Shown: piece by piece, positions 1 through 64,000 of the stretch
How the letters are laid out: each line of letters starts with the position of its first letter
How positions within the stretch are numbered: the stretch's first letter is position 1
NCBI GenBank assembly: GCA_949775045.1
Contig: OX459095.1
Span: 35,392,768 to 35,456,767, forward strand
Direction of reading: 5' to 3'
Length of the DNA: 64,000 bases
Origin: Metridium senile
Lineage: Eukaryota > Cnidaria > Anthozoa > Actiniaria > Metridiidae
The notes under the pieces: model-generated
The model's database searches: none
Told to the model about the DNA's origin: nothing
What the model saw: the letters and a program-made list of their open reading frames with translations, nothing else
Program-made: the position numbers and the translations under genes

Positions 1-137
1 TACTCTAAAATATACTAAAAACTTTCAAAATTTCTATTCCTATACCCTCGTTATTGTTTGTTCGTCTAGTTTGTGTTTCTTTCTTAGTTTTTGTTTGTAT
101 CTATACATATGTGACCGTGTGGTGTGTGTCCTTACGT

Positions 138-1169
138 TTAGGCTGACTGAGGAGGATCATTTTTGACAGACTGAACTGGTGTTGTTTGCAAAGGTTCCGG
201 CTCGATCTCTCTTCCAATGAGACTAATAATGTGCTGGGCATACTTGGGAGTGCAATTCTGTTTAATGGTTCTGATCTGTTTCTCCAACCATCTGTCAATG
301 TAATTCTGATTTGTTGCCTTAGTTGGTATGGCCTGTAGATTGGTTTCCACAGATGGAAGGCATCGAAAGAACCTCTGGCAATGGTGTTTTATGCTTTCTG
401 CTTTGTTTTTATCAACATGGAAATACTCAATGTTGTTTTGTTTAAGGACTTTGAAAAAGTCGGTAATCTTTTCAAGACAGATTATGAAGCTCTTTAAAGC
501 TGGAATCAAAGTCTGCGTCACAGCATTTGCGGCATTTTCTTGTGTTTCAGCTTGAGCTCCATGTGCAACAGCTTTTGCCATAGCAAGGTCTGACTTAGCA
601 AACTTTTTGGCTGCTTTTTGGCTGTCCTTGCTCAATACATAGCTCCAAGCCCCATGACGTTTCTTGTCAGCCTTCTTTTCAAGCGAATCTTTGTGCCTTT
701 TTAAGGTTTTCTGAAGATCTTTAAGCTCCATCATAACATTTCTAGTCTCATTCTCTCTTTGTTCAAGTGTTATCATGATATCTTGGTGCAAGTGGTTGAT
801 GGTTTTACACAGCTCTGTACCGTATTGGACACTTTCGTTGATGCTGGAGAAACTCATCCGTAATAGGTCGGGCTCTAATTGGATATAATAATCAAGAAAC
901 TCATCTATGATAGATATAAGCTTCTTGCAAAGTGGAATCACGCCACTCATGTAAACTTTGGCATCATTACGTGTCTCATCGCGAATCTCTCTAAACTTGA
1001 CTGCAGCATCTTCATTGGTTCCCACAGCATACTCGACGTAGAGCTGTCTTAGACACATAGAAAACGCTCGCATGTTCTCTGGCACTTCTTCGATGGCTTT
1101 TTCAAGCTTGGCCAATGGTCTGCTATATGCATCCTTGTCTCTGCTCACCAAATCTTTGTTATGAGCCAT
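138..1169 (-). CDS. Alpha-helical protein, possible pore-former family, type 1 (copy A)
   Basis: A 343-residue, intron-free reading frame starting M-A-H-N-K-D. It is almost entirely helical and charged, with no signal peptide and no catalytic motif that I recognise. The closest match is the copy at 16442-17506. It is distantly related in layout to the gene at 2575-3660: the shared pattern is an N-terminal P-x-x-M-x-x-F-S helix, then N-D-A-x-V-Y, then a central H-x-D-x-M-x-x-L-x-Q-R-E helix. At the point where the other family has a hydrophobic hairpin, this one has a lysine/alanine-rich stretch. The last residues differ from copy B because a 4-bp difference near 144-148 shifts the frame, so the basic tail ending T-V-T-Y-V is lost. 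A partner role with the type 2 protein is inference. Confidence 0.8.
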   Translation of the reverse strand: MAHNKDLVSRDKDAYSRPLAKLEKAIEEVPENMRAFSMCLRQLYVEYAVGTNEDAAVKFREIRDETRNDAKVYMSGVIPLCKKLISIIDEFLDYYIQLEPDLLRMSFSSINESVQYGTELCKTINHLHQDIMITLEQRENETRNVMMELKDLQKTLKRHKDSLEKKADKKRHGAWSYVLSKDSQKAAKKFAKSDLAMAKAVAHGAQAETQENAANAVTQTLIPALKSFIICLEKITDFFKVLKQNNIEYFHVDKNKAESIKHHCQRFFRCLPSVETNLQAIPTKATNQNYIDRWLEKQIRTIKQNCTPKYAQHIISLIGREIEPEPLQTTPVQSVKNDPPQSA

Positions 1170-1254
1170 CTGTATTTATTGGAAACATATTTCAGAATTA
1201 GTTGTATGCAACCAATCTCATGGTCTCTTCTATTTCAGAGGATCAAGTATGTGT

Positions 1255-1420
1255 ATACTCGTATCATGAGGCTCTCTCTTTGGAACACTTTGCCTCTAGA
1301 ACCTCGGGAACATTACACAAAGCACTTCTTTTTTTAATTTTAGCTATTTTTGTGTGTTACTTTTGTAAAGCGCTACAAGATATCATGGGGTGTGCTATAT
1401 AACAAATTGATAACTATTAT
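1255..1420 (+). mobile_element. 3' tail of a non-LTR retroelement (copy A)
   Basis: The plus strand encodes a short R-L-S-L-W-N-x-L-P-like piece, typical of the C-terminus of LINE polyproteins. It is followed by a gcgctacaagatatcatggg tail running into a microsatellite. The same piece lies at 17590-17750, so it predates the duplication. Confidence 0.45.
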
Positions 1421-1484
1421 TATTATTATTGTTGTTGTTGTTGTTGTTGTTATTATTATTATTATTGTTGTTGTTGTTGTTGTG

Positions 1485-1517
<33 letters not shown>

Positions 1518-1690
1518 GTTATTATTATTAATATTATTATTATTATTATTGTTATTATTATTATTATTATTATTGTTGTTGTTATTGTTATTATTATTAA
1601 TATTATTATTATTATTATTGTTATTATTATTATTATTATTATTGTTGTTGTTGTTATTATTATTGTTATTGTTATTGTTATTATTTTAAC
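1417..1690. repeat. (TTG/TTA)n microsatellite
   Basis: About 270 bp of interspersed TTG and TTA triplets. Every reading frame across it is low-complexity (poly Leu, Ile/Val or Thr/Ile) and none is a gene. The matching array in unit B (17760-17940) differs in length and triplet order. Confidence 0.95.
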
Positions 1691-1974
1691 TATCGACATT
1701 GGAGAGAAGAAATAACAATGTGTTTGATAATCTTCTGTGCTGTGTTACTTTTGTGTGTCTTGTGTTGTTTTAGTAAAGGTCATGTGTTACTGTTTCCCTG
1801 TTTGTTTTGTTATGTTTCGTTTTTTGTCTGCGGTTTATACGTTGTTGTTTTCATATGAAATCATCTCTATTGGTTCGTTTTGTCAACTATGGTCTACCAT
1901 GCATCCTCGTGGAGGTTGATGTTAAATGTTTTGAACGATTCTTCAATTGGTGATAAACCGACACAGGTAATTGC

Positions 1975-2155
1975 AAGAAAAAATAGAAGAAGAAAAGGAA
2001 CATGAAAAGTATTGCGAAGAAGAAAAAGAAGAAAAATAATAAGAAGAAGAAGTAGAAGAAGAAGAACAAGAAGAAGAACAAGAAGAACAAGAAGAACAAG
2101 AAGAACAGGAAGAACAAGAAGAACGAGAAGAACAAGAAGGACAAGAAGAAGTAAA
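1975..2155. repeat. GAA/GAACAA purine tract
   Basis: A strand-asymmetric purine run of aagaag and aagaacaag units. It is absent at the same place in unit B, so it is a post-duplication expansion. No gene is seen in it. Confidence 0.85.
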
Positions 2156-2483
2156 GTTGCAGCGAGGTAGAGTGCAACAGTACAAACACTATATCTATAA
2201 AATCAATTCAAATTACTAATGTAGTATTGGTTTTGCGTCATGACAATTTGTCACTGTCAAGGACAGGTTGTGACGAAATACTGTTTCCTTTTATTCGATG
2301 TTTCTAAGTGAATCAGTCGATTGAGTGTTATTTATTAACAATACTTGGTAGTAAGAGCTACCGAATAGGACACTCAAACATACAATAGCGGGAATGTTAT
2401 TACAATGCAACGTCTGTCTTTGTGTCAATATTACTTTTTTTTGAAATGGCGATATTTGTTTTTATGTTTAAGTTTATACAATA

Positions 2484-2600
2484 TATACAGTTCAAGCATA
2501 GACCTTGGAGCCTTCCGTGGCACATGTTTTTTTGGCAAGTATATTTCTCTTTTACGTATTATGTTATGTACAGTTTAAACATAGAACTTGGAGGTTTCCG
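2484..2600. repeat. 83-bp tandem repeat at the 3' end of the type 2 gene (copy A)
   Basis: Units beginning tatgtacagtttaaacatag overlap the stop codon of the type 2 gene. About two units are present here against about four in unit B (18452-18745). Confidence 0.7.
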
Positions 2601-3660
2601 TGGTACTTGTTTTCCAAGGGTTTGCTATTTCTCTTTGACGCTGTATTTGCCTCTTTAAATTGTCTCTTATCTTATATTGTGGTTTACGAAGGCGTTCGGT
2701 CATTCTCATCGCTTCAGTTAGTTTTCTATATAAATAGTCGTGGTCGATCTCTGTATCATCTTTACCATCGTCTGGACAAATACGTTGGAAGTCGGTCTTG
2801 ACGTCAGGAAGGACCCTTAGAAATTGTTGGCACTTGTCTGTGATATTATCGGCGTAGCTTTGTATCATTCTGTAAATGCATTCCAGTTGCTCTTCATTGA
2901 TATACCTTTCTCCTTTGCCATGGCATTTCATTATTTCACTTTCCATCTCTGAGAAAAATCCAGCCACACAGCCAAGTGCTTCGATGAATGCTGAAAGTGC
3001 TGGTTGAAGAGTCTCAGTTATCGCTATTGCTGCGTCGCCTTTACTTTTTGCGTGACATCCCTGCACTACGGCGTCTTTTCTGTCACTGTTTGCTGCAATA
3101 AATAACGCAGGGGCTACTATCAAATTGACACCGGGGACAAACGAAAACCCAATAGCCAATTTTCTTTTCAATGCAGCGGACTTTTCATATTCAGTTTTCT
3201 TGCTTTCAAACTCTTGTTGTAGGCCCACAAGCTGCATGGTGACTTCTCTGGCATCGTCCTCCCTTTGTTTTAAAGCAAGCATAAGGTCTTCGTGCATCAA
3301 TTTGGCCATTTCACATAGTTGCCTGCAGTTGATGAGCTCATCTAGCATTCCACGAAATTGCTGGAGCAGCTCTTCAAATGTGAGTTTTTTAAAGTAGTAC
3401 TCAAACAATCCGCCAATTTCTGACACCACCGTTTCAGAAACAGGGAGAATACCTGTCAAATAAACTAGGGCGTCGTTTTTGGTGCCATTGCGTAGTTCTT
3501 GGTATTTTCTGGAAGATTCTGGGTCATCATTCAAGGCGCTATCAACATAACGCATCTTCATAGCGTCCGAGAATGTCTTCATTTGTTTTGGCATTTCACT
3601 TAATGCTTGTTCAAGGCGCTTGTAGGTCAGTTGCTTTGTTACTTTAGGTGAAGCTGTCAT
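2575..3660 (-). CDS. Alpha-helical protein, possible pore-former family, type 2 (copy A)
   Basis: A 361-residue single-exon frame starting M-T-A-S-P-K. Residues 10-165 are predicted long amphipathic helices. Residues 168-190 form one strongly hydrophobic stretch with a P-G turn, and another long helical region follows to about residue 330. Two long helices bracketing a hydrophobic hairpin is the layout of ClyA/HBL-type alpha-pore-forming proteins; this is an analogy from layout, not a recognised family match. There is no signal peptide, so it would be made in the cytosol. It lies 1.4 kb upstream of the type 1 gene on the same strand, and the pair is duplicated together (18711-19817). Confidence 0.8.
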   Translation of the reverse strand: MTASPKVTKQLTYKRLEQALSEMPKQMKTFSDAMKMRYVDSALNDDPESSRKYQELRNGTKNDALVYLTGILPVSETVVSEIGGLFEYYFKKLTFEELLQQFRGMLDELINCRQLCEMAKLMHEDLMLALKQREDDAREVTMQLVGLQQEFESKKTEYEKSAALKRKLAIGFSFVPGVNLIVAPALFIAANSDRKDAVVQGCHAKSKGDAAIAITETLQPALSAFIEALGCVAGFFSEMESEIMKCHGKGERYINEEQLECIYRMIQSYADNITDKCQQFLRVLPDVKTDFQRICPDDGKDDTEIDHDYLYRKLTEAMRMTERLRKPQYKIRDNLKRQIQRQREIANPWKTSTTETSKFYV

Positions 3661-3904
3661 CTATTTGTCGACAATAGACAATACAAAAGGCTAGAATTAA
3701 CATTATTTGTTGAAAGGTATGACAAACAACACAATATTAAGGACCGAATGCCCCCACTTCATTATTATATTATTTTTAATTCATATTTTAATTGACCACT
3801 ACATCAAAATTATAGATTAGAATGACATAAACAAGAGTAAAATGAAGCACATTTCACAGTGTTCTTAGTTGTAATCACGACGTTCATTGAAGAATCGTTA
3901 TTCA

Positions 3905-3926
3905 TCGCGTTTTTATTGTTATTGTT

Positions 3927-3965
<39 letters not shown>

Positions 3966-4020
3966 ATTATTATAATTGTTGTTGTTGTTGTTGTTGTTGT
4001 TATTGTTGTTATTATATTGT
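3905..4020. repeat. (TTG)n microsatellite
   Basis: About 110 bp of TTG/TTA triplets. Unit B has a shorter, more broken version at 20050-20140. Confidence 0.9.
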
Positions 4021-4064
4021 TTTGTATGTTTTGTACGTGTGCGCTGTTCTGTTTTGTGCTAATT

Positions 4065-4356
4065 TTGTCACAGGTAGCCCAAGCTATCTGTCTGTGGTTT
4101 CATGTAAGCCTTCTATGAGAGAATATATGGTGGTTTTAAAAATATACAAAATATTTATAAATAATAAAAATAGACGTTCATACTTGTTTCTTGTGTTTTA
4201 TTTTGACTCCCTGTTATGTTTCAAGCCATTTGGAGCAGTATTGAGCGAGAATTGAACAATTGTCTCTCCCTCAATACTCGCTTGAATACTGCTCTAAATT
4301 GCTTGAAAATATAAGGGATACAAAAATATAAGCTTGGGCAGCCTGTGATTTTGTCT
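4065..4356. repeat. Inverted-repeat element, about 290 bp (copy A)
   Basis: The ends are gtcacaggtagcccaagct and its near complement agcttgggcagcctgtga. The centre is a second hairpin around ggagcagtattgagcgag. The same element is present in unit B at 20185-20470. No coding capacity is seen. Confidence 0.6.
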
Positions 4357-4449
4357 TCCCTCAGAACTAACGTCTTAGCATTAAGCATTACCTATATCAG
4401 CATATTTATAATATATAACAATATATAATAGCAATATGTCTATATGTAA

Positions 4450-4720
4450 GGCTGCGTTCATTATGAATGGCAGAGGGGGGGGGGGGGGGGGGGGGGGGGG
4501 GAGGGGGGGGGGGGGAGAAGTGAAATTTCAAAATACAGAAAAAAAAATATCCCAACACCCCCTCACAATTCTCAAAAAAGTTTAACAATCCCCCTCTCAA
4601 GAATAAAAAATTATCCACTCCCCACCTATACTGATAAAAAAATTCACATTGTAAATTTTTTCAAGATCCCCCCTCAATTTCATCTGCCCCCCCTCTGCCA
4701 TACATAATGAACGCAGCCTA
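4450..4720. mobile_element. MITE with poly-G core (copy A)
   Basis: Terminal inverted repeats of about 28 bp (aggctgcgttcattatgaat... and its complement ending gaacgcagcct) enclose about 270 bp with a long guanine run after the left end and cytosine-rich blocks on the right. The unit B copy is at 20568-20829. Confidence 0.75.
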
Positions 4721-5844
4721 ATAGATTTGTACTATACAAGGGGCATTTCTACTCACATCTTCATCAAATGTCTTTTCTTCGGCTGCGCATGCTTTTTTGT
4801 TCGGCATGTTTTAGCGTCTTCTGCTAGAGAAATAATGATCCTTTTTTACATTCTGATACGTTTGGCCAACAAATTATTTAGTCAATTCTGCTCAGTATTG
4901 ACATCGAGACGCACAAACGTATACTATATCCATTGAAACGAAATAATATTATTATTGTATAATACGTATAGGAAATACTACCGTTCGGAAATACTACCGT
5001 TCGAGAAGAATTCCTGTATTATAATATAGTACAATACGCGTATTTGATGAAAGTTGCTTTTAAGGTGGCTCGACTGAGTATTTTTGAAGGGCCACCGTCG
5101 CTGTTTGATCGCAAAGTACGTCGCGCGTATAGAAAAATAATTTCAAATTAATTTCCATAGCGAGTTCAGGCATAGACTGAAGTTTGTTCTGATGTTTCAA
5201 ATATTGCAATCGGAACTAGCAATAATTTTTTATGATAGAAAAGTAGTTTTGACAAATACGACAATTTTAGGCGAAATAGAGTTTTCTATAAAACCGCATT
5301 GATTGTTTCACAAACTTCAGATCAAGGTCTTCGTTGTTGCTGAAAATAAAAAATTTATATGGAGGCATTTTTGAATAAAACGCTTTTAAACATTTACACA
5401 ACAAATAAATTAAATTAATCAAGCATCCATTTCACTTGATCAAAAACATCACTACAAAAGCTCAGAAAAAGTTGCTTTTGGTCTCATTTGGTCAACAAAT
5501 GTCTTAGTTATCCGTCTGGCGAACATGAACGAAATCACTTCAGGCTATTAGGACATACATGATTTTTCGTTTGGTGAGATATAACTGCGCTTTTTCTTCT
5601 TTTGTCTAATATTGCACACATTTTTACAAAATATTTCAAAACTTAAAATTTCCTTGATGAATTTTTTTCTTACCGCAGCATTGGCTTTTTGAAATAGTTA
5701 CTCATCGAGCTCTGCAGTTTTATGACCATTGATAGATTGGAAGATATCGAAAATAATTCTCAAAATAGGTAAACTTTTCGACCGCTTACTCAAGGCTCGC
5801 ATTGTTTTGGTTGTCCGAGACCGCTATTGTCTATATTTTTTACT

Positions 5845-6219
5845 CAAGTTGTGAATTCCGATATGCATTGTCACCTCACAAACAACACTTGACTACCGTT
5901 CGTTTATAGCCGAGCAGCTTCGAGTGTGATCGTTTGAATATTATATTATAATGACAAAGGACGGTAACGCAATTCCAGCTGATATGCTGTACTTCGAATC
6001 TTTGCCCAGTGATTTTTCGCTTTTTATCAAGTTTAGTTAGAGGCATGTTATTCGAAGTACTGCATATCAGCTGGAATTGCGTTACAAGCACCCATCGTAA
6101 CCGTCCTTTGTCATTTATAATATAATATTCAAGCGATCACATTCGGAGCTGCTCGGCTAACGAACGGTAGTCAAGTGTTGTTTGTGAGGTGACAATGCAT
6201 ATCGGAATTCACAACTTAT
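5845..6219. repeat. Nested hairpin element, about 375 bp
   Basis: Arms beginning aagttgtgaattccgatatg are mirrored at 6060-6219, making a near-perfect foldback. It sits at the centre of the TTAA element next to the LINE tail. A 71-codon frame inside it is a by-product. Confidence 0.7.
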
Positions 6220-8950
6220 TTATTTATTTATTTATTTATTTATAATAACTTTATTTACAAGCAAAATAATAAAAAGTTTGCAAAAAGGGTGTTGCCAGGG
6301 AAGAACTAAATCCTCATATACGGCAACCCCCCCCCCCCCCTCACCCCAGAAAAAAAAAAATTATCAGAAAAAATTAAGAAACTATAAGCTATAAATATAT
6401 AAAATCGTTAAAAAGTCCTAAAAACTAATGAAAAATAGGATAAAATTTACATTGCACTAAAATGAAATAGGATACAAATTTAAAAAATTACTATGACTTA
6501 TTGAATAAATAGACTCTAAGGCCTTTCTTGAATTTACTTATGGAGTTACATTGAACTAAATGATCTGGCAGATTGTTCCATATACTAATATATCTTATAA
6601 AAAAGGAGTGTTTAAAAATGTTAGTTCTAGCATATGGTGTCCAAATTTTGTGGTCATGAGCAGACCTAGTACGACCTTTAGAGAATGTAAGGTAATTATG
6701 TAAATTAATTTTAGAAAAGCCATTTATAAATTTGAACAATTGAACTATGCTAAGAAATTCACGGCGAGAGTAAAGACTTGGCCAACCAAGGTATTCGATA
6801 CGTTCATTGTAGTCAATAGAACTGCCTAAAATCCATCTAGAGACATTCCTTTGTATTCTTTCAAGTTTATCCGATAGATATTGTTGGTGGGGATTCCATA
6901 CAGGGCACGCATACTCAATGATCGGGCGTACCATGGATTTATAGCCAGTAATAATCGCCTCTGAGCATTTTCCAAAAGTACGCTTTAATAGACCAAGAAT
7001 TTTGTTAGCTTTAGCGGCAACTGTAAGTATATGTGTTTTCCAAGATAAATCAGATGATAATGTCACTCCAAGGTGTTTATGGGTATGAACTTGGTCGAGT
7101 GATGTCGAGTTGATGTTGTAAGAACAAGGTGTTGGATTTTTTGCTCTTGTGATTCTCATGCTTTTGCATTTTGAAGCATTTATTTTCAAAAGCCATTTAT
7201 TACACCAAGCTGACATTTGTGATAAACTTTCTTGAATAGGACGAGTGACATCAGATGGTTTGTCAGAGTTGAACAATAGTGTGTCGTCAGCAAACATTTC
7301 ACTGGCACATGATAAATGGTTTGGAATATCGTTCACGTACAACAGAAACAGCATTGGTCCAACAATACTTCCCTGAGGTACTCCGGACGGCACCTTAGTC
7401 CAGTTCGAACTTTCACCCTCTAATACAACACGTTGATATCGTTCGTGCAGGAAGTCACTCAGCCACTCAAGAATTTGACCATGAATACCATATTGCTGTA
7501 ACTTTGAAATGAGATGTACATGCGAAACAGAGTCGAAAGCTTTTTCGAAATCCAAAAAGACGACATCTGATGTTTTGCCCTTATCCAGAGCTGATGCCCA
7601 TGTGTGAAATAACTGAATGAGTTGGGATGTACACGAAAGGCCAGCCCGGAATCCATATTGATGTTGACTGAGCAGAGTATGATCCTCGAGATAAGACAGG
7701 ATGTGGTTGGCAACAAGTTTTTCCAGGGTCTTCACAACCAGAGAAGTGAGAGAAATTGGTCGATAATTAGTGACAAGTTCTTTTTTGCCTTTTTTAAATA
7801 CTTTTTTAAGTAATGTTAGCACACTTCCAGTCGGATGGTAACTTTCCTCTGTTGAGAGACAAGTTGAATAGGCACGAAAGTGAAGTCGAAATTGAAGGAG
7901 CCGCCTCACGAAGCAATCGTGCTGTTACGCCATCAGGGCCAGTAGCTTTGTTGACATTCAGTCCAAGTAATAATTTCTCAACATTTGCACTAGAGCACAC
8001 AAGAACTGTAATGACATCATCAGTATAAAGTGATTGCGCATCAATATTTGAATCAGATCTAGTGGAAAATATCGATGCGAAAAAGTTATTAAATAGCTCG
8101 GCTTTTTCTTTGTCCGATGATGCTTCAACGTCACGATCGTCCCATTTCATGGTTAAAGGGATGGATTTATTCTTTGTTTTGGATTTGATGAATGACCAAA
8201 AACGCTTTGGATTTTTCGACTCAATTAGTGATTGGACATGTCTGTAGTAGCTTTTATTCAGTTCAGACTTTACTTTATTTCTCATCATTTTGTACTTGTT
8301 CCAGTCACTTTCGAGCTGGGTGGATTTAGCTTTCTTCCAAAGACGTTTTCTTTTATGAAATAATTTGCGAATTTCAGATGTAATCCATGGAACATTTTGT
8401 TTAGATTTTATAGTCTTTGATGGAATGTTATTATCAACAACTTTAAAGAAGGCACACATCCAATTATTCCATATATTGTCTATGCTATTGTCATCATTCA
8501 ATAAAGTGTCCCATGAGACTTTTGATAGTTCAAGACGAAAATTATCCCAATTTGCATTTTTGTAGTCGTAGATTTGTTTTGATGGTTGACATGGTCGAGT
8601 GATCTTACAATGTAAGTCAAAAGTGATAATATTATGATCTGAAGATCCAAGGCCATCATCAATCTTGATATTTTTTATATTCTCTGGTCGATTAGATATT
8701 ACTAGGTCCAGGACAGCATCTAGACGTGTTGGTCGATTAATGAGCTGAGAAAGGCCGAAAAAGTTCAAGATGTTATCGCAGAAGTGATCTGACAAGTTAT
8801 TAGGTTGAAGCGGGCTCTTTAAATCCCAATTAATATCTGGAAAATTAAAATCCCCCGTAAGAAGGATATTAACGTGTTCTGATATTAGTGATACTTTTTC
8901 CAATGACTTGGCTAGTCCTTCTACATAGTTTAAATCACTTGAAGGAGGGT
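6219..8950 (-). mobile_element. 5'-truncated non-LTR retrotransposon (Jockey/CR1/L2-like)
   Basis: The minus-strand element ends in a short AAAT/AAATA repeat (6219-6243) and starts abruptly inside its endonuclease region at about 8950, where it joins the right arm of the TTAA element. It encodes an endonuclease remnant and a reverse transcriptase. It is a dead-on-arrival LINE copy. Confidence 0.88.
6491..8950 (-). pseudogene. LINE endonuclease/reverse transcriptase, truncated and frameshifted
   Basis: The upstream part (7806-8950) keeps endonuclease motifs G-D-F-N-F-P-D-I-N-W and S-D-H-N, but lacks the N-terminal half of the domain. The downstream part (6491-7909) keeps reverse-transcriptase blocks: N-Y-R-P-I-S-L-T, F-L-D-F-E-K-A-F-D-S-V, G-V-P-Q-G-S-I-V-G-P and the catalytic F-A-D-D. 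The two parts are in different frames, with a shift near 7800-7815 just after W-K-C-A-N-I-T, so it cannot be translated as one protein. The C-terminal W-N-x-L-P segment before the 3' tail is preserved. Confidence 0.85.
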
Positions 8951-9734
8951 GAGTAAAAAATATAGACAATAGCGGTCTCGGACAACCAAAACAATGCGAG
9001 CCTTGAGTAAGCGGTCGAAAAGTTTACCTATTTTGAGAATTATTTTTGATATCTTCCAATCTATCAATGGTCATAAAACTGCAGGGCTCGATGAGTAACT
9101 ATTTCAAAAAGCCAATGCTGCGGTAAGAAAAAAATTCATCAAGGAAATTTTAAGTTTTGAAATATTTTGTAAAAATGTGTGCAATATTAGACAAAAGAAG
9201 AAAAAGCGCAGTTATATCTCACCAAACGAAAAATCATGTATGTCCTAATAGCCTGAAGTGATTTCGTCCATGTTCGCCAGACGGATAACTAAGACATTTG
9301 TTGACCAAATGAGTCCAAAAGCAACTTTTTCGGAGCTTTTGTAGTGATGTTTTTGATCCAGTGAAATGGATGCTTGATTAATTTAATTTATTTGTTGTGT
9401 AAATGTTTAAAAGCGTTTTATTCAAAAATGCCTCCATATAAATCTTTTATTTTCAGCAACAACAAAGACCTTGATCTGAAGTTTGTGAAACAATCAATGC
9501 GGTTTTATAGAAAACTCTATTTCGCCTAAAATTGTCGTATTTGTCAAAACTACTTTTCTATCATAAAAAATTATTGCTAGTTCCGATTGCAATATTTGAA
9601 ACATCAGAACAATTTTCAGTCTATGCCTGAACTCGCTATGGAAATTAATTTGAAATTATTTTTCTACGCCCGACGTACTTTGCGATCAAACAGCGACGGT
9701 GGCCCTTCAAAAATACTCAGTCGAGCCACCTTAA

Positions 9735-11363
9735 AATACCACAAGTGTGTAGCACGAATGGCAACTTTCATCAAATACAAGCGGTATTTTTCATTAATTC
9801 TTCGAGAATTTAGGTGGTATTTCCTTCTAATAATACATCTACATACAATACTTGTTTCTGAAATTAAAATATTCTAGTAAATAGCGAGTATAAACGCAAG
9901 TACAAATTGTAATCACAAAGTACCAACAATTTGTTATAAAACTAAGTTTTTTGCATTTCAAACATTGATTTCAAATTAAACAGATCTCAAACAATTGATT
10001 AATTGCACAAATTAAGAAAAATTGGAATTGAGTATTTTCTGTAGTTGTGTTATTAATGATGGTAATTGGATTGAGTGGAGTACAATTCGGTCTGTAATTA
10101 TACGAGTGATTACAAAATCGGACGACCGGCGTAGCGGGAATCCGATTTGTTTATCACGAGTATGATTACAGACAGAATTGGACGACACAAAGTTCGATTA
10201 CCAATTAATCATAACTATTACAATTTCAGATAAAATGTGTGGGGTTCCTAATAAAAATGACAGCAAAAATAGTTGAAAAAATCCTCCATTTTTGAAAAAA
10301 ACTCATTTTTTAATAATTTTCGTTGCTATAGTGATTTGTATCAATTTAGTGATTGGTTGATTAATCTGAAAGCAGTAAAACCATTGGCTCATAAAACTGT
10401 CCGATAACAACTGTCCGATAACAACTGTCCGATAACAACTGTCCGATTACAGCCAACTGTCCGATTACACTGTCCGACTACAACAACAAGATTGATTAGT
10501 GGAAAATAGAGCAGTCTGTCAACCAATAAGATTCGAGGAAATTGTAATGGTTATGATTAACGAAGATATAAAGTTTATATGGTAAACAATTTCTTCCTCG
10601 AAGTTCTTACAACATTATTGGCTAAGAGTGGTGTAGGATAACAAGCACCTACAATCATGTGCAAAATTGTTGTCACATTTTTATGAGCGTTTTTGTTTGA
10701 GTTTTGAAAAAATATACAAAATGTATCAATTTGATTTATAAACCCCCCTCCCCCCTGAGCAATGTTGATTGGTCTTTCAAATGACAACCGTTTCACATTC
10801 CCAAAATTACTCAACATTGATACGGGGGAGAGGGGGAAACTGAAAAATGATGTTGAAATATTTTTCATGTAAAAACCAGATAAAAACCAGTCCCAAGGTA
10901 TTTTGCACATGATTGTAGCTTTAAATTTGCATTCTCAATGAATTTTCATTTTGTTTTTATTTTATTTTTAGGTATGTATTTTGCCTATTTTGTCGTTTTC
11001 ATTTTATGATTGTTGTGCACCTATGGGCCACCGCAAAACTGCATGACATTGGTACTGAAAGGTTTGATATCTAACTTACTAATATGCAAGAATTCATAGA
11101 CTCTACATAATCAAGCAAGCGTGCGAAAACAACAATTTCGGCATGTTTTTCTAAACTATTTTAAACGTTTTTAAAATCTAATGGTCCGTCCCTAAGAAAT
11201 AAGTGACACAACACAAATCTTGATTGGCATAATATTTACAAATATTTGAATTTAAAAACTCAAACTAGATTCACTCTCATTAGTTAATCTAAATATTTCA
11301 TATTCAAATGTAAAATTGTTCTAGAAAGAAAACAAAACGGGAAAACAAAGGAAAATAATAACA
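9735..11363. other. AT-rich spacer shared with unit B
   Basis: No gene is seen. At 10049-10210 there is an inverted repeat (ggtaattggattgagtgga... mirrored); in unit B its right arm is deleted. At 10395-10480 short aactgtccgataac units repeat in tandem, with fewer in unit B. Short frames here carry no recognisable protein. Confidence 0.7.
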
Positions 11364-12008
11364 TCTAAGAGTGAATGGTCTGATCCCAGGTGTAATCGAT
11401 GTAGATGAGGCATGATCGTCCGGGGTGGTGTAGTCTTGAGAAAGACTGATGGTGTTGATGTCTGACGTTTCGACAACCTGAGCGGAAGTCATCTTCAGAG
11501 TAAAGAAAATGAAAAGACAGCGGTGTTATTTATGTGTCTGGTTCGTCGGTAATGTTGTTGTTGATGCGTGGGTAGGTGTTAGTCATTGTGTTAGCGGAAA
11601 GCTTGAAGTCGTTAATGAGTCTATTGTAGGAAGCCGGTAGTGTTATGCAACGGTTAAGTGGCTTTTGTTCTAAGCCGGTGTACCAGCTTTCAAGTAGTCG
11701 GCGTTGGTGATAGTTGGTGCAATGTGTAATGGAGGCGGCAGAGTCCCAGTTAATGCAGTGGCCAGTATGTTTGTGATGTTCCGCAATGTGGTTGTTAGGG
11801 TCACAATATACAAGGTACCTGACCCTGCTGACCATCCATCCCGCGGGATTGACCACAGGAACCCCACAATCTACAAGCGCGCCACAGGAAACCCAAAGAC
11901 TACAAGCGCGCGCCAAACGAGGAAACCAAAATAGTCGCGCGCATTTTTTTCCATTGAATTTTTTTGAAAAATAAAAAATCCTCGAAAGGAGTGGTTGGGC
12001 TGCCTATG
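11364..12008 (-). mobile_element. Penelope-like retroelement fragment
   Basis: The minus strand encodes pieces such as I-A-E-H-H-x-H-T-G-H and R-R-L-L-E-S-W with a following N-R-C-I-x-L-P. This pattern fits the GIY-YIG endonuclease end of Penelope-like elements. It is followed by the characteristic downstream stretch reading gaagatgacttccgctcagg on that strand. The fragment is absent from unit B, so it is an insertion in unit A only. It has frame breaks and is not functional. Confidence 0.65.
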
Positions 12009-12570
12009 CGCCGGCTACACGTTGAGCGATATTAATCGCTTATAAACAACCAATGGTTTGCTAATGTTAATGCTTCGCTGTCAATGAATACTGTAGTACT
12101 TACGGTTTTCCACAATCATGCAGTGCAAAAAGCTAGCTTCCTTGCGACGTTGTTTGGGCGTCGATGGTGATTCATGCAACATCTCAACTTCTTACAACCA
12201 TTGAATTTGATTGGCTAATAATATACCACGTGCATGCTTGATTGACGTCTATGGCAAGCCAGACATGACAAAAGTAGTCAAAAGACAAAAGACGTCTGAT
12301 ATAATTTTTAGAAGTAATCGATTCAATGTTAGGGTTATGTTACAGCGCGACGCACCTTACCGTGGTCACCTAATCAAAGTTTTGTACAAGTTAACCAATC
12401 AGAAAGCGAGAATTTGACCTTAATATAAAAGACACGAGTGTCAAACGGTAAACACTTTGAAATGTTCAAAGCAAAGACAAGAGGGAAAACCTCCCAGGAT
12501 GTTTAAATTTGAAAAGGTGTAGCAAATAATTTGAAAAGAGAAACTTTTGAACGCTAACTTGTACAAAACT
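12009..12570. other. Shared spacer between pore-former-like pair and JAMM gene (copy A)
   Basis: This is nearly identical to 23803-24370. A 68-codon frame at 12211-12417 is conserved between the copies, but so is all surrounding DNA, so this is no evidence of coding. There is no other feature. Confidence 0.6.
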
Positions 12571-12575
12571 TTATT

Positions 12576-12783
12576 GATATTTATAACCTTCATCTTGTTT
12601 TGATTGTGTTCGACCTCTCTCATTCCGATCTCTTGTAGAGGGAAACCACTGGACTTGCTTCCTGTCTAAATGAAGTCTCTTTACCGTCCTTAATTGTTGA
12701 CATGATTAAGGAAACTTCATTTTTTGTAGAAACAATCAATACATTCCCCTTCTGAAATGGCCTTACTCCATCAATGACTTTTT
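12576..12783 (-). pseudogene. Fragment of JAMM/JAB gene (3' of JAB domain)
   Basis: About 210 bp match 25815-26035, which encodes the linker after the JAB domain of the gene at 25202-26464. Recognisable pieces are D-G-V-R-P-F-Q, a T-K-N segment and G-K-E-T-S-F-R-Q-E-A-S. The catalytic domain and the C-terminal domain are missing and there are small frame breaks. Its position at the end of unit A mirrors the intact gene beyond unit B. The original duplication therefore probably included this gene, and copy A was then deleted down to a stub. Confidence 0.85.
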
Positions 12784-12787
12784 GTGA

Positions 12788-12870
12788 ATGGATGACGATT
12801 TTTGTGAATACTCGGAGATTCGTTGATGGAGGTGTCGCATGGTAAATCACAAAAATCGTCATCCATCTAC
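12788..12870. repeat. Short hairpin
   Basis: Arms of about 18 bp (ggatgacgatttttgtga and its complement) are separated by about 40 bp. The hairpin abuts the broken JAMM fragment and may mark the deletion joint. Confidence 0.5.
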
Positions 12871-12944
12871 AAACATATATGATTAGACACTCTGACATGA
12901 CACACTGTTACAACAACAACAGAGACATTCAGAGCGCTTTCACC

Positions 12945-13064
12945 GTCCTGAAAAAATGCTTGAATAAACTAGACTGCCTGATTTATGAAATGTTATTAAT
13001 TCGTAAATTTAATCCACGCTTGAATGTCCAGTCGGACTCAATTCAAGCGAAACTGTGTATTTAA
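12945..13064 (+). pseudogene. C-terminal scrap of a GIY-YIG-type retroelement protein
   Basis: The frame ends in a cysteine/lysine-rich stretch with L-I-Y-E-M-L, then N-V-Q-S-D-S-I-x-A-K-L. This is a C-terminus commonly seen on Penelope/GIY-YIG-like retroelement proteins in invertebrates. No upstream domain is present. Confidence 0.5.
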
Positions 13065-13970
13065 CTTATTGTATTTTTTCCATTGTGCGATAACCGACTG
13101 AGAGAAAATTAAGAGCTACGTGCATGGCATTGGTTGTTTTTGCAAACATTTTGACAAGCAAAAGTTGAGAAAATCAAATCAATATAATTACAAATTTAAA
13201 ACTCACGAGAGAAAACACGAGAATACAAAAAAGGCTGTAGTTTTTTTTAATTTTGTAGAGAATATAAAGCTCGTTCACATATCTCAATAATAGTTGAAAA
13301 ATATACTTGTAGTTTTTATATTTCCTTGTAAACAACACGGCAGTGAATTGAGCTATCTTTTGATGAGATATGTCGTTGCTTTTCAGTCACTTTTAAAATG
13401 CTATAAATTCACAAGAAGTTTATCTACAAAGTTTACAACGTTTTTGAAGTAAGGAAGTGTTCTTGTCTTTCTTTTTCTGCATACAAAAGGGTAAACAATC
13501 TTGAAAAAGGTCGATTTGCTTGATTCAAAGTCCTGTCAGCGATCCTAGTGCTTTCAACTTTTTTTTCAGCTAACTATAATGTGTAAAGCGCATTTGAATA
13601 TACACACATAGAAAGTGCGCTATATAAATGCATTATCATTATCACAGATAAATTAATTCCTTCATCAGTTGACAGTGACTTCACCTAAATTTCTTATTTT
13701 TTATATTATTTATCGAAAAATAAGTTTCAGTAGGCTTTTTCCTTGATGCAAACGTCCACAAGACCGACGAATTACAACTCGTCACTCCAGTAATTTTAAT
13801 ATTTTGGCAAGTTTGTTGAGGCAGCCATCACATGCTAAATGAAAAGAGGTTTCTGACAACGCGCTCTTTTTCAGTAAAACTACCTCTACTGGGAAGCCAT
13901 TTGAAAGCAACGCGCGTTGTAAAATATCAAAAACAGCAATAATAGAGAGAGAATAAAAAAAATAAATAAC
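13065..13970. other. AT-rich intergenic sequence
   Basis: No gene is seen. At 13578-13645 a piece reading gtgcgctatataaatgcatt then attatcattatc looks like the 3' tail of a LINE or SINE. Confidence 0.5.
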
Positions 13971-14088
13971 CGGCTAGAGGTCGGTCCGTATAGTGAAAAA
14001 CTGCCCTCGGTCTTGGAAAACGGACCTCGGTCCGTACATCCAAGACCTAGGTCAGTTTCTCCCTATATACGGACCTTCCAGCCGGTAA
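13971..14088. mobile_element. Small MITE
   Basis: About 118 bp with inverted ends (ccggctagaggtcggtccgt and the mirrored acggaccttccagccgg). aaataac lies on the left and taaataac on the right as a possible target duplication. Confidence 0.55.
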
Positions 14089-14495
14089 ATAACAAATATA
14101 TCTGTTTCTGTAAAATTTATACACAATTCACGATTCCGTCACCAATATACGCCGTTTTAAAAACTTTGTTCAAGGTTTATGATACATTTGATATGCTTTA
14201 TACATACTGAAATAAGAGTTCTTGTATTTTCTCACTAGCTTTAATATAATGTCTTTGTAACCTATTTAATATAATGTACTACAAAATGCTGATATATATT
14301 ATAAGACGTACTTAGAAATACATAGTAGGAATTATTTTCCTTGTTTTTAAATATTTTTTTACTTTTCCACTATTATGTTAGCTGTATTATGGCTACTTTA
14401 ATTAAGACCTTGTCAACATCAACATCGAATGAATACTATGCTATAAATCCCGTTTAACACTATACGGCGTCACATCAAGATATTATTCAATATAC

Positions 14496-14773
14496 AGCCA
14501 TTTCAAAAAACCTTGAATACTGAATACTGCATACTGAATAGTGAGTGCATTCCAAGACCAAATGGTATTGTGAGCCGTATAATATTGTTTAATGTGAAAT
14601 AAATAATACTTTGATGTTTTATTTTGAGTGCATTCAATCCGACACAATCTACTAGGTACATATAGAGAGTAAATCCCTGTATATTTACTTATTATTTCAA
14701 ATTAATGAGACCCACAATGCCCTTTGGTCTTGGAATGCATTATTCAGTACTTAACGTTTTTTGAAATAGCTGT
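14496..14773. mobile_element. MITE-like inverted repeat, about 280 bp
   Basis: The left end is acagccatttcaaaaaacct and the right end is the mirrored acgttttttgaaatagctgt. The arms also share the inner motif cattccaagaccaaa. There is no coding content. Confidence 0.6.
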
Positions 14774-15188
14774 ATGTCTAATATATACATCAAATACTCA
14801 TTAATTATTCATGAAGGTAACAACCAATCCCAGAAACGTATTTGTACCACGTGACGTACTTTGAAACTACATCGAAAATGACTCGACTTTGAAATATTAC
14901 TTCAATTTCCTAGGACTTTGAAATAAAAACGAACAAAACAAAGACAGTTAATTTTCAAAAGACCAACCGTGCATGCAGTAATTAATGAGTATTAAATGTA
15001 GTTTCAAAGGCCTCGTCACTGTTTTCTATGGGGATTTCAAAATCCTCGAGAGAATTTAACTATGAACCCCCCCATCCCCCCCACAAATATTTCGAATTAA
15101 GTAAAAATTTACTCCTTAATTGAAGATTTTGCCCCTACTCTCCCCCACTAAGGAATGCTATGAAATTTACGCATTTAGACTTTGTACT

Positions 15189-15357
15189 TACACCTAATTG
15201 CAAGAACGTTGTCCTGACTTTTTTAATTTAGTAGGAAAGGAATTCATTAAAAGACAAAAGAAGACCACTCAAGCTGAACTCTTTCTTTTGTTATTACTTT
15301 GTTATTAGATTACTAATGTTCTTTTTTCATGTGACGACATTCTTGCAATTAGGTGTA
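15189..15357. mobile_element. MITE family 1, copy 1
   Basis: The ends are tacacctaattgcaagaa and its mirror, and the core is aaaagacaaaagaagaccac then tcaagctgaactcttt. It is the same family as 48073-48310. A degenerate relative follows at about 15390-15560. Confidence 0.65.
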
Positions 15358-15559
15358 TATCTTATTCACACATTTAGAGTTATATATCTACCTATTTCAA
15401 GTAAGATTGTCCTTGACTTTGCTGTATATGGTGCCTCTTACATTAGATCGCTATAGTTACATAATGCAAAGATGACACAATATATTTGCCGGTCATGAAC
15501 ATTGTCAGTTATGCCCTATCAAACAAAACCAAGGACAACCGTTTTTTACCTATTGTACA

Positions 15560-16007
15560 TAGAGATTAAAAACAACATAAATTCATTAATTTATAATCAA
15601 CACAGGGTGTAAATAGAGCAAAATAAAATTAAATTGCTATTGTGTAATAGTTCTTATTTGAGTGGGGGCTGTAAACCGCAAAATCGTACAACCATTTGCT
15701 AAAAAATCGAAACAGCAATAAATGAATAAACAATCGACTAAGACAAAACAACGTTTGGCCGTAGCTGAAAATGACAAAGAAACCGCAAACTGCTCAGTTT
15801 TGCACCTATAAATGGAAAAAACCGCACCAAAAATAACACGAAACCGCATAACTGCAAACCCTTACTTATTTAGTGATGTAATGTGATCAACATTATTAAG
15901 GCACGCTAGCCTATTCAATAAATCAATCCTGGTTTCCAATAAAGGCGTGACAAACTAAGAAAACAAATAAGAATATAAAATATATACAATGACATACAAA
16001 GAAACTA
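15560..16007. other. Intergenic, nothing recognised
   Basis: AT-rich with scattered stops in all frames. No gene, RNA or repeat could be supported. Confidence 0.5.
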
Positions 16008-16222
16008 CAGTGCTGCTAATTCAACCGGGGCCACCTCGAGTTTATTAGCCAATCACGTTTGAGCTTAAGAACAAAAGATATCTACTTTGTCTCCTTATCA
16101 GCTAATCAAATTAAAGGCGCGAATTGACTTGACGGATCGTCTATGTCTGGTTCTTTTGTTCTTAAGCTCAAATATGATTGGCTAATAAACTCGGGGTGGC
16201 CCGGTTGAATTAGCAGCACTGT
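16008..16222. mobile_element. MITE with CAGTGCTG ends
   Basis: About 215 bp. Terminal inverted repeats of roughly 60 bp start CAGTGCTGCTAATTCAACCG and continue through a shared agtttattagccaatca region. No convincing target duplication was found. Confidence 0.7.
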
Positions 16223-16441
16223 GATAGTCTATCAAAGACAAGCAAAGTTGTAATGTGGTATTGTTTCTTTTTGTATTTGTGAGCTTTATGATATATCTTA
16301 TAAAAATAAAACGAAAAAAGCGCGGAAAAGTATGGGATTTTCCTATTTCTATACTATAAAATATACCAAAAATGTTCAAAATTTCTATTCCTATACCCTC
16401 GTTATTATTTGTTCGTCTAGTTTGTGTTTCTTGTTTTGTAT

Positions 16442-17506
16442 CTAGACATATGTGACCGTGTGATGTTTGTCCTTACGTTTAGGCTTAGGAGGATCCTTTT
16501 TGACAGACTCTGTTGGTGTTTTTTGCAAAGGTTTCGGCTCAAGTTCTTTTTCAATGAGACTAATAATGTGCTGGGCAAACTTGGGAGTGCAATTCTGTTT
16601 AATGGTTCTGATCTGTTTCTCCAACCATCTGTCGATGTAATTCTGATTTGTTGCCTTAGTTGGTATGGCCTGCAGATCGGTTTCCACAGATGGAAGGCAT
16701 CGAAAGAACCTCTGGCAATGGTGTTTTATGCTTTCTGCTTTGTTTTTATCAACATGGAAATACTCAATGTTGTTTTGTTTAAGGACTTTGAAAAAGTCGG
16801 TAATCTTTTCAAGACAGATTATGAAGCTCTTTAAAGCTGGAATCAAAGTCTGATTCACAGCATTTGCGGCATTTTCTTGTGTTTCAGCTTGAGCTCCATG
16901 TGCAACAGCTTTTGCCATAGCAAGGTCTGACTTAGCAAACTTTTTGGCTGCTTTTTGGCTGTCCTTGCTCAAAACATAGCTCCAAGCCCTATCACGTTTC
17001 TTATCAGCCTTCTTTTCAAGCGAATGTTTGTTATCCTTTAAGGTTTTCTGAACATCTTTAAGCTCCATCATAACATTTCTAGTCTCATTCTCTCTTTGTT
17101 CAAGTGTTATCATGATATCTTGGTGCAAGTGGTTGATGGTTTTACACAGCTCTGTACCGTATTGGACACTTTCGTTGATGCTGGAGAAACTCATGCGTAA
17201 TAGGTCGGGCTCTAATTGGATATAATAATCAAGAAACTCATCTATGATAGATATAAGCTTCTTGCAAAGTGGAATCACGCCACTCATGTAAACTTTGGCA
17301 TCATTACGTGTCTCATCGCGAATCTCTCTAAACTTGACTGCAGCATCTTCATTGGTTCCCACAGCATACTCGACGTAGAGCTGTCTTAGACACATAGAAA
17401 ACGCTCGCATGTTCTCTGGCATTTCTTCGATGGCTTTTTCAAGCTTGGCCAATGGTCTGCTATATGCATCCTTGTCTCTGCTCACCAAATCTTTGTTACG
17501 AGCCAT
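16442..17506 (-). CDS. Alpha-helical protein, possible pore-former family, type 1 (copy B)
   Basis: A 354-residue frame starting M-A-R-N-K-D, nearly identical to copy A over its first 320 residues. It keeps a longer basic C-terminus ending T-V-T-Y-V that copy A has lost by a frameshift, so this is probably the ancestral form. Substitutions between the copies are scattered and both frames stay open for over 1 kb, which suggests both are or were selected. It has no signal peptide or transmembrane segment, and the cellular role is unknown. Confidence 0.82.
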   Translation of the reverse strand: MARNKDLVSRDKDAYSRPLAKLEKAIEEMPENMRAFSMCLRQLYVEYAVGTNEDAAVKFREIRDETRNDAKVYMSGVIPLCKKLISIIDEFLDYYIQLEPDLLRMSFSSINESVQYGTELCKTINHLHQDIMITLEQRENETRNVMMELKDVQKTLKDNKHSLEKKADKKRDRAWSYVLSKDSQKAAKKFAKSDLAMAKAVAHGAQAETQENAANAVNQTLIPALKSFIICLEKITDFFKVLKQNNIEYFHVDKNKAESIKHHCQRFFRCLPSVETDLQAIPTKATNQNYIDRWLEKQIRTIKQNCTPKFAQHIISLIEKELEPKPLQKTPTESVKKDPPKPKRKDKHHTVTYV

Positions 17507-17589
17507 CTGTATTTATTGGAAACATATTTCAGAATTAGTTGTATGCAACCAATCTCATGGTTTCTTCTATTTCAGAGGATCAAGTATGT

Positions 17590-17781
17590 GTATACTCGTA
17601 TCATGAGGCTCTCTCTTTGGAACACTTTGCCTCTAGACCTCGGGAACATTACACAAAGCACTTCTTTTTTGATTTTTAGATATTTTTTCGTGTTACTTTT
17701 GTAAAGCGCTACAAGATATCATGGGGTGTGCTATATATAATAAATTGATAACTATAATTATTGTTTTTGTTGTTGTTGTTG

Positions 17782-17866
<85 letters not shown>

Positions 17867-17881
17867 CATTGTTTTTGTTGT

Positions 17882-17914
<33 letters not shown>

Positions 17915-17945
17915 TGTTGTTGTTGTTATTATTATTTATCGACAT
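17590..17945. repeat. LINE tail and (TTA/TTG)n microsatellite (copy B)
   Basis: The same R-L-S-L-W-N-x-L-P-type scrap as at 1255, then about 180 bp of TTA/TTG triplets. No gene is seen. Confidence 0.8.
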
Positions 17946-18451
17946 TGGAAAGAAGAAATGACAATGTGTTTGATGATCTGCTGTGTTACGTTTGTGTGTG
18001 TTGTGTTGTTTTGGTCATGTGTTTCCCTGTTTGTTTTGTTATGTTTCGTTTTTTGTCTGTGGTTTTATTCGTTGTTGTCTTCATATGAAATAATCTCTAT
18101 TGGTTCGTTTTGTCAACTATGGTCTACCATGCATCCTCGTGGAGGTTGATGTTAAATATTTTGAACGATTCTTCAATTGGTGATAAACTGACACAGGTAA
18201 TTGTTCCATCTCCCTGACTATTTTCTGGTCTTCTGTACGTACCACGTTTTTCCCTTCCTTTCACTCCCCTTTGGTACCAATTTTATATTTTATTTCTTGT
18301 TTTCAATCATATAGAAAGAAATATTGAATATTAATATAACAACAGACACAAAAGAAATTCAAAGCTCACACGAATATGTGTGCTGTCCCAGGAAAATGTA
18401 GATGCCCGTGGTCCATTGTTCCCTAAAACCCCTGGGAGGGGCTCTATTATG

Positions 18452-18745
18452 TTATGTACAGTATAAGCATAGACCTTGGAGCCTACCGTGGTACATGTTT
18501 TTTTCGCAAGCATATTTCTTTTCCAAGTATTCTTTTATGTACAGTTTAAACATAGAACTTGGAGGATTTCGTGATACGTGTTTTTTCGCAAGCATATTTC
18601 TTTTCTAAGTATTCTTTTATGTACAGTTTAAACATAGAACTTGGAGGCTTTCGTGTTACATGTTTTTTTCGCAAGCATATTTCTTTTCTAAGTATTCTTT
18701 TATGTACAGTTTAAACATAGAACTTGGAGGTTTCCGTGGTACTTG
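18452..18745. repeat. 83-bp tandem repeat, expanded in unit B
   Basis: Units starting tatgtacagtttaaacatag recur at 83-bp spacing (near 18535, 18618 and 18701). The last one overlaps the stop codon of the type 2 gene. Unit A has about two units. Confidence 0.85.
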
Positions 18746-19817
18746 TTTTCCAAGGGTTTGCTATTTCTCTTTGACGCTGTATTTGTCTCTTTAAATTGTC
18801 TCTTATCATAACTTGTGGTTTACGAAGGCGTTCCGTCATTCTCATCGCTTGTGTTAATTTTTTATATAAATAGTCGTGGTCGATCTCTGTATCATCTTTA
18901 CCATCGTCTGGACAAATACGTTGGAAGTCGGTCTTGACGTGAGGAAGGACCATTCGAAATTGTTTGCACTTCTCTATGATATTATCGGCGTAGCTTTGCA
19001 TCATTCTGTAAATGCAATCCAGTTGCACTTCATTGATAAACCTTTCTCCTTGGCCATGGCATTTCATTATTTCACTTTCCATTTCTGAGAAAAATCCAGC
19101 CACACAGCCAAGTGCTTCGATGAATGCTGAAAGTGCTGGTTGAAGAGTCTCAGTTATCGCTATTGCTGCGTCGCCTTTACTTTTTGCGTGACATCCCTGC
19201 ACTACGGCGTCTTTCCTGTCACTGTTTGCTGCAATAAACAACGCAGGAGCTACTATCAAATTGACACCGGGGACAAACGAAAACCCAATAGCCAATTTTC
19301 TTTTCAATGCAGCGGACTTTTCATATTCAGTTTTCTTGCTTTCAAACTCTTGTTGTAGGCCCACAAGCTGCATGGTGACTTCTCTGGCGTCGTCCTCCCT
19401 TTGTTTTAAAGCAAGCATAAGGTCTTCGTGCATCAATTTGGCCATTTCACATAGTTGCCTGCAGTTGATGAACTCATCTAGCATTCCATGAAATTGCTCG
19501 CGCAGCTCTTTAAATTTGAGTTTTTTAAAGTAGTACTCGAACAACCCGTCAATTTCTGACACCACCGTTTCAGAAACAGGGAGAATACCTGTCAAATAAA
19601 CTAGGGCGTCGTTTTTGGTGCCTTTGCGTAGTTCTTGGTACTTTCTGGAAGATTCTGGGTCATCATTCAAGGCGCTATCAACATAACGCAGCTTCATAGC
19701 GTCCGAGAATGTCTTCATTTGTTTTGGCATTTCACTTAATGCTTGTTCAAGGCGCTTGAATGTCGGTTCGCTTTGTACTGTGTTAAGTTGCTTTGTTACT
19801 TTAGGTGAAGCTGCCAT
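18711..19817 (-). CDS. Alpha-helical protein, possible pore-former family, type 2 (copy B)
   Basis: A 368-residue frame starting M-A-A-S-P-K. It matches copy A except for about seven extra residues after K-Q-L near the N-terminus and scattered substitutions, several of them charge changes in the helices at residues 95-115 and 270-300. The hydrophobic hairpin (about residues 175-197) is identical between the copies. The unchanged hairpin beside drifting helices suggests the hairpin is functionally constrained. It lies upstream of the type 1 gene on the same strand, as in unit A. Confidence 0.82.
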   Translation of the reverse strand: MAASPKVTKQLNTVQSEPTFKRLEQALSEMPKQMKTFSDAMKLRYVDSALNDDPESSRKYQELRKGTKNDALVYLTGILPVSETVVSEIDGLFEYYFKKLKFKELREQFHGMLDEFINCRQLCEMAKLMHEDLMLALKQREDDAREVTMQLVGLQQEFESKKTEYEKSAALKRKLAIGFSFVPGVNLIVAPALFIAANSDRKDAVVQGCHAKSKGDAAIAITETLQPALSAFIEALGCVAGFFSEMESEIMKCHGQGERFINEVQLDCIYRMMQSYADNIIEKCKQFRMVLPHVKTDFQRICPDDGKDDTEIDHDYLYKKLTQAMRMTERLRKPQVMIRDNLKRQIQRQREIANPWKTSTTETSKFYV

Positions 19818-20567
19818 CTATTTGTCGACAATAGACAATACAAAAGGCTAGAATTAACATTATATGTAGAAAGGTATGACAAACAACACAATATTAAAGA
19901 CCGAATGCCCCCACTTCATTATTATATTATTTTAATTGACCACTACATCAAACTTAGCTTATAGATTAGAATGACATCAACAAGAGTAAAATGAAGCACA
20001 TTTCACAGTTGTAATCACGACGTTCATTGAAGAATCGTTATTCATCGCGTTTTTATTGTTATTATTGTTGCTGTTATTGTTGTTATTTTTGTTATTGTTG
20101 TTTTTATTATTGTTGTTGTTGTTATTGTTGTTATATTGTTTTGTAAGTTTTGTACGTGTGCGCTGTTCTGTTTTGTGCTAATTTTGTCACAGGTAGCCCA
20201 AGCTATCTGTCTGTGGTTTCATGTAAGCCTTCTATGGGAGAATATATGGTGGTTTTAAAAATATACAAAATATTTAAAAATAACAAAAATAGACGTTCAT
20301 ACTTGTTTCTTGTGTTTTACTTTGACTCCCTGTTATGTTTCAAGCCATTTGGAGCAGTATTGAGCGAGAATTGAACAATTGTCTCTCCCTCAATACTCGC
20401 TTGAATACTGCTCCAAATTGCTTGAAACATAAGGGATAAAAAATAAGATTGGGCAGCCTGTGATTTTGTCTTCCCTCAGAACTAACGTCTTAGCATTGAG
20501 CATTACCTATATCAGCATATTTATAATATATAACAATATATAATATCAATATATATGTCTATATGTA

Positions 20568-20829
20568 AGGCTGCGTTCATTATGAATGGCAGAGGGGGGG
20601 GGGGGGGGGGGGGGGGGGGGGAGGGGGGAGAAGTGAAATTTCAAAATACAAAAACAAATTCCAACACCCCCTCACAATTCTCAAAAAATTTAACAATCCC
20701 CCTCTCAAGAATAAAAAATTATCCACTCCCCACCTATACTGATAACAAAAAAATTGTCAATTTTTTTAAGATCCCCCCTCAATTTCATCTGCCCCCCCCC
20801 CCTCTGCCATACATAATAAACGCAGCCTA
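20568..20829. mobile_element. MITE with poly-G core (copy B)
   Basis: Same element as 4450-4720, with the same inverted ends and a different guanine-run length. Confidence 0.75.
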
Positions 20830-21129
20830 ATAGATTTGTACTATACAAGGGGCATTTCTACTCACATCTTCATCAAATGTCTTTTCTTCTGCTGCTTTTT
20901 TGTTCGGCATGTTTTAGCGTCTTCTGCTAGAGAAATAATGATCCTTTTCTACATTCGGATAAGTTTGGCCAACAAATTATTTAGTCAATTCTGCTCAGTA
21001 TTGACATCGAGACGCACAAACGTATACTATATATCCATTGAAACAAAATAATATTATTATTGTATAATACGTATAGGAAATACTACCGTTCGAGAACAAT
21101 TACTGTATTATAATATAGTACAATACGCG

Positions 21130-22640
21130 TATTTGATGAAAGTTGCTTTTAAAATACCACAAGTGTGTAGCACGAATGGCAACTTTCATCAAATACAAGC
21201 GGTATTTTTCATTAATTCTTCGAGAATTTAGGTGGTGTTTCCTTCTAATAATACATCTACATAAAATACTTATTTCTGAAATTAAAATATTTTAGTAAAT
21301 AGCGAGTATAAACGCAAGTACAAATTGTAATCACAAAGTACCAACAATTTGTTATAAAACTAAGTTTTTTGCCTTTCAAACATTGATTTCAAATTAAACA
21401 GATCTCAAACAATTGATTAATTGCACAAATTAAGAAAAAATAGAATTGAGTATTTTCTGTAGATGTGTTATTAATGATGGTAATTGGATTGAGTGGAGTC
21501 CAATTCGGTCTGTAATTATACGAGTGATTACAAAATCGGACGACCGGCGTAGTGGGGTTTCTAATAAAAATGACAGCAAAAATAGTTGAAAAAATTCTCC
21601 ATTTTTGAAAAAAAACTCATTTTTTGAGAATAATTATCGTTGCTATAGTGATTTGTATCAATTCAGTGATTGGTTGATTAATCTGAAAGCAGTAAAACCA
21701 TTGGCTCATAAAACTGTCCGATAACAACTGTCCCATTACAGCCAACTGTCCGATTACACTGTCCGACTACAAAAACAAGATTGATTAGTGGAAAATAGAG
21801 CAGTCTGTCAACCAATAAGATTCGAGGAAATTGTAATGGTTATGATTAACAAAGATATAAAGTTTATATGGTAAACAATACCTTCCTCGAAGTTCTTACA
21901 ACGTTATTGGCTAAGAGTGGTGTAGGATAACAAGCAGCTACAATCATGTGCAAAATTGTTGGGACATTTTCATGAGCGTTTTTGTTTGAGTTTTGAAAAA
22001 ATTTACAAAATGTATCAATTTGATTTATAAACCCCCCTCCCCCCTGAGCAATGTTGATTGGTCTTTCAAATGACAACCGTTTCACATTCCCAAAATTACT
22101 CAACATTGATACGGGGGAGAGGGGGAAACTGAAAAATGATGTTGAAATATTTTTTATGTAAAAAAACAGATAAAAACCAGTCCCAAGGTATTTTGCACAT
22201 GATTGTAGCTTTAAATTTGCATTCTCATTGAATTTTCATTTTGTTTTTATATTTATTTTTAGGTATGTATTTTGCCTATTTTGTCTTTTTCATTTTATGA
22301 TTGTTGTGCACCTATGGGCCACCGCAAAACTGCATGACATTGGTACTGAAAGGTTTGATATCTAACTTACTAATATGCAAGAATTCATAGACTCTACATA
22401 ATCAAGCAAGCGTGCGACAACAACATTTCGGCATATTTTTCTAACTATTTTAAAGGTTTTTAAAATCTAATGGTCCGTCCCTAAGAAATAAGTGACACAA
22501 CACAAATCTTGATTGGCATAATATTTACAAATATTTGAAACTAGATTCGCTCTCATTAATTAATCTAAATATTTCATATTCAAATGTAAAATTGTTCTAG
22601 AAAGAAAACAAAACGGGAAAACAAAGGAAAATAATAACAT
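21130..22640. other. Spacer of unit B, with the empty TTAA site
   Basis: At about 21142-21158 the sequence runs gttgcttttaaaataccac without the 4.67-kb insert found in unit A. The inverted repeat of unit A at 10049-10210 is cut short here (21480-21560). No gene is seen. Confidence 0.75.
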
Positions 22641-23803
22641 TTAATAGGATTTGCATCGCTGCGCGCGTATAGTCCGCCAATACCAAATATATTTTCTCCC
22701 AAATAGCCGCCACGATAAACCGATAATGTTGTCTCAAATTAAAATCGCGTTTAATAGAGAAACGAAACGAGATCCAAAAAATATATTGACATTACGTATA
22801 GAGGTCAATCAATACTGTTTTTCTTCATAGCTGTGTCTGCGTCTATGTTTACATAGAACAAAGAACAAAGAACATTCCATTACAGAAGTGTAAAACTGTG
22901 GAACAGTCTTGACAAAGACTTAAAAATAAGTCAGACAGTTTTAGAATTTAAGAAGAAACTTAAAACAAATATGCTTAGCAAATTTATAGATACTTAATTT
23001 AATTAATGTAATTTATAGGGTATATATACGTATGTATGTATGTATGTGTGTATATTTATTTCTTATTATTTTTATTATATTACTATTTTTTTCTCTCTAT
23101 TGATTCTAGATATATTTTATTTGTAATTTATGTTCTCTGAAAAGCCTTTTAAGGACGAGAATAAAAATGTATGTATGTATGTATGTACATTCTCGCAATA
23201 GTACGAAAACATCAGATATTTTGTAACTTTTTTAGTATCTACTTCTCGTTAACTCAAAATTATTAACAATAAAACTGATAATTTATAATTCTTTTTTGAT
23301 GTCCTTCTACCATATAACGTTCTAGATTTTATTCACATGCGTAAAAAATCTTACTTACATGTACTACGCGGACGAGTAATTCCAAGAAATGCGCATGTAA
23401 ATATTGCCAAAAAAGTATGAAATAAACACAGCGAAATATCTTTTTGATATGATTAAACAAAGCTTCTAACAGGGTGCCATAAAGTTATGTTTTTAAAACT
23501 GTATATAAAGTATGATGCGCCATGATACCAAAAGAGCGTTGTAGTGTCTCTTCAGTGCTAGTTTCGTCGTAAGGTTTTTCATATTCCAATTATACAACAA
23601 AGAAAGCTGAAAGCATAAAGTCAGTTTATTCGAACTAACTAAACACCAGCCTTTGCCCTATGGTTGTAAACCCTCAAAAGCCTAAAAGCTTTTCTAGTAA
23701 TCAACTTCCACAGTTCTAAATATGTGCAATTGTTTTGAGGTCGCTTTGAGTAAAATACAAATACTGCAAATACTACCTGCACGAGCCTCGACTTAATTCC
23801 ACG
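22641..23803. mobile_element. Unit-B-specific insert with LINE 3' end
   Basis: Homology to unit A stops after aataataacat and resumes at ccggctacacg. The insert holds the C-terminal 37 codons of a LINE-type protein at 22884-22997 (plus strand, L-W-N-S-L-D-K-D-L-K then F-K-K-K-L-K, stop). This is followed by an AT-rich 3' region and tgta/tatg microsatellites. The rest (23200-23800) has no recognisable feature. Confidence 0.6.
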
Positions 23804-24719
23804 CCGGCTACACGTTGAGCGATATTAATCGCTTATAAACAACCAATGTTATGCTAATGTTAATGCTTCGCTGCTCAATGATACTGTAGTACTTACGGTT
23901 TTCCACATTCATGCAGTGCAAAAAGCTAGCTTCCTTGCGACGTTGTTTGGGCGTCGATGGTGATTCATGCAAAATCTCAACTTCTTACAACCATTGAATT
24001 TGATTGGCTAATAATATACCACGTGCATGTTTGATTGACGTCTATGGCAAGCCAAACATGACAAAAGTAGTCATAAGACAAAAGACGTCTGATATAATTT
24101 TTAGAAGTAATCGATTCAATGTTAGGGTTATGTTACAGCGCGACGCACCTTACCGTGGTCACATAATCAAAGTTTTGTACAAGTTAACCAATCAGAAAGC
24201 GAGAATTTGACCTTAATATAAAGAACACGCCGAGTGTCAAACGGTAAACACTTTGAAATGTTCAAAGCGAAGACAAGAGTGAAAAACCTCCCAGGATGTT
24301 TAAATTTGAAAAGGTGTAGCAAATAATTTGAAAAGAGAAACTTTTGAACGCTAAGCTAACTTGTACAAAACTTTAATTGGGTGGCGCGTTATGCTGTAAC
24401 TCACGATGGTTTGAATTTATGCAGTGACAAAGAGTTCCAATGGGGTAGATTGGGTTTAAACGTGTTTGCCGTTCAACTGCCGAAACAGAAAATCCAATGA
24501 ACCGTATATAAGAAAACATTGGTGTTTTTTTAAATGCTTTTTTATTTTTGATACTGTTTTAATATTATTGTTTATTTATACACCCATCTATTTTATTTCA
24601 TATCAATATTTCTAATAGTAAAAAATGTCGTCCATGCGCTAAACATGTATTTTGTTACTAAAATACAAATGATTTCACAAATATGTGAATAATACAATAG
24701 CTTGTAATTAAACTCAATT

Positions 24720-24880
24720 ATGATACAAACAAACAAACAAACAAACAAACAAACAAACAAACAAACAAACAAACAAAAACAAACAAGCAAAATCAAACAA
24801 ACAAACAAACAAACAAACAAAAACAAGCAAAAACAAACAAACAAACAAAAACAAACAAGCAAAAACAAACAAACTAAAAA
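24720..24880. repeat. (ACAA)n microsatellite
   Basis: About 160 bp of acaa/aaaca units. Frames across it are poly Thr/Asn/Lys/Gln and not genes. The flanks (24380-24719 and 24881-25200) hold nothing recognisable. Confidence 0.95.
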
Positions 24881-25201
24881 AGCAGATATCCAAACAAAGA
24901 AAAGAACAATATTTTATTTTTTATCAATGATAAGTAACATGAATAAGCAGCTAATACTTTCCTTGTCTCTTGACATTTAATCATTATTAGTTTTGTCTAA
25001 TCTATGCATATCATGGAATAAAAGTAGAGGATTAACATTCACATACATACATACACGTTTAATTAGGGGAACAAGTAATATTAAAAAAAAAACACTAGTT
25101 CTCTAAGTAAACGAATTTTATCAAATAAAGTCATCATCAATATTTATGATCTATTTATTAGACAAGTATGAAGTTTATAAGTTATTAAAATTGCTCCAAC
25201 A

Positions 25202-26464
25202 TTAAGAGCAATAGCAAAATCTCTTAAAAGCAGTTTTAAAATCATGCTTAAACTTTGTGAAATCTCCTGACAAACTTATTTTTTTAGTGTCTGAACTAAT
25301 TGAAGCATATCTTTTGGAAAGCGTAACTTTCCCTTTATTGGGAAAATTATTAGGGAAATGCACTATCCATTGATAATGCCGGTAGTGCTTGAATTCAAGA
25401 GACAATTCCTTTGTAGCTTTGTCTCTCTTTATGCCCACTTTGTTATCATCTGAAAATTCTTTTATGAAAGACAAAGTGTCTCGTAGAATATCTGGGTTGT
25501 CTTCATACCATTGTAAGGGACTACGAGACACAGGAACGGTATTTTCCTGTGACTGACCTGCTGGTGGGTATCTTTGGTTTTCACTAACATTTCCATATAT
25601 CAGTGTTACTGGGTTATCTTGTTCTGTAGTTCTTGGTTGTGTATTTCGTATACGGCGTAATCCGTAGTTTCCAGAGTTGTTTTGTCTTGGTTGTTCAGGT
25701 GGGTGAGGTGTGTGAACAGACTTTGGGGAAACCACAGAAGCGTGCTGTTGATCGTAATTGGGAGATCTTTTAAGCCTTTCGGAATGGTCTTTCATAGGTG
25801 ATCGTGAGCGAGGGCGGTATCTATAACCTTCATCTTGTTTTGATTGTGTTCGACCTCTCTCATCCCGATCTCTCCTAGAGGGAAACCGACTTGCTTCCTG
25901 TCGAAATGAAGTCTCTTTACCGTCATTTATTGTTGACGTGATTAAGGAAACTTGATTGAAAGGATTTTTTGTAGAAATAATCTCAACATTCCCCGTCTGA
26001 AATGGCCTTACTCCATCAAGGAATTTGTACGGAGACAGTACAACCTTTATATCTGGAGTGATATTTGCAATCATTAGTAGAAAGCCCTGTGAGCCTGAAG
26101 GATAGTTTCGTCTTATTGTGCTACAGTCTCCACCGCTAGGTTTGTATAACTGTAGCTGGTGATGCGAGTGCCATTCTCCTATATGACACAGTGGATACTG
26201 GTTTGTTAGTAACTGTCCTACACGGCTCATGTAAGGAACATCTTGATAGAAAGATACAGCAGTTCTTCGACAGTTTTCGCCAGGGCCCGTAGCAACGAAG
26301 ACAACAGCATTACCGGAGTTTGTCCACAGTCCAAACAAGTTTCCTCCTGTCTCCTCATGTTGTACTTTACTGACCAAGGAGGCGATATTTATGAAGTCTT
26401 CTTCGAACATTCGTAAAGTGAACGTTGTGTGGTGGTTTGTCGAGCGTTGATATCGTGACTCCAT
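25202..26464 (-). CDS. JAMM/JAB isopeptidase with C-terminal E2/RWD-like domain
   Basis: A 420-residue, intron-free protein. The N-terminal JAB domain (about 15-165) has an intact metalloprotease motif: Glu38 in E-T-G-G-N-L-F-G, His99 and His101 in G-E-W-H-S-H-H, then P-S-G-G-D with Asp113. JAMM enzymes of this kind are zinc-dependent and remove or mature ubiquitin-like proteins. Residues 185-310 are a disordered Arg/Ser/Pro-rich linker. Residues 315-420 resemble the E2/RWD fold (W-Y near the start, then an I-V-H-F-P-x-x-F-P strand) without a catalytic cysteine. The same two-domain order, with a dead JAB part, recurs in the genes at 29754, 39168 and 41815. The JAB sequence is of the prokaryotic type. 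A kB-like site lies 136 bp upstream. Confidence 0.88.
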   Translation of the reverse strand: MESRYQRSTNHHTTFTLRMFEEDFINIASLVSKVQHEETGGNLFGLWTNSGNAVVFVATGPGENCRRTAVSFYQDVPYMSRVGQLLTNQYPLCHIGEWHSHHQLQLYKPSGGDCSTIRRNYPSGSQGFLLMIANITPDIKVVLSPYKFLDGVRPFQTGNVEIISTKNPFNQVSLITSTINDGKETSFRQEASRFPSRRDRDERGRTQSKQDEGYRYRPRSRSPMKDHSERLKRSPNYDQQHASVVSPKSVHTPHPPEQPRQNNSGNYGLRRIRNTQPRTTEQDNPVTLIYGNVSENQRYPPAGQSQENTVPVSRSPLQWYEDNPDILRDTLSFIKEFSDDNKVGIKRDKATKELSLEFKHYRHYQWIVHFPNNFPNKGKVTLSKRYASISSDTKKISLSGDFTKFKHDFKTAFKRFCYCS

Positions 26465-26599
26465 TGCTAATCTAATTCACTCGAACGATGAGCGAAGCAA
26501 ACAACTGTTACACGGAAGACTGATGAAAATCGATTCCGGGAATAAACAGTGGCACCCATGCGCAATGGGTTGTTTTGCTTCTCGGAAGCCTATGGATTC

Positions 26600-26610
26600 G
26601 GGGATTCCCC
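26600..26610. promoter_or_regulatory. NF-kB-like site upstream of JAMM gene 25202
   Basis: GGGGATTCCCC, a perfect half-site palindrome, 136 bp before the start codon. It sits in a block (ttgttttgcttctcggaagc) also found upstream of the JAMM gene at 49262. Confidence 0.6.
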
Positions 26611-27353
26611 CTTGAAAGTGATGTCATGATCACGCCATGACCTTGTGATATATAATGAAAATAATGACTTTAGTCAAAGAGTAAATGCACTTTTATTTTA
26701 ATAATTTAATCATTGTGATTTAAAAAGTATCCAATATATATACAAATAATAATAATAATAATAATGTATTGTATTCCAATAATTATCGATGCCCTTACAA
26801 ATTGATTAAAGAATAAATTGCTATCAATATAGGAATTAAAGGTATTAATGATTATTTACAAATAGCCTATCTATTGCATGAATAACTATCTGTTATTCAT
26901 GCATATACAAGTAATTAATATAAAATCAACTCGAAATTCAATTCAGTGTTAATGGTAGATGAATTAAAACAAAATGGTCTTCAAAGAACTGGTTTCCTTA
27001 ATTGTCAACTAATTTGTAAAAAACAATAGGTAATATTATATTGTTTGTAATTTGTTACTGACATTTCTAGCTTTAGCCCTTCGTCGGAGTAAAAGTTAAT
27101 TTGTCATTTGCGGTATCTCTGCTAGTTTACAAATTATTTTCTGTTTGTTTCTTGGATGGTTAGTTCATTTGTCCGTTTTATGTTAATGTATATGCACAAT
27201 GACTTGTATTAATATTGATTATCTTTTGCCAATATGACGAACGTACTCTTTGCTCAAGTTGATTTCCATTGATACCCGATTTTTTTTATCTGAAACTTTC
27301 TCACTTACAGTATTAGTAACACAATGGTTTTTATTATCAATTAGACTTTTTTT
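26611..27353. other. Intergenic, nothing recognised
   Basis: AT-rich sequence between two JAMM genes, with a short (aat)n run near 26745. No gene or repeat is supported. Confidence 0.5.
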
Positions 27354-28097
27354 TCATTTAGGTAAGGAAGGTTTATGTTCTTGAGCAGTTATACATTGTG
27401 GTTTGTTTTGGTTGTTTCTTCTTGGTTCTTGCCTGTTTTTTCCTCTTTTCTTCTTACTTGATCTTCTCTCGCTGTGTTGATTCTCTTCATGTTGCTGTAG
27501 CATATGTCCAGTACTTGGTGGCTCTGCACCGTCAATCAACTCTTTTCTCATTTTTTGACGGAAAGGACTTTGAGTTCCCTTAAGAAGCTTAAACCTTCCT
27601 TTCGTAACTTCATTATCATAAGTAGAGTAACTTGGAGAATAAGTCTCAAAAAAGAAAGAGCCTATTTCGACGTTTTCTTGACGCAAAGGCTTCGAAATAT
27701 TTGCAATAAAAAGGAAAAATCTGTGGATTCCATATCGACGCATATTTGTCCAAACAGTGTTCTCATCTCCACCGCTTGGCCTGGTCAGACCGAGTGTGTG
27801 ATGTGAGTGCCATTCTCCGATATGACAAAGACCTTCTTTGGTGGTCAACAGGTTACCAACACGTTCAAGGTATTCCACATCTTGGTAGAAAGAAGCTCCA
27901 GTTCTGTGACAACCTTTTCCTGGTCCAAGTACAAGTTGTACTACTGCAGTATTCTCGTCTAACCACAAGCCAAACAGATCACCTCCTGTCTCAAGGTGTG
28001 GAAACATGGCAGTCCATGCTTGTATTTGGTGATATTCGGACTCGTAGATGAACACACAGTAGCTATCAAGTTCAGTGCTGTCCCGATGAGCTGCCAT
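27354..28097 (-). CDS. JAMM/JAB isopeptidase, short form
   Basis: A 247-residue protein if begun at M-A-A-H-R-D (28097). An earlier in-frame Met at 28139 adds 14 residues with no counterpart in the paralogues, so I take the later one. The JAB domain fills residues 12-160: Glu36 (E-T-G-G-D-L-F-G-L-W), His97/His99 (H-S-H-H) and Asp111 (P-S-G-G-D). An S-P-F-R-Q motif follows, shared by all short-form paralogues, and then a basic Lys/Arg/Gln-rich tail that could be a nuclear localisation signal or RNA-binding. It lacks the RWD-like domain of the 25202 protein. A kB-like site lies 245 bp upstream. Confidence 0.88.
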   Translation of the reverse strand: MAAHRDSTELDSYCVFIYESEYHQIQAWTAMFPHLETGGDLFGLWLDENTAVVQLVLGPGKGCHRTGASFYQDVEYLERVGNLLTTKEGLCHIGEWHSHHTLGLTRPSGGDENTVWTNMRRYGIHRFFLFIANISKPLRQENVEIGSFFFETYSPSYSTYDNEVTKGRFKLLKGTQSPFRQKMRKELIDGAEPPSTGHMLQQHEENQHSERRSSKKKRGKNRQEPRRNNQNKPQCITAQEHKPSLPK

Positions 28098-28341
28098 TCT
28101 TGTGATATAATTCTTGTAATACTTAATATATATGTTCAAGATGGTAAAATAAAGAGTTGCCGTTGATTTTAGTAAGTTGTTTTATAAAATATCTATCTAG
28201 CAATTTCCTTAAACGAAAGTGGGCTTAACCTCGTGAACCGGAAATGGAATTAATATCAAACAGGTTATTTTTAAATTTCGTGGAAACTCAGGATGTTTTT
28301 CAGCTGAATTAATAAGTAATAAAGTTGTTGACACTGAATTT

Positions 28342-28352
28342 GGGGGTTCCCC
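28342..28352. promoter_or_regulatory. NF-kB-like site upstream of JAMM gene 27354
   Basis: GGGGGTTCCCC, 245 bp before the start codon chosen here. Confidence 0.5.
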
Positions 28353-29139
28353 TAAACGAGACATGTACTACTATATCCTTATAAGGAATTGTTCTCAAGC
28401 AATCACGATTTTCGATTTATAGAAGAAAAAGCGAAACGTAAACAATAATTGAAAATATTCTAGAAGGGTAGAGTAGTAACACTATAGCCATGAAATAAAA
28501 TCCAATTTCTAATGTGTAATAGATCCTATTCAGAGACTACTTATCACTATCAAAAACATTATTTCATATGGTTTTTAGTGTGTTCGCTCTATACAGGTCT
28601 ACACATGAATTCAAAAATACATAAAAAACCCTTATTGTTGTTTTGCTAACAGTTTTCTTCTTCGATATTGCAGCTTATACACATGAGTGATTGCGCTTGA
28701 GTTATTTAAAAATAATTCTTGTTCGAATGTATAACTACTGATTTTAATAAATAAAATGAAAAAGTTGTGATTCTTTATATTGTGATAGCTATCAGTTGCA
28801 AATTAAATATTCAGAGATTATTAGAACTTGGGTATTTTACCCTGTACGATGAATCGTAGATAAACCTTGAAATAAAAGACAACACTATATGATTATATTT
28901 TGTTTAAGATTTATTTAATTCAGTGAATGTTTATAACAAGTGTAATGAAAACAAAAATTAGTTCTTAGACTATAAGATAATGACGTTTATGATAATCAAT
29001 AATAAGTAATAGATCTACTTTGGTTAGTGCAGCTCTATTTTCTTTTTCTATTCAGTTCATTTTCAAGTGCAACCTTCCTCTGTCTTGTTATGTCGTTCGT
29101 ACTATTGTAAAAGATAATGCCAATTTCATTAGTAGAACA
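28353..29139. other. Intergenic, nothing recognised
   Basis: AT-rich sequence between the JAMM gene and the 3' end of the E2 gene. No coding or repeat signal is seen beyond short simple runs. Confidence 0.5.
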
Positions 29140-29580
29140 TTACATTTCTCTCAAATATTGGCTGATGGATTTTCCAGTTCGTTTATGGGCTTCGTATGCT
29201 TCGAGCCAAAGGAAACCTTTCATATATACCTGATACAACGTGTATTCATTTGTCCATAGTTCTTGTCGAAAGTGACATATTTTGACGAGTCCATTTTTGG
29301 TGCCGTATGTATGATCAAGAGCTGACATTGAGCCAAGTTCTGCTCCGTCTTTTTTCCTGAGTGTTTTTGGGGACGCTACGGTTAGTTCTGGACATGAATT
29401 AGGGTAGTCTGAGGGAAGATATATCCTCAGTGTATAGTGATTATCGCTGCTTGTAGCCATGTTCAAATCCACTGATGTATCTTCTTTTTGATTTGTCCAG
29501 CTTAATTTATCTCCAAAGTACGAGTCAAGAATTTCCTTTTCAAAGCCTAACCGTTTCTGCTGGCTTACTGACCAAGGCAT
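29140..29580 (-). CDS. E2-like ubiquitin-conjugating protein, prokaryotic type (E2-1)
   Basis: A 146-residue, single-exon protein starting M-P-W-S. It shows the E2 order of elements. There is an N-terminal helix with K-R-L-x-F-E-K-E-I-L. Strands follow, leading to the Y-P-N-S-C-P-E-L turn (the family's Y-P-x-x-P-P). The active-site region is H-T-Y-G-x-x-x-G-L-V-K-I-C-H-F with probable catalytic Cys102. The C-terminal helices are E-L-W-T-N-E-Y-T-L-Y then W-L-E-A-Y-E-A-H. The downstream W-L-x-x-Y-E-x-x-x-x-T-G pattern matches the bacterial Prok-E2 families better than eukaryotic UBC proteins, which have H-P-N before the Cys. It is transcribed divergently from the pseudo-JAB gene at 29754 across 173 bp. 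Confidence 0.85.
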   Translation of the reverse strand: MPWSVSQQKRLGFEKEILDSYFGDKLSWTNQKEDTSVDLNMATSSDNHYTLRIYLPSDYPNSCPELTVASPKTLRKKDGAELGSMSALDHTYGTKNGLVKICHFRQELWTNEYTLYQVYMKGFLWLEAYEAHKRTGKSISQYLREM

Positions 29581-29753
29581 CTTGTTATCAGTTGGTTCTT
29601 AATGGAGTATGTTGTAGAGATGAAATGTTTGTCTTGCATGTGACTGCCAATTATGTCAATACACAACGGTCACGCGTGTCAACTTCCCAGAACTCTTGAT
29701 TCATTTTTACGCGGAAACATTTGGTATCGTAATTCATCGATACAAAGCTCGTA
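29581..29753. promoter_or_regulatory. Bidirectional promoter between E2-1 and pseudo-JAB gene
   Basis: The two start codons are 173 bp apart and face away from each other. The interval holds a TTCCCAGAA (STAT-type, TTCNNNGAA) element at 29684-29692. No full kB palindrome is seen here. Confidence 0.55.
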
Positions 29754-30659
29754 ATGGCAAGTGTTGCAAAACAAATTACATGCTTAGGACTAGGAGATGA
29801 TTTTATTCTGTACATGTTTAAAGACGACATCGATATGTTTAAACAATTCAAGCAAGAATCTCGAGGAATACTGCGAGGACTTTGGACAAACACTCGCAAT
29901 CCTGTTGTACACATCGTACATCTACAAGAAAAATTCCCAGAACCATACAAAGCCCTAAATAGCTACCAGTGGAAAGATAAAACAAACCTTGAAAAAGTAG
30001 CTCCAAAGATAGGATATTGGTCTTTCGGCAAAAGTTTGGATGAAAATCTTCAACTTGTGGAAGGCGATGAGGTTGTTTATCTTGACGTAACCGAAAGTGA
30101 TGGAGCTCTGACTTTTAATCCGTTTCGTTACTCAAAAGGAAAACTTTGCCACGGACAAATAGAAGCATTATCTCGAGAAAATCCATTTAAACTTTCAGAA
30201 AATGAACTGAGATTGAATGTAGAAGATTCGAGTGAGAAAAGTGATGGAAACCTTGTTACAAATCTAATCAACTTTTTTGACAACAAATTAGAACAAGGCC
30301 TCCAATGGTGTGAATCTTTTTCTACGGAAAAGACAAAGTCGAACCAGTGGTATTTGAGCGACAGAGGCAACAAGCTTCTTAATCAAATCTACGAAATCCT
30401 TAATGGCGCCACAGACAACACGGCACAAATAAAAAGAGATGAGCAGACCTTGGGCGTTTTTCTCGTCTTCACATTTAATGGCAATAAAGCTGTAATTAAC
30501 TTTCCGGAACATTTTCGTTATAATGTTCCTGCAACACTTTATAAGATGGACACAAATAATTATATGCAAGAAGTGGGGAAAATAAAACACGAAGAACCAA
30601 AAAGACTAGTTGAAAACATTATCAATGCTTTGTCCGACACTAGAAATAGAACGTATTGA
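29754..30659 (+). CDS. Pseudo-JAB protein with E2/RWD-like C-terminus (single exon)
   Basis: 301 residues. The N-terminal 120 residues follow the JAB outline (R-G-I-L-R-G-L-W-T-N for the E-T-G-G-x-L-F-G-L-W strand and I-G-Y-W-S-F for I-G-E-W-H-S-H). The catalytic Glu, both His and the Asp are gone, so it should not cleave. An N-P-F-K-L-S motif matches the S-P-F-R-Q/N-P-F motif that follows the JAB domain in the active paralogues. Residues 195-301 are the E2/RWD-like part: Q-W-Y, then I-N-F-P-E-H-F, no catalytic Cys. It probably acts as an adaptor or modifier-binding partner of the enzymes beside it (inference). It shares a divergent promoter with E2-1. Confidence 0.78.
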   Translation: MASVAKQITCLGLGDDFILYMFKDDIDMFKQFKQESRGILRGLWTNTRNPVVHIVHLQEKFPEPYKALNSYQWKDKTNLEKVAPKIGYWSFGKSLDENLQLVEGDEVVYLDVTESDGALTFNPFRYSKGKLCHGQIEALSRENPFKLSENELRLNVEDSSEKSDGNLVTNLINFFDNKLEQGLQWCESFSTEKTKSNQWYLSDRGNKLLNQIYEILNGATDNTAQIKRDEQTLGVFLVFTFNGNKAVINFPEHFRYNVPATLYKMDTNNYMQEVGKIKHEEPKRLVENIINALSDTRNRTY

Positions 30660-30906
30660 CAATTTGTGCTATCCCTCGGCCAAGTTTTCCATTTCATAGA
30701 AATATTAATGATAAGTAATAACAGAAGGATCCAGCAATTAAGCAATAATACTCCATGAAGCTTTTATGTCTATCTTAATACCAATATTCATTGCTACAGT
30801 TCTTGCTATATCATTTAATTTGTATTTTATTGTAATCATACTTCTGTATAAAGGTTTGAATTGTAATTTCTAAATATAAATGTAGATGCTCAGTGTAGTT
30901 TTGTAT

Positions 30907-30912
30907 AATAAA
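30907..30912 (+). terminator. Polyadenylation signal
   Basis: AATAAA about 250 bp after the stop of the pseudo-JAB gene at 29754-30659. Confidence 0.45.
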
Positions 30913-30989
30913 ATATGTCAAAGAACACTTTGTTATTTTGATAGATTATTCAAATACTTAAGCTATTAGTCATATATTCAAAACATTTC

Positions 30990-31401
30990 GGGGAATTCCC
31001 TACTTGAAATACATAAAAGATAAATTTGTATTGATTTGCAGCATTTCTTTGATGTTTGCCTAAGTTTCCATAAATATTTCCATGTTGCATGTTTGAATAA
31101 TTAGATGTGTGAAAGAGCACTTGATCGATTATTGAAATTATAATGAAGCTGGTATTCATTTAATCAAGCAATTCGGGGAAGTCCCTTCTGAACATTGTCA
31201 CGCACATTATGTTTGTAAAGTATATCATATAGTGTCTAGAAAATTATAGTTCTCTTTCTTCTTTCTTACGTACATCAAAAGAATTTAGGTTATATGTTAG
31301 TAGAAGTAATTCCAAATATCTTAGAAAACTAGCCAAAGCATATTTTATACGGGAAACCCCCTTAAAAATCCCAGAAATTAACATTTTACAGGGGAAGCCC
31401 C
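30990..31401. promoter_or_regulatory. Cluster of four NF-kB-like sites upstream of E1
   Basis: GGGGAATTCCC at 30990, GGGGAAGTCCC at 31175, GGGAAACCCCC at 31351 and GGGGAAGCCCC at 31391. All lie 270-690 bp before the E1 start in otherwise AT-rich DNA. Each is a G-run, a short A/T-rich core and a C-run, the Rel/NF-kB consensus pattern. Confidence 0.6.
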
Positions 31402-31576
31402 TTAAAAAAAGCCAAAAAATAAACTATAACAATATAATCAGAATTCTTGTTTGATGAGAACCAATTTCCAGTAGATTTATTGGTGACTAGATAATTTATA
31501 AAGCATACGTGTGCTAAAGGCCATTATAAGTAATTATATTCAATTTTCAAGTCACTTGCGTATCCGTGCACTACTT

Positions 31577-31613
31577 TTCCCAGAAATCACGTGACACACT
31601 GCATATATAAATA
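31577..31613 (+). promoter_or_regulatory. E1 core promoter: STAT-like site, E-box, TATA box
   Basis: TTCCCAGAA (31577-31585), CACGTG (31588-31593) and TATATAAATA (31604-31613) lie in a row. The TATA box predicts a transcript start near 31635 and a leader of about 40 nt before the ATG at 31675. Confidence 0.65.
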
Positions 31614-31674
31614 GTTTGTTTTTCGTTTTATCCTGACCAAAGTACAACTACTGAAAATTAACACATCTCACAAG

Positions 31675-32910
31675 ATGCATCAACCAGACGATCTAGTCTT
31701 GTGCTTAATGCAGCCAGATTTTATTGGTCTTTTAAGAACCACTGAATGCCCGAGTTTTACAGTCAGATCACTCGATGACGGAGAAGTTCTTCACATCACG
31801 GTATCCTCTGAACCTCAAACAGAATCCACTAAGAACCAAGTCGCTTTTAAGTTCCTAGAAACCTTCCCTGATGATGGCGTCCAAACAGACCAAATTCTCG
31901 ATGAAATCTTTGGAATATTTGAAGAGAGTGAAAGTTTCCAGATCGCATTGCTTATAAATCCAGATGACAAAGTAAAAGCATTCGTCAAGAAGACATCCTC
32001 TGATCCACCAAACCATACTAAAGTGTTGTCGAATCCTTCCAAAGATCTCCTTTATTCAAGAAGTAAAGGGTTACTGGAGTCAGGTTTGCTTGAAGAACGC
32101 AAGGTTGCTATAATAGGACTTGGTAGTGGTGGCTCTACCGTGGCTATTGAATTAGCAAAGGCTGGTGTTGGACACTTTGTTCTCGTGGACTATGATCGAA
32201 TCGAACTGAACAATATTATCCGTCATACATGTGGGGTTAAAGACCTTGGCAGACTAAAGACTAAAGCCATTCGTGATCGTATTCTGGATAAAAACCCGTT
32301 CGCCGAGGTTGAAATACACAATGGCGATATTAATGATCAAGCGAATGCAAGAAAGATTCTAGCAGGCTGTGACCTTATTATCGCTGCTACAGATAACATA
32401 CGAAGCCGTTTAAACATCAATACCGTTTCGCTGGAAATAAACATTCCTGTCCTGTACGGTAAATGTGCTGTTAGAGCTGCAGGTGGTGAAGTAGTGATGA
32501 TAAGACCAAACAAAGGACCCTGCTTTAGCTGTGTCTACAAAAACGCTCTCATTGAAGCAAACAAGGAAGAAGTTTCGTCGTTTCGACAAGCAAGAGAAGC
32601 CAATCCAAGCTATGTCCCTGACAATGAGGTAGAAGCCACCATTCAAGTAGGTCTGTCATCAGACATCATTCCAATCAGTAATATGATAGTCAAGATTGCT
32701 CTAGTGGAGTTATGCAGAGGTAAAGACAGTGCCTTGTCTTCGTTGGAGAATGATTTTAAAAGTGCTTACTACATGTGGGCTAATCGTCGAGAAGGTCAGT
32801 ACGAGTCGTATCCCGTCGATGGGTTTGACAAGTTCAATCTGCCGAGTATACTGAGATGGTATCCAATGGAAGTGAACAAAGATGACAAGTGTAAAGCTTG
32901 TAGTCTTTAA
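31675..32910 (+). CDS. E1-like ubiquitin-activating protein, ThiF/MoeB family
   Basis: 411 residues, intron-free. Residues 1-125 form an N-terminal domain I do not recognise. Residues 140-400 are a ThiF-type adenylating domain: the nucleotide loop is I-I-G-L-G-S-G-G-S (146-154), D-Y-D-R-I-E-L-N-N (172-180) with Arg183, R-L-K-T-K (193-197) and A-A-T-D-N with Asp240. Two Cys pairs, C283-x-x-C286 and C406-x-x-C409, form the structural zinc site typical of ThiF/MoeB and prokaryotic E1s. It should adenylate the C-terminus of a small modifier and pass it to an E2. Cys186 or Cys264 might carry the thioester (inference). Eukaryotic UBA1-type second-half domains are absent, so this is not a host E1. 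It is the only E1 in the window, set between the E2/JAMM genes. Confidence 0.92.
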   Translation: MHQPDDLVLCLMQPDFIGLLRTTECPSFTVRSLDDGEVLHITVSSEPQTESTKNQVAFKFLETFPDDGVQTDQILDEIFGIFEESESFQIALLINPDDKVKAFVKKTSSDPPNHTKVLSNPSKDLLYSRSKGLLESGLLEERKVAIIGLGSGGSTVAIELAKAGVGHFVLVDYDRIELNNIIRHTCGVKDLGRLKTKAIRDRILDKNPFAEVEIHNGDINDQANARKILAGCDLIIAATDNIRSRLNINTVSLEINIPVLYGKCAVRAAGGEVVMIRPNKGPCFSCVYKNALIEANKEEVSSFRQAREANPSYVPDNEVEATIQVGLSSDIIPISNMIVKIALVELCRGKDSALSSLENDFKSAYYMWANRREGQYESYPVDGFDKFNLPSILRWYPMEVNKDDKCKACSL

Positions 32911-34032
32911 ATCAACAACAATGAACAACAAAACATTTGAAACTGAATAGAACAACTTACTCATAGATATCGTGCAACACTAATAATTATAATACTAGCT
33001 TGATTAAATATCACATGAATAGCATGGATGAGGTTTTTGTGATATCCAGAATAGTCAATTTCGAGCCATGTGCAAGAGATGGGGCCTTGATGCTCTTATC
33101 AGAAAATAGGTGGAAATGAAACTACTTGCTGATGATACTAGCCAATTATTTTTCACTAATCTGTAGGTTTATTTTGAAAATAAAATGCAGGCTCTTAGTC
33201 AATCACATTATAGATAGCGAATACAATGTATAATAATCATAACAATTGTAATAAAACGTGTATTTACTTCACCTACTTCAGTTGTAATTATTGCTTATTG
33301 TCTTATTTGTCCCCATGGGAAAGTAATCCTTTACTGATATAAAATTGTGATATTCAAAATAATATTGCTAATTGATTGGTTAATGATCAGGCCTGTTCAA
33401 TGATTATATCTACAAATGAAGAAAAAAAAACCCCTTAAGACAGAGAAGAAAACTCGATTAATTTAATATTTCAAATAATTTAATACTTAATATTAATTTG
33501 TCTATCTAAAGTAATTATTAAAGAAATTACTAATGAACACAAGTTGCATAATGAAATCCTTTATTATTAAGCAAAGTTTTTTTAAATTCTATCACTGATT
33601 TACACATTCAAATAATCATAGAATAATTATAAGCATAATAAATTGGACTATTTCTATTCTTGATAGTCTGGATAGGATTAATAGCACAATTAGTTTACTG
33701 ATGATATGGTTCTTGGTGATTGACAACACATCTAAGTTCGTTTTTCCTATCAATGGTGCTTTGCTTTCATTATGAGCTATATATAAGACACGAGAGCAGC
33801 AACGAGACAGCAGTCTATCACACTATTATACAATCTGTTCATACATGCTTTATCAAAGCTACAATTTACAGCTCTAAGACATTGTATGATACCATCCTTT
33901 CAAATCAACATCAGTAGTTCAGTGGCAGTAGTCTGTTAATGTCCTTGTTAATATACTTGGATTAGTCATAAACGGTGATATATATACAGAGTGTAGGTAA
34001 AAGTTCTTGTCTCAAATGTGTTCATATTGTTT
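32911..34032. other. Intergenic between E1 and peptide gene A1
   Basis: AATAAA lies at 33179-33184, 269 bp after the E1 stop. From about 33840 on, the sequence is homologous in reverse to 57176-57360. No gene is seen. Confidence 0.55.
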
Positions 34033-34233
34033 TCAATCCTTGTGAAAGAATCCTCCCGCTCCAGGTTTATTCATGTCCAACATGACTCTTCGATCTGCTC
34101 CGCTTTGCTGCTGTCTTTGAGTTGTTGCTTTACTTTGTACTGTAAGTTTACCAGTCGCAGGATCAAACACCATAGTCTCACTGCCGCTTGGACTTTCCAT
34201 AAACTTTTCGATTTTCTGCTTTTGCGAGCTCAT
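34033..34233 (-). CDS. Short protein family A, copy 1 (candidate modifier)
   Basis: A 66-residue protein starting M-S-S-Q-K. I choose this Met (34233) because the copy at 56975 has no equivalent of the upstream Met. It is polar and probably disordered, with a T-M-V-F-D-x-x-T-G-K-L-T-V core and a C-terminus G-A-G-G-F-F-H-K-D. The V-F-D-x-x-(S/T)-G-x-L core and a G-F-F near the end are shared with family B. A Gly-Gly followed by a few residues is what a ubiquitin-like precursor presents to its processing peptidase. It is not a beta-grasp protein as far as I can see, so a modifier role is inference. A kB-like site and a CRE lie about 90 and 117 bp upstream. Confidence 0.7.
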   Translation of the reverse strand: MSSQKQKIEKFMESPSGSETMVFDPATGKLTVQSKATTQRQQQSGADRRVMLDMNKPGAGGFFHKD

Positions 34234-34322
34234 TGTATCTCTTATTTGACTCGTGTAGATCGCCAACGCCACAAAGAATACTGAATGATTTGAATTAGCA
34301 AATTGATAAGTTCTGCGAAATC

Positions 34323-34357
34323 GGGAATTTCCCTATATCTTGGAAATAATGACGTCA
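34323..34357. promoter_or_regulatory. NF-kB-like site plus CRE upstream of peptide A1
   Basis: GGGAATTTCCC at 34323-34333 (90 bp from the start) and the palindromic TGACGTCA at 34350-34357. The pair is kept at the same distance and order in the mirrored copy (56848-56885). Confidence 0.65.
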
Positions 34358-34644
34358 TTTCTTAGAAGTATTATGCTTGAAAACTTGTTGTGTGACAAAC
34401 AAAGAAGAGAAGGAAAGCCCCACGTTGAGCAATTTGCATTGTTGTCATTTTTTCACTGATATTTTCTTTATTTTCATATGTTTACCAAAATGTTTTGGGA
34501 GAATATTTTGTCACAAAAACACATTCGTTTAAGAAAAGTACATGCTAAATCTTCTAAAACTACTTATCTAGTATTTGCTGTTTTGGCGTCTTTTGCATAA
34601 AATGTTCACATGTTTTTAAGTTGAGTATACATACTCGTGTATGC

Positions 34645-35781
34645 CTATTTCTTGTTTGAGCATAACAAATTCATCACAAAATCACATGAGGATTTGTTAT
34701 TTTTCTCGTCTTCTTCAGTTGTTTGGTCTAGAATACGATTATTCATTTCTTGGTCTTGGTCTTGGTCTTGGTCTTGGTCTTGGTCTTGGTCTTGGTCTTG
34801 GTCTTGGTCTTGGTCTTGGTCTTGGTCTGCAATTTGATTCCTTTCTTTTTCGAGCACACAACCTGATGTACTATTGTCGAGGTCATCAGAAGTCATTCCT
34901 TCGACTGCACCTAGTGGATTAGAGTACAAACTTAAATGGTCATTACATACACCTTTAGTATTTGTATGTTGATCATTGCTTGGAGTTAAGTTATTTTGAG
35001 TTAAATTTATGTCACTTTGCTCTTTTGTGTCATCATTACAGGAATACGATTGTCTATCTCGTTGGTCTTCATTTATGACCAAAGACGTCGAATGCCTTTC
35101 ACTATTTTTATCCTCCTCGTATGAAACCCGACTCTCCTTGATAGTAGAGCTTTCTTTCATACCATGTGCACTGATACTTTGGTCAATATTTGGCTTAAAG
35201 TAATCTAGATTTTCTTGGAGATTCTCTACTTGAGATCCAATGGCCAACATATGTTTCAGTTTTTGTCGAAAGGGACTTAGTTCTTCTATGTAGGCAAATT
35301 CACCTTTATTCATTAATCTTCTTCTCTTGGTAGTCGTTTGAAAGAAAAAAGCGTTCACTCTACAAGTTTTGTATTTACGGCTTATCGTAGCGATAAAAAG
35401 ACAAAATCTGTGGATTCCATATCGACGCATATTTGTCCAAACAGTGTTCTCATCACCACCGCTTGGCCTGGTCAGACCGATTGTGTGATGCGAGTGCCAT
35501 TCTCCGATATGACAAAGACCTTCTTTGGTAGTCAACTGGTTACCAACACGTTCAAGGTATTCTACATCTTGGTAGAAAGAAGCTACAGTTCTGTGACAAC
35601 CCTTCCCTGGTCCAAGTACAAGTTGTACTACTGCAGTATTCTCGTCAAACCACAAGCCAAATAGATCACCTCCTGTCTCAAGGTTTGAAGACTTGGCCGT
35701 CCATGCTTGTATTTGACGATATTCGGACTCGTAGATCAAAACTTTGAAGCTTTTCGATTCTACAAACATTTCATTAGACAT
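34645..35781 (-). CDS. JAMM/JAB isopeptidase with long acidic tail (copy 1)
   Basis: 378 residues if begun at M-S-N-E-M (35781). A Met 18 codons upstream (35835) is open here but not in the mirrored copy. The JAB domain carries Glu35, His96/His98 and Asp110, followed by E-L-S-P-F-R-Q. The long tail is polar and disordered, contains L-Y-S-N-P and E-G-M-T-S-D-D-L-D-N-x-x-S-G-C-V-L-E-K-E shared with the gene at 55482, and then a run of Asp-Gln dipeptides absent from that copy. The tail rather than the enzyme domain is what diverges, so targets or partners may differ. Confidence 0.87.
   Translation of the reverse strand: MSNEMFVESKSFKVLIYESEYRQIQAWTAKSSNLETGGDLFGLWFDENTAVVQLVLGPGKGCHRTVASFYQDVEYLERVGNQLTTKEGLCHIGEWHSHHTIGLTRPSGGDENTVWTNMRRYGIHRFCLFIATISRKYKTCRVNAFFFQTTTKRRRLMNKGEFAYIEELSPFRQKLKHMLAIGSQVENLQENLDYFKPNIDQSISAHGMKESSTIKESRVSYEEDKNSERHSTSLVINEDQRDRQSYSCNDDTKEQSDINLTQNNLTPSNDQHTNTKGVCNDHLSLYSNPLGAVEGMTSDDLDNSTSGCVLEKERNQIADQDQDQDQDQDQDQDQDQDQDQDQDQEMNNRILDQTTEEDEKNNKSSCDFVMNLLCSNKK
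34750..34830. repeat. Coding hexanucleotide repeat (Asp-Gln)n
   Basis: About 13 tandem tggtct units (gaccaa on the coding strand) encode alternating Asp and Gln in the JAMM tail. The mirrored gene at 55482 has a single Asp-Gln at this place. Confidence 0.92.
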
Positions 35782-35996
35782 TGTTCCGGTTGTAAGAGGT
35801 CGTTGTGTTTGTCCGTCATGTATATTATTTGACATTTGTTTTGAGAAAATTTCTGGTAAAGCAATTTCCCAGTAATGTAACGCACATTGTCACGCTCTGG
35901 AATTTGCAGAGTTGCAAATTTAATTTTGTCAGTAGAAATAGTGGAAATGGAGGTGATGAAATAGTATAATAAACAAATTAAACGCAAGGCCTTTTT

Positions 35997-36080
35997 TTAG
36001 TTATATATTTCACATTGTAAAATGTTAAAGTATTTTTTCAGATGTGCATTGACAAGTTTTTGAGCATCAGTCCAAGGCAT
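35997..36080 (-). pseudogene. 5' remnant of an E2 gene
   Basis: Starting at 36080 the minus strand reads M-P-W-T-D-A-Q-K-L-V, then a helix ending L-K-K-Y-F and a stop after 27 codons. This aligns with the first residues of the E2 at 53941 (M-P-W-T-D-G-Q). Its place, just upstream of the JAMM gene and on the same strand, is the mirror of that E2's place, so it is what is left of the E2 in arm 1. Confidence 0.75.
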
Positions 36081-36859
36081 GTTGAATATTAAATATTGAA
36101 ATGATCCGTGTTAGAGTGCACGCAATATACATCCGTGAATTAAAACTAAATATTTAATATATATTGTACGATATCAAACAAATGTTTGTAGGTGTATCAA
36201 AGATATGCCTATTGTTCTTTCTGTTGCAATCTCAACCTGTTAAAAAAAGAAAAAAACATTTGGCGCGCTAATCAAAGTCTTTTGTTACTTCTCATCTACA
36301 ATACCATATATGGTAATTGCATTGTTTTCAAGATTGCATACGGTATTTCTGCTACGATTGGGTTTTGATTCATAATAGGAGTTGTTGTTCCTCAACCTTT
36401 TAATTTTTAATAACTTCTCCTAAGCTTTTGGCCTTCGTGGCCATTATGAAAGATCATTACAAGTCGTAAGAAAAAATTATATATAAAAATAAAAAATGTA
36501 TAAAAATATATTGTATGATTCATGCCTGAATGATTCTTTTAGACAATTTAGATAAGAACTAAATATTGGATAACTAAATACTATTACCTATAAAAGTTAG
36601 TAGTGGTTTGACGGACTTTAGAGACGGTTAAACACAAGTAACATAATCACTATTTTTATTGCTGGTAGACCTAAAGGCTATATTGCTATTACCCATATTA
36701 TTACCCACTACAGTATAACGATACAAAAGCTAGCACCTAACAGTACAAAGGAATTTATTTATTTGACTTTAGAAAAATTAGAAGAAATCGCAAAATATTA
36801 AAACTGTTTTGGTTCATCTAATATGAATACATAATCCTCTGCAATGTGGGATAGAATTC
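36081..36859. other. Intergenic, nothing recognised
   Basis: AT-rich spacer between the E2 remnant and the promoter of peptide B1. No gene, repeat or RNA is supported. Confidence 0.5.
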
Positions 36860-36870
36860 GGGGAAATCCC
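36860..36870. promoter_or_regulatory. NF-kB-like site upstream of peptide B1
   Basis: GGGGAAATCCC, 90 bp before the start at 36961. The mirrored gene has GGGGTTTCCCC at a similar distance. Confidence 0.6.
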
Positions 36871-36960
36871 TTGTAGATTCTCAGAAGCAAACAAAACGCG
36901 CATACACAGCTGCTTGCACTTCAAATAAAATAAAACAAAAAACTATTATCTTTCAAAGCG

Positions 36961-37326
36961 ATGAAAATTCAAAGCCGACAAATCACTTTTCGTGATAGAG
37001 AAGGAGGAAGAGAAGAAGGAGAAGGAGGGAAGGAGGAGGAGGAGAAAAAGGGAAAGATGAGGCGGAGGAGGAGGAGGAGAAGGGAAGGAGAAGAAGGAGG
37101 AGGAAGAACAAGAAGAGGAGAATCAACCACTCAAAGCCATGACAGCGAAATACCAAGGGATTCTGATTCAACTTTAGATGAGGTACCAAGAAACGAGAGA
37201 AAAGGTTCACAGGAAGAATTAGTCTTTGATGAGGACACTGGTCAACTTGTAGTCAAGAAACAGACAAAACGACCAGTAGCTTCTAAAACTGTATTGACTG
37301 GAATCGCTACAAGTGGATTCTTCTAG
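36961..37326 (+). CDS. Short protein family B, copy 1 (candidate modifier)
   Basis: 121 residues. A basic start (M-K-I-Q-S-R-Q) is followed by about 50 residues of Glu/Gly/Arg/Lys low complexity from a GGA/AGA repeat that is much shorter in the other two copies. Then comes the conserved part: S-Q-E-E-L-V-F-D-E-D-T-G-Q-L, a Lys-rich stretch and the C-terminus A-T-S-G-F-F. The conserved part is about 40 residues and has the V-F-D-x-x-(S/T)-G-x-L core of family A. The very C-terminal G-F-F is unchanged in all three B copies, which suggests the end itself is functional. Confidence 0.7.
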   Translation: MKIQSRQITFRDREGGREEGEGGKEEEEKKGKMRRRRRRRREGEEGGGRTRRGESTTQSHDSEIPRDSDSTLDEVPRNERKGSQEELVFDEDTGQLVVKKQTKRPVASKTVLTGIATSGFF

Positions 37327-39167
37327 TACAGTCATTGCTTCGGGTAAAACAGCTGTAAATGAAGACAATTAATGAACTTTATATATCATATTTGATTTTG
37401 TTAACTAAGGCACTTTGAAGTGACTTGGTGTAGCCTACTGTAAACAGTGCAATATAGGATTATTGTATTTTGACATTCTATTTAACATGCACTTTATACA
37501 TCGAATTTAGAATTTATGTGAACTATTATATTTGCATACCATTCATTTGTTTGTTTGCGAATTAAAATCATCAAAAAACCTTTTCAACGTTTTTTTTGTG
37601 CCAGCGTATATAACTTTTAACGAGACAAGAAAAATGTTCTATTTTATATAAATAGAGTCCAGAATTTTATTTTAACCATTCATTAATCTGCGACACTTGA
37701 ATCCCTTTGATAAAATGATTTACATATTGTTTGGGTTAGTGTTTGTGCTATAAATATTGACCTTCTAGGTTGGGCGACTTCCTATTTTTCCCAGAAGTAG
37801 AAAATAAGCTGAGTTGCACATTCCTTACACTTTGTTGATTGAACCATGAATGACAAGATCACCTGATGTATATTGAAAATTCTAGAAACCCAGATCTAAA
37901 GAAAACTAAATGTTTTTCCCAGAAGTAGGAATAAGCTGATCAGCACATTCCTCACCCCCTGTTGATTGAAACTTGAATGGCTAGATCACCTGATTATGTT
38001 TATTTAAAATTCTATAAGATTCTCAAAACTCCATCTGCATTTGAGAAGCGTTTGAACATCAATAACGCAATTCATATATTTGTAATACCTGAATATCGTG
38101 CCCAACGTTATAAACTTCTCGAAATTTGTATTTTGGTTATAATAATTGCAATGTCGCATATAATTTTGCGAAGCACTCTAAAGGGGGCTCCCCTGATTTT
38201 GTTACGCATTGTCAAGCCTCCTTACACTATGTTGTTTGAATCATCTCAGATGTTTATTGAAAATTCTAGAAACCCAGAACTCCGCCAGCTGCCCAGAAGC
38301 GGCAGGTTGAAAAGAGGGAATAAATTCATTTGTTTGCTATATTTTAGTATCGTGTCTAAGTTTCATTGTCTCGAAAATTTTAATAGTTATAATGTTGTAA
38401 TTTTGAGAAGCAATTTAAGGCCGGGGGAATACCCGAATTCTTTGACGAGTTGTTCCGATCTTTCGAGAATCAAAACAACACATTACGCATGCGTATCATT
38501 TAAGGTTCTGGTAATCGCTTTTCTATTTGTTGTTTTGGTAACATCTGTTTTAGGGTTTCCTTATTTTTAACTTCAGTTGATAAAATCAGATGGAATTGGT
38601 TGAACTCAAAATTGATCATACATTTGTTTATAGTGATATATGTTTTCTGATATGTTACGTAGTATATATAAAGGTATTCTAAAGAAAACCATCTCCCGTT
38701 TTATTGTAGTATATATCAACGTGAGTTACGAATTGCGCCCCATTGCCAACAACACTATGACTTATGAAAATGTTTTATTGTAGAATGGGACTCTTGAAAA
38801 TGTTATTTATGCATATAAATTAACATTAAAAAAATAAAAAAATAAATAAATAAACGAAGCAAAAGGAATGACAGACTTTTAGAAGTTGTATGAGGTAACA
38901 AACATATTCAAGAATAGGTAAAATGTTATTTTTTTCGTAACGCATGTAACACAACATTTCAAAAACTTGGCGTGACATGACGCTTACAACGTCAACATTT
39001 CCCGGAATCCAAAAGCTTTTGTTATCTGTAAAAATTTGATCTGAATTCTCAATTTCAAGTATTCTACCTCTATTCGACATTATATTTGATTAGTTTGCAA
39101 GCGCTGAACCAGTGTCAGTAAACTAGATAGAATTGAGAAGCAAAATAGGCAGCTTTCTTGTTCAAAA
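37327..39167. other. Intergenic with diverged internal repeats and kB-like sites
   Basis: A block around tttttcccagaagtag and the gattgaa/gatcacctgat sequence occurs at 37780-37900 and again at 37915-38030, with a third partial copy at 38190-38285. kB-like GGGGGCTCCCC (38183-38193) and GGGGAATACCC (38424-38434), and TTCCCAGAA at 37788-37796 and 37916-37924, lie inside. A 197-codon frame at 37977-38570 runs through this repeat DNA and is not supported as a gene. Confidence 0.6.
38999..39007. promoter_or_regulatory. STAT-like site upstream of gene 39168
   Basis: TTCCCGGAA, a perfect TTCNNNGAA palindrome 161 bp before the start codon. Confidence 0.45.
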
Positions 39168-40980
39168 ATGACGACAACGATAACAATCCACCGTGGAGAA
39201 ATCTCGATTGTTCAAAGAATATTTCGACAAACTAAAGACAAGCATAAAAGAAAGTTAACTGGCTCTTTGTATGGTCTTCAAGCGGAATCCGGTCAACCAA
39301 TAGTTCTATTGATATGTGGAGGCAAGAAAGAGAAGCACTTACGAGTTTGCCAAGAGTACTTAAAAAGCAAACATGGACTTAATCAATTGGGGAGATGGCT
39401 TGTATTTGACGACGAAGGCAAGTGTTTTTACAATAGTGCGCGGCACAACACTTCGTAGGACAGTGACATTCCTTTAAACAATATGTAGAAATCAAACAAC
39501 ATTGCTGTTTGATATTTGGCTTTGGGTAAGAGAACCACTCAGTATATACATAAAAAGCGAAATAACATAACATAGATTTGTCATTTAATTGGGCTTATTT
39601 TAGTCTGACGTTTGCTTGAAAACAACAAATCATTATCAGTATTCTAAGCTTTTTTTTCTTTGTTCAGGATCATCTTTGAAATCCATTTCTAAAGGAAGAA
39701 TATCTTTGGTGTTTGATATGAATGGGAATTTGTCTACTGCATACGACGCTGAAGGCCATGGAGCTAATCTTGGTAGGTAGTTTTTTAATTATTTGTAATT
39801 ACTGCTTGTGAAACGCTTGAAGGCTTGATAGTTAGTTATGTCGAGCCTTGGCCAAAATAACTTCGTTGTATTGTGTTCTTTTAAAATAAGCTTAATTAAG
39901 ACAGTTAACTCTTACAGTGCCTCTTTGTTTACCAAGGTGTGTATATGGATTCAAATTGTTGGGTTGAAATCCTGACAAAGCTGGACTAGCATCTCACTCA
40001 AGCCCTCAAGGAGGGTAGAAATACTAACCGGCGCCGACAAGCCAATGTGCTTTTTTAATGTAACGGAATTACCTTAACTGCTATTTCCTAATAGTTGTTT
40101 TTGTTATTTAGAAATCCTAGGTGGAAACAGTGCTTTGAGATTATACAAACCGCTTACGGAAAAACTTTGCAAGGTACTGAAAACCGATAGCTCACCCGTT
40201 CATGATGTTGTGGAAAGAAAAGTCGATGATGACATAAAACCGAGCGATTACACAAACAAAGCATCGCCTAAAGATAATCGCAGACCATACCAAGATGATT
40301 ATGACAGATCATCAAGCAATAATGAAAGATATCAAAGACAAACTTTGTACCGTGACAACCAAACTTCATACAGCGTCCGGGAAATATCTAAGAAAGGGGA
40401 GTCACGCGGTAAACAAGACGTGGTACACCATAGCTATTCATATCCGACTAAAGACAGATCTGTCAGGCCTTGCCAGGATGACTACCGAAGAATACCGAAA
40501 AGCGGGGACAGCAGACGATATACAGCGCAAGACTCGAGGTCGAGAGCCGATGAAATATGCCACAATAGTAGTGCGGTTAACCCCTATATGAATGACAACC
40601 ACGACGCTTATAACCACACATCAAAATGTCAGTGGTACAATACAGATAGGCAACTTTTAGCTGAGTTGCTTAAGCTCATTGGTGGCTTTAGTCCGCGTAG
40701 TTCACCTGAAATATCAAGAAACTCTACAACTGAGAACATGTCGATTCTATTCACCTATCGTGAACACTATTGGGTTATCGAATTCCCATCGACATTTCCT
40801 CTCGGAGAAACTAAAGTCTTAAAAATGTATGCCGATGGAGATCGAGCTCATGCAAGAGTTGAGAGGTTCGAGTGTGACTCTGAGTTTGTTAACTTGCAGA
40901 TCATTAAAGATAGAATTAGCCAAGCAGTAAGAATTCTAGAATCTCCTCGGCCTAGTTACCAATATGAAACATATCTGTAA
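39168..40980 (+). CDS. Pseudo-JAB protein with E2/RWD-like C-terminus, three exons
   Basis: Exon 1 39168-39417, exon 2 39668-39772, exon 3 40112-40980, all phase 1; total 407 residues. The first intron uses a GC donor (GAAG then GCAAGT). It is supported because exon 1 is then exactly 250 nt, as in the paralogue at 41815. Exon 1 encodes a JAB-like core (G-S-L-Y-G-L-Q, L-N-Q-L-G-R-W) without His-x-His or the acidic metal ligands. Exon 3 starts with an L-R-L-Y-K-P-L segment, then a long charged disordered region rich in Arg, Asp and Ser. It ends in an E2/RWD-like domain (Q-W-Y, V-I-E-F-P-S-T-F-P) with no catalytic Cys. A regulatory or adaptor role is inferred. Confidence 0.8.
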
Positions 40981-41026
40981 AACATTCAGTATTTTTAAAA
41001 CATTGAACTTGATCTTGTTACTGTTG

Positions 41027-41032
41027 AATAAA
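41027..41032 (+). terminator. Polyadenylation signal
   Basis: AATAAA 47 bp after the stop of the gene ending at 40980; a second copy follows at 41035. Confidence 0.6.
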
Positions 41033-41040
41033 TGAATAAA

Positions 41041-41564
41041 TCCTAACATTTAAAACCTTTCCATATTTCTTCCTTTCTGCTACATATATTATCATATTAT
41101 TGTTGTTATTCATATAAAAGACTAAATGAAAAATAGCATGAAAAATATTGCTGAAAGATATCTTCTGAAAACATAAGTTGGCAAATTTTACGTAAATATT
41201 TTGACATTTATTCTATATATATCAATAAATATAATTATCTACAGTTAAACATTGAAATACAAATGATATATATACGATATTATATTGGTGCGCTGACACA
41301 AGACGCTGCCGTAAAGCTGTGTAACCATAGTGATGATATTTTATATCAAAATAATCGAATAAATTTGTATTTGTTTTCGTATTTTTTTATGTGACTCGGA
41401 CTCTACAAATATGATAACTTAATTCCTGATAACTGCAACTTTGGTTATCAAATAAATATGTTTTATATGGATTTGTATTTACCCTTTCAATGTAATCTTG
41501 ATATTTCGCTTACGATGCAGTTTTATTTCCTGTTTTGCATAACAATGATTTCATTCAGCGCTTG
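41041..41564. other. Intergenic, nothing recognised
   Basis: AT-rich spacer before the next promoter. No feature is supported. Confidence 0.5.
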
Positions 41565-41592
41565 CTATAAATAGCTGTTCGGGGAAACTACC
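41565..41592 (+). promoter_or_regulatory. TATA box of gene 41815
   Basis: CTATAAATAG at 41565-41574, followed at once by a kB half-site-like GGGGAAACTACC (41581-41592). The predicted start of transcription is near 41600, giving a leader of about 215 nt. Confidence 0.5.
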
Positions 41593-41814
41593 TTCCACAT
41601 GACATTCTTTTCGCAGAACCAAATGTCAATCAAACTGCTGAACTCGCTTCTAAGAACTAGTCCTCTCAAATATATCAAATCTATTCCATGAATAAGCAAC
41701 TAACGCAGAGACAAACCTTTTATTCATTTAGTGTATAGAAGACCTTAGTTTCAAAACAGAATTGTGGTTAAAGAATTGAATTTGATGATTTAAAGTTCTC
41801 GCTCCTTACCAACC

Positions 41815-44800
41815 ATGGATAATAAGACTGTGATCACAATCCATCGAGGTGAAATTCTTCAAATCAAGAGAATGATAACAAAGTTCGGTTTGACGAGAGG
41901 TTGTCTTCATGGCCTACTGACTGAATCAAAGCAGCCAGTCGTCTTGATAGCTTTTGGAGGAACCGAAACTGAACAAGCAATGAAATGCGAGGAGGCTTTA
42001 CAAACCGGTCATGGACTGAAAAAACTTGGAGAGTGGTTCGTACAAGGCAAACACAATGAGAAAGGTAAGACTTAGCTTGCAATTGATATGAAAGCTTTTA
42101 GCTCAAACTAGCCGATTTCAATGCAACTAAACGCACTCTAAACTCAATAGTTCAGCTTTGTATTATTTACATGCATGATTTTTTCTGGTATTACATCTAG
42201 AACTATATTCAAGTGCAAATACTGTTTTTGTTATAATAATAATAATTTCTAAATTTAATATAGCCTGGATTATTAGTTCAATTTCAATTATATGCTCATT
42301 TTTTTTCAACAAATATTGGAACTTTATCTTTTATGCTCTATTAACTCTGTTTATACTTATGGAAAAATCAATTCATGAACAAAACTGTGCTGAAGGATGA
42401 CTTTCAAATATTGTTTGATTTCAGACTTTTCAGGAAATGAAATTTCCCTATTGTTCAACGATAGAGGAGAATTATGCAAGAGTTTAGATTATTGCATGGA
42501 AGCTAATCATGGTGAGTTGTAGAACAATATAAGGATTACAATAACAATATCAGGACAATTAAGGACAATTACAGTCATACGATTACAGTCAGACAATCGA
42601 TAATGATGATGTTAACAATAATAATAAAACATTATAAAGGATAGAAATAAGCAAATATCGATATTGATGTCAATAATGATGACGATCATGATAATTATGT
42701 TGATAATGATGATGATGATAGCGATGATAGTAGTTTTTGTCTGCCCAAAAATATATATTAGATATTAAAAGATTTGTAAATACAGGATAAATATTAATAT
42801 CTTATTAACCGAGCGCGAGGGCCGTACGGGAAGCTATTGACCGAGTTTTTTCCCGACTGTCTTAAGGCCAGTACGCGTAGCGCGAGGGCCATAAAAAATG
42901 GAAAAAACGAGGTTCCATAACTTCCAGTACGGCCCGAGCAAGCGAGGTTAATAAGATATTTATTATATAGCAATTTTAGGGGAAAAAACTATAACAAATA
43001 AGCTGCTCTCGCTTTTCCGGTCCATACGGAAAAAGTACGGCCCGCTTATTAATGAATGAGATCGTGCGTTATATCTTTGCTATATAATATCCTCTATATA
43101 TGTACACTAAGTTAATTTTGTTTTTGTTCTCCAAAAAATATTGTAAATAATTATTGTAGTGTAATCCTCCTTGATGACGCATAGGCTCTTGAAGAAGAGA
43201 CAGAAAAAAATGTGTTAATATAAAAAAGATAGTAACAATGCTGATAATACTCACTTGTCGTGTTTGTTCTTTACTAGATATCATCGAAGACCAAAGTGCC
43301 TTCCGTTTGTTTGAGCCTGTTACTAATATGCTGAAGAAAGCAACGACTTTGGATAACTCACCTATAGATCAAACTCCATGGTATTCTACTGATAACGGTA
43401 AAACAATACTGACAGAAATTCACCAAGCCTTGCCTGAATTTGGATTCACCATTGAAGGGATAACCAGAGACACTGACACACAAGAAATTACAATAAATCT
43501 GGAGAAACAATTGCATAACGGTACCATTAATCAGATTGCCATTGTTTTCCCGAATGATTTCCCCGAAGACAAACCCAGAATATTCATCTGTGGTGATTCC
43601 GTAGGCCAGTTGCAGTTCGACACAGCAGCACAAGTTGCATATAGTCTTTGCTCGTCTTTGTATGATTTGATTTCACAATATGCAGAAATCGGTGATGATT
43701 ATGTGGTAATAAAGGGAAAGCCAAATGAAAGTAGGATCGGCCTACAACAGGGAAACATGGGTGAAAACCAGCAAGGGGAAATACAAAATAATCATGATGG
43801 TAATATCCTTCCACATGCAGCAAGAACAGGTGAAAGCAATACACTAGATAGTGGCTACTCAAAACTACAAGAAAAAGGAAATGCAGACAAGAGAAATCTG
43901 CCAGAAGAAATGCAAAACTACCAATTACAAGCTGGTAGTAGTCCTCCACATGCAGCAAGTACAGGTGATAGCAATACACTAGATAGTGGCGACTCAAAAC
44001 TACAAGAAAAAGGAAATGCTAACGAGAGAAAACTGCCAGGAGAAATACAAAGCAACCAAGCTGGTAGTAGTCTTCCACATACACTAAGTACAGGTGATAG
44101 CAATACAAAAAAGACCGAGGTCTTATATTTTTCCGGACAGATCGAACAAGCGAGGTTAATAAAGCGTTTATTATATGGCTTTTTTCTTAGCGATGTACGA
44201 AATCGCCAATATTTTATCGCCAAATCTCTCATTGTTGAACTTATAAAAATACATTAAACACACACTAAACTGGCTAAAAAAACACTTTGCAGTTATGAAA
44301 AGGCAAAACTTCAACAAAATATTTATTGCAATACTTTACAAGTTTTTTTGTAATTTCCCGGTCCGAAAAAAATACGAAAATTGGACCGTTGTCATGGTAA
44401 CGGTCTGATATGGGAGCATATCAGACCGGAAATCAGCCAATCAGAGAGCGCGTACTATCGTAGCCATATAGTAAGGGAAGTTATTGACCAAGTTTTCCCC
44501 CCACTGTCTTATGGCCAGAGCGCGTAGCGCGAGGGCCATAAAAAGTGGGAGAAAACGAGGTTCCATAACTTCCAGAACGGCCCGAGCAAGCGAGGTTAAT
44601 AAGATATTTATTATATAGCAACTTTAGGGGAAACATTATTATAAATAAGCTGCTCTCGCTTCTTCGGTCCGTACGGAAAACGTACGGCCCGCTTATTGAT
44701 TAATGAGATCGTGCGTTATATCTTTGTTATATAATAAATATATATATGTACACTAAGTTAATTTTTTTTGTTCTCCAAAAAATATTTTACATAATTGTTG

Positions 44801-47495
44801 TAGTGTAATCCTCCTCGATGACCCATAGGCTCTTGAAGAAGAGACAGAAAAAAAAAATTAAAATTAAAAAAAGATAGTAACAATGCTGATAATACTCACT
44901 GGTCGTGTTTGCTCTTTACTAGATATCATCGAAGACCAAAGTGCCTTTCGTTTGTTTGAGCCTGTTACTAATATGCTGAGGAAAGCAACGACTTTGGAAA
45001 ACTCACCAATAGATCAAACTCCATGGTATTCTACTGATAACGGTAAAACAATACTGACAGAAATTCACCAAGCCTTGCCTAAATTTGGATTCACCATTGG
45101 AGGGATAACCAGAGACACTGACACACAAGTAATTACAATAAATCTGGAGAAACAATTGCACAACGGTACCATTAATCAGATTGCCATTGTTTTCCCGAAT
45201 GATTTCCCCGAAGACAAACCCAGAATATTCATCTGTGGTGATTCCGTAGGCCAGTTGCAGTTCGACACAGCAGCACAAGTTGCATATAGTCTTTGCTCGT
45301 CTTTGTATGATTTGATTTCACAATATGCAGAAATCGGTGATGATTATGTGGTAATAAAGGGAAAGCCAAATGAAAGTAGGATCGGCCTACAACAGGGAAA
45401 CATGGGTGTAAACCAGCCAGAGGAAATACAAAATAATCATGATGGTAATATCCTTCCACATGCAGCAAGAACAGGTGAAAGCAATACACTAGATAGTGGC
45501 AACTCAAAACTACAAGAAAAAGGAAATGCAGACAATATAAATCTGCCAGGAGAAATACAAAGCAACCAAGCTGGCAGTAGTCTTCCACATGCAGCAAGTA
45601 CAGGTGAAAGCAATGCACTAGATAGTGGCAACTCAAAACTACAAGAAAAAGGAAATGCAGACAAAAGAAATCTGCCAGAAGAAATACAAAGCAACCAATT
45701 ACAAGCTGGTAGTAGTCTTCCACATGCAGCAAGTACAGGTGAAAGCAATACACTAGATAGTGGCAACTCAAAGCTACAAGAAAAAGGAAATGCAGACAAG
45801 AGAAATCTGCCAGAAGAAATACAAAGCAACCAATTACAAGCTGGTAGTAGTCTTCCACATGCGGCAAGTACAGGTGAAAGCAATACACTAGATAGTGGCA
45901 ACTCAAAACTACAAGAAAAAGGAAATGCAGACAAGAGAAATCTGCCAGAAGAAATACAAAGCAACCAATTACAAGCTGGCAGTAGTCTTCCACATGCAGC
46001 AAGTACAGGTGAAAGCAATGCACTAGATAGTGGCAACTCAAAACTTCAAGAAAAAGGAAATGCAGACAAAAGAAATCTGCCAGAAGAAATACAAAGCAAC
46101 CAATTACAAGCTGGTAGTAGTCTTCCACATGCAGCAAGTACAGGTGAAAGCAATACACTAGATAGTGGCAACTCAAAACTACAAGAAAAAGGAAATCCAG
46201 ACAAGAGAAATCTGCCAGAAGAAATACAAAGCAACCAATTACAAGCTGGCAGTAGTCTTCCACATGCAGCAAGTACAGGTAAAAGCAATGCACTAGATAG
46301 TGGCAACTCAAAACTACAAGAAAAAAGAAATGCAGACAAGAGAAATCTGCCAGAAGAAATACAAAGCAACCAATTACAAGCTGGTAGTAGTCTTCCACAT
46401 GCGGCAAGTACAGGTGAAAGCAATACACTAGATAGTGGCAACTCAAAACTACAAGAAAAAGGAAATGCAGACAAGAGAAATCTGCCAGAAGAAATACAAA
46501 GCAACCAATTACAAGCTGGCAGTAGTCTTCCACATGCAGCAAGTACAGGTGAAAGCAATGCACTAGATAGTGGCAACTCAAAACTTCAAGAAAAAGGAAA
46601 TGCAGACAAAAGAAATCTGCCAGAAGAAATACAAAGCAACCAATTACAAGCTGGTAGTAGTCTTCCACATGCAGCAAGTACAGGTGAAAGCAATACACTA
46701 GATAGTGGCAACTCAAAACTACAAGAAAAAGGAAATCCAGACAAGAGAAATCTGCCAGAAGAAATACAAAGCAACCAATTACAAGCTGGCAGTAGTCTTC
46801 CACATGCAGCAAGTACAGGTAAAAGCAATGCACTAGATAGTGGCAACTCAAAACTACAAGAAAAAAGAAATGCAGACAAGAGAAATCTGCCAGAAGAAAT
46901 ACAAAGCAACCAATTACAAGCTGGTAGTAGTCTTCCACATGCAGCAAGTACAGGTGAAAGCAATACACTAGATAGTGACAACTCAAAACTACAAGAAAAA
47001 GGAAATGCAGACAATATAAATCTGCCAGGAGAAATACAAAGCAACCAAACTGGTAGAAGTCTTCCACATGCAGCAAGTACACGTGATAGCAATGCACTAG
47101 ATAGTGGCAACTCAAAACTACAAGAAAAAGGAAATGCTGCCGAGAGAAAAGTGCCAGGAGAAATTCAAAGCAACCAAGCTGGTAGTAGTCTTCCACATGC
47201 AGCAAGAACAGATGAAAGCAATACACTAGATGGTGGCGACTCAAAACTACAAGAAAACGGAAATACAGACGATAGCAAACTGACCGAAATCGCGGTTGAC
47301 GAGAAAGAGCATACAGGTGAGCATACAAGTGACGAAAATTGTAGTGCATTACCTGGGATTCCAGCCAATGTCAGGGAAGAACAGGACACACAACAACATG
47401 ACGACAGTGATTCAAATATGGAAGTTGACGAAAAAATGAATGAAACATCTCTGCTTGACGAAAGCCAAGACGAACCAATGGACACAGCACTGTAG
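41815..47495 (+). CDS. Pseudo-JAB/RWD-like protein with long tandem-repeat tail, three exons
   Basis: Exon 1 41815-42064 (GT donor), exon 2 42425-42511, exon 3 44923-47495, all phase 1; about 969 residues. Exon 1 has the JAB outline (G-C-L-H-G-L-L, L-K-K-L-G-E-W) but no catalytic His-x-His or Asp. Exon 3 begins I-I-E-D-Q-S-A-F-R-L-F, then an E2/RWD-like domain (W-Y-S-T-D-N-G-K-T, I-V-F-P-N-D-F-P-E-D-K-P) without a catalytic Cys. About 13 copies of a 45-residue polar repeat (S-S-L-P-H-A-A-S-T-G-E-S) follow, then an acidic C-terminus. A second version of exon 3 lies at 43278-44257 in what is here the second intron. Which one is spliced in cannot be told from the sequence. The function is unknown; a scaffold presenting many copies of one peptide is one possibility. 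Confidence 0.78.
42790..43060. mobile_element. GC-richer MITE-like element, copy 1
   Basis: This contains ttaaccgagcgcgagggcc, gtacgcgtagcgcgagggcc and ggcccgagcaagcgaggtta in inverted arrangement, flanked by ttaataagatatttattata. It is repeated at about 44460-44740 as part of the exon 3 duplication. Confidence 0.55.
43278..44257 (+). other. Duplicate exon 3a with exonised insertion
   Basis: From the acceptor ctttactag the frame reads the same E2/RWD-like domain as exon 3b with about 10 substitutions. It then has about two and a half copies of the 45-residue repeat. At about 44108 the repeat is cut by foreign sequence (ending near 44475) that supplies a new end of about 50 residues and the stop at 44257. 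The phase is compatible with exon 2, so it could be an alternative last exon giving a short isoform, or a decaying duplicate. Confidence 0.65.
44108..44475. mobile_element. MITE-like insertion in exon 3a
   Basis: Sequence between cagcaatacaaaaaagaccg and gccatatagtaaggg that has no counterpart in exon 3b. It contains cgaacaagcgaggttaataa and ggtctgatatgggagcat then atcagaccgg hairpins, related to the element at 42790. Confidence 0.5.
44460..44740. mobile_element. GC-richer MITE-like element, copy 2
   Basis: Second copy of 42790-43060, located at the same distance upstream of exon 3b as copy 1 is upstream of exon 3a. The two were duplicated together. Confidence 0.55.
45420..47250 (+). repeat. 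135-bp coding tandem repeat with 540-bp higher-order period
   Basis: About 13 units of 45 codons each, reading L-Q-A-G-S-S-L-P-H-A-A-S-T-G-E-S and on through L-P-E-E-I-Q-S-N-Q. Unit variants such as N-P-D-K recur exactly 540 bp apart (46196 and 46736), so a four-unit block was duplicated recently. All length changes keep the frame. Confidence 0.93.
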
Positions 47496-47565
47496 AAAAA
47501 CTAGTGCTTATCTGTAGTTTTATTGATTATTGGTAAAACAGTTAATCTTTTACCTAATAGTAATT

Positions 47566-47571
47566 AATAAA
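47566..47571 (+). terminator. Polyadenylation signal
   Basis: AATAAA 71 bp after the stop of the repeat-tail gene. Confidence 0.6.
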
Positions 47572-48072
47572 CATGTGCAATGAATCACAATATAAAACAG
47601 GTCATTACCTATAAATATCATGTAGTCACTATTTTGTTATTGTCATTGAACAAGAACTGTCTTAGAAGAAGAGAACAATTCCCCGTTAATTATAGCTTTG
47701 CTTGTCTTAGGGGTATAGCCACTCCCGAGGGGACTCCTAGGGGTAATCGGCGATTGATTTTGAAAATAACCTTTAATAGTTATGAATAAGCAAAAATTTA
47801 AAATCTTAAAATCTTGTTGATTTCAACCCCTTAAATGTATGACTGTGCGATGTTCTCACATGCTTAGCCAACTAAAAATAACCCGTACAGGTACAAGTAC
47901 GGAGCCATGTTAATTAATTGTCCTTTGAGCCAGAACCCTAAAACAGGGTACGCACAGGAAATAATTCCAACCCTAAAGGAGCGTCCAACCATTTGGACAA
48001 GGGTCTCCCAGGTAGACACTGGATAAATTTTAAAATTAGCTGATAACTATATTTTGATTTTTTTTTCATGCA
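47572..48072. other. Intergenic, nothing recognised
   Basis: A 69-codon frame at 47580 has no recognisable content. No other feature is seen. Confidence 0.5.
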
Positions 48073-48310
48073 TACACCTACTTGCAGTAAGGTTGTCATA
48101 CAGAAATAGAACATTTGTCATAAAGAAAATAGAACATTTGTGATTTAGTAGGATATAGGAATTGATGAAAAGACAAAAGAAGATCACTCAAGCTGAACTC
48201 TCTCTTTTATCTTTTAATTAATTCCTTTCGCACTAAATCACAAATGTTCTATTTTCTTTGTGACAAATGTTCTATTTTTGTATGACAACCTTACTGCAAG
48301 TATAGGTGTA
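48073..48310. mobile_element. MITE family 1, copy 2
   Basis: Inverted ends tacacctacttgcagtaagg and mirror. Long inner arms share atagaacatttgt, and the core is aaaagacaaaagaagatcac then tcaagctgaactct, the same as the element at 15189-15357. Confidence 0.7.
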
Positions 48311-48774
48311 TATAGTTTATATTAATTGTACCACTTTAAACCACTTTGATTAGCATAGTTTTGAAGATCCTTTATTACTTATGCAAAGAAGATTAGATGG
48401 CAAAATTTAATAAAAATACGAACAAATCATCTTGACTCCATATTTTATTCAAAAATGATACCATCTCCCCCCCCCCTCCCCCCCCCCCGAAATTAATCAT
48501 AGCAGTAATTTTTAAGCATGTTTACCTATTAAATTGACTTGCTGGATTCAAATATTTTTAGCAAGTAACGAACTAAACAAAAGAGAGAAAACAGCCTCCT
48601 TCCATATTACTTTTTATCACCCTCTCATTCTTGTATTATTCACCTGGTATTATAATAATAATTATTATTATTAAAAATGTTTATACAAGCAGTTGATGTG
48701 GTGGTTGTTCAATAGTAATTCAATAACAAAATGTTTTCGTTCCATAGGTTAAGAATAGGAAATAGAAAAAATAG

Positions 48775-48980
<206 letters not shown>

Positions 48981-49261
48981 TAACAATATAACATTGTATA
49001 CATAAAAATGAACGTTATATCATTTTAATATTTAACACTAAAATCAATGTCACAAATACATCTTTACAATAAAGAGATAAGTTTTATAGATACTTATTCA
49101 TAACAAAATCAAAGAAAGCTAACATGTGTTATTTAACATTTATTCTTTGGTGACTAAAATCTAGATTTCATTATTACAACATTAGTACGATTTTATACTT
49201 ATTCGAACATGTATATATGAATTTGCTCAAAAGCAAGTCAAAGTCTTTTTTAATGTTATTA

Positions 49262-50062
49262 TTATCCCAACATGCAGATTAAACAACAATAACAATGCAG
49301 TCTTTGACAAAGTTTCAGAAGTGAGTTAGTCTCTACTATTTCTTGCTGCTCACTTTCGTTCTCAACCGGATTAACAAGTGCATTATCATGTTTTGGTTGT
49401 TTCAATGTTGTGGAATTCGTAGAGAACCATTCTAATTCTTTCTCATTGTTCAAACATTCTGCTCCTTTACTGATTTCGTTTTCATTTGACAGCCTAAATG
49501 GACTTTGCTCACAAATTTTTTCATATTTGCTATGCAGCAATGGCAGCCGTTTGCAGCCGTTTTCGCGTTGTGTTCGGAAAAGGTAGCCGTCTATATTAAC
49601 GTTGTGCACAGCCTTTCCATATGATGACCAATTTGAATCAATGGTGGCAATAAAAAGACAGAATCTGTGGATTCCATATCGATCCATATTTGTCCAAACC
49701 GTGTTCTCATCTCCACCGCTTGGCCTGGTCAGACCGAGTGTGTGATGCGAGTGCCATTCTCCGATATGACAAAGACCTTCTTTGGTGGTCAACTGGTTAC
49801 CAACACGGTCAAGGTATTCTACATCTTGGTAGAAAGAAGCTACAGTTCTGTGACAACCCTTCCCTGGTCCAAGTACAAGTTGTACTACTGCAGTATTCTC
49901 GTCTAACCACAAGCCAAACAGATCACCTCCTGTCTCAAGGTTTGGAAACTTGGCCGTCCATGCTTGTATTTGACGATATTCGGACTCGTAGATCAAAACT
50001 TTGAATTCCGAATTACTTTGGAATATTTTAGTTTTTTCTTTCTTTTTTTTTCGTCGAGTCAT
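49262..50062 (-). CDS. JAMM/JAB isopeptidase with basic N-terminus
   Basis: 266 residues. A basic start (T-R-R-K-K-K-K-E-K-T-K), a possible nuclear localisation signal, precedes the JAB domain with Glu43, His104/His106 and Asp118. After the domain come a short insert (G-C-K-R-L-P-L-L-H) and the S-P-F-R motif, then a polar tail ending in a Cys/Leu-rich segment (C-Q-R-L-H-C-Y-C-C-L-I-C). No RWD-like domain is present. The upstream kB-like site (146 bp) and the ttgttttgcttctcggaagc block match those of the JAMM gene at 25202. Confidence 0.87.
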   Translation of the reverse strand: MTRRKKKKEKTKIFQSNSEFKVLIYESEYRQIQAWTAKFPNLETGGDLFGLWLDENTAVVQLVLGPGKGCHRTVASFYQDVEYLDRVGNQLTTKEGLCHIGEWHSHHTLGLTRPSGGDENTVWTNMDRYGIHRFCLFIATIDSNWSSYGKAVHNVNIDGYLFRTQRENGCKRLPLLHSKYEKICEQSPFRLSNENEISKGAECLNNEKELEWFSTNSTTLKQPKHDNALVNPVENESEQQEIVETNSLLKLCQRLHCYCCLICMLG

Positions 50063-50207
50063 TGTTAGCGATGGGCACGATATAAAAATGTAGCAGACAA
50101 ATCAATAAACTCCCTCGATTAAACGATTCTCGGAAGCTGTAGTTTCAATGAGCTTGCGCAATGGATTGTTTTGCTTCTCGGAAGCTTGACAATGCGTCTA
50201 AAAATCA

Positions 50208-50219
50208 GGGGATTTCCCC
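50208..50219. promoter_or_regulatory. NF-kB-like site upstream of JAMM gene 49262
   Basis: GGGGATTTCCCC, a 12-bp near-perfect palindrome 146 bp before the start. Confidence 0.65.
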
Positions 50220-50699
50220 TCGAAAATGCTTTGCAGAATTATTTGCGACATTGCAATATTATAACCAAAATAGAAATTTCGAGAACATTATTACGTTGGG
50301 TACGATATTCAGGTATTACAAATATATGAATTACTAAGTTAATGTACAAACGCTTTTAGTATGCAGATAGTTTTGAGAATCTTTAATTAAATCTAAATAA
50401 ACATAATCAGGTGATCTAACCATTTCAATCAACAGGGGGTGAGGAATGTGCTGATCAGCTTATTCCTACTTCTGGGAAAAACATTTAGTTTTCATTAGAT
50501 CTGGGTTTCTAGAATTTTCAATATACATCAGGTGATCTTGTCATTCATGGTTCAATCAACAAAGTGTAAAGAATGTGCAACTCAGCTTATTCTCTACTTC
50601 TGGGAAAAACAGGAAGTCACCCAACCAAGTTTCAATATTTATAGCACAAACACTAACCCAAACAATATGTAAATCATTTTATCAAAGGGATTCAAGTGC

Positions 50700-52379
50700 G
50701 TTACGGAATGGGGTCTGTGGTGTCGGGAAAACACGGATACGGACCGTCCGTCGGCGGACCAACGGACCGGCGGACCGCGGACCGGTCCGTCGAAGGACCA
50801 TTTGGGAAAACACGGACCAAAAAAAAAAAAAATCCAAAAAATAAAAAATATATATAAAAAAATAAAATATGAAAACAAAAAAAATTAATACAAAATAAAA
50901 AAAAAATTAATAAAAAAAGAATAAAAATGAAGAAGTAGATAAAACGGTAAAAAAAACCCAAATATTTATAAAGTGTTTCTTTACCCGAAAAAAGTCAATA
51001 ATTCAGAAGAATTAACCTATTAGTGAGCTGCAAACCCATTGGATCTCTGCGGCAGTTATTTGACTAACTTGACTAAAATCAATAAAAATCTAAAAATAAT
51101 AGTTGAAGCTTACTGAAAGCATACTCAGCCTTTATCCTTTTTGTTTCAGTTGAAACTTTAAAACGGGAAAATTGGTCTCAATCAGTAATGAACAAAAAAT
51201 GGAATATATAGTATATATTAGCTGACTAGATTTGTATTTAATTTCATGTAATCTACAATTATTCTCTGATATGTTTTTATAATAGTTTAACATAGTACAG
51301 CCCGTGAATCTGAGGCTGCGATTTTGATAGAGATAATTAATGCGTTAAATCGAAGTAATTTAAAGGCTGTTAGTTTTGATTATCATCCCTAAATAAATTT
51401 AATAAATTGAACTCAAGTATTAAATAACGACATATCTGATTTGCAATTACTTCACATTGATTAGTGGTGTCATAAAAGCTTTTATAAACTGACCTTGTTG
51501 ACCTCCCCCCGGAAATGAATTTTAATCTGAGGCAATGTGAATCTCAGGTACGAATCTCAGGCCAGCTTCACTTTTGGTTGTTTAATTGAGTCCACTCAAT
51601 ATTCAATCGATCAATATTCTTATTTAAAGGCTTATTAATACGTATTTGGTGTCCACTCAAATTTATATATTGATCGATACTGAGACTGAAGGACGTGCGC
51701 GTCTTATCAAGTGATGACTGACATTATACACATTCGACATCACGAGATGATTCGTACTCTGTTTGCAGGCGGCTTTTGAACTAACTTGTCTGAGAGAAAA
51801 AAAATATCAGAAAAAGTCTCTCAGTATAATTTAAGTATCCCGATTCCTCGAGTGGCAGCGAGAAACACAGTGGGACACTCACTAATAGGTTAATTCTTCT
51901 GAATAGCTGTTATTACAGTTATATGCAAATGATTTCAAACAGTGGATTCAAATCGAGGCTTTCGGGCAAACCTATTGTTTTCGCCCGAAAGCCTCCACTG
52001 CAACCCATTGTTCAAAATCATTTGCATTTAACTGTAATAACAGCTATTATTGAGTTTTTTCGTGTAAAGAAACATTTTATAAATATTTGGAAGTTTTTTT
52101 TTTACCGTTTTATCTACTTTATCTTCATTGTTCTTCATTGCCGTTATTTATTTTTATTTATTTTTTTATTTTTATTATTTATTTATTTGATTTATTTATT
52201 TATTTTCATATCTTATTTTTTAATATATTTTTTTTTAAATTTAATTTTTTTTTAGTTTTTGGATTTTTTTTTTTTGGTCCGTGTTTTCCCAAATGGTCCG
52301 TCGGTCCGCGGTCCGCCGGTCCGTTGGTCCGCCGGCGGACGGTCCGTATCCGTGTTTTCCCGACACCCGTTACGGAATT
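50700..52379. mobile_element. Foldback DNA element, about 1.7 kb
   Basis: gttacggaat occurs at both outer ends (50702 and 52370) as a likely 10-bp target duplication. The arms start gtgtcgggaaaacacggata and its mirror, continue through GGACCG-rich repeats, A/T runs and agaagaattaacctattagtgag, and pair over about 330 bp on the left. The centre (51040-51880) holds no transposase. A 9-10 bp duplication fits Mutator-like foldback elements (inference). Confidence 0.7.
51905..52050. repeat. Nested hairpin in the right arm of the foldback
   Basis: aatagctgttattacagtta then tatgcaaatgattt is mirrored after about 70 bp. It is absent from the left arm, so it inserted later. Confidence 0.65.
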
Positions 52380-52405
52380 GTGAAAATAAACTGTTTTTTT
52401 GACTA

Positions 52406-53062
52406 GTTAAAAGTGACGATAAGCTGATACATGATACATGATGAATTTTTCAATTGTATTAATTATTATTTTCATTTTGTTTTTCAGTTCTGCATGTTTT
52501 AATGACTTTCATTATCTTAGAGTACAGTATGCAGTGATTTTATGTATACATAAAAAACGATAAGATTGGTGAATAAAGTTCATGTCTTATAATATCAAGC
52601 ATTCTAATTTGCATTGTTTTGACTTGGAATAAAGTCACTTCAAACAAAGTGCCTTCGTAAACAAAGTCAGTGATAATAAAGTTCATTAATTGTCTCCATT
52701 TACAGCCGTTTTACCCGAAGCAATGACTGTACTAGAAGAATCCACTTGTAGCGATTGCAGTCAATACAGTTTTAGAAGCAACTGGTCGTTTTGTCTGTTT
52801 CTTGGCTACAAGTTGTCCACTGTCCTCATCAAAGACTAATTCTTCCTGTGAACCTTTTCTCTGGTTTCTTGGAGCCTCATCCGAAGTTGAATCAGAATCC
52901 CTTGGAGTTTCGCTTTGATAGTGTCGAGGGTTTGATCCTCCTCCTCCTCCTCCTCTGCCACGAAAGGGAATCCGTTGTCTTTGGTTTTCCATCGCTTTAA
53001 AAGATAAATGATGATCTTGTTTCAATTTACTTGGACGAAAACAGCTTTATACGGCAACACTG
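52406..53062. repeat. Direct duplication containing peptide B2
   Basis: Almost identical to 59347-59999. Homology begins at ttaaaagtgacgataagctg and ends at acggcaacactgg, before the kB-like site. Confidence 0.92.
52732..52992 (-). CDS. Short protein family B, copy 2 (candidate modifier)
   Basis: 86 residues starting M-E-N-Q-R-Q-R. I use this Met (52992) because it aligns with the start of copy B1; an earlier one at 53025 adds 11 residues. A short Gly run replaces the long Glu/Gly/Arg region of B1. The C-terminal part is conserved: E-E-L-V-F-D-E-D-S-G-Q-L-V-A-K-K and the end A-T-S-G-F-F. It is predicted disordered and basic. It is driven by a promoter with GGGGTTTCCCC 107 bp upstream. Confidence 0.72.
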   Translation of the reverse strand: MENQRQRIPFRGRGGGGGGSNPRHYQSETPRDSDSTSDEAPRNQRKGSQEELVFDEDSGQLVAKKQTKRPVASKTVLTAIATSGFF

Positions 53063-53098
53063 GACATGCGCGTTTTGTTTGGTTCCGAGAATCTTCAA

Positions 53099-53109
53099 GG
53101 GGTTTCCCC
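53099..53109. promoter_or_regulatory. NF-kB-like site upstream of peptide B2
   Basis: GGGGTTTCCCC, 107 bp before the start at 52992. This is the mirror position of the site at 36860. Confidence 0.6.
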
Positions 53110-53330
53110 GAATTGTATCACGCTTTACAGATGATTAATTATTCAACTTAGATGAACCAATGTATATTTTGCATGTCCTCTAATCTATGTTTGTAAAACT
53201 CCAGCTATATTTCCTTTGTAGAATAACGTGGTTTATCAAATGTATCTCGAAAAGTACCACGTTTTTGTGTTGTTATGTTTTTTGTTATTAAAAGAACACA
53301 AAACAATTATTTCTGAGATAGTTCTTTACT

Positions 53331-53780
53331 TTACATCTCGCTAAGGAACGACGCCATTGGTTTCCCTGTTCTCAGATGAGCTTCATATGCTTCAACCCAT
53401 ATCAAACCTTTCATAAAGACTTGATATAAAGTCAAGTCAGTAGTCCAAAGCTCTGCACGATGATGGCAAATCTTAGTAAATCCATTCAATGAACCCCATG
53501 AGTGATCAGCGTGGCCAACATCACCACCGTCTTTCTTTTTTAAAAGTTTTGAAGGATTTGATACTATTAGATTAGGACAACTGTTTGGAAAATCATCGGG
53601 GATGAGTACTCGAAGTGAGTATTTCTTGTTGCCTGTTGTAAACACATCTACTTCGACTTCCGCTGGTTGACCACTAGATGCAGTTGGATTAATCCATCTC
53701 AAACGGTCGTCAGGAAAATACATTTGTAGTATTCCTTTTTCGAAATCAAGTCGTTTTCTTTGATATTGAGAGAAAGGCAT
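53331..53780 (-). CDS. E2-like ubiquitin-conjugating protein, prokaryotic type (E2-2)
   Basis: 149 residues starting M-P-F-S. The E2 elements in order are the helix K-R-L-D-F-E-K-G-I-L, the F-P-N-S-C-P-N-L turn, H-S-W-G-x-x-x-G-F-T-K-I-C-H-H with probable catalytic Cys105, and E-L-W-T-T-D-L-T-L-Y then W-V-E-A-Y-E-A-H-L-R-T-G. It ends just after the helix, like E2-1. It is head-to-head with E2-3, 160 bp between start codons. The three E2s differ mostly in the surface strands before the active site, which would suit different substrates or E1/adaptor partners (inference). Confidence 0.85.
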   Translation of the reverse strand: MPFSQYQRKRLDFEKGILQMYFPDDRLRWINPTASSGQPAEVEVDVFTTGNKKYSLRVLIPDDFPNSCPNLIVSNPSKLLKKKDGGDVGHADHSWGSLNGFTKICHHRAELWTTDLTLYQVFMKGLIWVEAYEAHLRTGKPMASFLSEM

Positions 53781-53940
53781 GTTATATTCGACGTTTGACT
53801 TATCAATTTAATAAATCCAAAAATGTTTATCTTCACTGTTTACGTCATCATAATTCTGGGAAATAGCATTATACCTTAAGGCCCACCAGTAAATGTTCAT
53901 TGATTGGTGGAACAGGGATCCGTTATTCACTGTATTCAAC
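53781..53940. promoter_or_regulatory. Bidirectional promoter between E2-2 and E2-3
   Basis: 160 bp between divergent starts. It contains a CRE-like TTACGTCA (53840-53847) and a STAT-like TTCTGGGAA (53854-53862) side by side. There is no full kB palindrome. Confidence 0.55.
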
Positions 53941-54552
53941 ATGCCTTGGACTGATGGTCAGACGAAAAGATTTGCCAAAGAGGAACAAATATTGAAGGAT
54001 TATTTTCCAAACAATGTTAAATGGTTCAATCGAGATAACATGAAAGTCGAGATAAAAATGACATCAAACAGCAACAAGTCGTACACACTTCGAGTATGTA
54101 TTCCTCAAGACTATCCCAATTCATGTCCAGAATTGTATGTATGTAATCCAGCCAGACCTCTCAAAGATATTCATGGCAATGAGATTGATTGTGGAACTGA
54201 CAATCATAGTTATGGAACCAAAAATGGACTGACTTCAATCTGCCATTTTGTTCCTTATATGTGGTCAAATGAGTACACTCTATACCAAGTGTTTATGAAG
54301 GGAAGAATCTGGCTAGAGGCGTACGAGATACACCTTCGTACAGGAAACCCCATGAAAACCTACCTCAGAGAGATGCAGAGTAATATCCCTATAGAGGAGA
54401 TGTTATCTGCTGCGATATTTGAAGGAATCCTTGCAGGTTTAGTAGAACAAGAGAGAGCAGGCACTTCCAGCTCAAGTACAGAACAACGACCACAATTACC
54501 AACAGGCAATACCAACGATAACAAATCGAAAGGATATTGTTCACTCATGTAA
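53941..54552 (+). CDS. E2-like ubiquitin-conjugating protein with C-terminal CaaX box (E2-3)
   Basis: 203 residues if begun at M-P-W-T-D (53941), which aligns with the other E2 starts. A Met 16 codons earlier has no counterpart. The E2 core is residues 1-145: Y-P-N-S-C-P-E-L, H-S-Y-G-T-K-N-G-L-T-S-I-C-H-F with probable catalytic Cys101, and W-S-N-E-Y-T-L-Y then W-L-E-A-Y-E-I-H-L-R-T-G. Unlike E2-1 and E2-2 it has a 55-residue extension: a short helix (E-E-M-L-S-A-A-I-F), a Ser/Thr/Asn-rich spacer and the end G-Y-C-S-L-M. C-S-L-M is a CaaX motif of the farnesyl type, so the protein may be membrane-anchored. Confidence 0.87.
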   Translation: MPWTDGQTKRFAKEEQILKDYFPNNVKWFNRDNMKVEIKMTSNSNKSYTLRVCIPQDYPNSCPELYVCNPARPLKDIHGNEIDCGTDNHSYGTKNGLTSICHFVPYMWSNEYTLYQVFMKGRIWLEAYEIHLRTGNPMKTYLREMQSNIPIEEMLSAAIFEGILAGLVEQERAGTSSSSTEQRPQLPTGNTNDNKSKGYCSLM

Positions 54553-55481
54553 ATCAACACTTTGGGTTGAGATAAATCTAGGAAAAAGCTATTTTGCAAA
54601 ACTATGGTATCACAAAAAAAGTAATAGCTTTGTAAAATGCACAAATTAAATCAAATTCGCAAAGACTGTTCAATGAACAATTGACAAAATACTTTTAACA
54701 TATATATTAGTTTTGTTTAAATATATATTCATTGTATGAATTTAGTAAACTAGTAATAATAAAAACACTCATTCTTTATTTTAATATATTTAGTTAATAA
54801 GGAGTCTTCTAACAGTCGACCTCTATTTTATGAGCGAACTCTCATCATGTTGTACTATGTTGTATTATAGACAGTCAGTCACTAGATATATTCAAATCGG
54901 CACTCAGGAAACATTTATTACAGAAACACATAAATATACACATACAGTGATATGCAGAAATATGTCGCTGTACAAACATATATATATAACATATATATTT
55001 TATATTGTATCTTTACACTTTAATTGTACATATATTTATCAATTTATTTATTACTATAATTATTCATTTTTATTTATTTATATTTTTATTGATCTTTTGA
55101 AATTATTTTTAAGTATTTTGTTATATCTGCAGTGATGGGCAACCTTTGTAGATTAAAATTAGATTTAGATACTGTACGAGCGAGGATATCGTGACATGTA
55201 CAGAAACAAACACTGTACAATGCACACTCGAAAAAATACGTTAACATGTTTACAATGTGAAATATAAAATTCAATAGATGGGGTTGGTGTTTTATTTGTT
55301 TATTACCATTTCATCTTCTTTATTTCCGATTGAGCTTCTGAGAATGATTTGACAAAACAAATGCAACTCTGCAAATTCCAGAGCGTGACAATGTGCGTTA
55401 CATTACTGGGAAATTGCTTTACCAGAAATGTTTCTCATAACAAATATCAAATGATATACATTATAGTCGGAAAAGAAAAAA
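54553..55481. other. Intergenic with LINE tail scrap
   Basis: At 54870-54925 the plus strand reads S-L-D-I-F-K-S-A-L-R-K-H-L, a LINE C-terminal fragment, followed by AT-rich tail sequence. From about 55340 to 55480 the sequence mirrors 35840-35990 upstream of the JAMM gene in arm 1. Confidence 0.55.
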
Positions 55482-56567
55482 ATGTCTAATGAAATTTGTG
55501 GAGAATGGACTAGCTTCAAAGTTTTGATCTACGAGTCCGAATATCGTCAAATACAAGCATGGACGGCCAAGTCTCCAAACCTTGAGACAGGAGGTGATCT
55601 GTTTGGCTTGTGGTTAGACGAGAATACTGCAGTAGTACAACTTGTACTTGGACCAGGGAAGGGTTGTCACAGAACTGCATTTTCTTTCTACCAAGATGTA
55701 GAATACCTTGAACGTGTTGGTAACCAGTTGACCACCAAAGAAGGTCTTTGTCATATCGGAGAATGGCACTCGCATCACACACTCGGTCTGACCAGGCCAA
55801 GCGGTGGAGATGAGAACACTGTTTGGACAAATATTCATCGATATGGAATCCACAGATTCTGTCTTTTTATCGCTACGATAAGCCGTAATTACAAAACTTG
55901 TAATGTGAACGCTTTTTTCTTTCAAACCACTACTAAGGGAAGAAGATTAATGAATGAAGGGGAATTTGCCTACATAGAAGAACTAAGTCCCTTTCGACAA
56001 AAACTGAACCATATGTTGCCCATTGGATCTCAATTACAGAATTCCCAAAATGATTTAGATATGTTCGAGCAAAATGTGAACCAAAACATCAGAACACGTT
56101 ATGTTAAAGAAAGCTCTAAAAGTAAAGATAGGGTTCGATATGAGAAGAATGGAAATAGTCAAAGGGATCTGGTCATAAATAAAAACCAAACAGATAAGCA
56201 GGAATCGAATTCAAATAAAGAGCAAAGAGAAATAAATGCAACACTGAAGATCGTTAGTTCAGCCAATGATCAACATAGGATAACACAAGAAAGAGCTTTT
56301 GAAGGATCTGTTCCTACGCGTGAAACAAATAGTAACTATAAATGTAATAATATAAGTTTATACTCCAACCCACAAGGTATCGATCGAGATGAGGAAATTA
56401 CTTCTTATGACCTTGACAATACTGTATCAGGTTGTGTACTCGAAAAAGAATGGAATCATATTGCAGATCAAGATTTTGAAATGAAGAATGTTGTTTCAGA
56501 TCAAAAACCCTCAGAAGACAAGAAAGGCCAAAACTCGAATTGTCAATTGTTGAGTTTGTTTTGCTAA
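55482..56567 (+). CDS. JAMM/JAB isopeptidase with long polar tail (copy 2)
   Basis: 361 residues starting M-S-N-E-I-C. JAB domain: Glu35 in L-E-T-G-G-D-L-F-G-L-W, His96/His98 in G-E-W-H-S-H-H-T-L-G-L, and Ser107/Asp110 in R-P-S-G-G-D. The E-L-S-P-F-R-Q motif follows. The polar tail shares L-Y-S-N-P and S-G-C-V-L-E-K-E with the mirrored copy at 34645 but lacks its Asp-Gln run. The spacing between the second His and the Ser is eight residues rather than the usual seven, as in all five paralogues here. It lies downstream of E2-3 on the same strand. Confidence 0.89.
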   Translation: MSNEICGEWTSFKVLIYESEYRQIQAWTAKSPNLETGGDLFGLWLDENTAVVQLVLGPGKGCHRTAFSFYQDVEYLERVGNQLTTKEGLCHIGEWHSHHTLGLTRPSGGDENTVWTNIHRYGIHRFCLFIATISRNYKTCNVNAFFFQTTTKGRRLMNEGEFAYIEELSPFRQKLNHMLPIGSQLQNSQNDLDMFEQNVNQNIRTRYVKESSKSKDRVRYEKNGNSQRDLVINKNQTDKQESNSNKEQREINATLKIVSSANDQHRITQERAFEGSVPTRETNSNYKCNNISLYSNPQGIDRDEEITSYDLDNTVSGCVLEKEWNHIADQDFEMKNVVSDQKPSEDKKGQNSNCQLLSLFC

Positions 56568-56624
56568 GATTTGGAAATATTGAGAAATCTTGTGTAAATG
56601 TATATACTATACATGTAGTTTTGC

Positions 56625-56630
56625 AATAAA
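56625..56630 (+). terminator. Polyadenylation signal
   Basis: AATAAA 58 bp after the JAMM stop at 56567; a second overlapping copy follows. Confidence 0.6.
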
Positions 56631-56847
56631 TAATAAATTCATGAAAATACCTTTTTGGCCATCAAAATTTGACATAAAAACATCGAATACTAATAGTTAA
56701 ATATGTTTTTGTAACAAAATGTACTCTTGGTAATAGATAAATATTCAGAAAACAAAATGTATTCTAAAAATAATAAAAACATATTGTTTTTAATTATTGT
56801 TCATGATTGTCACACAACACGTTTTCAACCATGAAAATTCAAAGAAA

Positions 56848-56885
56848 TGACGTCACTCACTATTATTATACTTTGGGAAATTCCC
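56848..56885. promoter_or_regulatory. CRE plus NF-kB-like site upstream of peptide A2
   Basis: TGACGTCA at 56848-56855 and GGGAAATTCCC at 56875-56885, 90 bp before the start. Spacing is conserved with arm 1 although the intervening bases have changed. Confidence 0.65.
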
Positions 56886-56974
56886 GAATTCTCAGAACTT
56901 ATCAACTTGCTAATTCAAATCATTCAGTATTCTTTGTGGCGTTGAACATCTACACGAGTCAAATAAAAGATACA

Positions 56975-57175
56975 ATGAGTTCGCAAAAGAAAAAAATCGA
57001 AAAGTTTATGGAAAGTCCAAGCGGCAGTGAGACTATGGTGTTTGATCCTGCGACTGGTAAACTGACAGTACAAAATAAAGCAACAACTCAAAGTCAACAG
57101 CAAAGCGGAGCAGATCGAAGAGTCATGTTGGACATGAATAAACCTGGAGCGGGAGGATTCTTTCACAAGGATTGA
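56975..57175 (+). CDS. Short protein family A, copy 2 (candidate modifier)
   Basis: 66 residues starting M-S-S-Q-K-K-K. It differs from copy A1 at only a few positions in the Gln/Thr-rich middle. The core T-M-V-F-D-P-A-T-G-K-L-T-V and the C-terminus G-A-G-G-F-F-H-K-D are unchanged. The frame is open upstream, but the matching segment of copy A1 uses different start possibilities, so the shared Met is preferred. The conserved end after Gly-Gly could be removed by a neighbouring JAMM enzyme (inference). Confidence 0.72.
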   Translation: MSSQKKKIEKFMESPSGSETMVFDPATGKLTVQNKATTQSQQQSGADRRVMLDMNKPGAGGFFHKD

Positions 57176-57360
57176 AAACAATATGAACACATTTGAGATA
57201 AGAACTTTAATTTTACCTGCAAACTGTATATATCACCGTTTATGACTGATCAAGTATATTAACAAGCACATTAACAGACTACTGCCACTGAACTACTGAT
57301 GTTGATTTGAAAGGACCATATCATAACAATGTCTTCCTGTAAACTGTTTATCCATCTATC

Positions 57361-58400
57361 GATGATTCAAGATTATACTGCTTATAACATGCAGAAAGAT
57401 CTAGAAACAGTAGAATAGACTTCTCTCGCAACCTGAAGAACTCCTGAAGTAGCTTGTTTGAAAGTAAATTAAAGCTCCATATGGATGATAGGAAATTATC
57501 TAATGAGCTCAGTTGTATAAGTAGAACTCTCTTACACCCATATTCAATAAAACAATATGTAAATGCGAAATGCTAAACAATTATAGGTATATAGAGGTGG
57601 TTGAAGGATGTATTTGATTGTGAAATTAATGTGTTCTCTAAACAACTTTCTAAATTCAAAGACAAGAATAATAATTGCAAAACCTTTGATAATTTAAGGT
57701 TTGATACACGTCTTGGACTGATGAGTGTCGTAAGCTAGTATCTTGTTAATCAAATACTATGTTGCTTATGTAGACTAGCAAACATGATAAGCAGTAATGT
57801 GCCTTTATGTTGACTGTTGATAAAATAACTATTGCTTGTACAAAAAGATTTTTTGTTGACAACCGTCAAGTTGATCAAATTGGCAAATTGATTGCAGATA
57901 ATCATAAGAACTATATAAACATACACAGGAACACTATTAGCTTTGGTGGACCACTAACATCTATTTCAACGCATTTTCTCTGATAGAAGTGAAAGAAGTG
58001 ACGCGTTTAATACTAATGTTGAGCTCATGTTTTTGCGCTTTCGTTTCACTTTCAGTCAAATTAAAAAAGGTATAATAAGGTAATATAATAATAAAATAAG
58101 GTTGTTCAAGAAACAATGGAAATTCCTTGTTTTCTGCATATAATTATATTATTTCTGCTTTTTTTTTTTGATGTGTAAAATAATCCTTAGAAATAAACGT
58201 TGGTTGGTGATAAATGTGTTTTTTTTGCCACTTTATTACAAAACATTACAAAGAGTAAGATAAAAAAATCTACATAAAATTCACTGTTCCATTTGCCACA
58301 TCTATACACCCTATGCAAAAAGAGGAAGACTGGTGACGAGCAGCATGAAAGCGAGGTTCTACAGCCTTCGCGCGGGATTTTCCATATGTTGTTTTGAATA
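57361..58400. other. Intergenic, nothing recognised
   Basis: AT-rich. A 112-codon minus-strand frame at 58187-58525 is the reverse of the SAP-like fragment below and is not a gene. Confidence 0.5.
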
Positions 58401-58562
58401 ATGGCTAGTTCAACTGCTCTTTCTGAAGAAGATAAACCCGGTGCTTCGCTTTTAGGCCAAAAACCTTCAATACTGAAGACAGATGAATTACGTTTTTGGC
58501 TTAAATGTAGAGGAGATCGAGGCAAAGGCTTAAAAACAAAGGCTCAATTGGTCAAGAGTTGA
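58401..58562 (+). pseudogene. SAP-like N-terminal fragment of a transposon-associated protein
   Basis: 53 codons starting M-A-S-S-T-A-L-S-E-E-D. The part E-L-R-F-W-L-K-C-R-G-D then G-K-G-L-K-T-K-A-Q-L-V-K matches the SAP-type N-terminus seen on many SWIM/YqaJ or transposase-linked proteins in invertebrates. It stops just after the motif with no splice donor, so it is probably a stranded first exon or relic. Confidence 0.55.
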
Positions 58563-58919
58563 GTGTCGCTTCTCGCGAAAAGTGGCACAACTACTTGTTA
58601 TGGTCATATAACACAAACACGTACAACCAAAATATGCTATGAATAAATCGATAACAAGAGAAGAAATACCGACATCCTTTTCAGACTTTAGAGTGTGGAC
58701 TGTGGATTTGTTTGCGACAACGATTTTTGAAATAGGTGTATATAAAGTTATTGTATTGTAAATATATTCTTAATTATTCTTAAAATTGTAAATAATTATG
58801 TAATTCAGCTTTTGGGCTGCAAATAATTTAAATAAACTATTTATTTATTTATATTGTATAAAACAATTTTCATACATTAAACCTTTCTGTTTTCATAAAA
58901 CTGTTAAAATGGTGATTTC

Positions 58920-59220
58920 AATAAATGTTAAAAATGGTGATTTTTATTTTAATGTGATGGTAATAATTGTAGTGGTAGTGATAATAATATGCTGATGATC
59001 ATGCTATGTTAGTGGAAAAAGTGGTAATGATGATGATGGAGATAATGTTAATAATGATATAAATGATGATGATGATAATGATAATAAAGATGATAGTGAT
59101 GAAGGTGTTAATAATAAAATGATAATAATATAATAGTAATAATAATGGTGATGATAATAATAACGCTGATAAAAGTGTTTAGTGGAGATAAATAATAAAT
59201 AGTATAATGGTATATAGTTC
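58920..59220. repeat. Imperfect (GAT/AAT)n microsatellite
   Basis: About 300 bp of gatgat/aataat units. The reverse frames are poly Ser/Leu/Tyr and not genes. Confidence 0.85.
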
Positions 59221-59346
59221 ATATATAGATGATGTACTCTTGTCCGAGTTAAATTTACTCATATAAGGGAGTCATTTTACTCTCATAAATTTTAGTCTGC
59301 TTGGTAGAGTAAATTTAACTCCAATACTAGAGTGAATTCAACTCCC

Positions 59347-59999
59347 TGTTAAAAGTGACGATAAGCTGATACATGATACATGATGAATTTTTCAATTGTA
59401 TTAATTATTATTTTCATTTTGTATTTCAGTTCTGCATGTTTTAATGACTTTCATTATCTTAGAGTACAGTATGCAGTAATTTTATGTATACATAAAAAAC
59501 GTTAAGATTGGTGAATAAAGTTCATGTCTTATAATATCAAGCATTCTAATTTGAATTGTTTTGACTTGGAATAAAGTCACTTCAAACAAAGTGCCTTCGT
59601 AAACAAAGTCAGTGATAATAAAGTTCATTAATTGTCTCCATTTACAGCCGTTTTACCCGAAGCAATGACTGTACTAGAAGAATCCACTTGTAGCGATTGC
59701 AGTCAATACAGTTTTAGAAGCTACTGGTCGTTTTGTCTGTTTCTTGGCTACAAGTTGTCCACTGTCCTCATCAAAGACTAATTCTTCCTGTGAACCTTTT
59801 CTCTGGTTTCTTGGAGCCTCATCCGAAGTTGAATCAGAATCCCTTGGAGTTTCGCTTTGATAGTGTCGAGGGTTTGATCCTCCTCCTCCTCCTCTGCCAC
59901 GAAAGGGAATTCGTTGTCTTTGGTTTTCCATCGCTTTAAAAGATGAATGATGATCTTGTTTCAATTTACTTAAACGAAAACAGCTTTATACGGCAACAC
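59347..59999. repeat. Direct duplication containing peptide B3
   Basis: Copy of 52406-53062 with few differences. It stops at acggcaacactgg and is followed by unrelated satellite DNA. Confidence 0.92.
59674..59931 (-). CDS. Short protein family B, copy 3 (candidate modifier)
   Basis: 85 residues starting M-E-N-Q-R-Q-R, identical to copy B2 apart from one fewer Gly in the run. The conserved core and the S-G-F-F end are intact. The duplication that made it ended about 70 bp upstream of the start codon, so the kB-like promoter site of B1 and B2 is missing and the gene now abuts satellite DNA. It may be silent. Confidence 0.6.
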   Translation of the reverse strand: MENQRQRIPFRGRGGGGGSNPRHYQSETPRDSDSTSDEAPRNQRKGSQEELVFDEDSGQLVAKKQTKRPVASKTVLTAIATSGFF

Positions 60000-60039
60000 T
60001 GGCACAGGAAATGGCTCTATGCAATCACATGTGGTGATT

Positions 60040-60282
60040 GATCAATGAATTGTATAAGTCTATACAAATATATGTTGGATTGCATAGTTGGGTACAACTA
60101 TAAAATCCTACATGGTATTGTATAAAGGATTGGATTAGTCCTATAAAATCCTACATGGTATTGTATAAAGGATTGGATTAGTCCTATGCAATACTAACAT
60201 GGCATTGTACAAAGTATTGGATAGATCAATTCAATACCACTGTAGTATTGTACAAAGGATTGTCTAGTTCAATTCAATCATA
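60040..60282. repeat. 85-bp-family satellite, left part
   Basis: Diverged units with ctacatggtattgtataaag and gattggattagtcc, ending caattcaatcata. They continue on the far side of the transposon at 63184-63440. Confidence 0.8.
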
Positions 60283-63180
60283 AGGCCTACTCTGGGGCCC
60301 ACCGTCGGTTAATGTCGGCCAATATCGCCAAATATCGCCAAATACCGCCAATATCGCCAAATATCCCAAAATACCGCCTAATATAACCTAATAATTCCCA
60401 AACTCACTTAATGTTTCTACATTTGTACTTTTATTTTCAATAATATCCAGCAACATAATGGTTGCTGCTCTCTTATAAATTGAAGACAGCAAATATATAT
60501 TGTTATTAATATTATTTAAAACAAATATAGACCTTGCGCAACAGTAATTAAATTCCCTCCGACAATGCCCACCATCCAAGAACATTTAAACAAATAACAA
60601 TTATAAGATTAGTAAAAAGGAGCTTTACATAGTATCCAATATATTCCACAGAGTTGCACTCACTCTATCATAAATGGGCTATTTCAATTTTTATCTACAT
60701 CCTCCTTGTCAAGGAGCGTTGGAATTTTTTCAAGGGGGCATCACTGAAATTCATTGGATTTCAAAAAGGGGGGCGAGTAAAAATATCTGAAATCCAGTAG
60801 AATTTCAATGGTCTAGGTCAAAAATCATTTGAATCTATCTCGAATTTCCAGAGTGGCCGGGGGTAATATTTCATAATGGATTTCAACCCAGAATCATTGA
60901 AAAAACTGGAATAGCCCAATGAAATGAGTTTAAATGATCAGATATGACTTCTCTGATAGCTCAATTTATAAGAAATAACAAATTCTGATGTGCTTCTAAA
61001 GTGGATTTTGCTTATATTTGTGCATTTTTACATTAAAATCGCACTCTTTAATGATCATTGACAAGGACAGAAATAGTTCTAGCTAGCTTAAGAGTGCTCA
61101 CAATAAACCCATGAAACAAATAGTACTACTTAGTGCAAAATAGTGCTAATTAAACAATAGATTTAGTTAAATTTTGCACAATGTTGTTGGCTAAGTTTTT
61201 CATGGATATATTATATTGTAATCAATCTAGAACAATATCAACTTTGAATTATGCCTGGAAAAAAATCGGTCTCCACATCATAATTATAATTCCACTACTA
61301 CTTACATAAAAAACTGTTCTTTTAGAAGCATGCAAGCCAAACAAAACGCAAAAGCATCCATGTTTGTAGCCCTGTTGAATCTTTGCATTTAACAATTTTG
61401 CAATGTACAATAATTTTCATTAAATTACCGCTGACGAGCAGAAAATTAAGGTTAAAACTTCATGAATGTACATTAGAGTGTCTTCGACTTGTAGTGAACA
61501 CATATTCTACACAAAATATTCCACACATGAAGTACATACCTTGCCTCTCCGCTGGCCATTCTTGGGCAGGCTCATTGTGTTGAAAACTGATTGTTGATTG
61601 AAATGTTTTGTGCACCAAATTACTGGGTTACTGCAGTAATTACTGCGGTTTTCGGCTTTCTGCGAACTCAGACATTTCAAAGGCTGGTTGTGAAATACGT
61701 TTTTGGCTGCTGCTGGTTACTCGGCACCTTTTATGTCTTTGATTGAGCAGCCAAATACATATTTCACAACTAATCTTGCAATATGTCTGAGTTCGAAAGA
61801 CGAAAACTGCAGTAATATTAAAGTACAAATGCAGTTCAGATTGCAAAATTCGCTTTTCAAAAACCAACGAAGGTAAGCATTAATTGTGAAATCTTCTTTA
61901 GTATCAATTTAGGAAATAAATTTCAAACTTCGAAAAAGGTGCAATACTTTAATCGCATATTAACTTAAGATTAATTCATTACAAAACTCACAGGATTGAG
62001 AAACTATTCTTCACTGATATTCATATGGGCCTTCAGCAAATAATTGTTAAATAAAATAGTAGAGGTATTCAACAACTGTGGTAATTAAAATACATGCACA
62101 TATCAAATACTAAAATTAATCCATTATTTTGTCAAATACATTCTAGTGACCTTGTCAAAACATTTAAGAATAGCATAAAATGATTTCCAGAATTCTAATC
62201 AAACATTATCTGAAAGTTGTTTTTTTCAATTTCTTTAAAACTTAGGCTATGAGAATTTATTGACAATATTTCTATTAATTAAGTTTGATGTGCAAATACA
62301 AGTTAGAATTAAAAGATGCTCAAGATTTTGATCTTTAATAGTGACTTTAAAAATTGAAATATTCAAAATTATTTTGTTTTTCTGTTCTCTATGAGCTTAA
62401 TATAAGTGGTTACATTATTCTACTGACCAGACTGAATCCTATGATTGCAAATTCTAATATCAATGAAAAAAAACCACATCATACATCCACATTTGATTAG
62501 ATTTGTATAATCTTACATAAATGGAACAGTTTACTTTTTACTGTTATAGAAGGTACAGACCTATTTGTAATTAAATTAATTAAGCCCAAATGGGATATGT
62601 CTCTTTTATGTCATTATAGCTACAAAAAAATGCAACCCTACTAACAACATATGACATACAGTTGAACTAGAGTGATTGCAAAAACCTTTGAGTATTAGAA
62701 CCAGAGTATTTAAATGTTATAGTTTAATAGACAACTGCGGCTAGTGTCATTTAGTCTACTATTTGAGTTTTTTGTAATCACTCTGTGGTTTGGTTGTCAA
62801 CTATGACTGATGATTTTTTCAAATCTATCAATTATCAATTTTTATCAATTATTTATCAATTATTTATCCAACTATGACTGATGATTTTTTCCATAGGTTT
62901 TTTATATGAAGGCAAATTGTCTCCAGTAGGCAGGTTAACCTACTTTTAATTTCTATACAGTACATTTGTCAGTTTTCCCAAAACATTTGCCAATATCGCT
63001 TAATGTAGCCCAATGTTGCACTGTGTTGCGGTGACAGTTGGTCAAAATTTGCCAATATCGCCTAATGTAGCCCAATGTCGCACTGTGTCGCAGCAACTTT
63101 TGGCCAAAATTTGCCAATGTCGCCTAATGTAGCCCAATATTGCATTGTGTCGCGGCGACGGTGGACCCCTGAGTAGGCCT
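60283..63180. mobile_element. Non-autonomous TIR element, 2.9 kb, in satellite DNA
   Basis: Inverted ends of about 25 bp (AGGCCTACTCTGGGGCCCAC and its mirror with two mismatches) are flanked by ATCATA on both sides (60277-60282, 63181-63186). Subterminal regions carry repeated ccaatatcgcc motifs. No transposase frame is present. The interior is AT-rich with nothing else recognisable except the hairpin below. Confidence 0.8.
61630..61820. repeat. Nested hairpin inside the 2.9-kb element
   Basis: ttactgcggttttcggctttc with gaactcagacat is mirrored at about 61780-61820, and tgtgaaatacg is mirrored by tatttcacaa. Probably a small MITE. Confidence 0.6.
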
Positions 63181-63183
63181 ATC

Positions 63184-63440
63184 ATATATGGTGTTGTACA
63201 AAGTATTGGATAGATCAATTCAATAACACTGTAGTATTGTACAAAGGATTGTCAAGTTCAATTCAAACATATATGGTATTGTACAAAGTATTGGATAGAT
63301 CAATTCAATAACACTGTAGTATTGTACAAAGGATTGTCTAGTTCAATTCAATCATATATGGTATTGTACAAAGTATTGGATAGATCAATTCAATAACACT
63401 GTAGTATTGTACAAAGGATTGTCTAGTTCAATTCAATCAC
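63184..63440. repeat. 85-bp satellite, right part
   Basis: Three full units of 85 bp (atatatggtattgtacaaag ... ttcaattcaatc) with very few differences. Confidence 0.92.
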
Positions 63441-64000
63441 TCGAGACAGTCACGTATATCCACACGAACTCGAGTTCACTTTGCGCCTTTCTTTATTTAC
63501 ATCGTTATTTTATATTGCCGTTATTTTTACATTATTTTTACATTTTTATTTTGACCTTATTTTTTATTCTTATATATATATTTATTATTATTTACTCGTT
63601 ATCATTATTATTATCATTTATTATTCATAACATATTTTTATTCTCACTTCTCTTTTATGAATTTCTTTCACCATTATCATACCATTATCATACCACTGTT
63701 CACTCCACATACTTACCTGTTCCATTCAACCTCAATTTGAAACTCCACTTATATTCACACTAACTTTCCACGACTTGCACTCTACAACTCTTACATCCAC
63801 ACACACCTTCCCTCAATTGATGTGTTGGTACGAATACCTGCTTTTTAGCATGTCATTTAGCACCTAAATTCTTATCCATTCGCATACATATATATTTTTT
63901 ATTTACATACAGGTCTATGCATTTGCACATGACTCTTTTTTTAATAAAACATTATGACACACCACAGGGAAAGTTTTGTATCCTGAAAGGGATCCTAACA
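63441..64000. other. AT-rich flank, nothing recognised
   Basis: A 118-codon frame at 63407-63763 runs from satellite into low-complexity Leu/Ile/Phe/Ser sequence and is not supported as a gene. Confidence 0.5.

Follow-up and report, generated by a model that had tools for sequence, protein, structure and literature searches.

The window analysed here, a 64,000-nucleotide stretch of the Metridium senile genome, raises the question of where an animal obtained a cluster of E1, E2 and JAB genes of bacterial type, and what the cluster might do. The original prediction had counted one E1, three E2s, five complete JAMM peptidases, three dead JAB/RWD-like proteins and five short candidate modifiers. 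We searched the six-frame translation of the window with profile HMMs built solely from 39 bacterial loci, with reversed proteins as the control, and recovered the same numbers: one match to the E1 family (E=2.6e-133), three to E2 (2.2e-46, 2.9e-44 and 6.7e-38), five full matches to JAB (1e-54 to 1e-61) and five to the short-protein family (2.2e-10 to 3.4e-6), as well as six weaker JAB/RWD pieces (6.3e-7 to 1.3e-3) that make up the three dead genes and one extra copy of a terminal exon. The control produced two matches in total, at E 0.66 and 0.93, and none below 0.66. All four families of the bacterial operon are linked within 35 kb of the window, as follows.

25202..26464, minus strand: JAB 1, JAMM peptidase with C-terminal RWD-like domain, the bacterial architecture (HMM 1.1e-54; JAB part 1.1e-49, RWD part 2.1e-3)
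27354..28097, minus strand: JAB 2, complete JAMM motif, without RWD (HMM 3.9e-58)
29140..29580, minus strand: E2 paralogue a, 146 aa, active-site C-H (HMM 2.2e-46; tree)
29754..30659, plus strand: dead JAB-RWD gene D1, one exon (HMM 6.3e-7; RWD part 1.1e-5)
31675..32910, plus strand: E1, ThiF/Cap2-like adenylating enzyme, 411 aa, one exon (bacterial-family HMM 2.6e-133)
34033..34233, minus strand: short protein A1, candidate tag, ends ..GAGGFFHKD (HMM 3.4e-6)
34645..35835, minus strand: JAB 3, complete JAMM motif, variable C-terminal half (HMM 6.8e-58; Prok-JAB 1.4e-5)
36961..37326, plus strand: short protein B1, candidate tag, 121 aa, long charged N-terminus, ends ..ATSGFF (HMM 2.2e-10)
39168..40980, plus strand: D2, a dead JAB-RWD gene with exons predicted at 39168-39417, 39668-39772 and 40112-40980 (HMM and splice sites)
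41815..44257, plus strand: D3, a dead JAB-RWD gene with exons predicted at 41815-42064, 42425-42511 and 43278-44257 (GT-AG introns)
44883..47495, plus strand: D4, copy of the D3 RWD exon, then many 135-nt (45-aa) repeats
49262..50062, minus strand: JAB 4, complete JAMM motif (HMM 9.8e-57)
52732..52992, minus strand: short protein B2, candidate tag, ends ..ATSGFF (HMM 2.9e-9)
53331..53780, minus strand: E2 paralogue b, 149 aa, active-site C-H (HMM 6.7e-38; tree)
53893..54552, plus strand: E2 paralogue c, extended at the C-terminus, where its last residues, CSLM, look CaaX-like by eye (HMM 2.9e-44)
55482..56567, plus strand: JAB 5, complete JAMM motif (HMM 1e-61; PADLOC JAB 2.3e-16)
56975..57175, plus strand: short protein A2, candidate tag, ends ..GAGGFFHKD (HMM 1.7e-6)
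59674..59931, minus strand: short protein B3, candidate tag, ends ..ATSGFF (HMM 2.6e-9)

Curated models gave a mixed picture of the same proteins. ThiF recognised the E1 (PF00899, 1e-35), with a single domain at residues 139-295 of 411 by Pfam alone; Prok-JAB (cut-off 25) was reached by JAB 3 (25.4) and missed by JABs 1 and 2, the other two run against Pfam; and UQ_con stayed under its cut-off for E2a, which Pfam labels as an RWD domain instead (9.3e-8; 32.7 against a cut-off of 22.8). That label counts against the E2 reading, as does the weak best PDB match of the E2 profile (0.0042, to FANCL), while the active-site Cys is kept in all three window E2s. Curated models perform weakly on the window E2 and JAB proteins, and none of ten proteins scanned against NCBIfam attained the cut-off of any named model. 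For E2c, a start at 53941 would fit the family better.

The E1 is 98% identical to P0001, a protein of another assembly, and 42-47% identical to aligned cyanobacterial, sponge and EukProt proteins; its named kin among the matches listed are members of the family from cnidarians, sponges and cyanobacteria. No sponge E2 or sponge short protein was recognised among the matches listed. Kinship to the eukaryotic UBA, UBC and MPN families, the contrary outcome envisaged in the original prediction, was not seen by similarity, since the E1 scored 381 bits against cyanobacterial P0055 and 61.5 bits against UBA5, its best eukaryotic PDB relative (both by phmmer), and the E2 profile found nothing closer than FANCL; on the side of phylogeny, the E1, E2 and JAB trees contain no UBA, UBC or MPN rows.

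All five window JABs have the E, HSH and D of the JAMM motif. JABs 2-5 share an alike catalytic core (dN/dS 0.41-0.54 across the six pairs) and have mostly unrelated C-terminal halves, as if these were directed at differing targets. Against the PDB, the JAB-RWD profile matched VPS37A alone (E 0.078). A further JAB 1 fragment was seen by eye beyond the span (12620-12907, minus strand), where the JAB profile did not reach it. In D1 both metal-binding His are gone, and the E and an aligned D are present. The dead genes D2 and D3 are each predicted to have three exons, with spliceosomal splice sites, certain alternative sites also being open; the first donor of D2 is GC, and a GT donor at 39435 is likewise open. 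A GntR match to D4 (2.4e-6) was disregarded because it falls within the D4 repeats. Pfam and PADLOC gave nothing useful on the flanking helical proteins (best PADLOC match DpdH, E 0.0038).

The bacterial counterpart of these genes is an operon of four, in the order JAB-RWD, E2, short protein, E1. It occurs in cyanobacteria, Bacteroidota and Actinomycetota, among other groups. The short gene was detected in 31 of the 39 bacterial loci with an HMM iterated on the same loci, and by eye in six more; the other two start within the E1. Among 120 E1 matches listed, 26 have a short domain fused to their N-terminus, 25 of the 26 with GFF. The products of the operon probably put on a tiny protein tag and take it off again. 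By sequence, the window genes descend from it, and we consider it likely that the locus as a whole is the animal descendant of a complete four-gene conjugation operon, taken up early, still linked, since expanded, and working through the tag cycle proposed below.

The short protein is central to that proposal. In the window it forms two subfamilies, of two and three copies, and all five proteins carry GFF near the end, followed by HKD or nothing. Its bacterial relatives have about 60 residues (mostly 57-70), with a conserved core made up of the tail and a short, hairpin-like stretch. Across the family, conservation runs up to G-[FY]-[FA] and gives way to free variation: the entropies at the three motif positions are 0, 0.43 and 0.79, and 3.6 directly after (46 bacterial rows, thinned at 80%), the low motif values being partly imposed by the search pattern, which 116 of 120 proteins fit (the other four are two truncated proteins and two that have the motif but lie outside the core pattern). 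The ‘bacterial’ and ‘animal’ labels of the tail analysis were assigned by us. The motif is loose in some bacteria: by eye, the proteins of six loci end in KPYY or RPFF, and the Bradyrhizobium type has no GFF. Between window copies dN/dS is low, at 0.17 for A1/A2 (seven changes) and 0 for B2/B3 (two changes). The sudden loss of conservation past G-F-F resembles a processing site.

We propose that a JAB would cut the variable tail off the short protein after G-F-F, or after G-F-A in some bacteria. The E1 would then adenylate the freed C-terminus, as Cap2 does on a CD-NTase tail; the protein family and the tail motif both point to this step. From there the tag may pass to the E2 cysteine, whose conservation suggests such a role, and on to target amines, although the crossover loop of the E1 contains no cysteine, which makes a thioester step on the E1 doubtful. 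JABs could later remove the tag, and the RWD-like domain and the dead JAB-RWD paralogues might bind the E2, the tag or the targets. Our reading is of a dedicated tag, trimmed and removed by JABs, in a system that would work like Cap2/Cap3 and yet be neither CBASS nor Bil.

The transferred operon could also be real and the short protein something else, either a modified peptide substrate in the manner of MccB or a regulatory tail that docks on the E1; we find this unlikely, though it is the best placed of the alternatives. In microcin C synthesis MccB adenylates a peptide C-terminus, and MccB and PaaA are both E1-like enzymes that act on a small peptide. They are also among the PDB relatives of the window E1 (MccB at 2.2e-12 and 4.3e-12, PaaA at 8.5e-9). 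Such roles would also suit the very small size of the short protein and its fusion to the E1 in many cyanobacteria. An FF-like tail ends the E1 itself in 86 of 118 proteins and could be a docking or self-inhibiting copy. But MccB and PaaA are not known to have an E2 or JAB partner, nor peptide-modifying E1s to require an E2 with a conserved Cys and a JAB, and the abrupt end of conservation after G-F-F is what processing would leave.

How the operon entered animals was addressed with trees of three components. The first E1 tree used 37 of the 120 listed E1 matches and sequences from 36 of the 39 loci, and a second was built after dropping 17 of 76 rows (long branches and near-copies); the E2 tree took 19 of 66 E2 matches and 31 of 37 bacterial E2s, and the JAB tree 28 of 36 bacterial JABs. 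Some ‘cnid’ and ‘euk’ row labels are our own assignments. Animal E1s formed one group of 22 rows among bacterial rows (support 100/100), with cyanobacteria as a weakly supported sister (86/61, midpoint root) and a long branch of 1.2 leading to the animal E1s. The three window E2s grouped with 17 of the 19 E2 matches used (100/99), with no resolution of the sister group (midpoint root); P0184 and P0186 were placed with Bradyrhizobium. The window JABs also formed one group among bacterial rows (100/97). Lateral transfer into the animal, as originally predicted, is well supported, because the animal or window groups are themselves supported among bacterial rows and relatives of the window genes lie on long contigs (up to 34 Mb) that belong to named cnidarians and one sponge. 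The bacterial character of the E1-E2-JAB set likewise held up in the HMM matches, the operon match and the trees, and the expansion in the several window copies and the trees. The E1 tree suggests uptake before or near the sponge-cnidarian split.

Rather than one early transfer of the whole operon, the parts could have arrived separately, or an ancestral eukaryotic system could have been kept here and lost elsewhere. The long E1 branch and its weak sister support, the lack of resolution in the E2 tree and the patchy distribution in the matches listed all leave room for such histories. Against this, the animal E1s are a single group, E1 and JAB both fall toward the cyanobacterial and actinobacterial side of their trees, and the window genes remain linked, so that we give these histories little credence. 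A viral carrier of the animal genes was also considered: a pattern scan of IMG/VR confirmed no E1 relative, phage records gave no E1 match at E 1e-20, and the one IMG/VR contig found by the E2 profile, which also has a JAB and a partial E1, places the system on a contig of viral class, yet its version, of Bradyrhizobium type, is not close to the animal genes. Among plasmids, a window JAB matched six records at 32-36% identity, and the E1 P0055 matched two Bradyrhizobium records.

The original prediction had pointed to Bil operons and CBASS Cap2/Cap3 as bacterial sets of this kind. As the source they did not hold, the source being a separate four-gene operon whose modifier candidate has no Ubl match. 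PADLOC models, which we take to be type II CBASS parts, do match the window E1 (E1-E2 models, best 1.1e-31) and a window JAB (2.3e-16), and an E2 model matches at most 10 of 30 E2s. Cap2 joins a cyclase ending KPGGFA to lysines, a partner that in this one case ends G-F-A, and a Cap3 orthologue was assayed for cleavage of the product (PMC11153139); recombinant Cap3 is reported to cut cGAS isopeptide links (PMC10449767). The conjugated partner of Cap2 has no beta-grasp (PMC12355090, PMC10449767), and a 2025 review calls Cap2 the sole system then known to activate a non-beta-grasp protein and adds that further such systems may await discovery (PMC12355090). In Cap2, however, E1 and E2 are fused, whereas they are separate ORFs in the window and the bacterial loci; the four-gene operon JAB has an RWD-like domain, and its partner is a dedicated small protein. 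A CD-NTase is absent from the four-gene core, and none occurs among the 25 of 63 PADLOC-matching families listed (149 neighbours). With no CD-NTase in the core and no E1-E2 fusion, we rejected type II CBASS membership.

Bub modifiers have beta-grasp domains, unlike the candidate tag of the four-gene operon. Bub operons are likewise bacterial and ubiquitination-like, with no demonstrated blocking of phage (PMC13373217). Bil also has four genes, for a modifier, E2, JAB and E1, and its JAB is reported to expose the modifier C-terminus (PMC11354881). BilA consists of two ubiquitin-like domains ending in glycine, whereas the candidate tag, by sequence, matches no Ubl; BilD has two adenylation domains, and the window E1 one ThiF domain by Pfam. 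On the E1 domains we rejected Bil membership. Type 6d of Iyer et al. 2006 has a small C-terminal-Gly protein, JAB, E1 and a Cys-bearing E2, and type 6e shares the RWD-like domain (PMC1779556). The 6d JAB, however, has an N-terminal JAB-N domain and its operon an additional helical gene, 6e has a polyUbl, and the descriptions of types 6a-6e include no JAB-RWD together with a GFF-tailed protein (PMC1779556). In the four-gene operon the JAB fold sets in close to the N-terminus, and it is at the C-terminus that the extra domain lies; with no JAB-N and no widely shared partner gene among the compared neighbours save an NB-ARC ATPase, 6d membership was rejected too.

The short protein could instead be a beta-grasp modifier that has diverged, and the system an ordinary Bil-like or 6d-like ubiquitin-like pathway, since 6d, 6e and Bil all pair beta-grasp modifiers with a JAB, an E1 and an active or inactive E2 (PMC1779556, PMC11354881). 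We think this improbable. Neither Pfam (two window copies, best E 0.1) nor the PDB (profile, best E 0.54) gave the short protein a significant match, to ubiquitin-like proteins or any other, so that it appears to lack a beta-grasp, and a hairpin-like core in proteins mostly this short speaks against one as well. Bacterial contamination or misassembly, the latter a worry of the original prediction, might be suspected from the resemblance to bacteria and from repeats and paralogues that may mislead an assembler, but we discount both almost entirely, because the window has predicted introns with splice sites, as well as microsatellites and a reverse transcriptase, relatives lie on contigs as long as 34 Mb in several named animals, and P0001 comes from another assembly.

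An immune role, the further inference of the original prediction, is plausible and is hinted at by the neighbours of the bacterial copies, among which the family shared most widely is the NB-ARC ATPase, in at most five loci (all-against-all comparison of 161 neighbours). In the literature covered, which excluded most subscription papers and is weak evidence of novelty, we found no account of the four-gene operon or its presence in animals. Eukaryotes are already known to have received bacterial immune genes singly; in the present case it appears that one operon passed on four of its parts jointly and that these kept their linkage. For the Dictyostelium TIR genes, a 2026 preprint notes that no other operon components were found (PMC13142454).

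Should the short protein prove to be conjugated, it would show that small tags lacking the ubiquitin fold can serve E1-E2-JAB cascades. The small bacterial operon is amenable to test in laboratory strains, and Exaiptasia, a model anemone, has the E2. Tentatively, and as a larger claim than the descent of the locus, we suggest a second conjugation pathway outside the ubiquitin fold beside CBASS Cap2, one with a tiny GFF/GFA-tailed tag that may have arisen in bacteria, entered early animals as a whole operon and grown in sea anemones into an immune system of several tags and several proteases. The full set seems to have entered animals in the distant past, perhaps in the service of immunity.

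We trained profiles for the four gene families of the bacterial operon solely on 39 bacterial loci having an E1 relative, leaving out animal sequences, and ran them against the window translated in all six frames, with reversed proteins as a control. The E1 profile gave one match (2.6e-133), the E2 profile three (2.2e-46 to 6.7e-38), the JAB profile five full matches (1e-61 to 1e-54) plus six weaker pieces (6.3e-7 to 1.3e-3), and the short-protein profile five (2.2e-10 to 3.4e-6). Two RWD exons were marginally matched by the E2 profile (0.0026 and 0.029) and three other marginal rows had E above 0.2, while the reversed control produced two matches in total, at E of 0.66 and 0.93. Against this control, the bacterial-only profiles confirmed the inventory of the original prediction: one E1, three E2s, five JAMM peptidases, three dead JAB/RWD proteins and five short ORFs. 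With all four gene families matched, the window contains all the members of one operon. Curated models by themselves would not have shown this set, because only JAB 3 of the three window JABs tried reached the Pfam Prok-JAB cut-off, and the E2 paralogue E2a is labeled RWD by Pfam. The 10 proteins scanned against NCBIfam all stayed below the model cut-offs. Among PADLOC models, the best E1-E2 match to the window E1 was 1.1e-31, the JAB models matched a window JAB at 2.3e-16, and an E2 model matched at most 10 of 30 E2s.

The usual bacterial gene order is a JAB with a C-terminal RWD-like domain, then E2, short protein and E1; two Micromonosporaceae loci have the order short protein, E1, JAB, E2. 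JAB was found in 36 and E2 in 37 of the 39 loci. An HMM iterated on the loci picked up the short gene in 31 of them, inspection by eye added six in which it is diverged, and two loci with no recognized short gene start within E1. E1 carries the short protein as an N-terminal fusion in 4 of the 31 loci, and 26 of the 120 E1 matches listed have such a domain (GFF in 25); the window short ORFs were recognized through this fusion. The operon occurs in cyanobacteria, Bacteroidota, Verrucomicrobiota, Caldisericota, Actinomycetota, Myxococcota and one Desulfovibrionaceae bin. The cyanobacteria carrying it include Prochloron and Hormoscilla, known to live in symbiosis with sea squirts and sponges. L040, on a conjugative Bradyrhizobium plasmid, and L042, on an IMG/VR contig that also has an ORF resembling a recombinase by eye, both contain a diverged form of JAB-E2-E1 with no GFF in its N-terminal extension.

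The short protein is the candidate tag. Its profile retrieved 139 proteins at E up to 10, and a hairpin-like core with a G-[FY]-[FA] pattern fits 116 of the 120 matches listed; the other four are two truncated proteins and two that have the motif but fall outside the core pattern. With rows assigned as bacterial or animal by sequence, the motif is GFF in 79, GFA in 14 and GYF in 8 of 101 bacterial rows, and GFF in all 15 animal rows. In 46 bacterial rows kept after thinning, entropy is 0, 0.43 and 0.79 at the three motif positions and 3.6 at the next; the low values are partly forced by selection on the motif, but the drop in conservation after it is not. The tail beyond the motif spans 0 to 24 residues in the 101 bacterial rows. 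An abrupt end of conservation ahead of a variable tail typically marks a C-terminally processed modifier, as in SUMO and ubiquitin precursors. In the A-type short protein of the window, the tail sequence reads KPGAGGFF. Pfam gave no significant family for two window copies, and no PDB chain matched the short protein significantly (best E 0.54).

By Pfam the window E1 has one ThiF domain. It contains two CxxC pairs and a crossover loop without Cys, and the sole further Cys conserved in at least 90% of 86 rows lies in an RHxCG stretch. Of the 118 listed E1s that have a C-terminal CxxC, 86 finish with an FF-like tail (FFG, IFAS) that resembles the short-protein end and is absent from the window E1; it is possibly a docking or self-inhibiting copy of that end. 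The E2 active-site Cys is kept in 52 of 54 tree rows. Two E2s of the cnidarian group (P0179 and P0182) have lost it, to Ser and Gly, and are pseudo-E2s. E2 paralogue c ends in CSLM (54541-54552), a CaaX-like sequence that looks like a prenylation signal and could anchor the enzyme to membranes.

An origin in a Bil or CBASS set was not supported: the four-gene operon most likely belongs to neither. According to one report, Cap2 of CBASS attaches a cyclase ending in KPGGFA to lysines (PMC11153139); another describes type II CD-NTases with a retained C-terminal Gly or Ala, and recombinant Cap3 that cuts cGAS isopeptide links (PMC10449767). By analogy, the short protein here would be a dedicated carrier filling the role of the CD-NTase tail, and the system most likely attaches and removes this small non-ubiquitin tag in a manner resembling Cap2/Cap3.

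The neighbors of the bacterial copies may hint at conflict biology. Of the 10 cyanobacterial loci (L001-L010), 8 have an NB-ARC ATPase homolog close to the operon (fragments only in L001 and L010), a diverged Bradyrhizobium plasmid copy is followed by a nuclease-domain gene and a TIR gene, and an AAA+-type protein is encoded downstream in each of three Bacteroidota loci. We regard this as suggestive only, because most families listed for the 149 neighbors, scanned with no control set, have just one or a few matching members, and many of them are commonplace.

The JAMM motif of this family has one residue more than the canonical HxH-x7-S spacing. At the DNA level, parts of the JAB core resemble one another: JABs 2 and 4 each share 363-365 nt with JAB 5 at 93-97%, and JAB 3 shares 654 nt with it at 91%. 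Core dN/dS is 0.41 to 0.54 across the six pairs of JABs 2-5, and the C-terminal halves are barely alignable in five of these. This pattern suggests that the JABs have a cutting core in common and have diversified in targeting, or that the core has undergone gene conversion. Outside 25202..59931, an ORF at 12620-12907 on the minus strand repeats a stretch of JAB 1 by eye (VRPFQ.GNV..STKN..VSLI.STI.DGKETSFRQEAS); this JAB remnant is unlisted by the JAB profile. A duplicated block (138-4300 and 16440-20400, also 9731-12308 and 21149-24101) encodes proteins of ~350 aa that fall into two kinds and look helical by eye; the repeat copies are 91-98% alike, with dN/dS of 0.48-0.58. These proteins match no Pfam family at cut-off and are possible partners of the conjugation system.

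Most window genes consist of a single open exon. In genomic sequence, two of the dead JAB-RWD genes can be read as three predicted exons apiece with spliceosomal splice sites (one donor is GC, and alternatives are also open), and an extra copy of the last exon of the dead gene D3 bears an array of 135-nt repeats. At 5130-9666, inverted arms of 717 nt, 99% complementary to each other, flank a reverse transcriptase recognized by eye. Among the best 120 of 1415 matches, the closest E1 relative (P0001) is 98% identical, and named relatives come from Actinostola (68-79%), Dendronephthya (55%), Desmophyllum (52%) and the sponge Oscarella lobularis (46%); E2 relatives occur in Actinia, Exaiptasia, Oculina and Acropora. 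With Actinostola belonging to Actiniaria, these relatives make a sea anemone the most likely host. The contigs bearing the named animal relatives measure 0.15 to 34 Mb, evidence against contamination. By eye, an Actinostola E1 gene model (P0003) opens with sequence resembling a dead JAB, in agreement with the window order of dead gene D1, then E1. In three other assemblies the longest contigs have the same size for E1 and E2 (4,893, 21,515 and 425,577 bases), and from that size match alone we suggest that the two are linked there.

In a midpoint-rooted E1 tree of 59 rows, a branch supported at 100/100 sets apart the animal rows (16 cnidarian, window included, and 6 sponge or EukProt), with cyanobacteria weakly the nearest group (86/61); an earlier 76-row tree with E. 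coli MoeB as outgroup held the animals together at 98. The three window E2s and 17 of the 19 relatives used form one group (100/99) with no supported sister, and the five window JABs form another (100/97) on the cyanobacterial and actinobacterial side. These trees held no UBA, UBC or MPN rows; by phmmer similarity, the window E1 scores 381 bits with a cyanobacterial E1 (P0055) versus 61.5 with UBA5 (PDB). No sponge E2 or short protein was recognized among the relatives found. The three trees are compatible with a single transfer of the operon. At the sequence level, the proposed lateral transfer into an animal is solid, given the supported animal or window groups in all three trees, and so is the expansion there. 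A EukProt transcript (P0105) is a eukaryotic E1 of the same family that groups with Oscarella (92/80, E1 tree), and its species could extend the host range of this E1 family.
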